A stretch of DNA of 64,000 nt, from assembly GCF_024519435.1 (NCBI RefSeq), contig NZ_JALJRZ010000015.1, positions 1 to 64,000 of the forward strand. Reading direction: 5' to 3'. The notes below the pieces were generated by a model. That model saw only the letters and a program-made list of their open reading frames with translations. It was not told the DNA's origin and searched no databases. Numbering within the stretch: position 1 is the stretch's first letter; every line of letters starts with the position of its first letter. This document shows positions 1 to 64,000 of this stretch, one piece after another. Source of the stretch: Terrabacter sp. Ter38. Lineage in GTDB: Bacteria > Actinomycetota > Actinomycetes > Actinomycetales > Dermatophilaceae. The position numbers and the translations under genes were made by a program.

Positions 1-1771
1 CCAGCGCCGTGACGACCGCGGTGACCGCGGCTTCCAGCGCCGTGACGACCGCCCGTCGTTCGACCGCCCCCGTGGCGACCGCGACGACCGTGGTGGGTAC
101 CAGCGTCGGGACGACCGCCCGTCGTTCGACCGCCCCCGTGGCGACCGCCCGTCGTTCGACCGCCCCCGTGGCGACCGCGACGACCGTGGTGGGTACCAGC
201 GTCGGGACGACCGCGGTGACCGCGGCTTCCAGCGCCGAGACGACCGTGGCGCGGACCGCTTCGCCGACCGTGCTCCCGTGAGCTTCGACGACGCCGAGGC
301 CGAGCGCATGGACGCCGACACCTGGACGAAGTCGACCCGTGCCGACGTGTCGGAGGGGCCTGTCGACGTCGCTGCCGACAACGGATTCGCCGCCCTCGGC
401 CTACCCGAGCGGCTCGTCGAGCGCCTCGCCCGGGAGGGCATCACCTCGCCGTTCCCGATCCAGACCGCGACGATCCCCGATGCGCTGCTCGGCAAGGACG
501 TCCTCGGCCGCGGCCAGACCGGCTCGGGCAAGACCCTCGCCTTCGGTCTGCCGCTCATCGCCCGGCTGCTCGAGGCCGACCTCAAGCGTCGCCCGCGCAA
601 GCCGCATGCCCTGATCCTGACGCCGACGCGCGAGCTCGCGATGCAGATCTCCGACGCGCTCGAGCCGCTCGTGCACGTCGCCGGCCTGCGCCACAAGCTC
701 GTGGCCGGTGGCCTCAGCTACACGACCCAGATCAACGCGCTCAACAAGGGCGTCGACATCCTCATCGCCACGCCGGGTCGCCTCAACGACCTGCTCGAGC
801 GCGGTGCGGTCGAGATGGACGAGATCGCGATCACCGTGCTCGACGAGGCCGACCACATGGCCGAGATGGGCTTCATGGCCGAGATCACGACGAGCCTCGA
901 CACGATCCCGTCCGACGGCCAGCGCCTCCTCTTCTCGGCGACGCTCGACCGTGGCATCGATGCCCTCGTCGAGAAGTACCTCACCGACCCGGTGACGCAC
1001 TCGACGAACGACGCGACCGCGTCGGTCGAGGGCATGGACCACCACGTCCTGCTCATCGACCCGCAGCACAAGAAGGTCATCACGGCCGAGGTCGCCAACC
1101 GCGAGGGCCGCACCGTCGTCTTCTGTCGCACCAAGCTCGGCGCCGACCGCATCGCGCTCCAGCTGCGCGAGCAGGGCGTCATGGCGGCCGCGCTCCACGG
1201 TGGCCTCAACCAGGGCCAGCGCAACCGCGTGCTCGGCGCGTTCCGTGACGGCACCCTCCCGGTGCTCGTGGCGACCGACGTGGCCGCCCGCGGGATCCAC
1301 GTCGACGACGTCTCCGTCGTCCTGCAGGTCGACCCGCCGGCCGACCACAAGGACTACCTCCACCGATCGGGCCGCACGGCTCGCGCCGGTGACAAGGGCA
1401 CCGTGGTGACCCTCGCCCTGCCGCACCAGCGTCGGACCATGGAGCGCCAGCTCAAGGACGCCGGTCTCGAGATCTCGCCCGTGCGGGCCACGCCGGGCGA
1501 CGCGATCATCGCGGCGACCGGTGCGACGACCCCGAGCGGCGTCGCGATCGCCGAGGACGAGTTCCAGCGCCTCATCGCCGGTCCGAAGGCCCACCGTCGT
1601 GGGCCTGCCGGTCCGCGTGGTCCGCGCCAGGGCCAGCGCAGCGGATCGCGTCCGCATCACGGTGGCGGTCGTTCCGACGACCACCGTGGCCGTCGAACCG
1701 ACCGCGGCGACGGTCTCGTGTCCCGCTGGGGCGACGACGAGCGCCGCGGCCAGCGGGGCGCGCGCTTCTGA
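1..1771 (+). CDS. DEAD-box RNA helicase, 5'-truncated by the window edge
   Basis: ATP-dependent RNA helicase acting in the cytoplasm on structured RNA. The frame of the helicase core is open without interruption back to base 2, so the gene starts outside the window; the GTG at 278 is internal. Order seen: an Arg/Asp/Gly-rich repetitive region (2-277), a Q-motif-like region (PIQTATIP), Walker A GQTGSGKT near 513, a DEAD box (LDEAD) near 838, SAT near 938, and the C-terminal RecA-like lobe with HRSGRTARAG near 1360. It ends in a basic Gly/Arg-rich tail (PRGPRQGQRSGS). Low-complexity basic flanks are typical of RhlE/DeaD-like RNA helicases. The family is certain; the subfamily and cellular substrate are not. 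Confidence 0.93.
   Translation, partial: QRRDDRGDRGFQRRDDRPSFDRPRGDRDDRGGYQRRDDRPSFDRPRGDRPSFDRPRGDRDDRGGYQRRDDRGDRGFQRRDDRGADRFADRAPVSFDDAEAERMDADTWTKSTRADVSEGPVDVAADNGFAALGLPERLVERLAREGITSPFPIQTATIPDALLGKDVLGRGQTGSGKTLAFGLPLIARLLEADLKRRPRKPHALILTPTRELAMQISDALEPLVHVAGLRHKLVAGGLSYTTQINALNKGVDILIATPGRLNDLLERGAVEMDEIAITVLDEADHMAEMGFMAEITTSLDTIPSDGQRLLFSATLDRGIDALVEKYLTDPVTHSTNDATASVEGMDHHVLLIDPQHKKVITAEVANREGRTVVFCRTKLGADRIALQLREQGVMAAALHGGLNQGQRNRVLGAFRDGTLPVLVATDVAARGIHVDDVSVVLQVDPPADHKDYLHRSGRTARAGDKGTVVTLALPHQRRTMERQLKDAGLEISPVRATPGDAIIAATGATTPSGVAIAEDEFQRLIAGPKAHRRGPAGPRGPRQGQRSGSRPHHGGGRSDDHRGRRTDRGDGLVSRWGDDERRGQRGARF
2..277 (+). repeat. Tandem repeats encoding a disordered R/D/G-rich helicase N-terminus
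   Basis: The DNA is built from imperfect repeats. In the helicase frame they read as units such as QRRDDRPSFDRPRGDRDD followed by RGGY, with a period of about 66 bp (22 residues), and shorter units QRRDDRGDRGF at both ends. The RPSFDRPRGD block is duplicated once in immediate tandem (about 128-180). The resulting segment alternates Arg and Asp with interspersed Phe, Tyr and Gly, which predicts intrinsic disorder. It lies upstream of the helicase core in the same frame. Confidence 0.85.
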
Positions 1772-1799
1772 GCAGTCGCCGGTGTGGAAGGCTGGGCCC

Positions 1800-2360
1800 G
1801 TGAGCTCGACGTTCCACACCGGCCGCCTCCTCGTGGCGACGCCGTCCGTCGGGGGTGACGTGTTCCATCGGTCCGTCATCCTCATGCTCCACCACGACGA
1901 CGGCGGCGCCCAGGGCGTCGTGCTCAACAAGCCACTGTCGGCCGAGGTGGACTCGGTGCTGCCGGGCTGGCAGCGTGTCGTGACCGCTCCGCACGTCCTC
2001 TTCCAGGGTGGCCCCGTGTCGACGTCGTCGGCGCTGGGACTCGTCACGGTGCCGGGCGACGAGCCGGAGCCGCTCGGGGTCAAGCGCCTCTTCGGCTCGA
2101 TCGGCCTCGTCGACCTCGACGTGCCGACCCCCGTCGTCGCCGCGGACCTGGCGGGGCTGCGGATCTTCGCCGGCTACTCGGGGTGGGAGTCCGGCCAGCT
2201 CGAGAACGAGGTGCTGCGCGGCGACTGGTACGTCGTCGACGCCGAGGTGCGCGACGCCTTCACGCCCCGGCCGGAGGGCCTGTGGCGTGAGGTGCTCCGT
2301 CGCCAGCGCGACAGCCTCGCGTACGTCGCGAACTTCCCCGACGACCCGTCGATGAACTGA
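1800..2360 (+). CDS. YqgE/AlgH family protein (UPF0301)
   Basis: Protein of 186 residues, close to the usual length of the YqgE/AlgH (DUF179) family. Diagnostic segments are the N-terminal GRLLVATPSVGGDVFHRSV, the HHDDGGAQGVVLNKP block and the FQGGPV motif followed by the G-Y-S-G-W segment near residue 123. The GTG at 1800 was chosen because the family begins a few residues before the GRLLVATP motif; the frame is open further upstream but that part overlaps the helicase. The biochemical role of the family is not settled. It starts 28 nt after the helicase stop and is probably co-transcribed with it. Confidence 0.9.
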   Translation: MSSTFHTGRLLVATPSVGGDVFHRSVILMLHHDDGGAQGVVLNKPLSAEVDSVLPGWQRVVTAPHVLFQGGPVSTSSALGLVTVPGDEPEPLGVKRLFGSIGLVDLDVPTPVVAADLAGLRIFAGYSGWESGQLENEVLRGDWYVVDAEVRDAFTPRPEGLWREVLRRQRDSLAYVANFPDDPSMN

Positions 2361-2409
2361 CGTGGGCGTCACAGGGTCCGTGCGGCCCGACACAGACGAG
2401 CATCCCGGG

Positions 2410-3213
2410 ATGCCGAGGTCGACCAGGCGAGTTGCCTTCGTCGACAGCGGTCTCGGGCTCCTCGGGTATGCCGACGCCCTCCACGCGCTGCGGCCCGACC
2501 TCGGGCTCGTGCTGTCGCTGGACCCGGACAACATGCCGTATGGCCCCCGCACGCCCGCGGAGGTCCAGCGACTCATCCTCGCCTCGGCGCGCGCCACCCT
2601 GCCCCACGAGCCGGCCGCGATCGTCGTGGCCTGCAACACCGCCTCGGTGCACGGGCTCGGTGCCCTCCGCGCCGAGCTCGAGCCGGCCGTCCCGGTCATC
2701 GGCACGGTGCCGGCCATCCGCCCGGCGGCCGCCGGGGGAGGACCGGTCGCCGTGTGGGCCACGGCTGCCACGACGTCGAGCGACTACCTCCGGGGCCTCG
2801 TCGATGCCTTCGCCGCCGACGTCGAGACGTATGCCGTCGCAGCCCTGGGGCTGGCAGAGGCCATCGAGTCCGGTGACCCTGACGCGGTCGACGCCGGCAT
2901 CGCGTATGCCGCGTCGCAGACCCCTGCGGGCGTACGCTCGCTCGTCCTCGGGTGCACCCACTACGGACTCGTCGTCGACCGGATCGTCGCTGCCCTCGGT
3001 GACGGGGTGACGATCCACGACTCACCCGTCGCCGTGGCCCGCCAGACGTTGCGGCGCCTCGGTCTCGAGCCCGCACCGGACGCCCCCGAGGCCGGTGTCG
3101 AGGCGGTCCTCCTCAGCGGCCGCCCCGGCGCCCTTCCCGCTTCGTGGGGGGTCTACCCGGCCGGGGAGCGGCTCCTCCGGGGCGCGGCAGGGCGGCATAC
3201 ACTCTCGTCATGA
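2410..3213 (+). CDS. murI: Glutamate racemase
   Basis: Converts L-glutamate to D-glutamate for peptidoglycan precursors. The 267-residue protein carries the family signatures in order: DSGLGLLG near the start, NMPYGPR, the first catalytic cysteine in VACNTAS and the second in LGCTHYG. Usual MurI length is 255-290. The ATG at 2410 was preferred over a GTG at 2362 because it leaves a short normal lead before the VAFVDSG strand. The canonical DSGVGGL is here DSGLGLL, a mild deviation, so another Asp/Glu racemase is possible but less likely. Its stop overlaps the start of the next gene (ATGA at 3210). Confidence 0.85.
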   Translation: MPRSTRRVAFVDSGLGLLGYADALHALRPDLGLVLSLDPDNMPYGPRTPAEVQRLILASARATLPHEPAAIVVACNTASVHGLGALRAELEPAVPVIGTVPAIRPAAAGGGPVAVWATAATTSSDYLRGLVDAFAADVETYAVAALGLAEAIESGDPDAVDAGIAYAASQTPAGVRSLVLGCTHYGLVVDRIVAALGDGVTIHDSPVAVARQTLRRLGLEPAPDAPEAGVEAVLLSGRPGALPASWGVYPAGERLLRGAAGRHTLSS

Positions 3214-3530
3214 GCACCATGCCTCCCGACCCGTTCGAGCCCGAGCCGCTGCGCGGCACGAGCACGGCCACGATCGAGCGCGAGGAGGTCCGCGAGGAGC
3301 TCCAGGAGCCCGGTGACCACGAGCGCTTCTCGCACTACGTGCGCAAGGAGAAGATCCTCGAGAGCGCGCTGTCGGGCGAGCCCGTCGTGGCCCTCTGCGG
3401 CAAGATCTGGGTCCCGGGGCGCGACCCCCAGAAGTTCCCGGTCTGTCCGGTCTGCAAGGAGATCTACGAAGGCCTTCGCGACCCGCAGGACGGCGGCGAC
3501 GGCGACCAGGGCGGCGGCGGACAGTCCTGA
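3210..3530 (+). CDS. DUF3039 domain protein
   Basis: A 106-residue actinobacterial protein of unknown function. The conserved core runs from HYVRKEKILESALSGEPVVA to KEIYEGL and contains cysteines in LCGK and in CPVCK, which suggest a small zinc-binding fold. The tail is acidic, then Gly-rich. The start codon overlaps the stop of the racemase gene, so translation is probably coupled. The family assignment is strong; nothing in the sequence reveals the partner or role. Confidence 0.88.
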   Translation: MSTMPPDPFEPEPLRGTSTATIEREEVREELQEPGDHERFSHYVRKEKILESALSGEPVVALCGKIWVPGRDPQKFPVCPVCKEIYEGLRDPQDGGDGDQGGGGQS

Positions 3531-3613
3531 GCCACGCGTCCGCGCGCGTCCTCACCACCGCCCGACCGAGGGGCTTTCCTTAAGGGTTCTTTACTCGCCC
3601 CGGCTCCGCCACT

Positions 3614-3634
3614 GACTGTCGCGTACCTACAGTC
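3614..3634. promoter_or_regulatory. Inverted repeat upstream of the metalloprotease gene
   Basis: GACTGT and ACAGTC are perfect 6-bp arms separated by 9 bp, about 50 bp before the ATG at 3686. The region just before it (3573-3596) is unusually AT-rich for this genome. It may be an operator or part of the promoter; no known regulator motif was recognised. Confidence 0.3.
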
Positions 3635-3685
3635 GCTGGGATCGTCGCCCGATCGGGCGTCGTGTCGGACGAGAAAGGTCACCCC

Positions 3686-4654
3686 ATGAAGCTTCGCTCC
3701 CTGGTGCTCGCGGCACCGCTCGCACTCGCCGCAGCGTCCCTCGGCGCACCGGCGCAGGCCGCGCCCGTGATGGAGGGGCACGGCAGCGCCGCGTGTCTCG
3801 ACCCGGCGGCCGTGGGCGCGGTCGGAGCCCGTGGCACCCATGGCACGGCCAAGGACCCGCACGAGCTGACCGACGCACAGGTGCGGGCCAACGAGGCCGC
3901 CCTGACGAAGGCGCTCGAGGCCAAGGGCCTGACCCGGGACTCGTCGGGCAAGGTCGTCAGGGAGGGCCAGAAGGGCAATCCGGGCACGGGCGGCACCTTC
4001 GCCCCCACGACGGTCAAGGTCTACTGGCACACCATCACCAACGGCACCCAGGGCACCGTCGGCGGCAGCGCGATCAGCAGCCAGATCAGCGTCCTCAACA
4101 ACGCCTACTCGGGGACCGGACTCAGCTTCAGCCTCGCCGGCTCCGACTCGACGAGCAACTCGTCCTGGTACACCGTGACGCCCGGCTCAGCGGCCGAGAA
4201 GAGCATGAAGACGACGCTCCGCAAGGGCACGATGGCCGACCTCAACCTCTACTCGGCCAACATCGGCCAGGGGCTGCTCGGCTGGGCGACCTTCCCGAAG
4301 AGCACGTACGACGCCATGGACGGCGTCGTCATCCTCACGGCCTCCCTGCCCGGGGGCAGCGCGACGAACTACAACCAGGGCGACACGGCCACCCACGAGG
4401 TCGGTCACTGGGTCGGGCTGTACCACACGTTCCAGGGCGGCTGTAAGGGCAACGGCGACTACGTCGGCGACACGCCCGCCGAGGCCAGTGCCGCCTACGA
4501 GTGCCCGACCGGCCGCGACACGTGCACGAGCCCCGGCCTCGACCCGATCAAGAACTTCATGGACTACACGTACGACGCCTGCATGAACACCTTCACGACC
4601 GGCCAGGTCTCGCGCATGCAGGCTCAGTGGACGGCGTACCGCGCCGGCCGGTGA
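3686..4654 (+). CDS. Secreted zinc metalloprotease, M43 (pappalysin/cytophagalysin-like)
   Basis: A 322-residue extracellular protease. Residues 1-26 form a Sec signal peptide ([18 protein letters not shown], then AQA-AP). A propeptide-like region follows, then the catalytic domain with the extended metzincin zinc site [11 protein letters not shown] at 237-247. The Met-turn methionine is in NFMDY near 292 and the last conserved block is MNTFT. Cysteines near 253, 272, 280 and 299 suit a disulfide-bonded exported enzyme. The ATG at 3686 begins the signal peptide exactly; an in-frame ATG at 3662 would add eight charged residues. The substrate is unknown. A terminator follows the gene. Confidence 0.92.
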
Positions 4655-4711
4655 CCACCAGCGCGACTGCTGCTCGGCGTCACGAAACCGACTGAGCGGC
4701 ATACCATCCAG

Positions 4712-4744
4712 GCCGAGGCCCCGCCCGCAGGACGGGGCCTCGGC
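4712..4744. terminator. Rho-independent-like hairpin after the metalloprotease
   Basis: A perfect 12-bp stem (gccgaggccccg paired with cggggcctcggc) around a 9-nt loop, with no T-tract, as is common in high-GC actinobacteria. It ends the metalloprotease transcript and separates it from the helicase gene that starts at 4781. Confidence 0.75.
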
Positions 4745-4780
4745 ATGTCGGCCTCGGGGATTCGTTACGGTGGCCTCTCT

Positions 4781-6541
4781 ATGAGTTCAGGGGCCGCCTT
4801 CCACCTCCCACCCGCCTTCCCAGAGCGGGCTGCGTGGGGTACCGCCAGCAAGCTGCGCGCGTGGCAGCAGGAGGCCCTGGACCTCTACCTCGACAAGTCG
4901 CCGCGCGACTTCCTCGCGGTCGCGACCCCGGGGGCCGGCAAGACGACGTACGCCCTGCGGGTGGCCACCGAGCTGCTGAGCGCGGGCATCGTCTCGCGCG
5001 TCACGGTCGTCGCTCCCACGGAGCACCTCAAGACCCAGTGGGCCGACGCCGCCGCCCGCGTCGGCATCAGTCTCGACCCGAAGTTCAGCAACAGCATCGG
5101 CCGGCACAGCGACGACTACCACGGCGTCGCCGTGACCTACGCCCAGGTGGCCTCACGCCCGTCACTGCACCGTGAGCTGACGACGTCACGATCGACCCTC
5201 GTCATCCTCGACGAGGTGCACCACGGTGGCGACGCGAAGAGCTGGGGTGACGGCATCCGCGAGGCCTTCGAGCCCGCGACCCGCCGGCTGTCGCTGACCG
5301 GCACGCCCTTCCGCTCCGACACCTCGCCGATCCCCTTCGTCACCTACGAGCTCGACGCCGAGGGCACCCTCGTCAGCTCGAGCGACTACACGTACGGCTA
5401 CGCGGAGGCGCTGCGCGACGGGGTCGTGCGACCCGTCCTCTTCATGGCCTACGGCGGCAGCATGCGTTGGCGCACCAAGGCCGGCGACGAGCTCGAGGCG
5501 CGCCTCGGCGAGCCGATGACGAAGGACTTCGTCGCCCACGCGTGGCGCACGGCCCTCGACCCCAAGGGGGAGTGGATCCCCGCCGTCCTCGCCGCGGCCG
5601 ACCGGCGCCTCACCGAGGTGCGCCGCCACGTCGAGGACGCCGGCGGCCTCGTCATCGCCTCCAACCAGACCCAGGCGAGGGCGTATGCCGCCATCCTCCG
5701 CTCGCTGACCGGCGAGGCTCCCACGGTCGTCCTGTCCGACGACCTCGGCGCGAGCAAGCGCATCGAGGACTTCGGGGCGAGCGACGAGCGCTGGATGGTC
5801 GCCGTCCGCATGGTGTCCGAGGGGGTCGACGTGCCGCGGCTCGCGGTCGGGGTCTACGCGACCTCCACGTCGACGCCGCTCTTCTTCGCCCAGGCCGTCG
5901 GACGCTTCGTGCGTGCTCGCCGGCGGGGTGAGACCGCGTCGGTCTTCCTGCCCTCGGTGCCCGTGGTCCTCGACCACGCGGCCCGGCTCGAGGAGCAGCG
6001 CGACCACGCCCTCGACCGCAAGCCCAACCCCGATGACATCGGCCAGATGTGGGCCGAGGAGCAGACCCTGCTCGACGAGGCCAACCGCGCCGACAAGGCG
6101 AGCGGGGCCCTCGACGAGGGCGCGTTCGAGGCGCTCGAGTCCGACGCCCACTTCGACCACGTGCTCTTCGACAAGCAGCAGTGGGGCATGCACGCCCAGA
6201 TCGGGTCGGCGGACGAGGAGGAGTACCTCGGCCTGCCCGGCCTGCTCGAGCCCGACCAGGTGTCGGCGCTGCTCCGCGAGCGGCAGAGCCGCCAGGTCAA
6301 GAAGGCGCCCCAGGGCACCACCGCCCCCATGCCCGTCGCCGCCCACCGGGCCCTCGCCGCCCAGCGCAAGGAGCTCAACACGCTCGTCTCGACGTACGCC
6401 CGTCAGAAGGGGCTGCCGCACGCCAACGTCCACATGGACCTGCGGCGCGTCTGTGGCGGACCCGACCTCGCGGCCGCCTCGACCGAGCAGGTCACCGAGC
6501 GCATCGACAAGATCCGGCTCTGGCTCGTCGGCCGACGCTGA
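4781..6541 (+). CDS. DEAD/DEAH-type SF2 helicase
   Basis: A 586-residue superfamily 2 ATPase, probably acting on nucleic acid. Walker A is TPGAGKTT at 49-56, motif II is DEVH at 144-147, motif III-like LTGTPF follows, and motif VI is QAVGRFVRARR. A coiled, charged C-terminal region of about 150 residues has no recognised domain. The ATG at 4781 was chosen because an earlier in-frame ATG at 4745 lies at the foot of the preceding terminator hairpin. This helicase type is widespread in actinobacteria, but its cellular role is not known to me. Confidence 0.88.
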   Translation: MSSGAAFHLPPAFPERAAWGTASKLRAWQQEALDLYLDKSPRDFLAVATPGAGKTTYALRVATELLSAGIVSRVTVVAPTEHLKTQWADAAARVGISLDPKFSNSIGRHSDDYHGVAVTYAQVASRPSLHRELTTSRSTLVILDEVHHGGDAKSWGDGIREAFEPATRRLSLTGTPFRSDTSPIPFVTYELDAEGTLVSSSDYTYGYAEALRDGVVRPVLFMAYGGSMRWRTKAGDELEARLGEPMTKDFVAHAWRTALDPKGEWIPAVLAAADRRLTEVRRHVEDAGGLVIASNQTQARAYAAILRSLTGEAPTVVLSDDLGASKRIEDFGASDERWMVAVRMVSEGVDVPRLAVGVYATSTSTPLFFAQAVGRFVRARRRGETASVFLPSVPVVLDHAARLEEQRDHALDRKPNPDDIGQMWAEEQTLLDEANRADKASGALDEGAFEALESDAHFDHVLFDKQQWGMHAQIGSADEEEYLGLPGLLEPDQVSALLRERQSRQVKKAPQGTTAPMPVAAHRALAAQRKELNTLVSTYARQKGLPHANVHMDLRRVCGGPDLAAASTEQVTERIDKIRLWLVGRR

Positions 6542-6677
6542 GGGTTCACGAAACCGACCCGTGCTGTCGGCCTATGGGCGGAAGTGTCCGGCTATGGTCG
6601 TGCCCTGCGCCTCGGGGGCGAGCCGCGCACCGTGTACCGGGACTGCTCCGATCGAGCACCTGACAGCGAAGGACGAC

Positions 6678-8525
6678 ATGAGCACCGACCCCACCCCTGA
6701 CCTCCTCGGATCCTCCACCACCCGTCGCCAGCTGCTGGCCCTCGCTGCCGTCGGCGGCGCGGGCCTCGCGGCCGTGCGTTCGGCCGCGCCCGCCGACGCC
6801 GCTGCGGCGGCCGGCAAGGGCACGAATGGCGAGGTCGTCCGGCTGACCGTGCTCGGCACGACCGACCTGCACGGCAACGTCTACAACTGGGACTACTTCA
6901 AGAACGCCGAGTACACCGACGCCAAGGCCAACGACATCGGCGTGGCCAAGGCCTCCTCGATCATCAAGGCGATCCGCGCCGAGGTCGGCGCCGATCGCAC
7001 CCTGACGATCGACGCCGGCGACACGATCCAGGGCACGCCGCTCGCGTACTACTACGCGAAGATCGACCCCATCACCGGCGGCTCGACGCACCCCATGGCC
7101 GCGGCGATGAACCAGGTCGGCTACGACGCCGCCGCGCTCGGCAACCACGAGTACAACTACGGCCTCGACACGTTGCGCGCCTTCGAGAAGCAGCTGAACT
7201 TTCCGCTCCTGTCGGCCAACTCCGTCGACTGGAACACCGGCGCCCCCGTCTTCAAGCCGTGGGTCATCAAGACGGTCAAGGTGAAGGGGAGCAAGCCGGT
7301 CAAGGTCGGCATCCTCGGGCTCGTCACGCCCGGGGTCGCGATCTGGGACAAGGCCAACGTCGAGGGCAAGGTCAAGTTCCCCGGCATCATCGAGCAGGCG
7401 AAGGTCATGGTGCCCCGCCTCAAGGCCGCCGGCGCCGACGTGGTCATCGTCGCGTGCCACTCCGGCGACAACGGCAAGTCGTCGTGGGGCGACGCGCTGC
7501 CCTACGTCGAGAACGCGAGCGCGCTGCTCGCCGAGCAGGTCCCCGGCATCGACGCGGTCCTCGTCGGCCACGCGCACCTCGAGATCCCGCAGCGCTACGT
7601 CACGAACGCGCAGACGGGCAAGCAGGTCCTCCTCTCCGAGCCCTACTACTGGGGCATGCGAGTCACCCGGATGTCGATCGACCTCCAGAAGGTGCGCGGT
7701 CAGTGGGAGGTCGTCCACTCCGAGGCGACGCTCTACAACTCCAACGTCGCCCCCGAGGACCCTGCCGTCACCGGCGCCGTCGCGGCCGCCCACCAGAAGG
7801 TCCTGACCTACGTCAACGGCGTCATCGGCACGTGCACGCAGGCCATGTCGGCCGCGACGTCGCGTTACGAGGACACTGCCGCGATCGACTTCATCAACTA
7901 CGTCCAGGCCGACGCCGTCAAGAAGGCGCTCGCCGGCACGCCCGAGGCCTCGCTCCCCGTGCTGTCGATCGCCGCACCCTTCAACAAGCTCGCCGCGATC
8001 CCGGCCGGCGACGTGACGATCCGCGACGTGGCGGGCCTCTACATCTACGACAACACCCTGCTCGGCATCGTCCTGACCGGGGCCCAGGTCAAGGCGTACC
8101 TCGAGAAGAGCGCGGAGTACTTCAAGCCGTGCACGACGACGGGCCCGGTCGCCGCCGACACGATCACCAACGCCAACGCCACGCCCGACTACAACTACGA
8201 CGTCATGGGTGGGCTCGACGCCGACCTCACCTACGACATCGACCTCGCCCAGGCGGTCGGGTCGCGGATCGTCAACCTCGCGTATGCCGGCAGCCCCGTG
8301 GCGCCGGACGCGCGGTTCGTCGTCGCGATCAACAACTACCGCCAGTCGGGAGGCGGCAACTTCCCGGGCGTCGTGGCGGCCCCGGTCGTCTACAACCGAC
8401 AGATCGAGATCCGCCAGCTGCTCATCGACTGGGCGACGGCCAACAAGGTCATCGACCCGGCGGCCTTCTCCAGCATCGACTGGAAGCTCGTCAGCAACGG
8501 GAGCCCGATCACCGTCACCGCCTGA
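6678..8525 (+). CDS. Tat-exported 5'-nucleotidase / 2',3'-cyclic phosphodiesterase
   Basis: A 615-residue exported metallophosphoesterase. The N-terminus has a twin-arginine signal (TTRRQLLALAAVGGAGLAAV, then ADAA). The calcineurin-like domain has TTDLHGN, DAGDTIQGTP, LGNHEYNYG, ACHSG and GHAHLE metal-site motifs. The second half is a 5'-nucleotidase C-terminal domain with AAPFNKLA, a variant of the usual motif, and NNYRQSGGGNFPG, which binds the nucleoside. It should release phosphate and nucleosides outside the cell. The ATG at 6678 follows a GAAGGA ribosome site at good spacing. The exact substrate (5'-NMP or cyclic 2',3'-NMP) cannot be read from sequence. Confidence 0.92.
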   Translation: MSTDPTPDLLGSSTTRRQLLALAAVGGAGLAAVRSAAPADAAAAAGKGTNGEVVRLTVLGTTDLHGNVYNWDYFKNAEYTDAKANDIGVAKASSIIKAIRAEVGADRTLTIDAGDTIQGTPLAYYYAKIDPITGGSTHPMAAAMNQVGYDAAALGNHEYNYGLDTLRAFEKQLNFPLLSANSVDWNTGAPVFKPWVIKTVKVKGSKPVKVGILGLVTPGVAIWDKANVEGKVKFPGIIEQAKVMVPRLKAAGADVVIVACHSGDNGKSSWGDALPYVENASALLAEQVPGIDAVLVGHAHLEIPQRYVTNAQTGKQVLLSEPYYWGMRVTRMSIDLQKVRGQWEVVHSEATLYNSNVAPEDPAVTGAVAAAHQKVLTYVNGVIGTCTQAMSAATSRYEDTAAIDFINYVQADAVKKALAGTPEASLPVLSIAAPFNKLAAIPAGDVTIRDVAGLYIYDNTLLGIVLTGAQVKAYLEKSAEYFKPCTTTGPVAADTITNANATPDYNYDVMGGLDADLTYDIDLAQAVGSRIVNLAYAGSPVAPDARFVVAINNYRQSGGGNFPGVVAAPVVYNRQIEIRQLLIDWATANKVIDPAAFSSIDWKLVSNGSPITVTA

Positions 8526-8541
8526 GGTCGCGGGCCCGGCC

Positions 8542-8595
8542 GGGCTACCCGGCCGGGCCGGGCTACCCGGTCGGGCCGGGCTACCCGGTCGGGCC
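8542..8595. repeat. Three tandem 18-bp GC-rich units
   Basis: The unit gggctacccggycgggcc is repeated at 8542, 8560 and 8578 in the gap between the nucleotidase and methyltransferase genes. The first unit differs from the others by a C/T change. The repeats may fold into overlapping GC-rich hairpins and could act in termination. Confidence 0.75.
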
Positions 8596-8653
8596 GGGCG
8601 CTCTGCGCGGTTATCCGGTGGAGGCCGGGCCGACGGGCCGGTTGGATGGGCGG

Positions 8654-9409
8654 ATGCGTGCGTTCGAGGAGCTCGTGGAGGAGGCGGCCGACGCCGACGT
8701 GACCGGTTGGGGGTTCGGCTGGCTCGACGGCCGGGCCACGGAGGAGCGGCCGGCCTGGGGCTACGCCCGGCTCCTCGCCGCTCGGCTGCCGATGGCCACG
8801 GCCGCCCTGGACGTCGACACCGGTGGCGGTGAGATCGTCGCGCAGATGCCGGCGCTGCCGGAGCGGATGGTCGTCACCGAGGGCTGGGCGCCCAACGCGG
8901 AGCGCGCGCGAGCCCTGCTCGCGGACCGAGGCGTCGAGGTGGTGCCCGTCGTGCCGGGTGACGAGCTGCCCTTCCCGGACGCGACCTTCGACCTCGTGAC
9001 GAGCCGTCACCCCGTGCGACCGGACTGGGACGAGATCGCCCGGGTGCTCGTCGACGGCGGCACCTACCTCGCCCAGCACGTCGGGCCGGCCTCGGCGTTC
9101 GAGCTCATCGAGCAGTTCCTCGGCCCGCTCCCGCGGGAGCGGCTCGGTCGCGACCCGCAGGCCGAGGTTCGGGAGGCCCGCGCGGCGGGCCTCGAGGTCG
9201 TCGACCTGCAGACCGCGCGCTGCCGGATGGAGCTGTACGACGTGGGTGCCGTCGCGTGGCTCCTGCGCAAGTGCGTCTGGTGGGTCCGTGACTTCACCGT
9301 GGAGACCTACCGCGAGACCCTCGAGCGTCTCGACGCCGGGATGCGGACGGGCCGGCCGTTCGTCGCCCACTCGACGCGGCACCTCATCGAGGCGCAGCGC
9401 CGTCGGTGA
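8654..9409 (+). CDS. Class I SAM-dependent methyltransferase
   Basis: A 251-residue protein with a Rossmann-type methyltransferase core. Motif I is ALDVDTGGGE near residues 42-54, the acidic end of strand 2 lies near the VVTEGW segment, and FPDATFDLVTSRHPV is the typical motif after strand 4. RVLVDGGTYLAQHVG matches the usual next strand and helix. The ATG at 8654 precedes the domain; the frame stays open upstream through the 18-bp repeats, but that part would give a non-natural Gly/Tyr/Pro tract. The substrate is unknown. A perfect terminator hairpin follows. Confidence 0.85.
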   Translation: MRAFEELVEEAADADVTGWGFGWLDGRATEERPAWGYARLLAARLPMATAALDVDTGGGEIVAQMPALPERMVVTEGWAPNAERARALLADRGVEVVPVVPGDELPFPDATFDLVTSRHPVRPDWDEIARVLVDGGTYLAQHVGPASAFELIEQFLGPLPRERLGRDPQAEVREARAAGLEVVDLQTARCRMELYDVGAVAWLLRKCVWWVRDFTVETYRETLERLDAGMRTGRPFVAHSTRHLIEAQRRR

Positions 9410-9421
9410 CACGGCCCACCG

Positions 9422-9459
9422 GGGGCGTCCCGCCGCTTGGGAGTTCAGCGGGACGCCCC
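9422..9459. terminator. Terminator after the methyltransferase gene
   Basis: A perfect 12-bp stem (ggggcgtcccgc with gcgggacgcccc) around a 14-nt loop, starting 12 nt after the stop codon. The gap from 9460 to 9651 holds nothing I can name apart from short inverted GCGTACCC/GGGTACGC arms. Confidence 0.75.
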
Positions 9460-9651
9460 GTCCCGGCCGACCGGTTGGTGGGACGTCGGCACGGCAGAGG
9501 CGTACCCGCCGGGACAGGGGAGCACCGACGGGTACGCAGCTCCATTCTCGCGGATCGAGGGCCTCTGCGTGAACGGTTTCGACGGGATCACGTCATGATC
9601 TGGGCGCTCGATCGTCTATCAGTCGACGGGACACGACCCCTGTGCCGTCCG

Positions 9652-9689
9652 GGGCCTCGGGCCGCCCGTGGAGGAGCGGCCCGGGGCCC
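9652..9689 (-). terminator. Terminator of the GH13 gene
   Basis: A 14-bp stem with one wobble pair around a 10-nt loop lies 12 nt beyond the stop of the minus-strand glycosidase at 9702. It is correctly placed to end that transcript. Confidence 0.7.
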
Positions 9690-9701
9690 TGCTGCGTCGC
9701 G

Positions 9702-11012
9702 TCAGGCGCCAACGAGCACCTGGTAGCCCCAGGCCGGCAAGGTGTACGGCTGGCCCTGCGCCAGCTCGAGGGTCTCGCCGCTGAAGGCGTCGCGCCACGA
9801 GCCCGCCTGCGGGCCGGCTCCGAGGGTCACGGTCCGGTCCTCGTCGCTGAAGTTGAACGCCGCGAAGACCCGGTCGTCGCCCACGGCTCGCACGAAGCTC
9901 AGCACCGCGGCCTCGGCCGAGTTGGGGACGCGCACCATGCGCCCGCCCGCGGCACCGTTCCACAGCGCGGGGTGGGCCTTCTTGAGGGCGAAGAGCTGCC
10001 GGTAGAGCTCGCCCTGCTCGTCCTCGCGCCACTCGATCTCGTCCTTGTCGAAGAAGATGAGCCGCTTGTCGCTGCCCGCCTCCTGACCGTTGTAGACGAG
10101 CGGCATGCCCTCGCTGACGACGGACAGGACGATCGCCGGCAGCAGCGCGTCGCCGAACTGCTCGTACTCGGTGCCCTCCCACGCGTTCTTGTCGTGGTTG
10201 CTGACGAAGAGCATCCGGTAGGCGTCGCGCTGGTAGAAGCGGTCGTTCCATGCGTAGTAGACCTTGAGGGCCTCGACGTCGGCCTTACCGTGGGCGATCT
10301 TGTGGAGCGTCTCGTTCCAGCTCCAGCCGTACGTCATGTCGAAGGCGCGGACGTGCAGGTCGCGCGACTCCCACTCGGCGAGCATGAAGACCGGCTTGAT
10401 CTCGTCGAGCTCGCGGCGGACGTTGTCCCAGAAGTCGACGGGCACGAATCCCGCCACGTCGCAACGGAACCCGTCGACATCGACGTCGCGGACCCAGAAC
10501 TTCATCGCCTCGGTCATGTAGCGACGCAGCTCGGGGTTGTCGTAGTCGAGGTCGATGATGTCGTCCCAGTCCCACCAGGGCGTGGGGCGCAGGTCGCCCT
10601 TCCAGTCACGGGCGTACCACTCGGGGTGCGCCTCGACGAGCGAGTTGTCCCACGCGGTGTGGTTGGCGACCCAGTCGAGGATGACGCGCAGACCGAGGCC
10701 GTGGGCCGTGTCGACGAAGTGGCGCAGGTCCTCCAGCGTCCCGAACTCCGGGTTGACGCCGAGGTAGTCCTTGACGGCGTACGGGCTGCCGAGCACGCCC
10801 TTGCGGTTCAGCTCCCCGATCGGGTGCACCGGCATGAGCCACACGATGTCGATGCCGAGGTCGCGGATGCGGGGCAGGTGCGCCTCGGCGGCCCGGAACG
10901 TGCCCTCGGGCGTGAGGTGGCGCTGGTTGATCTGGTAGATCGTCGCGCTGTGGCTCCACTCCGGGTGGGTCAGCTCGACGTCGGGCCGCGGGGCGTAGGG
11001 GTTGGCGGTCAC
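9702..11012 (-). CDS. Cytoplasmic GH13 alpha-amylase-family glycosidase
   Basis: A 436-residue glycoside hydrolase family 13 enzyme. Conserved regions are DWVANH (113-118), GFRCDVAG with the nucleophile Asp185, LAEWE with the acid/base Glu213, and SNHDKN for the third carboxylate. A short C-terminal beta domain follows. No signal peptide is present, so it acts on intracellular maltodextrin-type sugars. The domain set is smaller than in TreZ or GlgX elsewhere in this window. The start is a GTG at 11012. It lies downstream of the Lrp-family gene on the same strand, separated by a tandem repeat. Precise specificity (amylase, cyclomaltodextrinase or glucosidase) is open. Confidence 0.87.
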   Translation of the reverse strand: MTANPYAPRPDVELTHPEWSHSATIYQINQRHLTPEGTFRAAEAHLPRIRDLGIDIVWLMPVHPIGELNRKGVLGSPYAVKDYLGVNPEFGTLEDLRHFVDTAHGLGLRVILDWVANHTAWDNSLVEAHPEWYARDWKGDLRPTPWWDWDDIIDLDYDNPELRRYMTEAMKFWVRDVDVDGFRCDVAGFVPVDFWDNVRRELDEIKPVFMLAEWESRDLHVRAFDMTYGWSWNETLHKIAHGKADVEALKVYYAWNDRFYQRDAYRMLFVSNHDKNAWEGTEYEQFGDALLPAIVLSVVSEGMPLVYNGQEAGSDKRLIFFDKDEIEWREDEQGELYRQLFALKKAHPALWNGAAGGRMVRVPNSAEAAVLSFVRAVGDDRVFAAFNFSDEDRTVTLGAGPQAGSWRDAFSGETLELAQGQPYTLPAWGYQVLVGA

Positions 11013-11062
11013 GGGTGGCTCCTGGTCCGGATCGGTGGGGTGAGTGGTGTGGTTCGTCGTTC

Positions 11063-11125
11063 GGGTGCTGCGGGTGCTGCGGGTGCTGCGGGTGCTGCGG
11101 GTGCTGCGGGTGCTGCGGGTGCTGC
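11063..11125. repeat. Seven perfect tandem copies of a 9-bp unit
   Basis: The unit gggtgctgc is repeated seven times without error between the lrp-type gene and the GH13 gene, 51 to 113 bp upstream of the GH13 start. Perfect short-unit arrays like this mutate by slippage, so copy number may vary between strains. Its location in the 5' region of the GH13 gene gives it a possible effect on expression. Confidence 0.9.
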
Positions 11126-11137
11126 GAGCGTCGCACG

Positions 11138-12987
<1,850 letters not shown>

Positions 12988-13006
12988 GTCGCACCGGGGT
13001 GACCTT

Positions 13007-13051
13007 GGCCCCGGTCCGGTCCCTGCCCTCGGGCGGGAACGGGCCGGGGCC
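13007..13051. terminator. Terminator after hppD
   Basis: An 11-bp outer stem (ggccccggtcc with gggccggggcc, one wobble pair) continues into an inner stem. It begins 19 nt after the hppD stop and precedes the RDD gene. Confidence 0.6.
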
Positions 13052-13119
13052 GAGGCGTACCCGCCACCAGTCCGGGCGCCGCGGGTCTGGGAACGCCGAT
13101 GCCGTGGCACAGTTGGGGC

Positions 13120-13944
13120 ATGAGCCAGCAGCCCTCCGGGTGGTACGACGACCCCAGCAACACCGACATGCTCCGCTACTGGGACGGCGTGTCGTGGACC
13201 AACCACACCGCCCCGAAGAAGTCGCCGACCATCGCGCAGAGCACCATCGGCCTGCCGCACCAGAACCCGCAGGGACAGGTCCCGCCGGACCGCACCGGTG
13301 TCCCCACGCCGACGACGCCGATGCCCCAGGGCAGCGGCTGGCAGACTCAGTCGCCGGCGCAGCAGCAGGCGCCGCAGGGCTACTACCAGCAGGCCCCCGC
13401 CAACACGCAGTGGATGCACAACATCAAGAGCACCGCTGACGGCGTCCCCCTCGCCTCGTGGGGCAAGCGCTTCGCGGCGTGGGTCATCGACGGGCTCATC
13501 CTCGCCGTCGTCGGCGGGATCATCTCGTGGGCCGCGACACCACGCCTGTCCGAGCTCTTCTCCCAGATGGTGACGGCTGCCCAGGCCGGCGACCAGGCGC
13601 GCCTCGTCGAGATCCAGAACGAGCTCACGGGACCCGCGGTGCAGTTCTCGCTCTTCCTGTGGCTCGTGGCGACGGCCTACTGCCTCGTGTTCTGGACGAC
13701 GGTCGCCCAGACGCCCGGCAAGATGGCGCTCGGCATCAGCGTCCGGCGTGCCGCCGAGCCCGGCCCGCTGCCCCTGGGCACCGCCGTCATGCGTCGACTC
13801 GTCCCCCTGGCCGGGCAGTTCGTCCCCTTCCTGTCCCTGCTCGACGGACTCTGGCCACTGTGGGACGACAAGCGCCAGGCCCTGCACGACAAGGTCGCGA
13901 GCACCCAGGTCGTCGAGGGGAAGCAGCCGCGCAAGCAGGGCTGA
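13120..13944 (+). CDS. DUF2510-RDD family membrane protein
   Basis: A 274-residue protein in three parts. Residues 1-30 are a DUF2510 motif (GWYDDPSN, then RYWDGVSWTNHT). Residues 31-110 are a Gln/Pro/Thr-rich linker. Residues 115-260 are an RDD domain with transmembrane helices (AAWVIDGLILAVVGGII and QFSLFLWLVATAYCLVFW) and the TPGKMALGISV signature. The final segment, WDDKRQALHDKVASTQVV, is also typical of RDD proteins. RDD proteins are inner-membrane proteins; some act in ion homeostasis, but this one's role is unknown. The ATG at 13120 starts DUF2510 directly. Confidence 0.9.
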   Translation: MSQQPSGWYDDPSNTDMLRYWDGVSWTNHTAPKKSPTIAQSTIGLPHQNPQGQVPPDRTGVPTPTTPMPQGSGWQTQSPAQQQAPQGYYQQAPANTQWMHNIKSTADGVPLASWGKRFAAWVIDGLILAVVGGIISWAATPRLSELFSQMVTAAQAGDQARLVEIQNELTGPAVQFSLFLWLVATAYCLVFWTTVAQTPGKMALGISVRRAAEPGPLPLGTAVMRRLVPLAGQFVPFLSLLDGLWPLWDDKRQALHDKVASTQVVEGKQPRKQG

Positions 13945-14079
13945 CGCCCTGACGGCTCGGCCGGCGGCATAACTCCCTTGCCCCGCTGTCGGGGGTCGGC
14001 GCGAGAATGGACAGTGCGCGGGCAGTCCCGCGCCCACGGCGCCGATGCCGTCGCGCACCCCTCGTCCCCCGGAGTCATC

Positions 14080-15642
14080 GTGTCTGCTCCCAGTGCCACC
14101 AGCCAGCCCAGCTATCCCGACAAGATCGACGGGCCGGTCCTCAAGATCGCCGGTGTCGTCGTGCTCGGGGCGATCATGTCGATCCTCGACATCACGGTCG
14201 TCAACATCGCGTTGCCGACCTTCCAGACCGTCTTCGCCGAGAGCCCCGAGCAGCCACTGCCCTACTCCACCGTCGCGTGGACGGTGACGGCCTACACCCT
14301 CGCGCTCGCCACGGTCATCCCGCTCACCGGCTGGGCCGCCGACCGGTTCGGCACGAAGCGGCTCTACGTCCTCGCCGTGGCGCTCTTCACCGCCGGCTCG
14401 GCCCTGTGTGCCACGGCCGGGTCGATCGAGTTCCTCATCGGCTTCCGCGTCCTGCAAGGCCTCGGCGGCGGGATGCTCATGCCGCTCGGCATGACGATCA
14501 TGACGCGCGCCGCGGGTCCGGCCCGGATGGGCCGGCTGATGGCGATCCTCGGTGTCCCGATGCTGCTCGGACCGATCTTCGGACCCATCCTCGGGGGCTG
14601 GCTCATCGAGGTCGCGAGCTGGCACTGGATCTTCCTCATCAACGTGCCGATCGGCATCGTCGCGGCGCTCTACGCCTGGTGGGCGCTGCCCTCCGACGCC
14701 CCGGAACCCTCCGAGTCCTTCGACGTGGTCGGCATGCTGCTCATGTCCCCGGGCCTGGCGCTCTTCCTCTACGGCATCAGCTCGATCCCCGGCGAGGGCA
14801 CGGTCATGTCCACGAAGGTGCTCGTCCCGCTCGGCATCGGGCTCGCCATGCTCGTCGGCTTCGTCTTCTACAGCTTCCGGCCCGAGCACCCGCTGCTCGA
14901 CCTGCGACTCTTCCGCAACCGCCGCCTCAGCGTCGCGACGATCACGATGTTCCTCTTCGCCGCGGCCTTCTTCGGTGGCCTGCTGCTCGTGCCGACGTAC
15001 CTCCAGCAGGTGCGGGGGCTCGACACGCTCCACGCGGCGTTCCTCATGGTGCCCCAAGGCGTCGGCGCGATGGTGACGATGCCGATCGCCGGCGCCCTCT
15101 CGGACCGCATCCCGGTGGGCCGCATCGTGCCCTTCGGGCTGCTGGCCATCACCGGCGGGATGTTCGCCCTGACTCAGGTGGGTGTCGACACCCCGTACTG
15201 GGGCTTCATGGTCCCGGTGCTCTTCGTCATGGGTCTCGGCATGGGCGGCACGATGATGCCGCTCATGACCTCGGCGCTCAAGACGCTGCAGAGCCACCAG
15301 GTGGCGCGCGGCTCGACGCTGCTCAACATCAGCCAGCAGATCGCGAGCTCCGTCGGTGTCGCCGTCATCTCCGTGGTCTTCACGAACTACCTCAGCGCCT
15401 CGGCGCTGGCCGGCCCGGCCATCGCGGCGCTGCACGACCCGACCCTCGTCGACGACGTCGGTGGGCCGGCGGCGGTCCAACAGGGCCTGGCCGAGGCCGC
15501 CGACGCGTTCGGCGCCACCTTCCTCGTCGCCGCGATCCTCGTGGCGCTGACGCTGATCCCGGCGTCGTTCCTGCCCCGCAAGCACGAGACGTCGCACTTC
15601 CTCGACGACCAGACCGAGGCGGCGCCGGTCGTCATCCACTGA
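14080..15642 (+). CDS. DHA2-family MFS drug/H+ antiporter (EmrB/QacA type)
   Basis: A 520-residue proton-driven exporter with about 14 predicted transmembrane helices. Signature motifs are LDITVVNIALPTF in helix 1, GWAADRFGTKRLY (motif A) between helices 2 and 3, RVLQGLGGGMLMPLG, and GPIFGPILGGWLI (motif C). The GTG at 14080 has GGAG six bases upstream; the frame is open earlier but lacks a better ribosome site. It is convergent with fah, 16 nt apart. Its substrate is unknown, although its position within the homogentisate region invites the idea of an aromatic acid or metabolite. Confidence 0.9.
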   Translation: MSAPSATSQPSYPDKIDGPVLKIAGVVVLGAIMSILDITVVNIALPTFQTVFAESPEQPLPYSTVAWTVTAYTLALATVIPLTGWAADRFGTKRLYVLAVALFTAGSALCATAGSIEFLIGFRVLQGLGGGMLMPLGMTIMTRAAGPARMGRLMAILGVPMLLGPIFGPILGGWLIEVASWHWIFLINVPIGIVAALYAWWALPSDAPEPSESFDVVGMLLMSPGLALFLYGISSIPGEGTVMSTKVLVPLGIGLAMLVGFVFYSFRPEHPLLDLRLFRNRRLSVATITMFLFAAAFFGGLLLVPTYLQQVRGLDTLHAAFLMVPQGVGAMVTMPIAGALSDRIPVGRIVPFGLLAITGGMFALTQVGVDTPYWGFMVPVLFVMGLGMGGTMMPLMTSALKTLQSHQVARGSTLLNISQQIASSVGVAVISVVFTNYLSASALAGPAIAALHDPTLVDDVGGPAAVQQGLAEAADAFGATFLVAAILVALTLIPASFLPRKHETSHFLDDQTEAAPVVIH

Positions 15643-15658
15643 GGGCGGCCCGGGGGCC

Positions 15659-16912
15659 TCAGCGGGCGGGTCGGACGGTGCCGGTGACCTCGCCGAGTCC
15701 GATGCGCGAGCCGTCGGGTCCCGGCGCCCAGGCCGTCATGGTGACCGTGTCGCCGTCCTCGAGGAAGCCGCGGGTCGAGCCGTCCGCGAGCGTCAGCGGC
15801 TCGGCGCCGTTCCACGTCAGCTCGAGCAGGCTGCCCCGGCTGTCGCGCGTCGGGCCGCTGACCGTCCCCGAGCCGAAGAGGTCGCCGTCGCGCAGAGAGG
15901 CGCCGTTGACGGTGAGGTGCGCGAGCATCTGGGCCGGCGACCAGTACATCCCGGCGTGCTCGGGGCGCGAGACGACCGTGCCGTTGAGGCTGACCTCGAT
16001 GTGCACGTCGAGGCCGAAGGCGTCACCGCGAAGATAGGGCAGCACCTCCGGGTCCGACTGTCCCGGAAGGGAAACGCGGGCCGCGGCGAGCGCCTCCAGC
16101 GGCGTGACCCACGCCGAGACCGACGTGGCGAAGGACTTGCCGAGGAAGGGGCCGAGCGGAACGTACTCCCAGGCCTGGATGTCACGGGCGCTCCAGTCGT
16201 TGAGGACCACGACGCCGAAGAGGTGGTCGGGCGCCTCGTCGACCGAGACGCGCGACCCGAGGTCGGTCGCGCCGCCGACGACGTAGCCGAGCTCCGCCTC
16301 GATGTCGAGGCGGATGCTCGGCCCGAAGACGGGGGTGGGGTCGTTCGGGCCCTTGCGTTGGCCCGTCGGGCGGACGACGTCGGTGCCCGACACGACGACC
16401 GTGCCGGCGCGGCCGTGATAGCCGATCGGCAGGTGCTTCCAGTTCGGGGGGAGCGCGGCGTTGTCCGGGCGGAAGATCTGGCCCACGTTGCTCGCGTGGT
16501 CCTCGCTCGCATAGAAGTCGACGTAGTCGGCCACCTCCACGGGCAGGTGGAGCGTGACCTCCGCGAGGGGGTGCAGGTGCGGCGAGACGCCGTCGCGGTG
16601 CACCTCGTCGCGAAGCACCTCGGTCAACCACTCCCGGGCGACGGTCCACGCCGGATGGCCGAGGGCGAGGAAGGCGTTGAGGCTGGGGGTCTGCCACGCC
16701 GTCGCGAGGTCGGGCCCGTCACCGACGAGCCCGGCGTCACGGCCGATCGCGGCCACGGCGCCTGCATCGAGCACGAGGTCACCGATGCGCACCCCGACGC
16801 GTCGCACCGGGTCGCCGGCCGTGCTGAAGACGCCGTAGGGGAGGGTCTCGATGCCGAAGGGGTGGTCGGCGGGGACGTCGAGCCAGGTGGTCGGCCGGGT
16901 GGTCGTCGTCAT
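15659..16912 (-). CDS. fahA: Fumarylacetoacetase
   Basis: Hydrolyses fumarylacetoacetate to fumarate and acetoacetate, the last step of tyrosine/homogentisate catabolism. The 417-residue protein matches full-length two-domain FAH rather than the short FAH-like hydrolases. Metal and catalytic residues are visible: Asp132 and His139 in DFYASEDHASNVG, the glutamates in IEAELGYVVG, and Asp in LNDWSARDIQ. The ATG at 16912 overlaps the stop of the upstream unknown gene (ATGA), so the two are an operon. The frame stays open much further upstream, but that is a shadow of the neighbouring gene. Confidence 0.95.
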   Translation of the reverse strand: MTTTTRPTTWLDVPADHPFGIETLPYGVFSTAGDPVRRVGVRIGDLVLDAGAVAAIGRDAGLVGDGPDLATAWQTPSLNAFLALGHPAWTVAREWLTEVLRDEVHRDGVSPHLHPLAEVTLHLPVEVADYVDFYASEDHASNVGQIFRPDNAALPPNWKHLPIGYHGRAGTVVVSGTDVVRPTGQRKGPNDPTPVFGPSIRLDIEAELGYVVGGATDLGSRVSVDEAPDHLFGVVVLNDWSARDIQAWEYVPLGPFLGKSFATSVSAWVTPLEALAAARVSLPGQSDPEVLPYLRGDAFGLDVHIEVSLNGTVVSRPEHAGMYWSPAQMLAHLTVNGASLRDGDLFGSGTVSGPTRDSRGSLLELTWNGAEPLTLADGSTRGFLEDGDTVTMTAWAPGPDGSRIGLGEVTGTVRPAR

Positions 16913-17778
16913 GCGTGGGACTCCTCGGTGGTGATCAGCCCGAGCGCCTCGAGCTCGGTCAACGGGTCGAGCACACCGCAGCAGCCGTAGGCGGTGAAGC
17001 TCTCGCGGACGCGTTCCGCGTCGTCGGTGCCCAGGCTGGAGACCGCGGTCACGAGCACCTCGGTGTCGCGGCGGGCGAGCTCGCCGGACAGCTCGCGGGC
17101 CTCGGCCCCGGCCAGCGCCTCGTGTGTGGCGAGAAGGACGTTGAGCAGGCCGTGCATCGGCTTGTCCTGGCGCGTGCCGCGGACGACGTGGTGCAGCCCG
17201 CCCGTCAGCTTGAAGGGCAGGCCGCGCAGCACGACGGCGTCGAGGAAGCCGGCGAGCGTCGCCTCGTCGGGCCAGGGCCACGCGGGGGTGGCGCCGGTGC
17301 GGAACTTGGCCGTGACGTCGTGCTCCTCGTCGACGGCGTGAGCGATGTCGTCGAGGCCTGACTCCTGGTCTGAACCGAGGCCGACCTCCACGACGAGGGG
17401 GATGGCCAGGTCGAGGGTGCGGCGCCAGCCGTCGGTCCCTTCGGTCCAGCCGAGCTCGGCGCCGGACACGAGGACCCGGGGGTCGTCGCGCAGCAGGTCG
17501 ACCGCATCGAGGAGCGGTTCGAGGGGAGCGCCCGGACGGACGACGAGCGAGACCGCGAGCGGCTCCGCGACGGCCCGGTCGTCCCTCGCGGCAAGGCCGG
17601 CGAGCTCGGCCCCCGCGGTGGCCGGCACGAGCAGCGGACCGATGTGGGCGGCGTACGGCCCCGCGCGACGGTCGAGATGCTCGCGGACGGCGACGTCGAG
17701 GGGCGCCAGTCCCGGCGGGAAGACCGCGGCGTCGTCGACGAGGCGGTCGAAGAGTGGCGCGAACGGCGTCCTTGACAT
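16909..17778 (-). CDS. Conserved protein of unknown function in the fah operon
   Basis: A 289-residue protein that I cannot name. Two segments look catalytic: KFRTG at 158-162 and FKLTGGLHHVVRG at 189-201, each following a hydrophobic strand. Alternating strand/helix blocks throughout suggest a TIM-barrel-like fold, and Cys266-Cys267 lie near the C-terminus. I recall KxRTGG/FKxTxGLHH-type motifs from an uncharacterised actinobacterial family. There is no signal peptide or membrane segment. It is the first gene of a two-gene operon with fah (4-nt overlap) and is divergent from hmgA, so it very likely serves the homogentisate pathway. Its function is open; see the finding on the missing isomerase. 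Confidence 0.85.
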   Translation of the reverse strand: MSRTPFAPLFDRLVDDAAVFPPGLAPLDVAVREHLDRRAGPYAAHIGPLLVPATAGAELAGLAARDDRAVAEPLAVSLVVRPGAPLEPLLDAVDLLRDDPRVLVSGAELGWTEGTDGWRRTLDLAIPLVVEVGLGSDQESGLDDIAHAVDEEHDVTAKFRTGATPAWPWPDEATLAGFLDAVVLRGLPFKLTGGLHHVVRGTRQDKPMHGLLNVLLATHEALAGAEARELSGELARRDTEVLVTAVSSLGTDDAERVRESFTAYGCCGVLDPLTELEALGLITTEESHA

Positions 17779-17797
17779 GACCGGGAGCGTACTCCAC

Positions 17798-17815
17798 TGT
17801 TGCAATAGCGATACA
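17798..17815. promoter_or_regulatory. Candidate operator in the hmgA/fah divergent promoter
   Basis: TGTTGCAATAGCGATACA is an imperfect inverted repeat with TGT and ACA ends, a shape common for IclR-family sites. It lies between the starts of the unknown gene (17778) and hmgA (17861) and is AT-rich for this genome. An IclR-type gene follows hmgA. The link is positional. Confidence 0.4.
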
Positions 17816-17860
17816 TCAGCGTCCGCTCATCGGACGCGCTCGACGGAGAGGCCCTCGCCC

Positions 17861-19135
17861 ATGGCGCACTACCAGTCGGTCGGCAGCATCCCGCCCAAGC
17901 GGCACACCCAGCACCGCCGACCCGGCGCCGGGAGCGCCCCGGGCGAGCTCTACTACGAGGAGCTGATGGGCGAGGAGGGCTTCAGCTCCGACAGCTCCCT
18001 GCTCTACCACCGCAACATCCCGTCGACGACGGTCGGCGCCGCCGTGTGGGGGGTCCCTGACCAGTCGACGACGCCGAACCATCCGCTGACGCCCCGGCAC
18101 CTCAAGCTCCATGACCTCTTCGCCGCCGCCTCGGTCGAGGGCACCGACGTCGTCACCGGTCGCCGACTCGTCCTCGGCAACGGTGACGTGCGCATCTCGT
18201 ATGCCGTCGCGGGCGCGCCGAGCCCCTGGTACCGCAACGGGATCGGCGACGAGTGCGTCTACGTCGAGCGCGGCCGAGCCCGCGTCGAGACGGTCTTCGG
18301 CGCCTTCGACGTCGGCGAGGGCGACTACGTCATCATCCCGAGGGCGACGACGCACCGGTGGCTCCCCGAGGTCTCCGGCGACGAGCCGCTCCGGGCGTAC
18401 TGCATCGAGGCGAACAGCCACATCGCGCCGCCCAAGCGCTATCTCAGCAAGTACGGCCAGCTCCTCGAGCACGCCCCCTACTGCGAGCGCGACCTGCGCC
18501 AGCCGGACGGTCCGCTCCTCGCCGAGGACGTCGGCGCGAGCCCCGACGAGGAGACCGAGGTCTACATCAAGCACCGTGGCAACGGCCCGGGTGGCGTCGT
18601 CGGCACGATCCACACGCTGCCGTTCCACCCGCTCGACGTCGTCGGCTGGGACGGCTGCCTCTACCCGTACGTCCTCAACGTGCGCGACTTCGAGCCGATC
18701 ACCGGCCGCATCCACCAGCCGCCGCCCGTGCACCAGGTCTTCGAGGGCGCGAACTTCGTCATCTGCAACTTCGTGCCCCGCAAGGTCGACTACCACCCGC
18801 TCGCGATCCCCGTTCCCTACTACCACTCGAACGTCGACAGCGACGAGATCATGTTCTACGTCGACGGCGACTACGAGGCCCGCAAGGGGTCGGGCATCGG
18901 CAAGGGGTCGATCTCCGTGCACCCGGGCGGCCACCCGCACGGCCCACAGCCCGGTGCGACCGAGGGCTCCATCGGTGTCGAGAGCTTCGACGAGCTCGCG
19001 GTCATGGTCGACACGTTCCGTCCGCTCGAGCTCGGCGAGGGCGGTGTGGCCGTCGACGACGGCCTCTACGCGATGTCGTGGTCCAAGGGGGCGGGCCGTG
19101 GGAGGACGCCCGACGGCGCCCACTCCGAGGGCTGA
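17861..19135 (+). CDS. hmgA: Homogentisate 1,2-dioxygenase
   Basis: Fe(II) dioxygenase that opens the ring of homogentisate to maleylacetoacetate. The 424-residue cupin protein has the family's C-terminal metal site: His322 in PYYHSN, Asp328/Glu329 in DSDEIMFYV, and His360 in HPGGHPHGPQPG. Upstream it has VHQVFEG and KVDYHPLA. The usual bacterial sequence around the carboxylate is MSEFMG, and here it is DSDEIMF, so which acid binds iron needs alignment. The ATG at 17861 follows a GGAGAGG ribosome site. It is divergent from the unknown-fah operon and followed four nt later by an IclR-type regulator. Confidence 0.94.
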   Translation: MAHYQSVGSIPPKRHTQHRRPGAGSAPGELYYEELMGEEGFSSDSSLLYHRNIPSTTVGAAVWGVPDQSTTPNHPLTPRHLKLHDLFAAASVEGTDVVTGRRLVLGNGDVRISYAVAGAPSPWYRNGIGDECVYVERGRARVETVFGAFDVGEGDYVIIPRATTHRWLPEVSGDEPLRAYCIEANSHIAPPKRYLSKYGQLLEHAPYCERDLRQPDGPLLAEDVGASPDEETEVYIKHRGNGPGGVVGTIHTLPFHPLDVVGWDGCLYPYVLNVRDFEPITGRIHQPPPVHQVFEGANFVICNFVPRKVDYHPLAIPVPYYHSNVDSDEIMFYVDGDYEARKGSGIGKGSISVHPGGHPHGPQPGATEGSIGVESFDELAVMVDTFRPLELGEGGVAVDDGLYAMSWSKGAGRGRTPDGAHSEG

Positions 19136-19139
19136 CCCC

Positions 19140-19811
19140 GTGCCCGGTCCGGCCGCCGCACGAGGTGAGTCCTCCCAGACCCTCGACCGCGGCATCCGTG
19201 TGCTCGAGACGCTCGCGGGCACCGAGGGGTCGGCCGGTCTGACGATCACCGAGCTCGCAGCAGGCCTCGGCGTCGGACGACCGGTCGTCTACCGCCTCGT
19301 GACGACGCTCGAGGACCACCACCTCGTCTCCCGGGCATCCGACGGGCGGGTGCGTCTCGCGCTGGGCATCAGCCGACTCGCCTCTGCCGTCACTCCCGTC
19401 GTCCGCAGCGAGGCTCGCCCTGTGCTGCGCGACCTCGCCGACGCCGTGGGGGCGACGGCGCACCTGACGATCGCCGAAGGCGACGAGGCCCTGGCCCTCG
19501 TCGTCGTCGAGCCGTCGTGGACCGACGTCCACGTGGCCTACCGCTCGGGCGCCCGGCACCGGCTCGACCAAGGCGCTGCGGGACGCGCGATCCTCGCGGG
19601 TCGGGCGGGACAGCGCGGGGTCGTCGGCACCGACGGCGAGCTGCAGGCGGGGGCGCACGGGCTCGCGGTGTCGCTGTCGACCCGCACCGACCCGGTCCCG
19701 GGGGGCGTCGAGGCCTCGGTCGGTGTCGTCTCCCTCGAGCCGCTCGACGTGCGCACCGTCGGCCCGCGGCTCGAGCACGCCGCTCGCGCCCTCCGAGCCG
19801 TCCTCCGCTGA
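19140..19811 (+). CDS. IclR family transcriptional regulator
   Basis: A 223-residue regulator. The N-terminal helix-turn-helix spans SSQTLDRGIRVLETLA to GRPVVYRLVTTLEDH, and the C-terminal effector domain is recognisable by VRSEARPVLRDLADAVGATA and LDQGAAGRAIL. The effector domain is somewhat shorter than the usual 170 residues. The GTG at 19140 begins four nt after the hmgA stop, so it is co-transcribed with hmgA. It probably controls the homogentisate genes, in parallel with the Lrp-type protein at hppD. A terminator follows. Confidence 0.88.
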   Translation: MPGPAAARGESSQTLDRGIRVLETLAGTEGSAGLTITELAAGLGVGRPVVYRLVTTLEDHHLVSRASDGRVRLALGISRLASAVTPVVRSEARPVLRDLADAVGATAHLTIAEGDEALALVVVEPSWTDVHVAYRSGARHRLDQGAAGRAILAGRAGQRGVVGTDGELQAGAHGLAVSLSTRTDPVPGGVEASVGVVSLEPLDVRTVGPRLEHAARALRAVLR

Positions 19812-19839
19812 CCTCCCGCGCCCTCGTCGCCCACCTCTC

Positions 19840-19881
19840 GTCGAGTGAGGCGCAACGCCCGTGACGGGGCCCTCACTCGAC
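19840..19881. terminator. Bidirectional terminator between the IclR gene and pncA
   Basis: A perfect 11-bp stem (gtcgagtgagg with cctcactcgac) around a 20-nt loop, in the gap between two convergent genes. It can serve both. Confidence 0.7.
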
Positions 19882-19903
19882 TTAGCCGGGGAGAGGGGCA
19901 GGG

Positions 19904-20518
19904 TCAGCTGCCGACTCGGGGTGAGCCGAGCAGGTGCACGCCGGCCTCGCGCAGCTCTGCGAGGGCCGCGTCGGTCGTGGTCCGGGACACGCCCGCGGTG
20001 AGGTCGAGGAGCACCGTGGTCTCGAAGCCCTCACGCTGCGCGTCGGCCGCGGTGGCCCGCACGCAGTGGTCGGTGGCGATGCCGACGACGTCGACGCGGG
20101 AGACGCCGCGTTCGGTGAGCCACGCAGCAAGGGTGCTGTGCAGGTCGTCGTCCGACCGTCCCTCGAATCCGCTGTAGGCGGCGGCATGCTCGCCCTTGCG
20201 GAAGACCGCCTCGACGTGACCGAGGGCCCCGGCGAGCCTCGGGTGGAACTCGGCTCCCTCGCTGCCTGCGACGCAGTGCACCGGCCACGAGTCGACGAAG
20301 TCGGGGGTCGACGAGAAGTGCGCTCCGGGGTCGACGTGCCAGTCGGCGGTCGCGACGACGTGGTCGTAGTCCGCGGCGTGCCGGCCCACGTGCTCGCTCA
20401 CCTCGCGGGCGACCTCCGCGCCGCCGGTGACGGCCAGGGACCCGCCCTCGCAGAAGTCGTTCTGGACGTCGACGATGATCAGTGCCCGTGCGGCGTCGAC
20501 ATGCGTGGGTCCGGCCAT
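19904..20518 (-). CDS. pncA: Nicotinamidase
   Basis: Hydrolyses nicotinamide to nicotinate in NAD salvage; isochorismatase-like fold, 204 residues. The catalytic triad is Asp17 (IIVDVQNDF), Lys108 (FRKGEH) and Cys152 (ATDHCVRATA), and the metal site is in TADWH (57-61) plus His81 in WPVHC. The length is typical. It lies downstream of pncB with a 3-nt gap on the same strand, so the two consecutive salvage steps are made together. Confidence 0.95.
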   Translation of the reverse strand: MAGPTHVDAARALIIVDVQNDFCEGGSLAVTGGAEVAREVSEHVGRHAADYDHVVATADWHVDPGAHFSSTPDFVDSWPVHCVAGSEGAEFHPRLAGALGHVEAVFRKGEHAAAYSGFEGRSDDDLHSTLAAWLTERGVSRVDVVGIATDHCVRATAADAQREGFETTVLLDLTAGVSRTTTDAALAELREAGVHLLGSPRVGS

Positions 20519-20521
20519 GGC

Positions 20522-21835
20522 TCAGTCCTTCTCGTAGACGGTGGGGATCACGGGCTCGCCTCGCGAGAGCTGGGCCGCCGCCCGGGGCAGCTCGGCGCGC
20601 GAGGCCTCGTGGCGGGCGCGGGCCTCGTGGATGTCCTGGTGGTCGACGACCTCGCCGGCGCGGACGAGGTCGATCATGAGCCGGCGGTCGTCGCCGTCGT
20701 CGCGCGGCTGCTCGCCGATGCCGATGACCTCGGCCTGGGCGATCCCGTCGTCGCCGCGGCGCCGCATGGCCCACTTGCGGCCGCCGACCGACGTCTTGTC
20801 CTTGCTCTTCTTCTCGACGCCCTGCATCTGCCCCGATGCGTCCTCTCGCTGGACGAGCTTGTAGACCATGGATGCCGTGGGGGCTCCGGACCCGGTCACG
20901 AGAGCCGTGCCGACGCCGTAGCCGCTGACGGGTCCAGCCGCGAGGCCGGCGATGGCGTACTCGTCGAGGTCGGAGGTGACGATGATCCGGGTGTCGGTGT
21001 TGCCCGCGGCGTCGAGCTGGGCGCGCACCTCGGTGGCCTGGATGAGCAGGTCGCCCGAGTCGAGCCGGACCGACCCCAGCTCGGGCCCGGCGATCTCCAT
21101 GGCGAGGGCGACGGCCGTCCGGACGTCATAGGTGTCGACGAGGAGGGTGGTGCCCTTGCCGAGCGACTCGACCTGGGCGGTGAAGGCTTCCTTCTCCGAG
21201 TCGTAGAGCAGAGTGAAGGCGTGCGCGGCCGTGCCCGTCGTCGGCACGCCGTAGCGCCGCCCGGCCTCGAGGTTGCTCGTCGCCTCGAACCCGGCGACGT
21301 AGGCCGCCCGAGCGGCTGCGACGGCCGACTCCTCGTGGGTGCGTCGTGAGCCCATCTCGATGCAGGGCCTGCCCATGGCGGCGGTCGTCATGCGCGAGGC
21401 CGCGGACGCGATCGCTGTGTCGTGGTTGAGGATCGAGAGCACGAGCGTCTCGAGGATGACGCCCTCGGCGAAGGTGGACTCGACGACGAGCACCGGTGAC
21501 TGCGGGAAGTAGCACTCGCCCTCGGCGTAGCCGCTGACGTCTCCGGAGAAGCGGTAGTCGGCGAGCCACGCGACGGTGGCCCGGTCGACGACCTGGCGGT
21601 CGGAGAGGAAACGCAGCTCGTCGTCGCCGAAACGGAACTGCTCCAGCGCCTCGAGCACCCGCCCCGTTCCCGCGATGACCCCGTAGCGGCGTCCGTCCGG
21701 CAGCCGGCGGGCGAACGCCTCGAAGACGCACCGCCGGTGCGCCTCGCCCGAGGCGAGGGCGGCCTGGAGCATCGTCAGCTCGTAGTGGTCGGTCAGCAGC
21801 GCCGTGCTCGCGGCGCGGGGGCTCGTCGGGCTCAC
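20522..21835 (-). CDS. pncB: Nicotinate phosphoribosyltransferase
   Basis: Makes nicotinate mononucleotide from nicotinate and PRPP, using ATP, in the cytoplasm. The 437-residue protein begins with the signature LLTDHYELTMLQAAL and has EMGSRRTHEES, TSNLEAGRRYGVP, VRLDSGDL and the phosphate-binding SGYGVGTALVTG, all standard for the family. The start is a GTG at 21835. It is divergent from clpS (72 nt apart), an arrangement also seen in Mycobacterium (pncB1-clpS). Confidence 0.95.
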   Translation of the reverse strand: MSPTSPRAASTALLTDHYELTMLQAALASGEAHRRCVFEAFARRLPDGRRYGVIAGTGRVLEALEQFRFGDDELRFLSDRQVVDRATVAWLADYRFSGDVSGYAEGECYFPQSPVLVVESTFAEGVILETLVLSILNHDTAIASAASRMTTAAMGRPCIEMGSRRTHEESAVAAARAAYVAGFEATSNLEAGRRYGVPTTGTAAHAFTLLYDSEKEAFTAQVESLGKGTTLLVDTYDVRTAVALAMEIAGPELGSVRLDSGDLLIQATEVRAQLDAAGNTDTRIIVTSDLDEYAIAGLAAGPVSGYGVGTALVTGSGAPTASMVYKLVQREDASGQMQGVEKKSKDKTSVGGRKWAMRRRGDDGIAQAEVIGIGEQPRDDGDDRRLMIDLVRAGEVVDHQDIHEARARHEASRAELPRAAAQLSRGEPVIPTVYEKD

Positions 21836-21907
21836 GTGCCCACCCTAGGTGTCACCGGCCGCCGGGGACCGTCCGCCTCGCGCCCTCGGTGGACCTAGGG
21901 TGGCCCT

Positions 21908-22213
21908 GTGAGTCCAGCCACCCTCTCCCTCGCTCCCGTCGAGCAGGAGGAGACCTCCACGGACGAGGTCGTCGCACCCGACGTGCCGTGGGTGACGATC
22001 GTCTGGAACGACCCCGTCAACCTCATGACGTACGTGACGTGGGTCTTCGAGACGTACTTCGGCTACGCCCGTCCGAAGGCGGAGAAGCTGATGATGGACG
22101 TGCACGTCAAGGGCCGCGCGGTCGTCTCCAACGGTCCTCGGGAGTCGATGGAGCGTGACGCCGAGGCGTTGCAGGGCTACGGCCTCTGGGCCACGTTCGA
22201 GAAGGACAGCTGA
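21908..22213 (+). CDS. clpS: ATP-dependent Clp protease adaptor ClpS
   Basis: A 101-residue adaptor that delivers N-degron substrates to ClpCP. The core has the family pattern PWVTIVWNDPVNLMTYVTWV, then the FGYARPKAEKLMMDVHVKG helix and ESMERDAEAL near the end. An acidic N-terminal tail of about 25 residues precedes the fold, as in other actinobacterial ClpS. The start is a GTG. Its stop codon overlaps the start of the DUF2017 gene (TGATG), suggesting coupling. Confidence 0.96.
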   Translation: MSPATLSLAPVEQEETSTDEVVAPDVPWVTIVWNDPVNLMTYVTWVFETYFGYARPKAEKLMMDVHVKGRAVVSNGPRESMERDAEALQGYGLWATFEKDS

Positions 22214-22893
22214 TGGCCCGCGCCTTCCTGCGCGAGAAGGGCCACTACGTCGCGCTCCTCGAGCCCACCGAGCGGACGGTGCTCCTCGGCCTCATGCAGC
22301 AGACGCGTCTGCTGCTCTCGCCCGAGATCGAACCGACGGGTGACGCGTTCGACGACCTCGTGGCGTCGATGGGCCTGTCGCTGAGCCCTGCCGACCAGCA
22401 GACCGACTCCGCGTCGCTCGACGACCGAGACCCGGCCCTCGACCGGCTCCTGCCGACGGCCCACCGTGGTGACGACGAGATCGCGGCCGAGTTCCGTCGC
22501 CTCACCGAGGAGGGATTGCGCCAGCGCAAGAGCGGCAACCTCGACGTCGCCCTCGCGTGCGTCGACGGGGCCGTCGGCAACCGGGTCGTGCTCGACGAGT
22601 CGCAGGCGCCGGCCTTCCTCATGGCGCTCACCGACGTGCGCCTGCTGCTCGGGGAACGCATGGGCATGCGCACCGAGGAGGACGCCGAGGCGCTGCACGC
22701 CGCGATGGACGACATCGACGACGACGACCCGCTCGGCTACGCCATGGCGTGGTACGACTTCCTCACCTGGCTGCAGGAGACCCTCACCCAGGCGCTCATG
22801 GGCACCGACCTGCGTGACGTCGTGGCGGCATACGACGACGACCTCGACGACGACCTCGACGACGACGGCCGGCGGCCGGACGGCACGGTGTGA
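22213..22893 (+). CDS. DUF2017 family protein
   Basis: A 226-residue actinobacterial protein of unknown function. It is mostly alpha-helical, with LEPTERTVLLGLMQQTRLLL near the start and a conserved C-terminal helical block around WYDFLTWLQETLTQAL. It ends in a strongly acidic tail of repeated Asp pairs (DDDLDD). It is translationally coupled to clpS, a pairing conserved in many actinobacteria, which suggests a role with Clp-dependent proteolysis. That is inference. Confidence 0.88.
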   Translation: MARAFLREKGHYVALLEPTERTVLLGLMQQTRLLLSPEIEPTGDAFDDLVASMGLSLSPADQQTDSASLDDRDPALDRLLPTAHRGDDEIAAEFRRLTEEGLRQRKSGNLDVALACVDGAVGNRVVLDESQAPAFLMALTDVRLLLGERMGMRTEEDAEALHAAMDDIDDDDPLGYAMAWYDFLTWLQETLTQALMGTDLRDVVAAYDDDLDDDLDDDGRRPDGTV

Positions 22894-22897
22894 CGCA

Positions 22898-22917
22898 CCC
22901 GACGCCTCGCCGTCGGG
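22898..22917 (+). terminator. Possible weak terminator after DUF2017
   Basis: A perfect 7-bp stem (cccgacg with cgtcggg) around a 6-nt loop, 5 nt after the stop codon. It is shorter than the other terminators here, so partial read-through into the next gene is likely. Confidence 0.4.
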
Positions 22918-22949
22918 CCGGAGTCGGTGCCGGGACCTAGGCTCGTCAC

Positions 22950-23717
22950 GTGGACGTCACGATCGTCGGGTGCTCGGGATCCTTCGCGGGTCCACGCTCG
23001 CCCGCCTCGTCCTACCTCGTCCGCACCGAGCACGAGGGCCGCACGTGGAGCATCGTGCTCGACCTCGGCAACGGCGCCCTCGGCGCCCTGCAGCGCCACA
23101 TCGAGCCGTATGCCGTCGACGCGGTGCTGCTCAGCCACCTGCACGTCGACCACTGCATCGACATGTGCGGGCTCTACGTCATGATGCGCTACCTACCCGG
23201 CGGGCCCGGGCGCGCGACGATGCCGGTCTGGGGTCCCGCGGGCACCGGAGTTCACCTCGCCCGCGCCTACGGCGGTGGCGAGGCCGAGGGCGTCCTGTCC
23301 GTCTTCGACTTCCACGACCTGCGCCACCGCGAGCCGGTGACGGTCGGGCCGTTCACGATCACGCCGGTGCACGTCAACCACCCGGTCGAGGCCTACGGCT
23401 TCCGGGTCGAGGCCGACGGACGGGTGCTCGCCTACACCGGCGACACCGACACGTGCGACGAGCTCGACGAGCTCATGGCCGGCGCCGACCTCGTGCTCGC
23501 CGACTCGGCCTTCGTCGAGGGCCGAGACACGGTGCCCGACATCCATCTCTCCGGTCGCCGCGCCGCCGAGGCGGCCGTCCGGGCCGGGGGAGTGCGTCGC
23601 CTCATGCTGACCCACATCCCGGCCTGGAACGACGCCGAGGTGTGTCGGGCGGAGGCTGCCGCGGTGTGGCCGGGCTGCGTCGAGCTCGCCGAGCCGGACG
23701 CCACCTACCGCCTCTGA
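22950..23717 (+). CDS. Metallo-beta-lactamase-fold phosphodiesterase (Rv1339-like)
   Basis: A 255-residue MBL-fold hydrolase. The binuclear metal site is HLHVDH (63-68), with further ligands in TPVHVNHPVEAYG, YTGDTDTCDEL and LMLTHIP. The sequence type and position between clpS and rph match Mycobacterium tuberculosis Rv1339, which has been reported as an atypical cyclic-nucleotide phosphodiesterase. A tRNase Z-like origin is also visible. By analogy it may degrade cAMP, but that is inference from family and synteny. The start is a GTG at 22950. It lies 56 nt after the DUF2017 gene and may be read from the same transcript. Confidence 0.85.
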   Translation: MDVTIVGCSGSFAGPRSPASSYLVRTEHEGRTWSIVLDLGNGALGALQRHIEPYAVDAVLLSHLHVDHCIDMCGLYVMMRYLPGGPGRATMPVWGPAGTGVHLARAYGGGEAEGVLSVFDFHDLRHREPVTVGPFTITPVHVNHPVEAYGFRVEADGRVLAYTGDTDTCDELDELMAGADLVLADSAFVEGRDTVPDIHLSGRRAAEAAVRAGGVRRLMLTHIPAWNDAEVCRAEAAAVWPGCVELAEPDATYRL

Positions 23718-23836
23718 CGGACCCGGCTGCGGGTGACGGACCCCGAAGCCGGGTATGGACCGTGACGGTGCGTCGCGCGCCCGGCAGTCGCCGGACGTCC
23801 GCCGACGACCGGAACGACCGAACCCAGGAGGCCCCG

Positions 23837-24706
23837 TTGCAGCAACGAACCATCGGATCGAGGAAGGTCAGCGCGATCGGTCTCGGCGGCATGCCGATGT
23901 CCATCGAGGGGCGGCCCGACGAGGACCGCTCGATCCGGACCATCCACGCCGCCCTTGACGCCGGCGTGACCCTCATCGACACGGCCGACGCCTACCACCG
24001 TGACGCCGGCGAGGTGGGCCACAACGAGTCCCTCATCGCCAAGGCGCTCTCGTCGTGGTCGGGCCGTGCCGCCGACGTCCTCGTCGCCACGAAGGGCGGC
24101 CACCTGCGCCCCGGCGACGGCTCGTGGACGCAGAACGGCCGGCCCGACCACCTCAAGGAGGCCGCCAAGGCCTCGCTCCACAGGCTCGGCGGCGACGCCA
24201 TCGGGCTCTACCAGTTCCACCGGCCCGACCCCGAGGTGCCCTACGCCGAGTCCGTCGGTGCCCTCGTCGAGCTGCTCGACGAGGGCGTCATCGAGATGGC
24301 CGGCATCTCCAACGCCGACCCGGCCCAGATCCGCGAGGCGCAGGACGTGCTCGGAGGTCGGCTCGTCTCGGTGCAGAACCAGTTCTCGCCGGCCTTCCGC
24401 AGCAGCCGCACGGAGCTCGACCTGTGCGCCGAGCTCGGCATCGCCTTCCTGCCGTGGAGCCCGCTGGGCGGCATCAGCAGGGCGGGTGACCTCGGGAGCC
24501 GGCACGACGCGTTCGCCGAGGTGGCGACGGCGCACGACGTGAGCCCGCAGCGCGTAGCCCTCGCCTGGGAGCTCGCGCTCGCGCCGACCGTCGTGCCGAT
24601 TCCGGGCGCCTCCCGTCCGGAGAGCATCGAGGACTCGGTGCAGGCCGTCGACCTGGAGCTGTCGGCCGACGAGGTCGAGCGACTCTCGGCCGAGACGCTC
24701 GACTGA
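23837..24706 (+). CDS. Aldo/keto reductase
   Basis: A 289-residue NADPH-dependent oxidoreductase of the AKR family. The catalytic Asp and Tyr are in LIDTADAYH, the Lys is in LVATKGGH and the His is in LYQFHRPDPEVP; the cofactor site includes PIPGASRPESIE. The start is a rare TTG at 23837, chosen because a strong AGGAG lies six bases upstream at 23826-23830 and the next Met is inside the first strand. The frame is open far upstream but overlaps the phosphodiesterase gene. Its substrate is unknown. It interrupts the otherwise conserved Rv1339-rph order. Confidence 0.9.
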   Translation: MQQRTIGSRKVSAIGLGGMPMSIEGRPDEDRSIRTIHAALDAGVTLIDTADAYHRDAGEVGHNESLIAKALSSWSGRAADVLVATKGGHLRPGDGSWTQNGRPDHLKEAAKASLHRLGGDAIGLYQFHRPDPEVPYAESVGALVELLDEGVIEMAGISNADPAQIREAQDVLGGRLVSVQNQFSPAFRSSRTELDLCAELGIAFLPWSPLGGISRAGDLGSRHDAFAEVATAHDVSPQRVALAWELALAPTVVPIPGASRPESIEDSVQAVDLELSADEVERLSAETLD

Positions 24707-24724
24707 CCAGCCCGTCAACGCGTT

Positions 24725-24776
24725 GCGGGGACGTGTCCTTACGGTTCACGAACGAGCCGTCCAGGCGCGTCCCCGC
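24725..24776. terminator. Terminator after the aldo/keto reductase
   Basis: The 9-bp arms gcggggacg and cgtccccgc enclose 34 nt that contain a smaller inner hairpin (acgg with ccgt). The structure starts 19 nt after the stop codon and ends 28 nt before rph. Confidence 0.55.
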
Positions 24777-24804
24777 ACCCGCGATTGAGGCCTAGCGTGG
24801 AGTC

Positions 24805-25563
24805 ATGGCTAGCCTCGTGGGCATGACTGACCGACATGACGGCCGTGCCCCCGACCAGACCCGCGAGGTGCGGATCACCCGCAACTGGCTCGACCACGCG
24901 GAGGGCAGCGTCCTCGTCGAGTTCGGGCGCACGCGCGTGCTGTGCGCGGCGTCCTTCACCGAGGGCGTCCCGCGCTGGCTCAAGGGCAAGGGCGCCGGCT
25001 GGGTCACCGCCGAGTACGCCATGCTGCCCCGCGCCACCAACACCCGTTCCGACCGCGAGAGCGTCAAGGGCCGCATCGGCGGCCGCACCCACGAGATCAG
25101 CCGCCTCATCGGGCGCAGCCTGCGCGCCGTCATCGACACCAAGGCCCTGGGCGAGAACACCATCGTCCTCGACTGCGACGTCCTGCAGGCCGACGGTGGC
25201 ACCCGCACCGCGGCCATCACCGGCGCCTACGTGGCCCTGGCCGACGCCGTCGAGCACGCCCGCTCCCAGGGCCTCATCGGCACGAAGGCCCAGCCGCTGA
25301 CCGGCTCGGTCGCCGCCGTCTCCGTCGGCATCGTCCAGGGCCGTGCCGTGCTCGACCTCGACTACCCCGAGGACTCGACGGCCGAGACCGACATGAACGT
25401 CGTCATGACCGGCGACGGCCGCTTCATCGAGGTCCAGGGCACCGCCGAGGGTGCGCCCTTCGACCGTGACCTGCTCGGCCAGCTGCTCGATCTCGCCACG
25501 AAGGGCTGCGCCGACCTCACCGACCGGCAGCACGCCGCCCTGGCCGGGGAGGTCGCCCCGTGA
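24805..25563 (+). CDS. rph: Ribonuclease PH
   Basis: Phosphorolytic 3'-5' exoribonuclease that trims tRNA 3' ends. At 252 residues it has the family hallmarks [16 protein letters not shown], the arginine-rich [20 protein letters not shown], and the catalytic-site aspartates in [13 protein letters not shown] and the [12 protein letters not shown] block. The start may be ATG 24805 or ATG 24823; the latter gives a more usual length of 246. Its stop overlaps the rdgB start (GTGA), the same rph-rdgB order as in Mycobacterium. Confidence 0.95.
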
Positions 25564-26180
25564 CGCAGGTCGTCCTCGCCACGCGCAACGCCCACAAGGT
25601 CGAGGAGCTGCGCGAGATCCTCGCCGACGTCAGCGCCGACCTCAGCCTCGAGATCGTCGGTCTCGACGGCTTCCCCGACGCGCCGGACGTGGTGGAGGAC
25701 GGCGTCACCTTCGAGCAGAACGCCATCCTCAAGGCCGCGTCGGCCGCCCACGTGACGGGCCTGCCTGCGCTGGCCGACGACTCGGGCCTGGCCGTCGACG
25801 TGCTCGGCGGCTCACCCGGCATCTTCAGCGCCCGCTGGTCCGGTGGGGGCGGCGACCGGGCCAACCTCGAGCTGCTCCTCGCGCAGCTCGGCGACGTCCG
25901 GGACGAGCACCGCGCCGCAGCCTTCGTCTGCGCCGCCGCCCTCGTGCTGCCGGACGGTCGCTCGGCCGCGGAGCTCGGTCGCTTTCCCGGGACCGTGGGC
26001 CGCGAGCCGCGGGGCACCAACGGCTTCGGCTACGACCCGATCTTCCTGCCATCCGACCAGCCGGACGGCAACGAACGCACACTGGCGGAGTACGACGCCG
26101 ACGAGAAGAACCACGTCTCGCACCGGGCGCTCGCCTTCCGTGCACTCGTGCCACACCTGAAGGAGCACCTGAGGCCATGA
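25560..26180 (+). CDS. rdgB: XTP/dITP diphosphatase (non-canonical purine NTP pyrophosphatase)
   Basis: Removes ITP, dITP and XTP from the nucleotide pool. The 206-residue protein has the substrate-binding [14 protein letters not shown] at the N-terminus, the metal-binding [10 protein letters not shown] in the middle, and [11 protein letters not shown], then VSHRALAF, near the end, all diagnostic of HAM1/RdgB. The GTG start at 25560 overlaps the rph stop, and its own stop overlaps the next start at 26177, so three genes are translationally linked. Confidence 0.95.
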
Positions 26181-27742
26181 CCACCACCAGCCCGGCCACC
26201 CGTCCCGAGACCGCCCCGCAGCAGCCGGCCCGTCCGCTCTGGTGGGGCGCCGTCGACGGGCTGGTGGCCGGGCTGCTCACGGTCGGGCTCGCGACCCTCG
26301 CCGCGGCGCTGCTCACGGCCGTCGGCCAGTCCTCGGGCCAGCCGGCCCCCATCGCGGCGGTCAGCGGGGCCTTCATCGACCGGACGCCGCCGTGGCTCAA
26401 GGACTTCGCCATCGCGACCTTCGGCACGAACGACAAGCGGGCTCTGCTCGTCGGCACGGTCGTCGTGCTCGCCCTCGCCTGCGCTGCGGTCGGCGTGCTC
26501 GCGAGCCGCCACCTCGTCGCGGGCCTCGTCGCCTTCGCCGTCCTCGGCGTCATCGGCGCGGCCGCGGTGCTCACCCGTCCGGGCGCCGGCCCGGCCGACG
26601 TCCTGCCGACGATCCTCGGCACCGCAGCCGGCATCTGGTTCCTCAGCCGCGCCTCCGCCCCCTCGGCCACAGCGACGGGCGCTGCCGGTCCCGGCCGACG
26701 CTGGGTCATCGGAGGAGCGGTCGGTGCCGTCGCGGCATTCGCCGGCAGCTACCTCGGCGGCGATTCGGCGGCGGCCACGGTCTCGCGTGACGCGCTCAAG
26801 AGCACGCCGCTCAAGGGCACGAAGCTCGCCATCCCTGCCGGCGCCGACCTCAAGGTGCCCGGGCTGACGCCGTACATCGTCCCGAACGCCGACTTCTACC
26901 GCATCGACACGGCGATCGTCGTGCCCCGCATCGACGCCAACGACTGGACGCTCAAGGTCACCGGCATGGTCGACCGTGAGGTCGAGATCGACTGGCAGAC
27001 GTTGCAGGGCAAGCAGATGCAGGAGGCGCTGGTCACCCTGACGTGCGTCTCCAACGAGGTCGGGGGCGACCTCATCGGCAACGCCGTCTGGACCGGCTGG
27101 CCCGTGCGCGAGCTCCTCGCGATGGCCGGCCCCCGGGCGGGTGCCGACATGGTGCTCCAGACGAGCATCGACGGCTTCACCGCCTCGACCCCGCTCGGCG
27201 CCCTCACCGACGACCGCAACGCCCTGCTCGCGATCCGGATGAACGGCGAGCCGCTGCCCTTCGAGCACGGCTTCCCCGTGCGTGTCGTCGTGCCGGGTCT
27301 CTACGGCTTCGTCTCGGCGACGAAGTGGGTCACCGAGCTCAAGGTGACGACGTATGCCGCCGACGTGGCCTACTGGACGCCGCGCGGCTGGTCGGCGACC
27401 GGACCGATCAAGACGGCGTCGCGCATCGACGTCCCCCAGGCCGGGGCGAGCGTCAAGGCCGGCACCGTCGCCGTCGCCGGGGTGGCGTGGGCGCAGCACA
27501 CCGGCATCTCCAAGGTCGAGGTCCAGGTCGACCAGCAGCCGTGGACCGAGGCTCGCCTCGCCGCCGACGCGAGCATCGACACCTGGCGCCAGTGGGTCTA
27601 CGAGTGGGACGCGACGCCGGGCAGCCACGACATCCGCGTGCGCGCGTACGACGCCAAGGGGCAGGTGCAGTCACCCCTCGAGGCGCCGCCCGCACCCGAC
27701 GGCGCCACGGGCATCCACGTCGTCAACGTCAGGGTGGAGTGA
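26177..27742 (+). CDS. Membrane-anchored molybdopterin oxidoreductase (sulfite oxidase family)
   Basis: A 521-residue protein. Residues 22-200 hold about five hydrophobic segments, including VAGLLTVGLATLAAALLTAV and LLVGTVVVLALACAAVGVLA. The rest is an extracytoplasmic molybdopterin domain with the Mo-ligand Cys290 in LTCVSNEVGG and NAVWTGWPV, followed by a dimerisation/Ig-like domain (GTVAVAGVAWAQHTGISKVE). The substrate is unknown; YedY/SorA-like reactions are possible. It overlaps rdgB by 4 nt and its last 14 nt overlap the convergent RidA gene tail to tail. Confidence 0.9.
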   Translation: MTTTSPATRPETAPQQPARPLWWGAVDGLVAGLLTVGLATLAAALLTAVGQSSGQPAPIAAVSGAFIDRTPPWLKDFAIATFGTNDKRALLVGTVVVLALACAAVGVLASRHLVAGLVAFAVLGVIGAAAVLTRPGAGPADVLPTILGTAAGIWFLSRASAPSATATGAAGPGRRWVIGGAVGAVAAFAGSYLGGDSAAATVSRDALKSTPLKGTKLAIPAGADLKVPGLTPYIVPNADFYRIDTAIVVPRIDANDWTLKVTGMVDREVEIDWQTLQGKQMQEALVTLTCVSNEVGGDLIGNAVWTGWPVRELLAMAGPRAGADMVLQTSIDGFTASTPLGALTDDRNALLAIRMNGEPLPFEHGFPVRVVVPGLYGFVSATKWVTELKVTTYAADVAYWTPRGWSATGPIKTASRIDVPQAGASVKAGTVAVAGVAWAQHTGISKVEVQVDQQPWTEARLAADASIDTWRQWVYEWDATPGSHDIRVRAYDAKGQVQSPLEAPPAPDGATGIHVVNVRVE

Positions 27743-28136
27743 CGCCGGTCGCGCCCGACCCGACCACGGCGTCGGCCTCGATCTCGACGAGCAGGTCGGG
27801 CTCGATGAGGGCGGTCACCTGGACCATCGTCGAGGCGGGACGCACGTCGCTGAAGACCTCGCCGTGCGCCCGTCCCACCGCCTCCCAGTCCCGGATGTCG
27901 GTGACGAAGATCCGGGTCCGCACGACGTCCGCGCTCGAGGCCCCGCACTCCGCGAGGGCCTCGACGACGATCTCGAGCGCGACCTTGGCCTGCGTGTACG
28001 CGTCGCCGGGCGAGACGACCCGGCCCTCCCGGATCGCCGTGGTGCCCGCCACGTGCACGGTGTCCCCGACGCGGACCGCCCGCGAGTAGCCGACGACGGC
28101 CTCCCACGGACCGCCCGTGCCGATGTTGCGCCTCAT
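27729..28136 (-). CDS. RidA/YjgF family protein
   Basis: A 135-residue member of the Rid superfamily. RidA itself deaminates reactive enamine/imine intermediates. Seen here: the N-terminal YSRAVRVGDTVHVAGTTA, the QAKVALEIVVEAL helix and RTRIFVTDIRDW. Near the C-terminus, RPASTMVQVTALIEPDLLVEIE has Glu close to the usual catalytic acid. The canonical arginine of RidA (IRVE/CRV context) appears shifted, so this may be one of the Rid1-7 paralogues with another activity. Its start overlaps the stop of the small upstream gene (ATGA). Confidence 0.88.
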   Translation of the reverse strand: MRRNIGTGGPWEAVVGYSRAVRVGDTVHVAGTTAIREGRVVSPGDAYTQAKVALEIVVEALAECGASSADVVRTRIFVTDIRDWEAVGRAHGEVFSDVRPASTMVQVTALIEPDLLVEIEADAVVGSGATGVTPP

Positions 28137-28357
28137 GAGCGCAGGCTAGTCCTGACCGGTGAGCGGGCGGGTGGGCTCGACAGGGACGCGGCCGGCAGGA
28201 GGAACCAGTGCCGGGCCACGCAGAGCACCCGCGCGTGCTCGACGGGCCCGTCGGTGCTCTCCAGCACCGCGCGTTCCGTCACCTCGGCGAGGGCTCCGCA
28301 CTCCGGGCACGTCGTCGTGTCGAGCGCGGCTCCGACCGATGCGTTCATCCTGTCCAT
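28133..28357 (-). CDS. Small zinc-ribbon-like protein
   Basis: A 74-residue protein that I do not recognise by name. It has one CPECG knuckle at residues 16-20 and a single later Cys with a nearby His (CVARHW), so a mononuclear Zn site is plausible. The ATG at 28357 has a strong GGAGG ribosome site six bases upstream, and the stop overlaps the RidA start by 4 nt. Those two facts make the gene credible despite its size. The frame also stays open upstream across the tRNA, which is not coding. Its role is probably linked to RidA by operon structure. Confidence 0.7.
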   Translation of the reverse strand: MDRMNASVGAALDTTTCPECGALAEVTERAVLESTDGPVEHARVLCVARHWFLLPAASLSSPPARSPVRTSLRS

Positions 28358-28458
28358 GAGGCACCTCCTCGTCCGTGGGTCATGGGAGACGGAGGGCGGG
28401 ACGGCGGCTCCTGATACCCGGGCGCCGCCAACTACAGTGGGGGCCGCGCACTGCGCGA

Positions 28459-28542
28459 GCGGACGTGGTGGAACTGGTAGACACGCAGGATTTAGGTTCC
28501 TGTGCCCTAGGTGTGCGGGTTCGAGTCCCGCCGTCCGCACCA
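28459..28542 (+). tRNA. tRNA-Leu (TAG)
   Basis: The acceptor arms gcggacg and cgtccgc pair over 7 bp, followed by A and an encoded CCA. The D-arm, the anticodon stem CAGGA/TCCTG with loop TTTAGGT (anticodon TAG, reading CUN codons), the long class II variable arm and the T-arm GCGGG-TTCGAGT-CCCGC are all present. Confidence 0.96.
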
Positions 28543-28607
28543 GCCGGACCGACCTCGTGTCCGGATCGGGTACGAGCCCGGCAGACATGACGACGAAGGA
28601 GCAGATC

Positions 28608-29081
28608 GTGACCGCACGACTCGAGCCGGGCGAGCAGGCGCCTGCCTTCAGCCTCACCGATGACACCGGCCAGACCGTCAGCCTCGCCGACTTCGCGGGC
28701 CGCAAGGTCATCGTCTACTTCTACCCGGCCGCCATGACGCCGGGCTGCACCAAGCAGGCCTGCGACTTCAGCGAGTCGCTCGACTCCCTGAAGAAGGACG
28801 GCTACGACGTGGTCGGCATCTCCAAGGACAAGCCGGCCAAGCTCGCGGCGTTCCGTGAGCGCGACCACCTCACCATCCCGCTGCTCAGCGACGAGGACCT
28901 CGCGGTCCACACGGCATACGGCGCCTGGGGCGAGAAGAAGCTCTACGGCAAGACCGTCGAGGGCGTCATCCGATCGACCTTCGTCGTCGACGAGGAGGGC
29001 ACGGTCAGCCACGCGTTCTACAACGTCAAGGCGACCGGACACGTGGCCAAGCTCCGTCGCGACCTCGGCATCGCCGACTAG
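28608..29081 (+). CDS. bcp: Thioredoxin-dependent peroxiredoxin (Bcp/PrxQ)
   Basis: Reduces hydroperoxides. At 157 residues it fits the PrxQ subfamily: thioredoxin fold with GEQAPAFSLTDDTG, the peroxidatic Cys47 in TPGCTKQACDF and the resolving Cys52 five residues later. The GTG at 28608 has AAGGAG six bases upstream; an ATG at 28587 is in frame but has no good ribosome site. It lies directly downstream of tRNA-Leu. Reduction by thioredoxin is the known family mechanism. Confidence 0.93.
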   Translation: MTARLEPGEQAPAFSLTDDTGQTVSLADFAGRKVIVYFYPAAMTPGCTKQACDFSESLDSLKKDGYDVVGISKDKPAKLAAFRERDHLTIPLLSDEDLAVHTAYGAWGEKKLYGKTVEGVIRSTFVVDEEGTVSHAFYNVKATGHVAKLRRDLGIAD

Positions 29082-29111
29082 AGTCGCAACCGTCCCCCGA
29101 AAGGAAGCCAG

Positions 29112-29363
29112 ATGAGCGACACCGCACGGATCGAGCAGGACATCCAGACCGCCCGCGCGCGCCTCGAGGGCACCGTCAACGAGCTGGCCTACCGGGCCCA
29201 GCCGCAGGTCATCGCCCAGCGTCAGGTGCAGGGCCTGCGGCTGCGCCTCGCCGCGGCCACCCACACCGAGGACGGTGAGCTGCGTATCGAGCGCATCGGC
29301 GCCGTCGTGGCGGCAGCCGTCGTCGTGGTGGTGGCCATCGGCTTGCTGCGTCGCCGGCGCTGA
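29112..29363 (+). CDS. DUF3618 domain membrane protein
   Basis: An 83-residue actinobacterial protein. The N-terminal half is the charged DUF3618 helix (ARIEQDIQTARARLEGTVNE), and residues 63-79 form one transmembrane segment (AVVAAAVVVVVAIGLL) followed by an RRRR stop-transfer. Function unknown. It lies between bcp and a GroES-like gene, 30 and 22 nt away, and is probably co-transcribed with them. The AAAGGAAG before the ATG is a good ribosome site. Confidence 0.88.
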   Translation: MSDTARIEQDIQTARARLEGTVNELAYRAQPQVIAQRQVQGLRLRLAAATHTEDGELRIERIGAVVAAAVVVVVAIGLLRRRR

Positions 29364-29385
29364 GCCGAACGGCCCACCCACTCCC

Positions 29386-29727
29386 GTGGCCAAGAAGGAT
29401 GCCGTCGGCGCGGCGGACCGACTGCCCGTCCGGATGCTGCACGACCGCGTTCTCGTCTCCCTCGAGTACGAGGGCGAGCGGCGCTCCGGCGGCGGCATCC
29501 TCATCCCCGCGACGGCGTCGGTGGGCAAGCGCCTCGCGTGGGGCGCGGTCGTGGCCACCGGCGCCAACGTGCGCCAGGTCGAGCTGGGCGACCGCGTCCT
29601 CTTCGACCCGGAGGACCGCGGCGAGGTCGAGCTGCACGGCAGGGACTACGTCCTGCTCCGCGAGCGCGACATCCATGCCGTCGCGGCGCGTCGCGTCGAG
29701 GACGGCCAGACCGGCCTGTACCTCTGA
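29386..29727 (+). CDS. GroES-like co-chaperonin paralogue
   Basis: A 113-residue protein with the Cpn10 fold signature: LPVRMLHDRVLVSLE, the mobile-loop region ERRSGGGILIPATA, ATGANVRQVELGDRVLF and DYVLLRERDIHAV at the end. It is not next to groEL, and both its mobile loop and C-terminal tail (about 15 residues) differ from housekeeping GroES, so it is likely a paralogue. Whether it caps a GroEL is unknown. The GTG at 29386 was chosen because the earlier frame overlaps the DUF3618 gene. Confidence 0.85.
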   Translation: MAKKDAVGAADRLPVRMLHDRVLVSLEYEGERRSGGGILIPATASVGKRLAWGAVVATGANVRQVELGDRVLFDPEDRGEVELHGRDYVLLRERDIHAVAARRVEDGQTGLYL

Positions 29728-29750
29728 GGCTCGGCCCGGTCCGTCGGGCG

Positions 29751-30557
29751 TCAGTCGGGCCGCAGCCCGAGCTTGCGCAGCAGTCCCGGACCTGGCCACA
29801 CCGGCTTGCTCGGCAGCGGCCACTTCTTCGGGTCCTTCTGGTTGAGCAGGACGTACTTGTCGAAGCAGACCAGCTGCGACACCGGCCCGTAGAGATCGGA
29901 GGCCTCGGACATCCACGCCTTCTGGTGGGAGGCGCGGTAGTCGGCGGGCATCGAGTCCCACAGCGCCTTGTTGAAGCGCCGGACCGAGGGGTTGCGCTTG
30001 CCCGGCCGGATCGCCTCGTCGTCGATGGCGACACCACCACCGGCCAGCGCGGTCTGGCCCCCGCCGAGCCCGGGGATCGGGGTGCCCGCGAAGTCGGCCG
30101 ACCAGCCTCGGTAGGTGATGCCCCAGGCCTTCGTGATCACGTCGATGTCGACCTCGCCGACCTTGCCCTTGGCGGGCCAGTCCGTCGAACGGACCCGGCC
30201 CGCGCCGACGGACAGGGCGATGTGGCCGTGCTTGCCGCCCGCCCAGTAGACGGGGGCGCCCGCAGGGGCGTCGGTGCCGCCGCGGCGCTGCGCCGCGCGT
30301 GCCCAGGCGGCGTTGGCGTCGGCCAGTCCGAAGGTGTGCGGAGCGGCGATGCAGTTCCACACGAAGTTGCAGCACATCCCGACGGGAAGGTACGTCGTGA
30401 AGGCACGCGCCTTGCCGACGCTCGCTCCCGGACCGCGCACCGTGACGTCGCGGTCGCCCCCGCCCGGGGGTGGCGGCTCCTCGATCCACGGCAGGTCCGG
30501 CGTGACCTCCCGCTCGCCCTGGTCGCCTCGGTCCAGCTCGTCGTCCCAGCCGCTCAT
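29751..30557 (-). CDS. Phage-lysin-like cysteine peptidase/amidase domain protein
   Basis: A 268-residue protein. The first 40 residues are acidic and Pro/Gly-rich with no signal peptide. Residues 50-160 resemble the catalytic domain of actinophage endolysins: a Cys (62 or 63) in MCCNFVWNC, the WARAAQRRGG helix, APVYWAGG, His112 in GHIALSVGAG, STDWPAKGKVGEV, and WGITYRGWSADFAGT. That pattern recalls CHAP/NlpC-P60-type cell-wall hydrolases. The C-terminal 100 residues are unassigned. The ATG has GGGGAG six bases upstream. It lies just beyond a tRNA-Lys gene, so a prophage remnant is possible. Confidence 0.65.
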   Translation of the reverse strand: MSGWDDELDRGDQGEREVTPDLPWIEEPPPPGGGDRDVTVRGPGASVGKARAFTTYLPVGMCCNFVWNCIAAPHTFGLADANAAWARAAQRRGGTDAPAGAPVYWAGGKHGHIALSVGAGRVRSTDWPAKGKVGEVDIDVITKAWGITYRGWSADFAGTPIPGLGGGQTALAGGGVAIDDEAIRPGKRNPSVRRFNKALWDSMPADYRASHQKAWMSEASDLYGPVSQLVCFDKYVLLNQKDPKKWPLPSKPVWPGPGLLRKLGLRPD

Positions 30558-30670
30558 CGCATCTCCCCTCGAGCCGGCGACGCGTCACCCGCGCCCCGGA
30601 TGGAACCTCCATCGTCCAAGGGAGGCGCGGCGCTGTCAGCCTGATACGCGAATCAACGGGTACACAGGGA

Positions 30671-30704
30671 AGACCCCCGTCCGGATCGCTCCGAACGGGG
30701 GTCT
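30671..30704 (-). terminator. Terminator of tRNA-Lys
   Basis: A perfect 10-bp stem (agacccccgt with acgggggtct) around a 14-nt loop, starting 6 nt beyond the 3' end of the minus-strand tRNA. Confidence 0.8.
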
Positions 30705-30709
30705 TGACG

Positions 30710-30782
30710 TGCGCCGCCAGGGACTCGAACCCCGAACCCAGTGATTAAGAGTCACTTGCTCTGCCAATTGAGCTAGCGGCGC
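30710..30782 (-). tRNA. tRNA-Lys (CTT)
   Basis: On the minus strand, GCGCCGC pairs with GCGGCGC in the acceptor arm. D-arm GCTC...GAGC, anticodon arm AGTGA-CTCTTAA-TCACT (anticodon CTT) and T-arm GGGGT-TCGAGTC all fold. CCA is not encoded. A good terminator follows. Confidence 0.96.
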
Positions 30783-30908
30783 AACGAGGGGAAACGTTAG
30801 CAGCCGTCCCGGGCCGGGACAAAATCGGTCGGCCCGGGGTGTCCCGAGCCCCGCGTCAGGACCCCGGCAGGGGCCGGGCGCCCCGGTGCTGCGGGCGGAT
30901 TCGCGTGA

Positions 30909-31019
30909 CTACGGGGTCGCGCTGGCCGTCGAGATGAGTGACAGCGCGAGGCTGACGACGATGACGCCGATGATGACACCGACCGTGATCCGCTGGGCCT
31001 TCTTGTTCCCCATGAGCAT
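30909..31019 (-). CDS. Very small single-span membrane protein
   Basis: A 36-residue open frame with a basic N-terminus (MGNKKAQR) followed by one hydrophobic helix (ITVGVIIGVIVVSLALSLIS). It resembles the tiny one-helix proteins often found in actinobacteria. The start is ATG 31019 or ATG 31013; the ribosome site (GGGG) is weak for either. The neighbouring bases 30783-30908 and 31020-31109 carry no other gene. The reading frame and amino-acid pattern support a real gene, but no function can be assigned. Confidence 0.5.
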   Translation of the reverse strand: MLMGNKKAQRITVGVIIGVIVVSLALSLISTASATP

Positions 31020-31109
31020 GACCCCATTGTGCGGTATGCCGCCCGGCGGGCGACCGCGTGTCCCTGTGGCCCCGCTCGGGGGAGTCGGGTCAGCCCGACG
31101 GTGGTGGTG

Positions 31110-32282
31110 TCACCGGCCGTCGGAGACGAGCATGGCGCGCACGGCGGCCCGCAGGTCGCCGGTGCCGTCGCCGGTGACGGCCGCGCGCATCCGCTGGTAA
31201 CCGGCCCCGTCGCGCAGGATGTCCTCGACCCCAGCGAGCTCACGCGTGCAGCCGAGGCGCCGCGCGGCGGGCTGGAGCTGTTCGAGGAGGTCGTGGATGT
31301 CGTCGACGACGTGGACCTCGGTGTTGTCGGCGTCGCGGATGATGATCGCGTCGAGCCCGTAGCGGGCCGCCCGCCACTTGTTCTCCTGCACGTGCCACGG
31401 CGGCAGCGGGCGGGCGAGGACGCCCTCGTCGAGCTGGTGCTCGAGGTGGGCGACGAGACAGTGGATGAGGGCGGCGACGGCAGCCACGTCCTGCGGGCGC
31501 GAGAAGCCGTCGCAGGCCCGGACCTCGATGGTGCCGAGGCGCAGCGACGGCCGGACGTCCCAGCGCAGCTCGCTCGCGTCGGTGACGACCCCGGTCGTGA
31601 AGACGTCGTGGAGGTAGGCGCGGTACTGGGCCCACGTCTCGAACTGGAAGGGCAGGCCGGCCGTGGGCAGCTGCTGGAAGAGCATCGTGCGGTTGCTCGC
31701 GTAGCCGGTGTCGGCCCCCGAGCCGTAGGGGGATGACGCCGAGAGGGCCGTGAGGTGGGGGTGGTAGGTCAACAGGGCGTTGACGAGGGGCCACACCTTC
31801 GCGGCGGACCGGACGCCGACGTGCACGTGGACCCCGAAGATCACCATCTGCCGACCCCACCACTGGGTGCGGTCGATGAGGGTGGCGTAACGCTGGCCCT
31901 CGGTGACCTGCTGGTCCTCCCACCGGGCGAACGGATGCGCCCCGCCGCCGTAGAGCAGGACGTCGAGCTCCGAGGCCGCGCGCTGGACGCGCCCGAGGCC
32001 GTCGGCGAGGTCCGCGGCCGCCTCCTCGGCGTTCGCGCAGATGCCGGTGACGATCTCGACGGTGTTGCGCAGCAGCTCCTGCGTCACGGTCGACCGGGAC
32101 TTCGTCGGCCTGGCGTGACCGGTGTCCTCGGGTCCGTTGGCGAGGCCGAGCAGCTCCACGGCACGCGAGGTGAGGTCGAGCGTGGCCGGGTCGAGCAGAC
32201 CGATCTCCCACTCGACGCCCAGGGTCTGACCGGCAGATGGTGAGAACCGCGCGTCCACCGAGGGCGCGCTGGAGTCGTTCAT
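31110..32282 (-). CDS. YbdK-type carboxylate-amine ligase (GCS2 family)
   Basis: A 390-residue ATP-dependent ligase of the glutamate-cysteine ligase type 2 family. Signatures are GQTLGVEWEIGLLDP at the N-terminus, the metal/ATP residues in RNTVEIVTGI, and IFGVHVHVGV, followed by ALSASSPYGSG and RLGTIEVRACD. YbdK proteins have weak glutamate-cysteine ligase activity in vitro, but their true substrate is unknown. Actinobacteria such as this normally use mycothiol, so glutathione synthesis is not the likely role. The ATG at 32282 is the only good start. Confidence 0.9.
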   Translation of the reverse strand: MNDSSAPSVDARFSPSAGQTLGVEWEIGLLDPATLDLTSRAVELLGLANGPEDTGHARPTKSRSTVTQELLRNTVEIVTGICANAEEAAADLADGLGRVQRAASELDVLLYGGGAHPFARWEDQQVTEGQRYATLIDRTQWWGRQMVIFGVHVHVGVRSAAKVWPLVNALLTYHPHLTALSASSPYGSGADTGYASNRTMLFQQLPTAGLPFQFETWAQYRAYLHDVFTTGVVTDASELRWDVRPSLRLGTIEVRACDGFSRPQDVAAVAALIHCLVAHLEHQLDEGVLARPLPPWHVQENKWRAARYGLDAIIIRDADNTEVHVVDDIHDLLEQLQPAARRLGCTRELAGVEDILRDGAGYQRMRAAVTGDGTGDLRAAVRAMLVSDGR

Positions 32283-32412
32283 GGGGTCACCTCGGGGTCG
32301 TCGGGGAAGCGACCGCAGAGCAGCGTTGCGGGCTGCGGGCCGGTGTGAGCGGCTGGCACGAGCCTAGTCGCGCCGGACTGCCTCGGTTCGGGACCGGCGC
32401 CAGATGCAGCGC

Positions 32413-32439
32413 GGCCCGGCTCCACGCGGGAGCCGGGCC
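32413..32439 (-). terminator. Terminator of tRNA-His
   Basis: A perfect 11-bp stem (ggcccggctcc with ggagccgggcc) around a 5-nt loop, 28 nt beyond the 3' end of tRNA-His. The rest of the gap to the ligase gene (32283-32412) shows nothing I can name. Confidence 0.75.
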
Positions 32440-32467
32440 ATGCGTTCGTCCTGACGACCAGGACGGT

Positions 32468-32543
32468 GGGGTGAGTGACGGGACTTGAACCCGCGGCCAC
32501 CTGGACCACAACCAGGTGCTCTACCAGCTGAGCTACACCCACC
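32468..32543 (-). tRNA. tRNA-His (GTG)
   Basis: On the minus strand, GTGGGTG pairs with CACTCAC (one wobble), with a G at -1 facing C73, the hallmark of tRNA-His. The anticodon arm is CCTGG-TTGTGGT-CCAGG (anticodon GTG), the T-arm is present and CCA is encoded. Confidence 0.96.
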
Positions 32544-32700
32544 ATGCACAACACGAGCCGGGCCCGAGGGCTCGGCGCCGTGTCACGGCGTCGACAATGC
32601 TACAGGCTCTCGTGAGGTGCTCGTGACCACCCCACCGACCACCCCACCGACGGCACGGGTGACGGCATACGCCATCGCCCGAAGGGCTGCGTCGGAGCGC

Positions 32701-33324
32701 TCAGTGCTCGATGACGTGAGGTGACGCGAGCGCCTTGGCGGTGGCACTGTCGGGGCCGGGTTGCGGCACGAAGACCGCCTGGCGGTAGTAGCGCAGCTCG
32801 GCGATCGACTCGCGGATGTCGGCGAGCGCCCGGTGCCCGCCCGACTTCTTGGGGGCGTTGAAGTAGACGCGGGGGTACCACCGACGGGAGAGCTCCTTGA
32901 TCGAGCTGACGTCGATGATGCGGTAGTGCAGGTAGGACTCGAGCACCGGCATGTCGCGCGACAGGAAGCCGCGGTCGGTGGCCACGGTGTTGCCGCCGAG
33001 CGGGGCCTTGCGCGGCTCGGGGACGAAGGTGCGGACGTAGTCGAGGACGATGTGCTCGGCCTCCTTGAGCGTCACCCCGGAGTCCAGCTCGGTGATGAGA
33101 CCCGAGCTGGTGTGCATGTCGCGGACGAAGTCGTCCATCTGCTCGAGGGCCTCGTCCGGCGGCTTGACGACGACGTCGATGCCGTCGCCGAGCTGGTTGA
33201 GCTCGAAGTCCGTGACGAGGGCGGCCACTTCCACGAGGGCGTCGGACTTCAGGGACAGGCCCGTCATCTCGCAGTCGATCCAGATGATCCGGTCGGCGAT
33301 GGCTCGGTGGTTGGTGTCGCTCAC
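32701..33324 (-). CDS. orn: Oligoribonuclease
   Basis: DEDDh-family 3'-5' exonuclease that degrades RNA fragments of 2-5 nt, including pGpG. The 207-residue protein has [20 protein letters not shown] (first Asp/Glu pair), [36 protein letters not shown] with the second acidic site, and [18 protein letters not shown] with the catalytic His and Asp. The GTG at 33324 gives the standard length; an upstream in-frame ATG adds 19 unlikely residues. It lies between tRNA-His and a PrsW gene, transcribed divergently from the latter. Confidence 0.95.
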
Positions 33325-33393
33325 CGGTCCACCATAGAGGCTGAGGGCGACGAGCCCCGCTCGGCGGCCACAGCGCTGCACTAGCCTGCCCTC

Positions 33394-34584
33394 ATGACCT
33401 CAGGGGACGTGACGACACAGGGGACCGGCGCGAGCCCGGGCGGGCAGGCGCCGCAATGGAGCCCGGCGCACAACCCGACCCGGCGACCGATGTTGCGCAC
33501 CGCGCTCGCCATCGGCGTCGCGGCGTCGCTCTTCCTCCTCTGCCTGCTCATCCTGCTCGGCATCCTCGGCGAGCGGCTCACGACCCAGACGATCGTGACC
33601 TCGGCGCTCATGGCGATCATCCCGGTGCTCATCATCGTGCCGACCTTCCTCTGGCTCGACCGCTACGAGGCGGAGCCGGCGCGCTACATCGTCTTCGCCT
33701 TCCTCTGGGGGGCGCTCGTCGCCGTCGTCGGTGCCTTCTTCCTCAACACCTTCGGCCTCAAGATGCTCGTCGAGGCGCGCTGGACCGACCCGCTCGAGAC
33801 GGGTGCCGTCTACCTCGCGCCCATCACCGAGGAGACGCTCAAGGGCCTGGGCATCCTGCTCATCTACCTGTTCCGTCGGCGCGAGTTCGACGGGATCATC
33901 GACGGCATCGTCTACGCCGGGCTCATCGGGGCGGGCTTCGCCTTCAGCGAGAACATCCTCTACCTCGGGCAGGCCTACAACGAGTACGGGGGTGAGGGCC
34001 TGACGTCGACCTTCCTCGTCCGTGGACTCATGGGTCCGTTCGGTCACCCGCTCTTCACGTCGCTGACGGGCATCGGGATCGGCATCGCCGTGTCCGCCCG
34101 GCGTCCGGCGGTGCGCGTCCTCTCGATCCTCGCCGGGTGGATCTGCGCCATGCTGCTCCACGGCCTCTGGAACCTCTCGGCGCTCGCCGGGATGGACGGC
34201 TTCTTCGCCGCATACGTCTCCTACCAGGTGCCGCTCTTCCTCGCCTTCATCGGCTTCCTCCTCTGGCTGCGTCGCCGGGAGGGCCGGCTCATCGGTCGCT
34301 ACCTCTCCCCGTACGCCGACGCAGGCTGGCTCACCCACGCGGAGGTCACGATGCTCTCGCACCTGCGGCTGCGTCGTGCGGCGCGTGCCTGGGCCCGACA
34401 GAACGGCGGTCGCCCTGCGAAGCGGTCGATGGACGCCTTCCAGGACAGCGCGAGCGACCTGGCGCTGCTGCGCTCGCGGCTCGTCCACGGCACCGCGGAG
34501 GAGGGCGCGTCGGAACGCGAGATGGTGCTGCTCGAGGCGATCACGTCGCACCGTCGGGACTTCGTCGGCTCGCCCGTGACCTGA
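33394..34584 (+). CDS. PrsW-family intramembrane metalloprotease
   Basis: A 396-residue polytopic protein. About eight transmembrane helices span residues 35-287. The protease motifs are Glu146-Glu147 and Lys150 in [14 protein letters not shown] at 182-187, His218 in GHPLFTS and His256 in LLHGLWN. PrsW enzymes cleave membrane anti-sigma factors in Bacillus, but the target here is unknown. The last 100 residues are cytoplasmic and charged, which is longer than in B. subtilis PrsW. The N-terminal 30 residues are a Gly/Gln-rich soluble tail. Confidence 0.9.
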
Positions 34585-34640
34585 GCGGGCGTGCCCTCCC
34601 GCGGTGCCTATCATTGGACGGCGCCCGGATCGGGCGACCC

Positions 34641-34713
34641 GCCCCTGTAGCTCAGCGGATAGAGCAAGAGCCTTCTAATCTCTTGGTCGCAGGTTCGAGT
34701 CCTGCCGGGGGCA
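34641..34713 (+). tRNA. tRNA-Arg (TCT)
   Basis: The acceptor arms gcccctg and cgggggc pair with one wobble, followed by A; CCA is not encoded. D-arm, anticodon loop CTTCTAA (anticodon TCT, reading AGA/AGG) and T-arm GCAGG-TTCGAGT-CCTGC are clear. The last pair of the anticodon stem is a C-T mismatch. Confidence 0.94.
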
Positions 34714-34720
34714 CCGTGCC

Positions 34721-34750
34721 GGAGCCTGCCGGAATATCCGGGCGGGCTCC
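34721..34750 (+). terminator. Terminator of tRNA-Arg
   Basis: A 10-bp stem (ggagcctgcc with ggcgggctcc, one wobble pair) around a 10-nt region that can pair further, starting 8 nt after the tRNA. Confidence 0.7.
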
Positions 34751-34845
34751 CTCGGCGGCTGCGATGCTGGGAGGCGTCAGCCGGCGTGTGAGGATCGCAC
34801 CGCCCCCGGGGCCGCCCACGCGCCTGACGGGAGGGTGGCGCGCTC

Positions 34846-36555
34846 ATGTCGAATCGAACCCCTGGAGTCGGCAGGGTCCCCATCATCAGCTGGCTGCGCT
34901 CGTACGACCGCAGCTGGCTCAGGGGAGACCTCATCGCAGGCGTCACCGTGCTCGCGCTCGTCGTCCCGAAGAACCTCGGCTATGCCGGCATCGCAGGGAT
35001 CCCGGTGCAGAACGGCCTCTACGCGGCAGCCGCCGGGGCGATCCTCTACGCGGTCTTCGGGACGAGCCGGCAGATCTCGGTCGGGCCCAGCTCGGGACTC
35101 GCGGCCGTCGCGGCGAGCGCCGTCCTGGCGGCCGGCATCGCCGACGAGAAGGCCGTCGCGTCGTTCGTCGCGGGGATCACCCTCGCGTCCGGGATCCTCT
35201 ACCTGCTCGTCGCGGTGCTGAAGATGGGGTGGATCGCCCAGTTCCTGTCCCGTGCCGTCGTCACCGGTTTCCTCTTCGGGGCCGCGATCGACGTCGTCAT
35301 CGGCGAGCTGCCCAAGCTCACCGGCACGAAGGTGTCCGGGAGCAACCCGCTCCAGGAGCTGCGGTCGTGGTTCACGACGCTCGGCGACGCGCACGGCACG
35401 ACCGTGGTGGTGGGCCTCGTCTCGCTGGCCGTCGTCTTCGGTCTGCGCGTCGTCGCGCCGAAGGTCCCGGGTGCGCTCGTTCTCGTGGTGGGAGGTCTGC
35501 TCGCCTCGTGGCTGCTGGGTCTCGGTGACCACGGCGTCGCGCTCGTCGGAGACGTGCCGAGAGGTCTGCCGACGGTCGTCCTGCCCGACCTGCAGCTGAT
35601 GTGGGACCACGTCGGGGTCGGGGCCGTGGCGGCCTTCGCCCTGGTGCTGATCGGCTTCTCGCAGACGGCCGGCGACGCCCGCGCTTTCGCCGCCAAGCAC
35701 CGCTACCAGATCGACATCGACCAGGAGTCGGTCGCGCAGGGTTTCGCCAACGCCGGCTCGGGAGTCCTTCAGGGGATGCCCGTCTCGACCAGCCTGTCCG
35801 CGAGCTCGCTCAACGACCACTCCGGGGCCAAGTCGGGCCTGGCCTCGCTCACCACGGGATTCGCCGTCCTCCTGACGCTGCTGCTCCTCGCGCCGCTCTT
35901 CTCCGACCTGCCCAAGCCCGTGCTGGCCGCCATCATCATCGAAGCCGTCGTCATGGGGATGATGGATCTCCCGGAGATGCGACGCCTCTTGCGCGTCAAG
36001 CGTTTCGACTTCGCCGTGGCCGTGGCGGCGCTGCTCGGCGCGCTCGTCTTCGGCGTGCTGGCCGGCGTCATCATCGGGGTGGCGCTGTCGATCTTCTGGC
36101 TCATCAAGGTCTCCACCCGGCCGTACATCCCGACGCTCGCCCGCGAGCCGGGCACTGATGTCTACCGCGACCTCGCCGACCACCCCGACGGTGAGACGGT
36201 CCCCGGCATCGTGGTGATCCGGATGGACGGCGGACTGTTCTTCGCCACGTCGGACGCCCTCGAGGACCGCGTCCGCGAGGTCATCCACGAGGACCCGGCT
36301 GTCAAGGGAATCGTGCTGGACTGTGGCGGCATCGACTTCGTCGACTCCCAGGGGTCGGCCAAGATGGCTGACGTGCTCCACCTCGCGGAGGACTCCGGGG
36401 TCGTCCTGCGGCTCGCCAGGCTCAAGGCGGCGGTGCGGACGACGCTCGAGCTCGACGGCTTCATGGAGCGTCTCGGTGCCGACCACGTCCACGGCAACAT
36501 CGCCCGGGCCGTGGCGGCCGAGCGCCGGGAACGGGCCGGTCGGCCGGACGAGTGA
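34846..36555 (+). CDS. SulP-family anion permease with STAS domain
   Basis: A 569-residue transporter of the SLC26/SulP family. The membrane part (about residues 25-420) begins with DLIAGVTVLALVVPKNLGYA and has VQNGLYAAAAGAILYAVFGT and GVLQGMPVSTSLSASSLND. The C-terminal STAS domain (from about 440) has VIRMDGGLFFATSDALEDRV and GIVLDCGGIDFVDSQG. Members carry sulfate, bicarbonate or dicarboxylates; the substrate cannot be read from sequence. Unlike some bacterial SulP genes, no carbonic anhydrase gene is adjacent. It starts downstream of the tRNA-Arg terminator. Confidence 0.92.
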   Translation: MSNRTPGVGRVPIISWLRSYDRSWLRGDLIAGVTVLALVVPKNLGYAGIAGIPVQNGLYAAAAGAILYAVFGTSRQISVGPSSGLAAVAASAVLAAGIADEKAVASFVAGITLASGILYLLVAVLKMGWIAQFLSRAVVTGFLFGAAIDVVIGELPKLTGTKVSGSNPLQELRSWFTTLGDAHGTTVVVGLVSLAVVFGLRVVAPKVPGALVLVVGGLLASWLLGLGDHGVALVGDVPRGLPTVVLPDLQLMWDHVGVGAVAAFALVLIGFSQTAGDARAFAAKHRYQIDIDQESVAQGFANAGSGVLQGMPVSTSLSASSLNDHSGAKSGLASLTTGFAVLLTLLLLAPLFSDLPKPVLAAIIIEAVVMGMMDLPEMRRLLRVKRFDFAVAVAALLGALVFGVLAGVIIGVALSIFWLIKVSTRPYIPTLAREPGTDVYRDLADHPDGETVPGIVVIRMDGGLFFATSDALEDRVREVIHEDPAVKGIVLDCGGIDFVDSQGSAKMADVLHLAEDSGVVLRLARLKAAVRTTLELDGFMERLGADHVHGNIARAVAAERRERAGRPDE

Positions 36556-36688
36556 GTGGTCGGACGCCCGTCTCCATCGGGCGGATCCGGTGCCTGCCTG
36601 GCACTCTCAGGTCACGACTCGGGGTATGTCGTAGGGGCGCGCCGCCTTTCAGTTTGGTTGTGCCAGTGCGACACGGAAGGATACGGGC

Positions 36689-38398
36689 GTGGCAGGTGAT
36701 TCAGGGGTGGGCAATGCCCGTCTCCTCGCGAGCGTTCAGGCACTTCGCTCTGCCGTCGCCGACGCCTCCCTGCCCCTCGACCTCTCGTCTGCGCCGGCCG
36801 CACGCCTGGCCCGCACCCGTCTGCTCGACCAGCTCGACGACTACGTCATCCCGCGCCTGACCTCGCTCGACGCCCCGCTCCTCGCCGTCGTCGGCGGCTC
36901 GACCGGCGCCGGCAAGTCGACCCTCGTCAACTCGGTCGTCGGGCGCGAGGTGACCCTGCCCGGCGTCCTGCGGCCGACCACCCGCTCGCCGGTGCTCATC
37001 CACCACCCCTCCGACGCCGCGTGGTTCTCGGGTCCGCGCATCCTGCCGACTCTGGCCCGCATCACCGGTCGCCACTCGTCGTCGGACGGCCCGGGCGCGG
37101 TGCGCCTCGTCTCGACGGACGAGGTCCCCGCCGGGCTGGCCCTGCTCGACGCGCCCGACATCGACAGCGTGGTCGAGGCCAACCGTGACCTGGCGACGCA
37201 GCTGCTCGCGGCGGCCGACCTCTGGGTCTTCGTCACGACGGCCGCCCGCTACGCCGACGCCGTCCCGTGGGAGCTGCTGCGCGAGGCCTCCGAGCGTGGC
37301 ACCGCCGTCGCCGTCGTCCTCGACCGCGTGCCCGGTGGCGCCGTCGACGAGATCCGCACGCACTTCGCGTCGATGCTGCGCGAGCAAGGGCTCGACCAGG
37401 CGCCGATCTTCACCGTCGTCGAGTCCGAGCTCGCCGACGGACTGCTGCCTGCGGACCAGACCGAACGCCTGCGGGGCTGGCTCGCCGCTCTGGCTGGTGA
37501 TGCGCAGGCTCGCGCCGACGTCGTGCGCCAGACGTTGCAGGGGGCGCTCGTCTCGCTCGACACCCGCACCCAGTCTCTCGTGGCCGCCTCCGAGGACCAG
37601 ACCGCGGCGGGCCAGGCGCTCGTCGAGGCGGCCGCAGCGGCCTACGACGAGGCCAGGGCGCAGGTCCACCAGGGCATGCTCGACGGCACGCTGCTCCGCG
37701 GCGAGGTGCTCGCTCGGTGGCAGGAGTTCGTCGGCACGGGAGAGTTCTTCCGGCAGGTCGAGTCGACCGTCTCGAGGGTGCGCGACCGGTTCACGGCGTT
37801 CCTCAAGGGCGAGCCGGCCCGGGCCGACCACCTCGGCGAAGCGCTCCAGTCGGGCGTCGAGTCCCTCGTCGTCAACCGCGCCGAGCTCGCGGCCGGCGCC
37901 ATCGCGCGTTCGTGGCGCACCCTGCCCGGTGGTGACCAGCTGCTCACGGCCGACCCGACCCTGGCGCGCTCCGGCACGGACGTGGACACGCGCATCCAGC
38001 GCCTCGTGCGCGACTGGCAGGGCGACATCCTCCAGATGGTCCGTGCCGAGGGTCGCGACCGCCGCACGACGGCCCGGATCATGGCCTACGGCGTCAACGG
38101 TCTCGGCGTGGTCCTCATGCTCGTGACCTTCGCGAGCACGGCTGGGATCACGGGCGCCGAGGTCGGCATCGCGGGCGGCACCGCCGTCGTCGGCCAGAAG
38201 CTGCTCGAGGCCGTCTTCGGCGACCAGGCCGTCCGAGAGCTCGCACGTCAGGCCCGCGAGCAGTTGACCGCGCGCGTCGACGAGCTGTATGCCGCCGAGC
38301 TCGCCCGCTACGAAGGAGCTGTCACGACGTTGCACGTCGACACCGACCAGACCCAGCACCTGACCGCGGCCGCATCAGCGGTCAAGGCTGCGCGATGA
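36689..38398 (+). CDS. Dynamin-like GTPase, first of a pair
   Basis: A 569-residue GTP-binding protein. The P-loop is GGSTGAGKST (69-78), the G2 Thr is in RPTTRSPV and G3 is LLDAPDID. No NKxD-type G4 is visible; VVLDRVPG occupies that place. A long helical region with repeated Ala/Glu follows, and residues about 450-490 (YGVNGLGVVLMLVTFA, then GTAVVGQKLLEAVFG) are hydrophobic and can insert in the membrane. This is the layout of bacterial dynamin-like proteins. The GTG start at 36689 follows GGAAGGA. Its stop overlaps the start of the second GTPase (ATGA), so the two are made in a fixed ratio and may form a hetero-oligomer. Confidence 0.85.
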   Translation: MAGDSGVGNARLLASVQALRSAVADASLPLDLSSAPAARLARTRLLDQLDDYVIPRLTSLDAPLLAVVGGSTGAGKSTLVNSVVGREVTLPGVLRPTTRSPVLIHHPSDAAWFSGPRILPTLARITGRHSSSDGPGAVRLVSTDEVPAGLALLDAPDIDSVVEANRDLATQLLAAADLWVFVTTAARYADAVPWELLREASERGTAVAVVLDRVPGGAVDEIRTHFASMLREQGLDQAPIFTVVESELADGLLPADQTERLRGWLAALAGDAQARADVVRQTLQGALVSLDTRTQSLVAASEDQTAAGQALVEAAAAAYDEARAQVHQGMLDGTLLRGEVLARWQEFVGTGEFFRQVESTVSRVRDRFTAFLKGEPARADHLGEALQSGVESLVVNRAELAAGAIARSWRTLPGGDQLLTADPTLARSGTDVDTRIQRLVRDWQGDILQMVRAEGRDRRTTARIMAYGVNGLGVVLMLVTFASTAGITGAEVGIAGGTAVVGQKLLEAVFGDQAVRELARQAREQLTARVDELYAAELARYEGAVTTLHVDTDQTQHLTAAASAVKAAR

Positions 38399-40083
38399 GC
38401 CCGATCAGGATGGGCCGCGCCCGGGTGGCGACGGTGTCCGCGGCCGACCTGGGCACGCGCACGACCGAGCTGTCGATGGCGCTCGTGTCGGGTGCCGACG
38501 AGCTCGACCCCTCGGCCGTCGAGGTCGCGCGACGAGTCGTCGACAGGGCTGTAGAGCGGTCCGGCATCGCCGGTGACCACACGGTGGTCGCGCTCGCCGG
38601 GGCGACGGGCAGCGGCAAGTCCTCGCTCTTCAACGCCCTCGTCGGCGCCGACGTCGCCACGATCGGCGCCCGTCGCCCGACGACGTCCCGCCCGACGGCC
38701 GGAATCTGGGGAGACGCCGACGCGTCCGAGCTGCTCGACTGGCTGGGTGTGGCCTCCCGTCACGTCGTCGACCCGGCTGCCGGTGCGGGGGCCGAGGTCG
38801 CCCAGGTGGCCGGGTCCCTCGACGGGCTCGTGCTCCTCGACCTGCCCGACTTCGACTCGCGCGAGCTCGAGCACCGTCGCGAGGCCGAGCGCGTCCTCGA
38901 GCTCGTCGACGTCTTCGTCTGGGTGACCGACCCGCAGAAGTACGCCGACGCCCGGCTGCACGACGAGTTCGTGAGGGTCCTGTCGCACCACGACGCAGTC
39001 ACCCTCGGCGTGCTCAACCAGGCCGGCCGTCTGACGCCCGAGGGTGTCAAGGTCCTCACCCAGGACCTGACGAAGCTCCTCGTGGCCGACGGAGTCGCCG
39101 ACGCCAAGGTGCTTGCGACCTCCGCCGTGACCGCTCAGGGGATTCCCGAGCTCAAGCAGCGACTGGCGAATGCCGTTGCCGGACATGCCGCTTCGCGTCA
39201 GCGACTCAAGGCTGATGTCGTCGGTGCCGCGACGAAGCTGCGTCCGGGGGTCGCCGACTCCGAGGCGGATGTGGGACGTGTGCCGCGCGAGACCCTCGAC
39301 GCCTCGCTGGGTCGCGCGGCCGGTGTCCCCATCGTCCTCGATGCCGTCGCGCGCGACTACCGTCGCGAGGCGTTCGCGCACACCGGCTGGCTCTTCGCCC
39401 GATGGACGAAGGGCTTCGCCTCGGACCCCCTCCGTCGTCTCCGTCTCGACCGCACCGGTGGACGGCCGCCGATCCCCGTCGAGATCGACGGCGCTGACGT
39501 GCGCGCCGTGCTCGGCCGGTCGTCGATCCCGGCCCCGACCGTGTCGACCGTCTCTGCCGTCGACCTCGCCACGCGCAGCTTCGTGCGCGACGCGTCCGAA
39601 GGGCTGCCGGTCCGCTGGGCCCAGGCCGTCGAGGACGCCGTCGACGGCGGCGACGGCGGGCTGAGCGACTCGCTCGACCGCGCTGTCATCGGCACGTCAC
39701 TGCGCGCGCGCCGCCCGGTCTGGTGGTTCGTCGTCAACATCCTCCAGTGGGTGCTGGGACTCGTCGCCCTCGCCGGGCTCATCTGGTATGCCGTGCTGTG
39801 GATCTTCGCGCTGCTGCAGCTCCCACGCCCCGAGACCCCCGCCGTCGGCATCCTGCCGCTCCCGCTCGTCATGCTCATCGTCGGCGTGCTCCTCGGGGTC
39901 GGGCTCGGGATCCTGTCCCGGTGGTGGGCGCGCGTCGGTGCCCGGCACCGGCGGACCGTCGTCGGCAAGCGGCTGACCGAGTCCGTCGCGGCCGTGGCCG
40001 ACGAGCACATCCTCATCCCCGTCGACGAGGTCCTGCTGCGTCACCGCGAGACCCGGGAGCACCTCGAGGCCGCGGCCGGCTGA
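38395..40083 (+). CDS. Membrane-anchored GTPase, partner of the dynamin-like protein
   Basis: A 562-residue GTPase. The P-loop is GATGSGKSS (69-77), G2 is RRPTTSRPTAG, G3 is LLDLPDFDS and the G4 position is LNQAGRLTPEG (NQAG in place of NKxD). Two transmembrane helices lie near 442-475 (FVVNILQWVLGLVALAGLIW) and 487-507, with a short cytoplasmic tail. It overlaps the preceding GTPase gene by 4 nt. Paired dynamin-like proteins in Streptomyces act in cell division, and a membrane-remodelling role here is by analogy only. An SSB paralogue follows 154 nt downstream. Confidence 0.85.
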   Translation: MSPIRMGRARVATVSAADLGTRTTELSMALVSGADELDPSAVEVARRVVDRAVERSGIAGDHTVVALAGATGSGKSSLFNALVGADVATIGARRPTTSRPTAGIWGDADASELLDWLGVASRHVVDPAAGAGAEVAQVAGSLDGLVLLDLPDFDSRELEHRREAERVLELVDVFVWVTDPQKYADARLHDEFVRVLSHHDAVTLGVLNQAGRLTPEGVKVLTQDLTKLLVADGVADAKVLATSAVTAQGIPELKQRLANAVAGHAASRQRLKADVVGAATKLRPGVADSEADVGRVPRETLDASLGRAAGVPIVLDAVARDYRREAFAHTGWLFARWTKGFASDPLRRLRLDRTGGRPPIPVEIDGADVRAVLGRSSIPAPTVSTVSAVDLATRSFVRDASEGLPVRWAQAVEDAVDGGDGGLSDSLDRAVIGTSLRARRPVWWFVVNILQWVLGLVALAGLIWYAVLWIFALLQLPRPETPAVGILPLPLVMLIVGVLLGVGLGILSRWWARVGARHRRTVVGKRLTESVAAVADEHILIPVDEVLLRHRETREHLEAAAG

Positions 40084-40237
40084 CGCGCGCGCGGGGCACA
40101 GGCTCCGTCCACATCCCCTCGGGCCGGTGCCCTGGTGTCCACAGGCAGCTGACGGCCCACTGTCGTCCGGACCCGGCGCGTCCGAGGGTGGGTGCAGGCG
40201 GCGCGAGGCCGCCCCTGGAACCCTCCGAGGAGCAGCG

Positions 40238-40846
40238 ATGAACGAGACCCGCATCACCGTGCACGGCAACGTCGTGAGCGAGCCTGTCGAACGACATGGC
40301 CGCAACGGCAGCATCTTCACGACCTTCCGCGTCGCCACGACGCCCTACCGCCGCACGGCCGACGGTCGCTTCGTCGACGGCGACACGAGCTTCTACAGCG
40401 TCATCGCGTTCAACGCGCTCGCGGCCAACGCCGCCTCGGCGCTGCGCAAGGGCCAGCCGGTCATCGTCGAGGGCAACCTGTCGATCAAGCAGTACGTCGG
40501 CAACGACGGCCAGCCGCGCACGTCGCCCGAGATCGACGCCGACCACGTCGGTCACGACCTGTCGTGGGGTCGCGCGAGCTTCGAGCGGGTCAGCCGCGCG
40601 GCCGCGCTCGGCCAGGACCGCACGGCCGACCCCGACGTGCAGGCGTCCGTGCGCGCCCTGGCCGAGGGCGAGTCGGCGGTCGCCGACCAGCGCCCCGCCC
40701 ACGTCGACGCGGACGGGGTCGTCGACGACGACTACGACCCCGGCGCGGACTCGGCCGACGATGCGCGCGACGACGCCGGCGGGGTGCTCGCCACGGGTGA
40801 TCCCGAGACCGACGACTACGACGTCGTCGAGCGGCTCACGGCCTGA
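40238..40846 (+). CDS. ssb: Single-stranded DNA-binding protein, paralogue
   Basis: A 202-residue OB-fold protein. Residues 4-110 are a canonical SSB domain: ITVHGNVVSEP, TFRVATTPYRR, SFYSVIAFNALAANAASALR and KGQPVIVEGNLSIKQY. The rest is acidic and disordered. The C-terminus ends VVERLTA and lacks the DDDIPF-type tip that recruits partner proteins in housekeeping SSB. It is therefore probably a second SSB, not the replication one. The ATG at 40238 follows CCGAGGAG. A strong hairpin after it separates it from ettA. Confidence 0.9.
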   Translation: MNETRITVHGNVVSEPVERHGRNGSIFTTFRVATTPYRRTADGRFVDGDTSFYSVIAFNALAANAASALRKGQPVIVEGNLSIKQYVGNDGQPRTSPEIDADHVGHDLSWGRASFERVSRAAALGQDRTADPDVQASVRALAEGESAVADQRPAHVDADGVVDDDYDPGADSADDARDDAGGVLATGDPETDDYDVVERLTA

Positions 40847-40861
40847 CGTCGACGAGGGTCC

Positions 40862-40895
40862 GCGAGCGCGGACACCGATTCGGTGCCGCGCTCGC
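40862..40895. terminator. Strong hairpin between ssb and ettA
   Basis: A 10-bp outer stem (gcgagcgcgg with ccgcgctcgc), one bulged A, then a 5-bp inner stem (caccg with cggtg) around a 3-nt loop. It starts 16 nt after the ssb stop and ends 20 nt before the ettA ATG. It is most simply the ssb terminator, but its position also puts it in the ettA leader. Confidence 0.7.
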
Positions 40896-40915
40896 TGACA
40901 GATAGCCTTCTGCGC

Positions 40916-42598
<1,683 letters not shown>

Positions 42599-42625
42599 CC
42601 GCGAGCGACGGCGACGCCGTGGACT

Positions 42626-42657
42626 AGAGGGCTGGGATGCATGCATCCCGGCCCTCT
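42626..42657. terminator. Bidirectional terminator between ettA and corA
   Basis: A 16-bp near-perfect palindrome (agagggc, wobble pair, gggatgca and complement) centred on ATGCAT, between the convergent stops of ettA and the CorA gene. Confidence 0.85.
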
Positions 42658-42661
42658 CGCG

Positions 42662-43702
42662 TCAGATCCAGCCCTTGCGCCGGAAGACGCCGTAGAGCGT
42701 GACGGCCACTCCGGCGATGACGACCGCGCTGAGGAGCACGCCCCAAGGTCGTCCGAAACCGGGGTAGGGCACGTTCTGGCCGAACCATCCCGTCACGGCG
42801 GTTGGTACGGCGATGATCGCGGCCCAGCCGGTGAGCTTCTTCATCACCGTGTTGAGCCGGGCGTCCTGCAGCGACAGGTTGGTCTCGAAGATCGTCGTCA
42901 CCATGTCGCGCAGCGACTCGGTCCACTCGGCGGCCCGAAGGACGTGGTCGTAGAGGTCGTCGTAGAAGCCGTCGAGCTCGGTGTGCCGCTGGTCGAGCTC
43001 GCCGCGGTGCCGCAGCACCGCGTTGACGACGTCGCGCATCGGCAGCACGACACGTCGCAGCTCGACGAGCTCCTTGCGCAGGCGGTAGGTGCGCACCTGG
43101 ACGGCGTGCGTGCGTCCGCTCTCGTCGAAGAGGACGTCCTCGAGGTCCTCTATCGCGTCGTCGAGCTGCTGGATCGCCTCGAAGTGCCCGTCGACGACGG
43201 TGTCGAGCAGCCCGTGCACGAGTGCTCCGACGCCGACCGCGAGCAGCTCGGGGTCGTCGTTCCACCGGTCGAGCACCTGCTGCATGTCGACCTCGTCGCT
43301 GCCGCGGACGGTGATGATGCCGCCGGGCAGCACGAACGCCGAGATCCGTGCCGTGCTCAGGCGGGACTCCGGCCCCAAGGGGTCACGGCCGTCGGCGCCC
43401 GTCAAGGCGCGGCCGGGCTCGAGACGGGTGGCGTAGACGGTGAGGAAGGTGTGCTTGGCGTGCCGGGTCGCCTTCGGTCGCTCGCCGGCGGAGACGGCGT
43501 CCTCGACGGCGTGGGGGTCGAGCCCGAGCTCGGCGGCCAGCGCGCGCAGACCGGCGTGGTCCGGCTCGCACAGGTCGACCCAGATGAGGGAGTCCTCGCG
43601 ATCCAGCAGCTCCGACACGTCCTCGAGCGGGAAGCCCTCGTCGACGACCTTGCCGTGCTCCCACCGGCAGGAGGTGATGCGCCCGGTTCCGTCGTTGCTC
43701 AC
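42662..43702 (-). CDS. corA: CorA-family magnesium/cobalt transporter
   Basis: A 346-residue divalent-cation channel of the CorA fold: a large cytoplasmic alpha/beta domain, a long stalk helix (YRLRKELVELRRVVLPMRDV), then two transmembrane helices near the C-terminus (LTGWAAIIAVPTAVTGWFGQ and WGVLLSAVVIAGVAVTLYGV). The selectivity motif YGMNF between the helices is FGQNVP here, so the methionine of GMN is replaced by Gln. That variation occurs in related families, but specificity may differ. The start is a GTG at 43702; a longer frame exists to 43735. Confidence 0.88.
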   Translation of the reverse strand: MSNDGTGRITSCRWEHGKVVDEGFPLEDVSELLDREDSLIWVDLCEPDHAGLRALAAELGLDPHAVEDAVSAGERPKATRHAKHTFLTVYATRLEPGRALTGADGRDPLGPESRLSTARISAFVLPGGIITVRGSDEVDMQQVLDRWNDDPELLAVGVGALVHGLLDTVVDGHFEAIQQLDDAIEDLEDVLFDESGRTHAVQVRTYRLRKELVELRRVVLPMRDVVNAVLRHRGELDQRHTELDGFYDDLYDHVLRAAEWTESLRDMVTTIFETNLSLQDARLNTVMKKLTGWAAIIAVPTAVTGWFGQNVPYPGFGRPWGVLLSAVVIAGVAVTLYGVFRRKGWI

Positions 43703-43737
43703 GCGGCCAGTCTCGCAGCCCCGAGGCTCTGGCACGG

Positions 43738-45183
43738 TCAGGCGATGAGGGGAGTGACCTCGCGGGTCGTGGGGCGTTCGCCGAGCGCGAGCTGCCAGGC
43801 GGCGGCGAGCCGTCGACCGACCTCGTCGGCCTCGTCAGGTGCGACGCAGAAGGGCACCCGGACCCAGCGGGTGAAGCCGCCCTCCACCCCGAACTGTCCA
43901 CCGCGGGCCAGTCGGACTCCGGCGGACTCGGCGACCCGGGCGAGCTCGTCGCCCCGGGCCTCCGGCAGCTCGCACCAGAGGTTGAGGCCGCCCGAGGGGA
44001 CCGTGAGGCGCCAGTCGGGGACGTGCTGACGCAGGGCCGTCACGAGGGCGTCGCGCCGGGAGCGCGCCTCGCCTCGGCGCTCGGTCAGCAGGGACTCGCC
44101 CTGCCGGAGCAGGTCGGTGACGACGAGCTGCTCGAGGATCGCGGTGCCGAGGTCGAGGCTGTGACGGGCCTCGATGACGGCCTCGGCACTGCCGCGCGGT
44201 GCTCGGACCCAGCCGACCCGCAGGCCGCCCCACCACGTCTTGCCGGCGCTGCCGAGGGTGTGGGCGGCGGGGGAGGAGGCCGCGAACGGCGACGGTCGGC
44301 TCGTGGTCGTCCGGTCCTCGAGGCCGAGCTCGACGAACGTCTCGTCGATGACCGGGACCGTGTTCGCGCGGGCCAGCACGCCGCCCAGCGCCTGTCGCGT
44401 CGGGGCGTCCATGACGAGCCCGGTCGGGTTCTGGTGGTCGGGGATGAGGTATGCCGCCCGGGCGCCGCTCTGACGCAGCCCGACCTCGATCGCCTCGACG
44501 TCCCACCCCGTCGCCGTCAGCTGGGCCGGCACCGCGCGGTATGCCGAACGCCTCACTCCCACCAGGGCGTTGGGGTAGGTGGGGCTCTCGACGAGGATCC
44601 GGTCACCGATCTCGAGCTCTGAGCGCAGCACGGCCGACAGCCCGCCGTGGGCGCCCGAGGTGATGACGACCTGGTCCGGTGAGGTGGGCAGCCCTCGGCC
44701 CTCGAACCAGTCAGCCACGGCGGCGCGGGTCTCGGGCAGCCCGCGTGGGTCGTAGCCCGCCGTCGCGAGGAACCGCGGGAGCTCCAGGATGGCCCGCTCG
44801 TAGGCCGCGGTGACGCCGGCCGCGGCCGGGAGGGCGGCATACGTGAGGTCGATGACGTCCGGCGGGACGTCGGTGGGGATGAGGCCCGCCTGCGACAGCG
44901 CGAGGCCCGAGGGGCCGGTCGGCAGGCAGACGACGCTCCCGGACCCCCGGCGCGTCGCGACGAAGCCCTCGTCGCGCAGGGCGTCGAGGGCGGCACCGAC
45001 GGTGGTGCGGCTCAGGCCCAGCTCGGTGGTCAGCGTGCGCTCGCTCGGCAGCCGGGTCCCGACCAGGAGGCGACCGTCGGAGACGAGCCGGCGGATGCCG
45101 TCGGCGAGGCCGCGATAGGCCGGCCGGGGGAGAGGACCGGACCCGAGAAGCAAGGCCAGTGACCGGGCCGAGATGGTGCGCAC
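43738..45183 (-). CDS. MocR-type GntR regulator with aminotransferase domain
   Basis: A 481-residue PLP-dependent transcription factor. Residues 10-85 are a GntR winged helix (PAYRGLADGIRRLVSDGRL to GLSRTTVGAALDALRDEGF). The rest is a class I aminotransferase fold with ITSGAHGGLSAVL, SPTYPNALVG, PDHQNPTGLVM and the PLP lysine in SAGKTWWGGLRVGW. Such regulators use a vitamin B6-amino acid adduct as signal. The GTG at 45183 was chosen because it begins just before the GntR domain; a longer frame overlaps the operator. It is divergent from a YczE-type membrane protein, its likely target. Confidence 0.93.
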   Translation of the reverse strand: MRTISARSLALLLGSGPLPRPAYRGLADGIRRLVSDGRLLVGTRLPSERTLTTELGLSRTTVGAALDALRDEGFVATRRGSGSVVCLPTGPSGLALSQAGLIPTDVPPDVIDLTYAALPAAAGVTAAYERAILELPRFLATAGYDPRGLPETRAAVADWFEGRGLPTSPDQVVITSGAHGGLSAVLRSELEIGDRILVESPTYPNALVGVRRSAYRAVPAQLTATGWDVEAIEVGLRQSGARAAYLIPDHQNPTGLVMDAPTRQALGGVLARANTVPVIDETFVELGLEDRTTTSRPSPFAASSPAAHTLGSAGKTWWGGLRVGWVRAPRGSAEAVIEARHSLDLGTAILEQLVVTDLLRQGESLLTERRGEARSRRDALVTALRQHVPDWRLTVPSGGLNLWCELPEARGDELARVAESAGVRLARGGQFGVEGGFTRWVRVPFCVAPDEADEVGRRLAAAWQLALGERPTTREVTPLIA

Positions 45184-45184
45184 C

Positions 45185-45226
45185 GGTCCACTGTCGCATG
45201 ACTGGCCCTTAAAAGGCAGTCCACTG
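45185..45226. promoter_or_regulatory. MocR-type operator between mocR and yczE genes
   Basis: Two direct repeats GTCCACTG at 45186-45193 and 45219-45226 are 33 bp apart, about three helical turns. Between them, GACTGGCC (45200-45207) and GGCAGTCC (45215-45222) form an inverted pair around CCTTAAAA. Direct repeats spaced by whole turns are the known DNA target style of MocR proteins. Confidence 0.6.
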
Positions 45227-45235
45227 GGCGGCATC

Positions 45236-45964
45236 ATGAACGGTATGAGACGTCACGTCCCCCTCGCCAACCTCACGCCGCGCCAGCAGCTGCGCGCCGG
45301 TCGCCTCCCGCGCCGCATCATCCAGCTCCTCGTGGGGCTCGTGCTCTACGGCGTCTCCATGGCGATGATGATCCGCTCGACGCTGGGCCTCGACCCGTGG
45401 GACGTCTTCCATGCCGGGATCGCCACGCACGTGTCGCTGACCTTCGGGCAGGTGACGATCATCGTCGGTGCGCTCGTCCTGCTGCTCTGGGTTCCGCTGC
45501 GGCAGTGGCCCGGTCTCGGCACCGTGGCCAACGTCGTCGTCATCGGCATCGCCGCGGACGCGGGCCTCGCCCTCATCGCGCCGCCGGAGGCGATGTGGGC
45601 CCGGGTGCTGCTCCTCACCTCCGGCATCGTGCTCAACGGCGTCGCCGGCGGCCTCTACATCGGCAGCCAGCTCGGTCCCGGCCCCCGCGACGGGCTCATG
45701 ACGGGCTTCGCGCGGCGCACCGGGCTGTCGATCCGGCTCGTCCGCACCACCATCGAGCTCGTCGTGCTCGCGGTGGGCTGGCTGCTCGGCGGACCCGTGG
45801 GCCTCGGCACCGTGCTGTATGCCGTGACGATCGGACCGTTGGTCCAGTTCTTCCTGCCCCGCCTGACCATCGACCTCGGCCATGCGGGAGCGCCCGCGTC
45901 CGCACCCGAGGAGGGCGCCGTCCCCGTGACGCCGACGTCGGCGCTGGGCTCGACGACGAGCTGA
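45236..45964 (+). CDS. YczE-family integral membrane protein
   Basis: A 242-residue protein with five or six predicted transmembrane helices, such as IIQLLVGLVLYGVSMAMMI and VVVIGIAADAGLALIAPP. It has the typical LGLDPWDVFHAGIA segment and GGLYIGSQLGPGPRDGLMTG of the YczE/YitT-like family. Such genes are often paired with a MocR regulator, as here. Transport of a vitamin B6-related or amino-acid compound is inferred from that pairing only. It is tail-to-tail with the 2H gene, 4 nt apart. Confidence 0.9.
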   Translation: MNGMRRHVPLANLTPRQQLRAGRLPRRIIQLLVGLVLYGVSMAMMIRSTLGLDPWDVFHAGIATHVSLTFGQVTIIVGALVLLLWVPLRQWPGLGTVANVVVIGIAADAGLALIAPPEAMWARVLLLTSGIVLNGVAGGLYIGSQLGPGPRDGLMTGFARRTGLSIRLVRTTIELVVLAVGWLLGGPVGLGTVLYAVTIGPLVQFFLPRLTIDLGHAGAPASAPEEGAVPVTPTSALGSTTS

Positions 45965-45968
45965 GGGG

Positions 45969-46511
45969 TCAGGCGCCCGCGAGGCGCCAGGACCGGAGCA
46001 CCCTGCAGGCGCCCGGCTCGTACCATGCGAGGTCGAGCCGTTCGGCCCGGCACCGAGCCGGGAGGTGGGGCCCGGCGAGCCTCCGGGTCGAGTCCTCGGT
46101 GACCACGTCGGAGAGGGCGTCGAGCGTCAGGTGCGGCCCCACGTCACCGAAGCGACCGGCATACGGCGGGTGCTGGGGGAAGGCGTCCCACAGCCGTGAG
46201 GTGAGGGTGGCGAAGGGCGCCGACGGCTCGGGCAGAAGGTGGACGATGCCGTTGGGGAACGTGTCGACGGTCTCGAGCGTGAACGCGAACGGCTTCGTCC
46301 TCGCTGCGATCTCGGCGATGACGTCGAGGGCTGTCTGCGTCAGGGCGCCGAGGTCGAGGAACGGCGCGAGCGCCGTGACGTGTGCGTGGACGAAGTCCGG
46401 GTCTGCGGAGACGTAGTCGGTGCCGTAGTGCGCCGTGCGGGACAGGACGAACGGCTCGAGCGCAGGCACGGGGACCTGGAGCACCGAGTGACCGGCGACC
46501 GTCGAGGTCAC
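45969..46511 (-). CDS. 2H phosphoesterase family protein (2'-5' RNA ligase-like)
   Basis: A 180-residue protein with the two signature HxT motifs: HVT at 44-46 (DFVHAHVTALAPFL) and HLT at 127-129 (VGPHLTLDAL). Two-histidine phosphoesterases cleave cyclic phosphodiesters or ligate 2'-5' RNA; the substrate here is unknown. The GTG at 46511 is the first in-frame start downstream of the TetR gene's stop (46525), with a 13-nt gap. It is on the same strand as the TetR gene and likely shares its transcript. Confidence 0.82.
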   Translation of the reverse strand: MTSTVAGHSVLQVPVPALEPFVLSRTAHYGTDYVSADPDFVHAHVTALAPFLDLGALTQTALDVIAEIAARTKPFAFTLETVDTFPNGIVHLLPEPSAPFATLTSRLWDAFPQHPPYAGRFGDVGPHLTLDALSDVVTEDSTRRLAGPHLPARCRAERLDLAWYEPGACRVLRSWRLAGA

Positions 46512-46524
46512 GGTGGGGACGCGC

Positions 46525-47151
46525 TCAGTGCCCGGCGCCCACGAGCCGCAGCGCGAGGGCGGCGTTCGTCGCACCGATCTCGGCGGGGCTGCGTCGGATC
46601 GTCGGGGAGTACCAGCGGGCCACGTCGACGACGATCGAGAGCAGCGCCAGAGCCGTGTCGGCGCTGTCGTCGACGGAGAACGTGCCGTCGGCGACGCCGC
46701 GGTCGAGGACGTCGCGCACGAGCGAGTCCATCTCCTTGCGCAGCTTGAGGACCTCGGCGTGGTGCTCGGGGGTCAGGTGGTGGTGTTCGTACTGCACGAC
46801 GCGGGCCACCTGGTACTGCTCGACGTGCCACTCCGTGAAGCGTGCCATGACCGTGACGAGCTGCTCGGAGGGCGTCGAGCCCTCGGCGATGGCCGAGCGC
46901 ATGAGGCGCAGCGCGGACTCGTGGCCGCTGCGGCTCAGGGCGAAGAGCAGCTCCTCCTTGGAGCCGAAGTGGACGTAGACCCCGGCGGGCGAGAGCCCGG
47001 CCCCGGACGCGATGTCGCGCGTCGTCGTGGCGTGGAAGCCTGTGTCGGCGAACGCGTGGGCCGCGGCCTGCAGCAGCCGCTCGACCGTCGAGGCATCGGG
47101 GTCGGTCGTCCGGGCGCCGAGGGACGGCGGGGTCGTGGTGGGCTGCGGCAC
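46525..47151 (-). CDS. TetR family transcriptional regulator
   Basis: A 208-residue repressor. The helix-turn-helix is VERLLQAAAHAFADTGFHAT to GLSPAGVYVHFGSKEEL. The C-terminal domain fits TetR_C types seen with fatty-acid genes (EQYQVARVVQYEHHHLTPEH). The start is a GTG at 47151. It is divergent from an acyl-CoA dehydrogenase gene, with a palindromic operator between them, so it probably represses both until an acyl-CoA binds. The effector is inference. Confidence 0.88.
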   Translation of the reverse strand: MPQPTTTPPSLGARTTDPDASTVERLLQAAAHAFADTGFHATTTRDIASGAGLSPAGVYVHFGSKEELLFALSRSGHESALRLMRSAIAEGSTPSEQLVTVMARFTEWHVEQYQVARVVQYEHHHLTPEHHAEVLKLRKEMDSLVRDVLDRGVADGTFSVDDSADTALALLSIVVDVARWYSPTIRRSPAEIGATNAALALRLVGAGH

Positions 47152-47177
47152 GTTGACAGCATGCCGCAGGGGAGGGA

Positions 47178-47197
47178 AACTAAGCAAGCGCTTAGTT
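47178..47197. promoter_or_regulatory. TetR operator upstream of the acyl-CoA dehydrogenase
   Basis: Perfect 8-bp arms AACTAAGC and GCTTAGTT with a 4-bp spacer. It lies between the TetR start (47151) and the dehydrogenase start (47250). Palindromes of this AAGC/GCTT type are typical for TetR regulators of beta-oxidation genes in actinobacteria. Confidence 0.8.
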
Positions 47198-47249
47198 ACC
47201 GACGGGTACCGGCGCGTCGCACCCGTGAGCACGCCCGATGGAGGACGTT

Positions 47250-48395
47250 ATGCCCCGCAACATCTACGACGAGGACCACGAGGCGATGCGCGCCTCCGCG
47301 CGCGAGTTCGTCGCCCGCACGCTCGCCCCGCGCGCCGAGGAGATGATCGAGGGGAAGTCGATCCCGCGCGACATCTGGCTCGAGGCCGGCAAGCAGGGCT
47401 TCTTCGGCCTCGACATCCCCGAGGAGTTCGGCGGCGCCGGCGTCGACGACTACCGCTTCAACGCCGTGGTGGCCGAGGAGATGTCGCGCTTCAACGCCGC
47501 GACGAGCTCGTGCTTCGGCATCCACTCCGACGTGTGCCCGCCCTACATCGTCGACCTCGGCACCGAGGAGCAGAAGCAGCGCTGGCTGCCCGGCATGGCG
47601 AGCGGTGAGCTCATCTGCGCCATCGCCATGACGGAGCCCTCCGGCGGCTCCGACCTGGCCGCGCTCAAGACGACCGCCGTCCGCGACGGTGACTCGTGGA
47701 TCCTCAACGGCTCCAAGACGTTCATCACCAACGGCTACCAGGCCGACCTCGTCATCGTGGCGGCGCGTACCGACCCGTCCAAGGGCGCCAAGGGCATCAC
47801 GCTGCTCATGGTCGAGCGCGGCATGGAGGGCTTCGAGAACGGCCGCAAGCTCGACAAGGTCGGCATGGACGAGTCCGACACGGCCGAGCTCTTCTTCGAG
47901 AACGTCCGCGTCCCCGACGAGAACCGCCTCGGCCCCGAGGGCATGGGCTTCATCTCGATGATGCAGCGCCTCCCTCAGGAGCGCGTCGGCGCCGCCGTCT
48001 CCAACGTCGCCCACGCCAAGGCGATCCTCGAGGAGACGATCCAGTACGCCAAGGACCGCAAGGCCTTCGGCCAGCCCATCGGCGCCTTCCAGCACAACAA
48101 GTTCCTCATGGCCGAGCTGGTGACCAAGATCGAGGTCGCCGAGGCCTACGTCGACGACTGCGTCGCAGCCCACGCCGAGGGCAAGCTCTCGGCCGTCGAC
48201 GCCGCCAAGGCGAAGTGGTGGAGCTCCGAGGTCCAGAACGACGTGCTGGACCACTGCGTCCAGCTGCACGGCGGCTACGGCTTCATGAACGAGTACCGCG
48301 TGGCCCGCGCCTGGCGCGACGCCCGCGTCACGAAGATCTGGGCCGGCTCCAACGAGATCATGAAGGAGCTCATCGGCCGGGACCTCGGCTTCTGA
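47250..48395 (+). CDS. Acyl-CoA dehydrogenase
   Basis: FAD enzyme that oxidises acyl-CoA to 2-enoyl-CoA. The 381-residue protein has CAIAMTEPSGGSDLAALKTT and ILNGSKTFITNG in the flavin-binding domain, and YAKDRKAFGQPIGAFQHNKF followed by QLHGGYGFMNEY. The C-terminal WAGSNEIMKELIGRDLGF has the catalytic Glu near 369. The ATG at 47250 has GGAGG five bases upstream. Chain-length preference is unknown. It overlaps the SDR gene by one base (TGATG) and is divergent from a TetR gene, so the two form a small catabolic unit. Confidence 0.95.
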   Translation: MPRNIYDEDHEAMRASAREFVARTLAPRAEEMIEGKSIPRDIWLEAGKQGFFGLDIPEEFGGAGVDDYRFNAVVAEEMSRFNAATSSCFGIHSDVCPPYIVDLGTEEQKQRWLPGMASGELICAIAMTEPSGGSDLAALKTTAVRDGDSWILNGSKTFITNGYQADLVIVAARTDPSKGAKGITLLMVERGMEGFENGRKLDKVGMDESDTAELFFENVRVPDENRLGPEGMGFISMMQRLPQERVGAAVSNVAHAKAILEETIQYAKDRKAFGQPIGAFQHNKFLMAELVTKIEVAEAYVDDCVAAHAEGKLSAVDAAKAKWWSSEVQNDVLDHCVQLHGGYGFMNEYRVARAWRDARVTKIWAGSNEIMKELIGRDLGF

Positions 48396-49171
48396 TGGCG
48401 GCCGACGTGGGCCGCAGGCGCCACGAGGGCGCCGTCGCGATCATCACCGGTGCCAGTCGGGGGATCGGGCTCGGCATCGCCGAGCGCCTCGTCGCCGAGG
48501 GGGCCAAGGTGGTCATCACGGCGCGCAAGCCCGAGGCGCTCGCTGAGGCCGTGGAGCGGCTCGGCGGTCCGGATCACGCCCTCGGCGTCGCGGGCAACGC
48601 GGCCGACGAGTCCCACCAGGACGAGGTCATCGCAGCGGCGCGCGAGACGTTCGGCGGGCTCCACCTGCTCGTCAACAACACCGGTATCAACCCCGTCTAC
48701 GGGCCGATGCTCGACTCCGGGCTCGACATCGCGCGCAAGGTGCTCGACGTCAACGTCGTGGCGGCGTTCTCGTGGATCAAGAAGGCGGTCGCGGCGGGGC
48801 TCGGCGACGAGGCCCACCCCGGGTCCGTCGTCAACCTCGCCTCCGTCGCCGGTCAGGGCGCGAGCGGCGTCATCGGCTGGTACGGCGTGTCCAAGGCCGC
48901 ACTCATCCACCTGACGACCGAGCTCGGCTACGAGCTCGGTCCCGACGTGCGGGTCAATGCCGTCGCGCCGGCCGTCGTCAAGACGAAGTTCGCCGAGGCG
49001 CTCTACGAGGGGCGCGAGGAGAAGGTCGTCCGTGCCTACCCGATGAAGCGTCTGGGTCTGCCGGAGGACGTAGCCGGCGCCGTCAGCTTCCTGCTGAGTC
49101 GCGACGCGTCGTGGGTCACCGGTCAGACGCTGACGATCGATGGTGGCGTCACCCTGGGTGGCGCGCTCTAG
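48395..49171 (+). CDS. Short-chain dehydrogenase/reductase
   Basis: A 258-residue NAD(P)-dependent oxidoreductase of the classical SDR type. It has TGASRGIG (18-25), NNTG at 94-97, and the catalytic Ser150, Tyr163 and Lys167 in the YGVSK context. The C-terminal RLGLPEDVAGAVSFLLS and GQTLTIDGGVTLGGAL are FabG-like. It probably acts on a 3-hydroxyacyl or related substrate made by the upstream acyl-CoA dehydrogenase. The first base of the ATG is the last base of that gene's stop. Confidence 0.92.
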   Translation: MAADVGRRRHEGAVAIITGASRGIGLGIAERLVAEGAKVVITARKPEALAEAVERLGGPDHALGVAGNAADESHQDEVIAAARETFGGLHLLVNNTGINPVYGPMLDSGLDIARKVLDVNVVAAFSWIKKAVAAGLGDEAHPGSVVNLASVAGQGASGVIGWYGVSKAALIHLTTELGYELGPDVRVNAVAPAVVKTKFAEALYEGREEKVVRAYPMKRLGLPEDVAGAVSFLLSRDASWVTGQTLTIDGGVTLGGAL

Positions 49172-49216
49172 GAGATCGCTTGCGCCGCAAGCCGATCCGA
49201 CGACTGCATCTGCCGT

Positions 49217-49244
49217 CCGGCCCCGTGCGACTGCACGGGGCCGG
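49217..49244. terminator. Terminator before the iron operon
   Basis: A perfect 12-bp stem (ccggccccgtgc with gcacggggccgg) around a 4-nt loop, 45 nt after the SDR stop. It insulates the iron-regulated promoter that begins 19 nt further on. Confidence 0.85.
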
Positions 49245-49262
49245 TGGCATGCCGGGACGGGT

Positions 49263-49306
49263 TTGACAGAAGTTAGGTGAGGCTTACTAAGGTAAGCCTA
49301 ACCTAA
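49263..49306 (+). promoter_or_regulatory. Iron-regulated promoter with DtxR/IdeR box
   Basis: The consensus -35 TTGACA is at 49263-49268, followed at about 16 bp by TACTAA as -10 (49285-49290). Over and after the -10 lies TAAGGTAAGCCTAACCTAA (49288-49306), which matches the 19-bp DtxR/IdeR box at about 16 positions. A longer inverted repeat with 15-bp arms (49273-49287 and 49292-49306, one mismatch) covers the whole core promoter. Iron-loaded IdeR should therefore block transcription of the operon. Confidence 0.85.
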
Positions 49307-49371
49307 TGCTGTCTCGGGGAGTGTCCGACAGAGGTGGCTTGGGACCCGTCCCCGACAGAGAGACCGTCACC

Positions 49372-50436
49372 GTGTCGCGCCTTCGCACTGCCCTCCTCGC
49401 CGCCGTCGCCTCGGCCCTCGTCCTCGGCGGCTGCACCACCGGACCCGGGGACAGCTCCGACCCGGCTCCTGCCGCAGCGGCAGCGGGAGGGGGCGGGTCC
49501 CCGGGAGCCGACCCGACGGCATACCCCGTCACCCTGAAGGACGCCTTCGGCACGGCCACCATCACGAAGGAGCCGCAGCGGGTCGTCACGCTCGGCTGGT
49601 CCGACGCCGACCACGTGGCAGCGCTCGGGGTGGCCCCGGTCGGTGCCCCCAAGGTCACCTGGGGCGGCAACGCGAACCACTCGACGGACTGGTTCGACGC
49701 ACAGCTGGCCACCTTCGGTGGCGCCGCGCCGACCCGCTTCGACGACGCCGACGGCAACCCCGTCGAGGAGATCGCCAGGCTGGCGCCCGACCTCATCCTC
49801 GCGACGAACTCCGGCATCACGAAGGACGAGTACGACACGCTGAGCAAGCTCGCACCCGTCGTCGCCTATCCGGAGGTCGCCTACGGCACGCCGTGGCAGA
49901 CCTCGCTGGAGACGATCGGCAAGGCGCTCGGGCGCTCCACGCAGGCAGCTGCCGTCGAGGCGAAGACCGTCGGGGCGCTCGAAGGCGCCCGGGCGACGTA
50001 CCCGCAGCTCGCGGGCAAGACCTTCATCTACGGCTACGTCGCCCCGACCGACCTCTCGCAGATCGGCTTCTACACCCCGAGCGACCTCCGCCCGCAGATG
50101 CTGACCGAGCTCGGCATGAAGAACGCGCCGTTCGTCGAGAAGCGGGCCCAAGGCTCCACGGAGTTCTACCTGACCGTCAGTGCCGAGCAGGCGTCGACGC
50201 TCGAGGCCGACGTCTTCCTCACCTACATCACCGAGGACTCCGAGGTCGGCGTCATGACGAAGGACCCGCTCGTCGGCCAGGTGCCCGCGATCAAGGCGGG
50301 TGCGCTCGTCGCGACGAAGGACCAGAAGGTGGGCCTGACGATGAGCTCGCCGACGCCGCTGTCCATCCCGTACATGACCGAGCTGTTCGTGCCGCTCGTG
50401 GCGGCCGCGGCCGACAAGGCCGACGCCGCCCGATGA
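49372..50436 (+). CDS. Iron-siderophore ABC transporter substrate-binding lipoprotein
   Basis: A 354-residue lipoprotein of the periplasmic binding protein family with helical backbone (FepB/FhuD type). The signal peptide ends in a lipobox, LVLGGC, at about residue 20. A Gly/Ala/Pro-rich linker follows, then YPVTLKDAFGTATITKEP and RVVTLGWSDADHVAALGV. It captures ferric siderophore and passes it to the permeases encoded next. The GTG at 49372 begins the signal peptide; an ATG at 49306 is in frame but lies in the operator. It overlaps the permease gene by 4 nt. Confidence 0.92.
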   Translation: MSRLRTALLAAVASALVLGGCTTGPGDSSDPAPAAAAAGGGGSPGADPTAYPVTLKDAFGTATITKEPQRVVTLGWSDADHVAALGVAPVGAPKVTWGGNANHSTDWFDAQLATFGGAAPTRFDDADGNPVEEIARLAPDLILATNSGITKDEYDTLSKLAPVVAYPEVAYGTPWQTSLETIGKALGRSTQAAAVEAKTVGALEGARATYPQLAGKTFIYGYVAPTDLSQIGFYTPSDLRPQMLTELGMKNAPFVEKRAQGSTEFYLTVSAEQASTLEADVFLTYITEDSEVGVMTKDPLVGQVPAIKAGALVATKDQKVGLTMSSPTPLSIPYMTELFVPLVAAAADKADAAR

Positions 50437-51512
50437 GTGCCCCCACGACCCTCGAACGGGAGGGGCCGGTGTCGTCGACCGGCGGCGAGACCGGGGGAGC
50501 CCGGGGAGTCGGGAGTGCGCGGCGCCGCCCCCCAGGGCTCGCAGTCCTCCTGCTCGCCCTGCTCGTCGTGGCCGTCGTCACGTCGATCGCGCTCGGATCC
50601 AAGGCGATTCCTCTCGGCGACCTCCTGCAGGTGCTCACGGGGGACGGAGACGGCATGGCCGACCGCGGCATCGTCGAGGCCAGGGTCGCCAGGACGGTCG
50701 TGGGCGTCCTCGTCGGCGCCGGCCTCGCCGTCGCGGGCGCGGCGATGCAGGGGCTCACCCGCAACCCGCTCGCGGACCCCGGCCTGCTCGGCGTCAACGC
50801 CGGCGCCGGACTCGCCGTCGTCGTGGCGATCTCGGTCTTCGGCGTCGGCTCGCTCAGCGGCTACGTCTGGTGGGCGATGGCAGGTGCAGGCCTCGCGGCC
50901 GTCCTCGTCCACGCGCTCGCCGGGCTCGCCAGGGGTGGCGTGATGCCCCTGCGCCTCACGCTCGCGGGTGCAGCCGTCTCGGCCGGCCTCGCGAGCTGGT
51001 CGTCGGGGGTCCTCGTCTCGAGCCGACAGTCCTTCGACTCCTTCCGCTTCTGGCAGGTCGGCACCATCGGGGGGCGTGGCCTCGACCTCGTCGTCACCGT
51101 GCTGCCCTTCTTCGCCGTGGGGCTCGTCGTCGTCCTCCTCGCCGTGCGTCGGCTCAATGCCCTCGCCCTCGGTGACGACCTCGCCCGCAGCCTCGGAGAG
51201 AACGTCGTCCTCGCCCGCGCCGCCGTCGCCCTCGGTGTCGCCGTCCTCTGCGGCGCGTCGACGGCGCTCGCAGGGCCGATCGGCTTCCTCGGCCTCGTCG
51301 TGCCCCATGTGGCCCGCTTCGTCGTCGGCCCCGACCACCGGCGGATCGTCCCGGTGTGCCTCGTGGCCGGGCCGACGCTGCTGCTCGCCGCAGACACCGT
51401 CGGGCGCCTCGTGGCCCAGCCGAGCGAGGTGCAGGCCGGCATCATGACCGCCGTCATCGGCGTGCCCTTCTTCGTCGTGCTCGTGCGCCGCGGACGGATG
51501 GCGAGCCTGTGA
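50433..51512 (+). CDS. Iron-siderophore ABC transporter permease 1 (FecCD family)
   Basis: A 359-residue permease with about ten transmembrane helices, including LAVLLLALLVVAVVTSIALG. The FecCD family motifs are RVARTVVGVLVGAGLAVAGA, MQGLTRNPLADPGLLGVNAG and GPIGFLGLVVPHVAR, the last being the contact to the ATPase. The N-terminal 35 residues are cytoplasmic and Gly-rich. It pairs with the next gene's product. Start (ATGA) and stop (GTGA) overlap its neighbours. Confidence 0.93.
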   Translation: MSAPTTLEREGPVSSTGGETGGARGVGSARRRPPGLAVLLLALLVVAVVTSIALGSKAIPLGDLLQVLTGDGDGMADRGIVEARVARTVVGVLVGAGLAVAGAAMQGLTRNPLADPGLLGVNAGAGLAVVVAISVFGVGSLSGYVWWAMAGAGLAAVLVHALAGLARGGVMPLRLTLAGAAVSAGLASWSSGVLVSSRQSFDSFRFWQVGTIGGRGLDLVVTVLPFFAVGLVVVLLAVRRLNALALGDDLARSLGENVVLARAAVALGVAVLCGASTALAGPIGFLGLVVPHVARFVVGPDHRRIVPVCLVAGPTLLLAADTVGRLVAQPSEVQAGIMTAVIGVPFFVVLVRRGRMASL

Positions 51513-52606
51513 ACGCCGACGTGCTCACCCCGAGCGGTGCCGTCGCCGACCCGCGCGCCGTGGCGGCGGAAGAGTCCGACGACCTCGCCCGCGTCGTGCG
51601 GGCCCGGCGACGTCCGGCGCGTCGGGTGCACCTCGTCATCGCGGCCCTCGCGGTGGCTGCGCTCGCCGCCGTGCTCGTCCGCGTGCTCCTCGGCGACTAC
51701 GTCGTCGCGCTCACCGACCTGCTGCTGATCCTCCGGGGCGAGACGCCGCCCGACGCGCCGGGCGCCTCCTTCATCGTCATGGAGGCCAAGCTGCCGCGTG
51801 CCCTGCTGGGGCTCCTCGCGGGTCTGGCGTTCGGGGCGGCAGGGGCGATGTTCCAGACCACCTTGCGCAATCCGCTGGCGAGCCCCGACATCATCGGCAT
51901 CAGCCTCGGGGCGTCCGCCGCAGCGGTCATCGCCCTGACCTTGCTCGACGCGCAGGGCCTCTGGCTGCCGGCCGCAGCCCTGCTCGGGGCGGTGGCCGTC
52001 AGCCTGCTCATGTATGCCGTGGGCCGCGGGACGACGCTCGCCGGCCAGCGCATGGTGCTCGTCGGCATCGGCGTCGCCGCCCTCCTGTCGAGCGTCATCC
52101 AGTTCGTCATGACGCGCACCTCGATCCAGGACGCGCAGGCGGCCCTCGTCTGGCTCACCGGGAGCCTCGCGCGTGCCACGTGGCCCGTCATCGGGCTGCT
52201 CTCGGCCGCGGTGCTCGTGCTCGCGCCCCTGCTCGCCGTGTGCGCGCGGTGGATGCGCCTCGCCGAGCTAGGCGACGAGCTGTCGACGACCCTCGGGGCG
52301 CCCGCAGGTCGGGCTCGTCTCGGGCTCGTCGTCGCGGTGGCCCTCGCCGCCGTCGCGACGAGCGCGACCGGGCCCATCGCGTTCGTCGCCTTCCTCGCGG
52401 GGCCGATCGCGCGCCGGCTCTGCGGTGGCCGGCCCTCCCTGTGGGCGGCCGCCCTCGTCGGGGCCGTCGTCGTCGTGCTGTCGGACTTCGCCGGCGACTA
52501 CCTCATCCCCGCCGTAAACCTCCCCGTCGGCGTCGTCACGGGCGCCCTCGGGGCACCCCTCATGCTCGCGGTCGTCGTCACCGCGGACCGAGCCGGAAAG
52601 GCCTGA
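51509..52606 (+). CDS. Iron-siderophore ABC transporter permease 2 (FecCD family)
   Basis: A 365-residue permease, the second half of the heterodimeric channel. Motifs are KLPRALLGLLAGLAFGAAGA, MFQTTLRNPLASPDIIGIS, and GPIAFVAFLAGPIARRLCG for ATPase contact. About ten membrane helices are predicted. The GTG at 51509 overlaps the stop of permease 1, and the ATPase gene starts one base after its own stop. Confidence 0.93.
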   Translation: MNADVLTPSGAVADPRAVAAEESDDLARVVRARRRPARRVHLVIAALAVAALAAVLVRVLLGDYVVALTDLLLILRGETPPDAPGASFIVMEAKLPRALLGLLAGLAFGAAGAMFQTTLRNPLASPDIIGISLGASAAAVIALTLLDAQGLWLPAAALLGAVAVSLLMYAVGRGTTLAGQRMVLVGIGVAALLSSVIQFVMTRTSIQDAQAALVWLTGSLARATWPVIGLLSAAVLVLAPLLAVCARWMRLAELGDELSTTLGAPAGRARLGLVVAVALAAVATSATGPIAFVAFLAGPIARRLCGGRPSLWAAALVGAVVVVLSDFAGDYLIPAVNLPVGVVTGALGAPLMLAVVVTADRAGKA

Positions 52607-52607
52607 C

Positions 52608-53459
52608 ATGACCTCCGCGACCCTGGCGCCCCCCATCGCTGACGGCACCGCCGTGCGCGCGCGTGGCCTGACGCTCTCCTACGACGGTCGGCGGGTCGTG
52701 GAGCACCTCGACCTCGACGTGCCGGCCGGCAGGATCACCGTCGTCGTCGGGCCCAACGGCTGCGGCAAGTCGACCCTCCTGCGCGGGCTCTCGCGTCTGT
52801 TGCACCCCATCGAGGGCAGCATCCACCTCGCCTCCGACGGCGCCCGCGACGACGTCTGGTCGCTGCGGCCCAAGGAGTTCGCCCGCCGCGTCGCGCTCCT
52901 CCCGCAGAGCCCGCCGGTCCCCGAGGGCATCACCGTCGTCGACCTCGTCGGTCGCGGTCGACACCCGCACCACACCCTCGTCCGCCGGTGGTCGGAGGCC
53001 GACGACGAGGCCGTCGCCCGGGCCATGCGCGCGACCGGGACCCTCGAGCTGGCCGAGCGACCCGTCGACGAGCTGTCCGGCGGCCAGCGACAGCGCGTGT
53101 GGATCGCCCTGACGCTGGCCCAGGAGACCGACGTCGTGCTCCTCGACGAGCCCACGACCTACCTCGACCTCGCGCACCAGATCGACGTCCTGGACCTGTT
53201 GCGCGACCTCAACCGCAGCCGGGGGACGACCGTCGTCATGGTCCTGCACGACCTCAACCTCGCGGCCCGCTACGCCGACCACGTCCTCGCCCTGCGCGAC
53301 GGCCGTCTCGTCGGCAGCGGCGCGCCGGCGGACCTCGTCGACGAGGAGTTCGTGGCGCGGGTCTTCGGCCTCGGCAGCCGCGTCATCGCCGATCCCGTCA
53401 CCGGCTCGCCGCTCGTCGTGCCCACCTCCACCCACCACCAGTGCGGAGCCACCTCGTGA
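52608..53459 (+). CDS. Iron-siderophore ABC transporter ATP-binding protein
   Basis: A 283-residue ATPase of the FepC/FecE family that powers import. Walker A is GPNGCGKST (48-56), the signature LSGGQRQRVWIAL starts near 156, Walker B is VVLLDEP (176-182), and the H-loop is MVLHDLNLAARYADH. The Q-loop is in ALLPQSPPVPEGITV, common in siderophore transporters. It overlaps the next gene by 4 nt. Confidence 0.94.
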   Translation: MTSATLAPPIADGTAVRARGLTLSYDGRRVVEHLDLDVPAGRITVVVGPNGCGKSTLLRGLSRLLHPIEGSIHLASDGARDDVWSLRPKEFARRVALLPQSPPVPEGITVVDLVGRGRHPHHTLVRRWSEADDEAVARAMRATGTLELAERPVDELSGGQRQRVWIALTLAQETDVVLLDEPTTYLDLAHQIDVLDLLRDLNRSRGTTVVMVLHDLNLAARYADHVLALRDGRLVGSGAPADLVDEEFVARVFGLGSRVIADPVTGSPLVVPTSTHHQCGATS

Positions 53460-54442
53460 CCACGACCGCCGTCAGCCCCGTCCTGCTCCTCACTGCCGTC
53501 GTCCGACGGGTCGAGCGACTCAGTCCGTCCTTCGTCCGAATCAGTCTGGGCGGCAACGGTTTCGAGCACCTCGGGCCCGCGGGGCCCACGCTCGACCAAC
53601 GCGTCAAGCTGCTCATCCCGTCGCCGGGGCGGCCCGCGCCGAGCGCGCTCCTCGACCCCGACGGGTGGTATGCCGTGTGGCTCGCGCTGCCCGAGGCGGA
53701 GCGTGGTCACCTGCGCACCTACACGGCCCGCGCCGTCGAGGGGGAGGGGGCCGACCGCCGGCTCGTCGTCGACTTCGTGCTGCACGGTCACGGTCCGCAC
53801 GAGGCGGCCGGCGCCGCTGTCGGTCCCGCCGGCACGTGGGCGGCGGGTGCAGCCGTCGGCGACGAGATCGGCCTGCTCGCCCCGCGGCGTGGTCACGAAC
53901 ACGACTTCGGAGGGATCGAGTTCGACCCGGGGGCGGCGAGGCGTCTCGTCCTCGTCGCCGACGAGACGGCCCTCCCCGCCCTCGCCTCGATCGTCGAGTC
54001 CCTACCGGCGGGCACCCGGGGTGTGGCCGTCGTGGAGGTGCCCGACGACACGGACTTCCTCGACGTCCGCTTCCCGGCCGGGATCGAGCCTCACTGGATC
54101 GCTCGGGGAGCCCGACCCCGGGGTGAGCAGACACTCGCCGTGCTGCGCGCATGCCTGGACCTGTGCCCGCACGAGCGTGGCCTCGCGGACGCGCCGGCCC
54201 TCGGCCCTGCCGTCGACCTCGACGACGACGTGTGGGAGACCCCGACCCGCAGCTCCTCGGGCGCCGACGTCACGACGGTGAGCAACGAGCCGGGGTGGGC
54301 GGACGTCAGGGAGACGTACGCGTGGGTCGCCGGCGACTCCGACACGGTCAAGGCCTGTCGACGCCTCCTCGTGGGCGAGGGAGGCATGCCCCGTCCGCAG
54401 GTCGCCTTCATGGGGTACTGGAAGCAGGGACGCGCCAGCTGA
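53456..54442 (+). CDS. Siderophore-interacting protein (ferric-siderophore reductase)
   Basis: A 328-residue FAD/NAD(P)H reductase of the SIP family that releases iron from imported siderophores by reduction in the cytoplasm. The FAD domain has LRTYTARAVE, the RxYTxR-type motif, and VVDFVLHGHG. The C-terminal domain has LVLVADETALPALASIVE and AWVAGDSDTVKACRRLLV, then YWKQGRAS at the end. The GTG at 53456 overlaps the ATPase stop. It is the last gene of the iron operon and completes the import-to-release path. Confidence 0.94.
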   Translation: MTTTAVSPVLLLTAVVRRVERLSPSFVRISLGGNGFEHLGPAGPTLDQRVKLLIPSPGRPAPSALLDPDGWYAVWLALPEAERGHLRTYTARAVEGEGADRRLVVDFVLHGHGPHEAAGAAVGPAGTWAAGAAVGDEIGLLAPRRGHEHDFGGIEFDPGAARRLVLVADETALPALASIVESLPAGTRGVAVVEVPDDTDFLDVRFPAGIEPHWIARGARPRGEQTLAVLRACLDLCPHERGLADAPALGPAVDLDDDVWETPTRSSSGADVTTVSNEPGWADVRETYAWVAGDSDTVKACRRLLVGEGGMPRPQVAFMGYWKQGRAS

Positions 54443-54622
54443 GCAGCGCCTTCCCCACCCGCCCCGACGGGCGCGTCGCGGCACGGCGCGCCGACCGGCA
54501 TACGGCCGTTTGCGCTCGACGGGCCCGGGCAGGAGAGAATGCGCTGTGCGGCCACCGTCGTCCGCAGGTCGCCACGCCGTGGCGCCGCGGCACTGCCGCG
54601 ACCGAACGACGGAAGAAGGTCC

Positions 54623-56794
54623 ATGGAGATCTGGCCGGGCAAGCCCTACCCACTCGGAGCGACGTACGACGGCTCGGGGGTCAACTTCGCCGTCTTCTCC
54701 GAGGTCGCCGAACGCATCGAGCTCTGCCTGCTCGACGACGACCTGAACGAGACGCGCTTCGACCTGCCCGAGACGGACGGCTTCGTGTGGCACGGCTACG
54801 TCCCCTACGTGCAGCCCGGGCAGCGCTACGGCTTCCGCGTCCACGGACCCTACGACCCCGCGAACGGCCACCGCTGCAACCCGAGCAAGTTCCTGCTCGA
54901 CCCGTACGCCAAGGCGATCGAGGGCCAGGCCGAGAACGACCAGTCGCTCTACTCGTACACCTTCGGCGACGCGAAGGCTGCGACGACGACGAAGATCAAC
55001 ACGGACGACAACGTGCGCCACACGATGCACTCCATCGTCATCAACCCGTTCTTCGACTGGGGCGACGACCGTCCGCCGCGCCACGAGTACCACGAGAGCA
55101 TCATCTACGAGGCCCACGTCAAGGGGCTGACGATGCTCCACCCGGAGATCCCCGAGGAGATCCGCGGCACGTATGCCGGCATCGCGCACCCGGCGACGAT
55201 CAAGCACCTGAGCGACCTCGGCATCACCGCCATCGAGCTCATGCCCGTGCACCAGTTCGTCCAGGACGCGCCGCTCGTCGACCGCGGCCTGTCCAACTAC
55301 TGGGGTTACAACACCATCGGCTTCCTCGCACCGCACAACGAGTACGCCGCCGGTGGGCAGCGTGGCCAGCAGGTGCTCGAGTTCAAGGCCATGGTCAAGG
55401 CGCTGCACGCGGCCAACATCGAGGTCATCCTCGACGTCGTCTACAACCACACGGCCGAGGGCAACCACATGGGCCCGACGCTGGCCTTCCGCGGGCTCGA
55501 CAACAACAGCTACTACCGCCTCGTCGGAAACGACCTCAGCCACTACTACGACACCACGGGCACGGGCAACAGCCTCCTCATGCGCAGCCCGCACGTGCTG
55601 CAGCTGATCATGGACTCCCTCCGCTACTGGGTCACCGAGATGCACGTCGACGGCTTCCGCTTCGACCTCGCCGCGACACTGGCCCGCCAGTTCCACGAGG
55701 TCGACAAGCTCTCGGCCTTCTTCGACCTCATCCAGCAGGACCCGGTCGTCAGCCAGGTCAAGCTCATCGCCGAGCCGTGGGACGTCGGTGAGGGCGGCTA
55801 CCAGGTGGGCAACTTCCCCCCGCTCTGGACCGAGTGGAACGGCAAGTACCGCGACACGGTGCGCGACTTCTGGCGGGGGGAGGGCGGCGCGCTCGGCGAG
55901 TTCGCCTCTCGTTTCACGGGATCCAGCGACCTCTACGAGCACTCAGGGCGCAAGCCGATCGCCTCGATCAACTTCGTGACGGCCCACGACGGCTTCACCC
56001 TGCGCGACCTCGTGTCCTACAACGACAAGCACAACGAGGCCAACGGCGAGGGCAACAACGACGGCGAGAGCCACAACCGGTCGTGGAACTGCGGCGTCGA
56101 GGGTCCGACCACCGACCCGGTCATCCGTGACCTGCGGCTGCGCCAGCAGCGCAACTTCCTCACGACGCTGCTCTTCTCCCAGGGCGTGCCGATGATGCTC
56201 CACGGTGACGAGCTCGGCCGCACCCAGGGCGGCAACAACAACGGCTACTGCCAGGACAACGACATCTCGTGGATCCAGTGGGTCCTCGACGAGGACGACC
56301 AGAAGCTGCTCGTCTTCACGCAGTCGCTGGTCAAGCTGCGCCGCGAGCACCCGGTGTTCCGCCGCCGCCGGTTCTTCGCCGGCAACGCCGACCACGGCGG
56401 CGAGAGCGAGCTCGGGGACATCGCCTGGTTCACGCCCGAGGCGCAGCACATGGACGAGGAGGCCTGGAGCAACGGACTCGCCAAGTCGCTGATGATCTTC
56501 CTCAACGGCTCGGCCATCCCCGAGCCGGACCCACGCGGCCAGCAGATCCTCGACGACTCGTTCCTCGTGATGTTCAACGCCCACCAGGAGCCGCTGACCT
56601 TCACGCTGCCCGACGAAGAGTACGGCGCCGAGTGGATCCCGGTCATCGACACGGCCCTGCACGAGGTCGAGGCCAACCACCTCGACGCGACGTGGCAGAT
56701 CCAGGTCCAGCCGCGCAGCATCGTCGTGCTGAGGTGCCCGCGCGAGATCGTCTCGCCCATCATCCCCGGTATCACGGAGGAGGCCACCGCGTGA
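54623..56794 (+). CDS. glgX: Glycogen debranching enzyme GlgX (TreX)
   Basis: A 723-residue GH13 isoamylase-type enzyme that removes short side chains from glycogen. The N-terminal CBM48 region begins WPGKPYPLGATYDGSGVNFA. The catalytic residues are Asp348 in GFRFDLA and Glu384 in IAEPWD, with DVVYNH at 271-276. No signal peptide. The ATG at 54623 matches the usual start (MEVWPG in relatives). An in-frame ATG at 54539 with AGGAG before it could add an Arg-rich 28-residue lead. The gap 54443-54622 holds the promoter and one GTATGCCG-family site. It is the first gene of the trehalose operon and overlaps treY. Confidence 0.95.
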   Translation: MEIWPGKPYPLGATYDGSGVNFAVFSEVAERIELCLLDDDLNETRFDLPETDGFVWHGYVPYVQPGQRYGFRVHGPYDPANGHRCNPSKFLLDPYAKAIEGQAENDQSLYSYTFGDAKAATTTKINTDDNVRHTMHSIVINPFFDWGDDRPPRHEYHESIIYEAHVKGLTMLHPEIPEEIRGTYAGIAHPATIKHLSDLGITAIELMPVHQFVQDAPLVDRGLSNYWGYNTIGFLAPHNEYAAGGQRGQQVLEFKAMVKALHAANIEVILDVVYNHTAEGNHMGPTLAFRGLDNNSYYRLVGNDLSHYYDTTGTGNSLLMRSPHVLQLIMDSLRYWVTEMHVDGFRFDLAATLARQFHEVDKLSAFFDLIQQDPVVSQVKLIAEPWDVGEGGYQVGNFPPLWTEWNGKYRDTVRDFWRGEGGALGEFASRFTGSSDLYEHSGRKPIASINFVTAHDGFTLRDLVSYNDKHNEANGEGNNDGESHNRSWNCGVEGPTTDPVIRDLRLRQQRNFLTTLLFSQGVPMMLHGDELGRTQGGNNNGYCQDNDISWIQWVLDEDDQKLLVFTQSLVKLRREHPVFRRRRFFAGNADHGGESELGDIAWFTPEAQHMDEEAWSNGLAKSLMIFLNGSAIPEPDPRGQQILDDSFLVMFNAHQEPLTFTLPDEEYGAEWIPVIDTALHEVEANHLDATWQIQVQPRSIVVLRCPREIVSPIIPGITEEATA

Positions 56795-59220
56795 GGTATG
56801 CCAGCGCACCCGTCTCGACCCACCGGCTCCAGCTCGAGCCGGACTTCACCCTCGAAGACGCGGTCGCGCAGGTGAAACACCTTGCGGCACTGGGGATCAC
56901 GCACGTATACCTGTCGCCGATCCTGCAGGCCACCGTCGGCTCCAAGCACGGTTACGACGTCACCGACCACACCTCCGTGGCGCAGGGGCTGGGTGGTGAC
57001 GCCGGCTTCGCCCGCCTCGTCGAGGCAGCCCACGAGGCCGGACTCGGCGTGGTCGTCGACGTCGTGCCCAACCACATGACGACGCCGACGCCGCTCTCGC
57101 TCAACCGCCCGCTGTGGTCGGTGCTCCGCGAGGGCCGGCAGTCGGCATACGCCACGTGGTTCGACGTCGACTGGGACGCCCAGGACGGGCGCCTCCTGAT
57201 GCCCGTGCTCGGGGCGCCGCTCGACGACGTGCTCGCATCGGGCGAGATCTCCGTGGGGGAGCACGACGGCGAGACGGTGGTGCGCTACTACGACCACGTG
57301 TTCCCGCTGGCCCCCGGCACGGATCCGGGTCTGCCGATCGCCGAGCTGTTGGCGGCGCAGCACTATCGCCTCGCGTGGTGGACGGTCGGCGACTCCGAGC
57401 TGAACTACCGCCGCTTCTTCGACGTCACGTCGCTCATCGCGGTCCGGGTCGAGGAGCCGGAGGTCTTCGACGCCACGCACGTCCTCCTCGTGGAGGGGAT
57501 CCGCTCCGGCGCGATCGACGGGCTGCGCATCGACCACCCGGACGGCCTTGCCGACCCGGAGGGCTACCTCGAGCGTCTCGGTGACGTTACCGGCGACGCG
57601 TGGGTCGTCGTCGAGAAGATCCTCGAGGGCCACGAGCAGCTTCCACACCTCTGGCGGACGGCCGGCACCACCGGCTACGACGCCCTGCTGCGCATCGGCG
57701 GGCTCTTCGTCGACCCCGCCGGAGCCGAGCCCCTCGACGGCCTGTCGACCGAGCTGCTCGGGGAACGGCAGGATCTGGGGGACATCGTCACGCAGTCGAA
57801 GCGGTGGGTGGTGCAGGTCATGCTCGCCACGGAGGTGAACCGGCTCATGCGCCTCGTCGCGCGCGCACGGCCCGACCTTGACGAAGCCGCAGCTCGCGCG
57901 GTGCTCGAGGCGATGCTCGTCGGCATGGACCGCTATCGCGTCTACGTGCGGCCCGGAGCACCTGCTGCGAGCGAGGACGCCGCCGAGCTGCGGGCGGCGG
58001 CGTCGCGTGGTGCGCAGAGCGCGTCGGGTGCCCTGGACCGCACCGTCGTCGAGCGTCTCGTCGACCTCGCTCTCGGCGTGGGGGACGCGCAGGACGACGC
58101 GGCGCGCGACGAGTTCGTCGTGCGGTTCCAGCAGACGTGCGGTCCGGCCATGGCCAAGGCGATCGAGGACACGGCGTACTACCGTTACGTCCGGCTCGTC
58201 GGGCTCAACGAGGTCGGCGGCGACCCGACGCAGGTGGGGCTGCCGACGGCCGACTTCCACGGGTTCGCCGAGAACCTGCTCGGAGAGTGGCCGCAGTCGA
58301 TGACGACGCTCTCGACCCACGACACGAAGCGGTCCGAGGACGTGCGGGCGCGGCTCTTCGTCCTCGCGGAGCGGCCGGAAGCGTGGGCGACCTGGGTCCG
58401 CACAGCACGCGAGCTGGCGACACCGGTCCGTGCCGAGGAGCTCGACGCGCTCACCGAGTACTTCCTGTGGCAGACCGTCGTCGGGGCGTGGCCCATCAGT
58501 GAGGAGCGCCTGCAGGGCTACGCGCTCAAGGCGATCCGCGAGTCGAAGCTGCACACGCGGTGGACCGAGCCGAACGAGGCCTACGAGTCGGCGGTCGAGC
58601 GGTTCGTCGCGGGTGTCGTCACGACACCGGCGATCGTGGCGCACGTCGAGGCCTGGGTCGGCTCGACGGAGCGCGAGACGCGAGCCAACGTGCTCGGCCA
58701 GAAGGTCGTCCAGCTGACGATGCCGGGTGTGCCCGACGTCTACCAGGGCACCGACCTCGTCGACCTGTCGCTCGTCGACCCCGACAACCGGCGGCTCGTC
58801 GACTACGCCGACCGGCGCGACCGGCTCACCCGGCTCGACCGCGGGGCGGCGCCCGCGGACCTCGACGACGAGAAGCTGCTCGTCACGACGGCTGCCCTGC
58901 GCACGCGCCGTGGGTGGCCCGAGTGCTTCACGGGGGAGGACGCGACCTATGTCCCGGTCGGGACCGGCTCCGAGCACGTCGTCGCCTTCGGGCGGGGCAC
59001 GGGCGAGGGCCTCGGGATCGTCACCGTGGTGACCCGTCTCGCCGGTCGCCTCGCCGACGCCGGCGGCCTGGGGGACGCCACTCTCGACCTCCCTGAGGGG
59101 CGGTGGTCGGACGTCGTCTCCGCACGCACGTTCGACGGGGGCCGCACGCGCCTGGCCGACCTCGTCGGCGACGACGGCCTGCCCGTCGCGCTGCTCGTGC
59201 GGGTAAGGGACGAGTCATGA
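56791..59220 (+). CDS. treY: Maltooligosyl trehalose synthase
   Basis: Isomerises the reducing-end alpha-1,4 link of maltodextrins to alpha,alpha-1,1. The 809-residue GH13 protein has VDVVPNHM (88-96), the nucleophile Asp248 in GLRIDHPDGLADP, the acid/base Glu275 in VVVEKILEG, and late in the protein STHDTKRSEDVRARL, which is specific to TreY. The GTG at 56791 overlaps the glgX stop by 4 nt with a GGAGGAG ribosome site inside glgX. Its stop overlaps the treZ start. Cytoplasmic. Confidence 0.95.
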   Translation: MRYASAPVSTHRLQLEPDFTLEDAVAQVKHLAALGITHVYLSPILQATVGSKHGYDVTDHTSVAQGLGGDAGFARLVEAAHEAGLGVVVDVVPNHMTTPTPLSLNRPLWSVLREGRQSAYATWFDVDWDAQDGRLLMPVLGAPLDDVLASGEISVGEHDGETVVRYYDHVFPLAPGTDPGLPIAELLAAQHYRLAWWTVGDSELNYRRFFDVTSLIAVRVEEPEVFDATHVLLVEGIRSGAIDGLRIDHPDGLADPEGYLERLGDVTGDAWVVVEKILEGHEQLPHLWRTAGTTGYDALLRIGGLFVDPAGAEPLDGLSTELLGERQDLGDIVTQSKRWVVQVMLATEVNRLMRLVARARPDLDEAAARAVLEAMLVGMDRYRVYVRPGAPAASEDAAELRAAASRGAQSASGALDRTVVERLVDLALGVGDAQDDAARDEFVVRFQQTCGPAMAKAIEDTAYYRYVRLVGLNEVGGDPTQVGLPTADFHGFAENLLGEWPQSMTTLSTHDTKRSEDVRARLFVLAERPEAWATWVRTARELATPVRAEELDALTEYFLWQTVVGAWPISEERLQGYALKAIRESKLHTRWTEPNEAYESAVERFVAGVVTTPAIVAHVEAWVGSTERETRANVLGQKVVQLTMPGVPDVYQGTDLVDLSLVDPDNRRLVDYADRRDRLTRLDRGAAPADLDDEKLLVTTAALRTRRGWPECFTGEDATYVPVGTGSEHVVAFGRGTGEGLGIVTVVTRLAGRLADAGGLGDATLDLPEGRWSDVVSARTFDGGRTRLADLVGDDGLPVALLVRVRDES

Positions 59221-61040
59221 CCCCCGACACCCTGACCGTCTGGGCCCCGTCGGCGTCCAGGGTCGACATCATCGTCACTCGCGTCGACGGGTCCGGTGCG
59301 GAGCCGACCTCGGCGGCGCAGCGGCACGCCATGACCGCCGCCGACGGTGGCTGGTGGAACTGGGCCCGTCCCGACGACGTCACCCTCGACTACTCCTTCA
59401 GCATCGACGGTGGAGACGCCCGGCCCGACCCGCGCAGCGCCTGGCTGCCGCACGGCGTCCACGGCGCGAGCCGCACCTTCGACGCGGCGGCCCACGCCTG
59501 GGCCGACGCTGGGTGGCGCGGCACCCGTGACGGCCGTGGCGTCCTCGGCGGCGTCGTCTACGAGCTGCACATCGGGACGTTCACGCCGGAGGGCACCTTC
59601 GACGCGGCGATCGCCCACCTCGGGCACCTCGTCGAGCTCGGGGTCGACGTCGTCGAGGTCATGCCCGTCGCGGCCTTCGGCGGCACGCACGGCTGGGGCT
59701 ACGACGGTGTCGCGCCGTATGCCGTCCAGCAGGCCTATGGCGGCCCCGCGGCCTTCCAGCGCTTCGTCGACGCGTGCCACGCCCATGGCCTCGGCGTGTG
59801 CCTCGACGTCGTCTACAACCACCTCGGTCCCACCGGCAACTACCTCGCCGAGTTCGGCCCCTACTTCACCGACACCCACACGACGCCGTGGGGTCCGGCC
59901 GTCAACCTCGACGCGGACGGTAGCCACGAGGTGCGGCGCTGGGTCGTCGACAACGCCCTCCGGTGGCTCCGCGACTTCCACGTCGACGCGCTCCGGCTCG
60001 ACGCCGTGCACGAGCTGCGCGACGCGTCCGAGCCCCACATCCTCGCCCAGCTCTCAGACGAGACCGCTTCTCTCGCACAGGAGCTCGGTCGTCCACTCGA
60101 CCTCATCGCCGAGAGCGACCTCAACGACGCCGTCATGGTGACGCCCACCGCCGAAGGTGGCCGCGGCATGACGGCCCAGTGGGACGACGACATCCACCAC
60201 GCCCTCCACGTGGCTCTGACCGGCGAGACGCAGGGTTACTACGCCGACTTCGCCGGCGGCAACGAGGCGTGGCCAGAGGGCGGCTCGATCTCGGTGCTGG
60301 CCAAGACGCTCACCGACGCCTTCCTGCACGACGGCCGCGTTTCCACGTTCCGAGGCGAGCTCTGGGGTGCGCGCGTCGACCCGGAGATGCGCTCGGGGCA
60401 CGAGTTCCTCGCCTACCTGCAAACCCACGACCAGGTGGGCAACCGCGCGACGGGCGACCGCATCAGCGACCAGGTCTCGCCCGGGCAGCAGGCGATCGGC
60501 GCCGCCCTCTACCTGCTCTCCCCCTTCACGGCCATGGTCTTCATGGGCGAGGAGTGGCGGGCGAGCACCCCGTTCGCGTTCTTCACCTCCTTCGAGGAGG
60601 AGTGGCTGGCTGACGCGGTGCGCTCCGGCAGGCGTGCCGAGTTCGCCGCCCATGGGTGGGACGAGGCCGACGTCCCCGACCCCCAGGACCCCTCCACCCG
60701 GGCGCACAGCGTGCTCGACTGGAGCGAGCCGAACGCGCCGGGACACAACGAGATGCTCCACTTCTACCGTGAGCTCATCAAGGTGCGGCGCACGCAGCCG
60801 GATGTCGCCTCCGGAGACCTGCGTGCTACGACGGTGACCTTCGACGAGACTGCCCGCTGGATGATCCTGTCGCGCGGTTCGGTGCACGTGGTGGCCAACC
60901 TCGCGGGCCGCGCCGGCATCGTGCCGTTCGCCGGCGAGGTCCAGCACGTGCTCGCCTCGTGGGGGCGGGCGCCGATCGTCGACTCGCACGGTGTCAGCCT
61001 GGACGGCCACGACGTCGCCGTCCTGCGCACGACCCCATGA
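59217..61040 (+). CDS. treZ: Maltooligosyl trehalose trehalohydrolase
   Basis: Releases trehalose from the TreY product. The 607-residue GH13 protein has an N-terminal E-set domain (LTVWAPSASRVDIIV), ELHIGTFTPEGTF, DVVYNHLGPTGNY (198-210), the nucleophile Asp262 in ALRLDAVHELRD and the acid/base Glu299 in IAESD. LQTHDQVGNRATGDR is typical of TreZ. The ATG overlaps the treY stop. With glgX and treY it completes the glycogen-to-trehalose pathway, used for osmotic and desiccation stress and carbon storage. Confidence 0.95.
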   Translation: MTPDTLTVWAPSASRVDIIVTRVDGSGAEPTSAAQRHAMTAADGGWWNWARPDDVTLDYSFSIDGGDARPDPRSAWLPHGVHGASRTFDAAAHAWADAGWRGTRDGRGVLGGVVYELHIGTFTPEGTFDAAIAHLGHLVELGVDVVEVMPVAAFGGTHGWGYDGVAPYAVQQAYGGPAAFQRFVDACHAHGLGVCLDVVYNHLGPTGNYLAEFGPYFTDTHTTPWGPAVNLDADGSHEVRRWVVDNALRWLRDFHVDALRLDAVHELRDASEPHILAQLSDETASLAQELGRPLDLIAESDLNDAVMVTPTAEGGRGMTAQWDDDIHHALHVALTGETQGYYADFAGGNEAWPEGGSISVLAKTLTDAFLHDGRVSTFRGELWGARVDPEMRSGHEFLAYLQTHDQVGNRATGDRISDQVSPGQQAIGAALYLLSPFTAMVFMGEEWRASTPFAFFTSFEEEWLADAVRSGRRAEFAAHGWDEADVPDPQDPSTRAHSVLDWSEPNAPGHNEMLHFYRELIKVRRTQPDVASGDLRATTVTFDETARWMILSRGSVHVVANLAGRAGIVPFAGEVQHVLASWGRAPIVDSHGVSLDGHDVAVLRTTP

Positions 61041-61091
61041 CCCCACCCCCGTCGAGTGGCCGCGACGTCCCTCTGGTCCCACCCCGGGGCG

Positions 61092-62060
61092 TCACAAGTC
61101 CTTGACGCGGACCATGCCCTCCTGGGCCGTCGTGGCGACGAGGGTGCCGTCCTCGCTGAAGATCTCACCGATCGAGAGGCCACGACCGCTGACGGCGGAC
61201 GGAGACTGCTGGGCGTAGAGCAGCCACTCGTCGACGCGCACGTCGCGGTGGAACCACATCGAGTGGTCGAGACTGGCGACCCGCAGGCGACGGTCCGTCC
61301 AGACGAGGCCGTGCCGGCGCAGCACGGGCTCCAGGAGCGAGTAGTCGCTCGAGTAGGCCAGGACCGCAGCGTGCACGAGCGGGTCGTCGGGCAGCCGGTC
61401 GACGGCGCGCATCCACACGTGGTTCGTCGCGACCTGCTCGGGCCCAGCGTCGAGGAACATGTTGCTCTCCACGGGTCGCAGCTCGATGGGCCGCGACTCG
61501 GCGATGTGCCGGGCGCCGGGGTGGTCGACGCCCCGGAACGCGTCGGCGAGGGACGTGAGCCCGTCGGGTCCCGCGACCTGCGGCATCGCGTTCTGGTGGT
61601 CGAGACCGCCGGCGCGTTCCTGGAAGGAGCACACCATCGACATGATCGGTGCGCCCTTCTGGACGGCATGGACCCGGCGGGTCGAGAAGGAGTTGCCGTC
61701 GCGCATCTCCTCGACGGCGAAGCGGATGGGCAGCGTGTCGTCGCCCGGACGCATGAAGTAGCCGTGCAGCGAGTGGATCGGCCGCGCGCCGTCGCCGTCG
61801 TTGAGGTCTCGCACGGTGATGCCGGCGGCCATGACGCACTGGGCGAGCACCTGACCACCGAAGACGCGCCCGTGGGGCATCTTCTGGCTGCGCCCTTCGA
61901 AGACCCGGGCGGAGGATGCGCCGATCGACTCCGCGGCGTCACGTCCCTGGACGTCGGTGACGGCGATCTGTGCGGTGCCGACGTCACGGAGAGTCAGCAC
62001 CTCGATGAGGTCCTCGAGTGGGGGCAGCGGGCGCGGTTCGGCGGGGGCGTCGGCACTCAC
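61092..62060 (-). CDS. tesB: Acyl-CoA thioesterase II
   Basis: Hydrolyses medium- to long-chain acyl-CoA. The 322-residue protein has two hot-dog domains. The N-terminal one contains RVFGGQVLAQCVMAAGITV and LHGYFMRPGDDTLPIRF. The C-terminal one contains LAYSSDYSLLEPVL, SLDHSMWFHRDVRVDEWLLY and GEIFSEDGTLVATTAQEG, with the catalytic Asp and Gln/Thr in these blocks. The start is a GTG at 62060. It is convergent with treZ and lies downstream of the RecQ gene on the same strand. Confidence 0.94.
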   Translation of the reverse strand: MSADAPAEPRPLPPLEDLIEVLTLRDVGTAQIAVTDVQGRDAAESIGASSARVFEGRSQKMPHGRVFGGQVLAQCVMAAGITVRDLNDGDGARPIHSLHGYFMRPGDDTLPIRFAVEEMRDGNSFSTRRVHAVQKGAPIMSMVCSFQERAGGLDHQNAMPQVAGPDGLTSLADAFRGVDHPGARHIAESRPIELRPVESNMFLDAGPEQVATNHVWMRAVDRLPDDPLVHAAVLAYSSDYSLLEPVLRRHGLVWTDRRLRVASLDHSMWFHRDVRVDEWLLYAQQSPSAVSGRGLSIGEIFSEDGTLVATTAQEGMVRVKDL

Positions 62061-62112
62061 AGGTCGACCCTAGTGGCCCCGGACGAGTGCTCGCTGCGGC
62101 GGGCGACGCTCG

Positions 62113-64000
<1,888 letters not shown>

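Follow-up and report, generated by a model that had tools for sequence, protein, structure and literature searches.

An abundant octamer in Terrabacter sp. Ter38 and its relatives as a probable dialect of a DNA uptake sequence

Distribution and orientation of the octamer

The DNA analysed here (the window) is a stretch of 64,000 nucleotides from Terrabacter sp. Ter38 (contig NZ_JALJRZ010000015.1, positions 1 to 64,000) in which the octamer GTATGCCG occurs in 30 exact copies, 19 on the plus strand and 11 on the minus strand. Gene prediction made in this analysis placed 25 of the 30 copies inside predicted genes and five in intergenic regions, at 31034..31041 on the plus strand and at 4697..4704, 11670..11677, 32663..32670 and 54496..54503 on the minus strand, the same five behind the claim of an earlier note on this DNA that at least five copies lie between genes. 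Genic copies in sense orientation and in the phase encoding Tyr-Ala were located on the plus strand at 2466..2473, 2829..2836, 2904..2911, 5683..5690, 8282..8289, 12300..12307, 18199..18206, 23108..23115, 27352..27359, 38287..38294, 39786..39793, 45817..45824, 52012..52019, 53668..53675, 55171..55178 and 59717..59724, and on the minus strand at 44835..44842 and 46157..46164. Antisense copies in the Ala-Tyr phase were located at 44449..44456 and 44539..44546 (plus strand) and at 22826..22833, 28912..28919, 49517..49524 and 57143..57150 (minus strand), and an antisense copy in phase 0 lies at 3193..3200 on the minus strand. The coordinates listed in the earlier note were accurate for 29 copies, the remaining one having been placed at 45815 while its true start is 45817.

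The over-representation proposed in that note was borne out at both scales, as dinucleotide shuffles of the window (n=100) gave a mean of 0.65 copies and a maximum of 4 against the 30 observed, and the whole genome (4.83 Mb) contains 2069 copies of GTATGCCG, or 428 per Mb, in comparison to 210 copies of the reversed word. In a 464-kb sample, GTATGCCG or one of its sub- or super-words headed all ten lists of over-represented 6- to 10-mers calculated with second- and third-order Markov models from words with at least 20 occurrences.

A strand-biased site was not supported: 20 stretches taken from the complete genome G111 contained 166 plus and 172 minus copies, and the word showed no strand bias in the Ter38 genome either. 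Intergenic copies in Ter38 exceeded the number expected by length (62 of 215 versus 28.6), and pairs of copies at most 62 bases apart were convergent in nine cases versus one divergent (p 0.02), three of the nine convergent pairs being situated in gaps between convergent genes. Neither feature was repeated in G111, where 72 intergenic copies were found versus 89 expected and close pairs were convergent in 5 cases and divergent in 12.

Codon usage and conservation of sites

Genic copies of GTATGCCG in the 464-kb sample numbered 152, in comparison to 8.7 ± 3.2 when protein sequence and codon usage were held fixed in a codon-preserving shuffle (40 shuffles, largest value 16). Of these 152 copies, 97 are read as xxG-TAT-GCC-Gxx and 33 as xCG-GCA-TAC. 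The phase containing TAT accounts for 97 of 107 sense copies, and TAT represents 7.4% of Tyr codons (182 TAT codons counted), which agrees with the earlier description of Tyr-Ala sites built with rare codons. Related octamers showed no enrichment in the same shuffles, as counted for GTACGCCG (42 observed versus 67 shuffled), GTATGGCG (1 versus 4.6), GTATCCCG (4 versus 6.5) and GCATGCCG (30 versus 29.8), while the reversed word departed from this pattern with a mild genic excess (18 versus 4.9). The one-letter neighbours of GTATGCCG taken together amounted to 370 versus 360 expected in Ter38 and to 456 versus 324 in G111.

Between close relatives, GTATGCCG sites were intact in 228 of 281 comparisons (81%), in contrast to 48 of 654 (7%) for similar octamers built with rare codons. 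Selection (or drive) acting on DNA rather than on protein, as the earlier note had supposed, is supported by the excess over the codon shuffle, by the occurrence of the word in two orientations and several phases and by the conservation of its sites. Word density did not rise with gene typicality and dropped from 0.49 to 0.27 per kb across codon-score quartiles.

Related words and competence genes in the family

Within the family (Intrasporangiaceae in the NCBI taxonomy), 106 of 186 genomes possess at least 400 copies of GTATGCCG, in comparison to no more than 177 copies per genome in 273 sampled genomes from 19 other families. A different word at similar density was identified in 35 of the 80 genomes poor in GTATGCCG, these alternative words being GGATGCCG, GTACGCCG, GTACGGCG, CGATGCGG and CGAAGGGG; G016, G030 and G184 gave no clear word. 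The highest density among the relatives was about 1200 per Mb (4480 copies in 3.7 Mb), and in other actinobacterial genera (1.36 Mb) each of the six family words was present at 0.012–0.138 per kb. The six words show a pattern when mapped on a LeuS tree. Small steps separate them, with A3, G5 and G8 common to all in the register chosen, the shared letters depending on that register. Two genomes of genus g15 contain both GTATGCCG (1217 and 1189 copies) and GGATGCCG (2195 and 2099 copies), and two further genomes of this genus contain mostly GGATGCCG (4480 and 3619 copies). Judged by their letters, the words of the relatives appear to be dialects with a shared core. These related genera with other words were not visible to the author of the earlier note, who proposed no DNA uptake sequence.

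The competence gene set includes ComEA, ComEC and Tad pilus loci, with ComEC found in 79 of 80 genomes and ComEA in each of the 20 comEC loci retrieved. The tad-1 and tad-2 loci were equated with the loci of the same names in Micrococcus luteus solely by gene content. The tad-1 locus encodes a pilin-like protein, named TadE2 here for its place and look, that has a two-cysteine loop and no Pfam or NCBIfam match at E 0.01. Among the word-bearing genomes that could be judged, 50 of 53 had an undamaged copy, versus 16 of 24 among the others (p 0.003, phylogeny ignored). This judgement leaves aside G096, where the contig ends; the assemblies of G077 and G078 consist of many contigs. This protein is a weak candidate for the word receptor. 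One genome, G178, has among the densest words yet is devoid of it and contains a foreign-looking insert at the expected position of the pilin genes, which requires either recent loss or another receptor.

Other components were considered and set aside. Presence or absence of ComEC showed no association with presence of the word, and neither did Tad-type ATPases in general; among the matches listed, the best-scoring extra ATPase matches did not track the word by eye. ComEA as a specificity factor showed no difference following the word in a 26-row alignment inspected by eye. Pilins of the tad-2 locus occurred in word-bearing and wordless genomes alike with no clear signal by eye; the stretches examined from G093, G022 and G111 yielded none. 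As ComEC and the tad-1 pilin-like protein also occur in genomes without a recognized word, presence of the machinery is not predictive of the word.

Probable DNA uptake and the competing explanations

The most likely answer, and one that we regard as probable, is that GTATGCCG functions as a DNA uptake sequence in its local dialect, a reading drawn from its density, equal strand use, excess over the codon shuffle, conserved sites, intergenic and convergent-pair excess in Ter38, related words, the competence genes and the association of the tad-1 pilin-like protein with the word; from these we infer that the word is recognized by DNA uptake. Tad (Flp) pili, ComEA and ComEC would together bring free DNA into members of the family, and a surface DNA receptor would favour DNA bearing the word. 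Incoming DNA and the resulting recombinants would then be enriched for the word, which would accumulate and be held chromosome-wide. If the preference of the receptor shifted by one letter, the genome would drift slowly to a new word, and dialects arising from such drift could keep lineages apart. Several observations weigh against an uptake sequence, including the machinery in wordless genomes, the lack of the pilin-like protein in G178, the lack of a word-linked difference in ComEA, the absence from G111 of the intergenic and convergent-pair excess seen in Ter38, and a density that falls with gene typicality.

Abundant words other than the HIP1 octamer of cyanobacteria are placed in the classes of Chi and uptake words in PMC4390886, and both HIP1 and Chi offer alternatives here. 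A word bound by a chromosome-organizing protein or modified by a non-restricting DNA methyltransferase would resemble HIP1, likewise an abundant octamer, of unsettled function and tied to methyltransferases (PMC4390886). Unlike HIP1, a palindrome with an internal methyltransferase site, GTATGCCG is non-palindromic. Relatives exchange it for words that differ from it by one or a few letters, whereas HIP1 is described as the same everywhere (PMC4390886). A function of this kind, which the earlier note also listed, is an unlikely rival. By-products of codon, dinucleotide or mutation bias could be argued from the mild enrichment of the reversed word, but this explanation has already been refuted for the Ter38 genome by the codon shuffle and by site conservation far above that of like octamers; the unenriched total of one-letter neighbours and the intergenic excess in that genome also contradict it, and its overall probability is negligible.

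Chi sites are octamer-sized, genome-wide and lineage-specific words, features that the word under study shares, and a Chi-like site would be one where RecBCD or the actinobacterial AdnAB pauses and protects self DNA, the word varying by lineage. Chi of E. coli is strongly strand-biased, which the present word is not, and a search for RecC (PF04257) gave no match in 14 of the 25 word-bearing genomes covered, that of Ter38 included (the tally counts G012 and leaves out G090), and a match in 6 of 10 genomes lacking a clear word. Equal use of the strands together with the lack of RecC in the Ter38 genome makes a RecBCD Chi unlikely, and the recombination site entertained in the earlier note was rejected in that form. 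AdnAB is not known to respond to Chi, and a Chi-like role of either type is quite improbable.

The uptake reading can be compared with two proteobacterial systems. DNA uptake words are known only from Neisseriaceae and Pasteurellaceae according to a 2025 paper (PMC12616744). Neisseriaceae DUS, read by the minor pilin ComP, are likewise abundant short words whose dialects differ by few letters, track phylogeny and share a core, CTG being common to them (PMC3630211). Inverted pairs were counted there in several genomes (PMC3630211); here, an excess of convergent pairs was seen in Ter38 and not in G111. The differences are that the present bacteria are Actinomycetota and not Proteobacteria, that the word has 8 letters and not about 12, and that Tad pili would take the place of the pilus with ComP. 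Pasteurellaceae USS resemble the present word in reaching hundreds of copies per Mb (200–800; PMC12616744); they are described with pairs in terminators, as in H. influenzae (PMC5217627), with two dialect groups and with a minor pilin as predicted receptor (PMC12616744, PMC5217627). Both word and family are unrelated to those studied here, where six words occur. Within the same phylum, M. luteus has comEA and comEC and depends on two tad clusters for transformation (PMC4322843), similar to the gene set described above; terms for uptake words were absent from the two M. luteus papers searched, PMC4322843 included. Among the literature matches listed, in a search mostly of open-access papers, there was no account of GTATGCCG or of any Actinomycetota uptake word, and the listed full-text matches to the octamer itself were, by title, on other subjects.

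A broader proposal, which we put forward only tentatively, is that DNA uptake words may have evolved independently in this third family, which would be the first such case outside the Proteobacteria and the first to involve Tad pili. The family would then have at least six dialects, including one that occurs in two separate lineages, as well as genomes in the middle of a switch, and the tad-1 pilin-like protein would be a reader of drifting specificity. If true, six words across 186 genomes of a third, Gram-positive family would imply that such self-recognition evolves repeatedly, and many natural word switches would be open to study. The search for the receptor would be directly testable via sister genomes with different words, and adding the right word to DNA would provide a handle for transforming these bacteria.

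Abundance of the octamer and selection on DNA

All 30 copies of GTATGCCG/CGGCATAC, the two strands of the octamer, that the earlier note had listed in the window were found, one of them 2 bases off. In the whole genome (G000; 54 contigs, 4,831,409 bases) the two strands carried 1036 and 1033 copies, compared with 107 and 103 of the reversed word. A 464-kb sample of this genome, made up of the window and twenty 20-kb stretches, contained 215 copies (one every 2.2 kb). When 6- to 10-mers were scored against second- and third-order Markov models, each of the ten lists was topped by GTATGCCG or by a word contained in it or containing it. The core carried a weaker 3' extension, T or C and then C, which is not merely a codon effect because its T-or-C position had its highest information content in intergenic copies (0.91 bits over 67 sites).

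Selection acts on DNA, as the note had proposed. Genic copies in the 464 kb numbered 152 in comparison to 8.7 ± 3.2 after synonymous-codon shuffling of all called genes; TAT made up 7.4% of Tyr codons (182 TAT counted), and 97 of the 107 sense copies lay in the phase holding TAT. By genes from our own simple caller, 62 of the 215 copies were intergenic in comparison to 28.6 expected by length, and one further copy overlapped a gene end. At six leuS-region loci of Terrabacter and a close relative, octamer sites were intact in 81% (228/281) of ordered, mutually dependent pair comparisons, any octamer in 36%, and octamers with the same codon layout and a NAT codon in 7% (48/654). In comparisons involving four added Intrasporangium/Humibacillus loci, the corresponding values were 191/385, 24% and 38/792.

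Distribution and dialects of the word

LeuS placed the genome in Terrabacter (98% to Terrabacter sp. Root85), assigned by NCBI to Intrasporangiaceae. All nine Terrabacter genomes searched had 1423–2358 copies of GTATGCCG. Across 186 genomes from 53 genera of the surveyed family, which we take to be GTDB's Dermatophilaceae, 106 had at least 400 copies and 80 had fewer, the latter including several genera and single genomes within genera (G016 in genus g4, G122 in g42, G092 in g33). The 273 genomes sampled from 19 other families of the order each had at most 177.

About half of 20 sampled GTATGCCG-poor genomes (80 kb each from ten, 40 kb each from ten more) were dominated by another word. Against a second-order model, observed and expected counts were 103 vs 6.3 (G178) and 52 vs 4.1 (G042) for GGATGCCG; 62 vs 8.8 (G010), 61 vs 10.4 (G098) and 35 vs 4.2 (G023) for GTACGCCG, with a related form in G022; 59 vs 7.4 (G060) and 27 vs 5.0 (G101) for CGAAGGGG; and, known from these single samples, 46 vs 9.9 for GTACGGCG in G092 and 65 vs 11.8 for CGATGCGG in G091. 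All dialect words occurred on both gene strands and in several phases. Samples of G165, G104, G009, G018, G076, G027 and G046 showed no word, and those of G016, G030 and G184 were ambiguous. The G022 sample (G022:C1 100001-140000; L165, L166) also contained ten copies of ACGAAATGC, eight with further shared letters, which may form a repeat array such as a CRISPR.

Whole-genome counts in the 186 genomes upheld GGATGCCG, CGAAGGGG and GTACGCCG. GGATGCCG reached 3619–4480 in G025, G026, G042, G043 and G178, 2195 in G044 and 2099 in G045, with 241–1336 in the remainder; CGAAGGGG reached 1198–2588 in all 16 genomes of genus g27 and 2589–3180 in all three of g36, with 84–396 elsewhere; and GTACGCCG reached 1125–4185 in G010, G011, G020–G023 and G096–G098 and 1463 in G092, with at most 1011 elsewhere. 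A clear word was thus assigned to 141 of the 186 genomes (106 with GTATGCCG, 5 with GGATGCCG, 9 with GTACGCCG, 19 with CGAAGGGG, and G092 and G091 by sample). Within genus g47, G162 and G167 had 1210 and 1336 copies of GGATGCCG vs 614–949 in the ten others, possibly a word early or late in its history.

In the register we chose, A3, G5 and G8 are common to all six words; GTATGCCG differs by one letter from GGATGCCG and from GTACGCCG, as does GTACGCCG from GTACGGCG. Position 6 is relaxed in G111, a relative's complete genome (GTATGGCG, 76 vs 13.1 expected). A LeuS tree of 29 rows placed GGATGCCG in two separate positions (G178 beside Humibacillus, whose word is GTATGCCG, and G042 beside G044), GTACGGCG with Lapillicoccus, whose word is also GTATGCCG, and CGAAGGGG in two positions, one of them at an unresolved branching. 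Besides GGATGCCG, G044 and G045 carried 1217 and 1189 copies of GTATGCCG, with G042 and G043 having mostly GGATGCCG; this can be interpreted either as a word switch in progress or as a reader accepting both.

A putative DNA uptake sequence

An abundant, strand-blind word, selected or driven on DNA and with changing dialects, looks like a DNA uptake sequence. The octamer would then be an uptake word whose dialects change between lineages. Two other kinds of such words have been described, and both fit worse: Chi, as the octamer has no strand bias and RecC was not found in the genome, and HIP1, as the octamer is neither palindromic nor constant among relatives, where other words replace it. Several observations count against the uptake reading: some genomes have competence genes but lack words, octamers were no commoner in the most typical genes, and the convergent octamer pairs and intergenic excess of Terrabacter were both absent from G111, whose genes were called with Terrabacter codon weights. 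The three longest wordless stretches had codon scores of 0.19, 0.26 and 0.23 vs a mean of 0.32. The longest one sampled (G000:C5 1-17338, L027) had low codon scores and, by eye, two integrase-like proteins.

No description of GTATGCCG or of uptake words in Actinomycetota was found in the literature searched, and according to PMC12616744 (2025) such words are known from just two families, both proteobacterial; an Actinomycetota uptake word would therefore be a new case of an already known type, its function putative.

Competence machinery and the tad-1 locus

The genome encodes ComEA and ComEC near leuS. Two Tad (Flp) pilus loci, tad-1 (C3, locus L235, 5888-10681; preceding a prfB-like gene by eye) and tad-2 (C1:120055-125211; Rv3655c- and Rv3654c-type pilins), resemble by gene content the tad pair that PMC4322843 reports as needed for transformation in M. 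luteus. A third Tad locus with two Flp-like pilins, perhaps recently acquired, starts in an octamer-free 13-kb stretch (G000:C1 83456-96455, L013).

ComEC and Tad ATPases were near-universal among the genomes searched, and the tad-1 locus was absent more often from wordless genomes. The pilin-like protein of tad-1, here called TadE2-like, had two cysteines invariant in all 12 aligned rows and no match in Pfam or NCBIfam. A profile search found it in 68 of 78 genomes. Of the 54 word-bearing genomes, which include G012 (785 copies of GTACGCCG), 50 carried it with no damage listed; it was split between frames in G064, carried a stop in G101 and was missing from G178, and G096, with a contig end at the locus, stood outside the tally. 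The protein was missing from 8 of the 24 other genomes. Fisher p-values for its association with the word (0.003, or 0.0002 with damaged copies as present) are both too small because phylogeny is uncorrected.

Among 38 genomes searched for the tad-1 ATPase, 28 had a long match of at least 60% identity, including wordless G165, G018, G027, G184 and G016. No match above 50% identity was found in G009, G030, G031, G046, G076, G077, G078, G104 and G105, G031 having a 47-residue piece at 49%, and in G101 a 71-residue piece with a stop was found. G178, whose word is among the densest, kept tad-1 tadA, tadB and tadC with an insert at the expected pilin site, which argues against the tad-1 pilins being required now.

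The tad-1 operon was split between ATPase and pilin genes in three genomes: G178, by this insert of lower GC (61%) with a 39-base repeat present 15 times (G178:C1 2425001-2432000, L249); G092, with about 40 kb from tadA to the TadE2-like gene (G092:C1 270260 and 310331); and G184, with about 13 kb (G184:C1 1288176 and 1302085). This spot in a competence locus may be favoured by mobile DNA. Fragments of a tad-1-like ATPase, some with stop codons, also lie at G000:C11 36964-46317, where the gene is apparently decaying.
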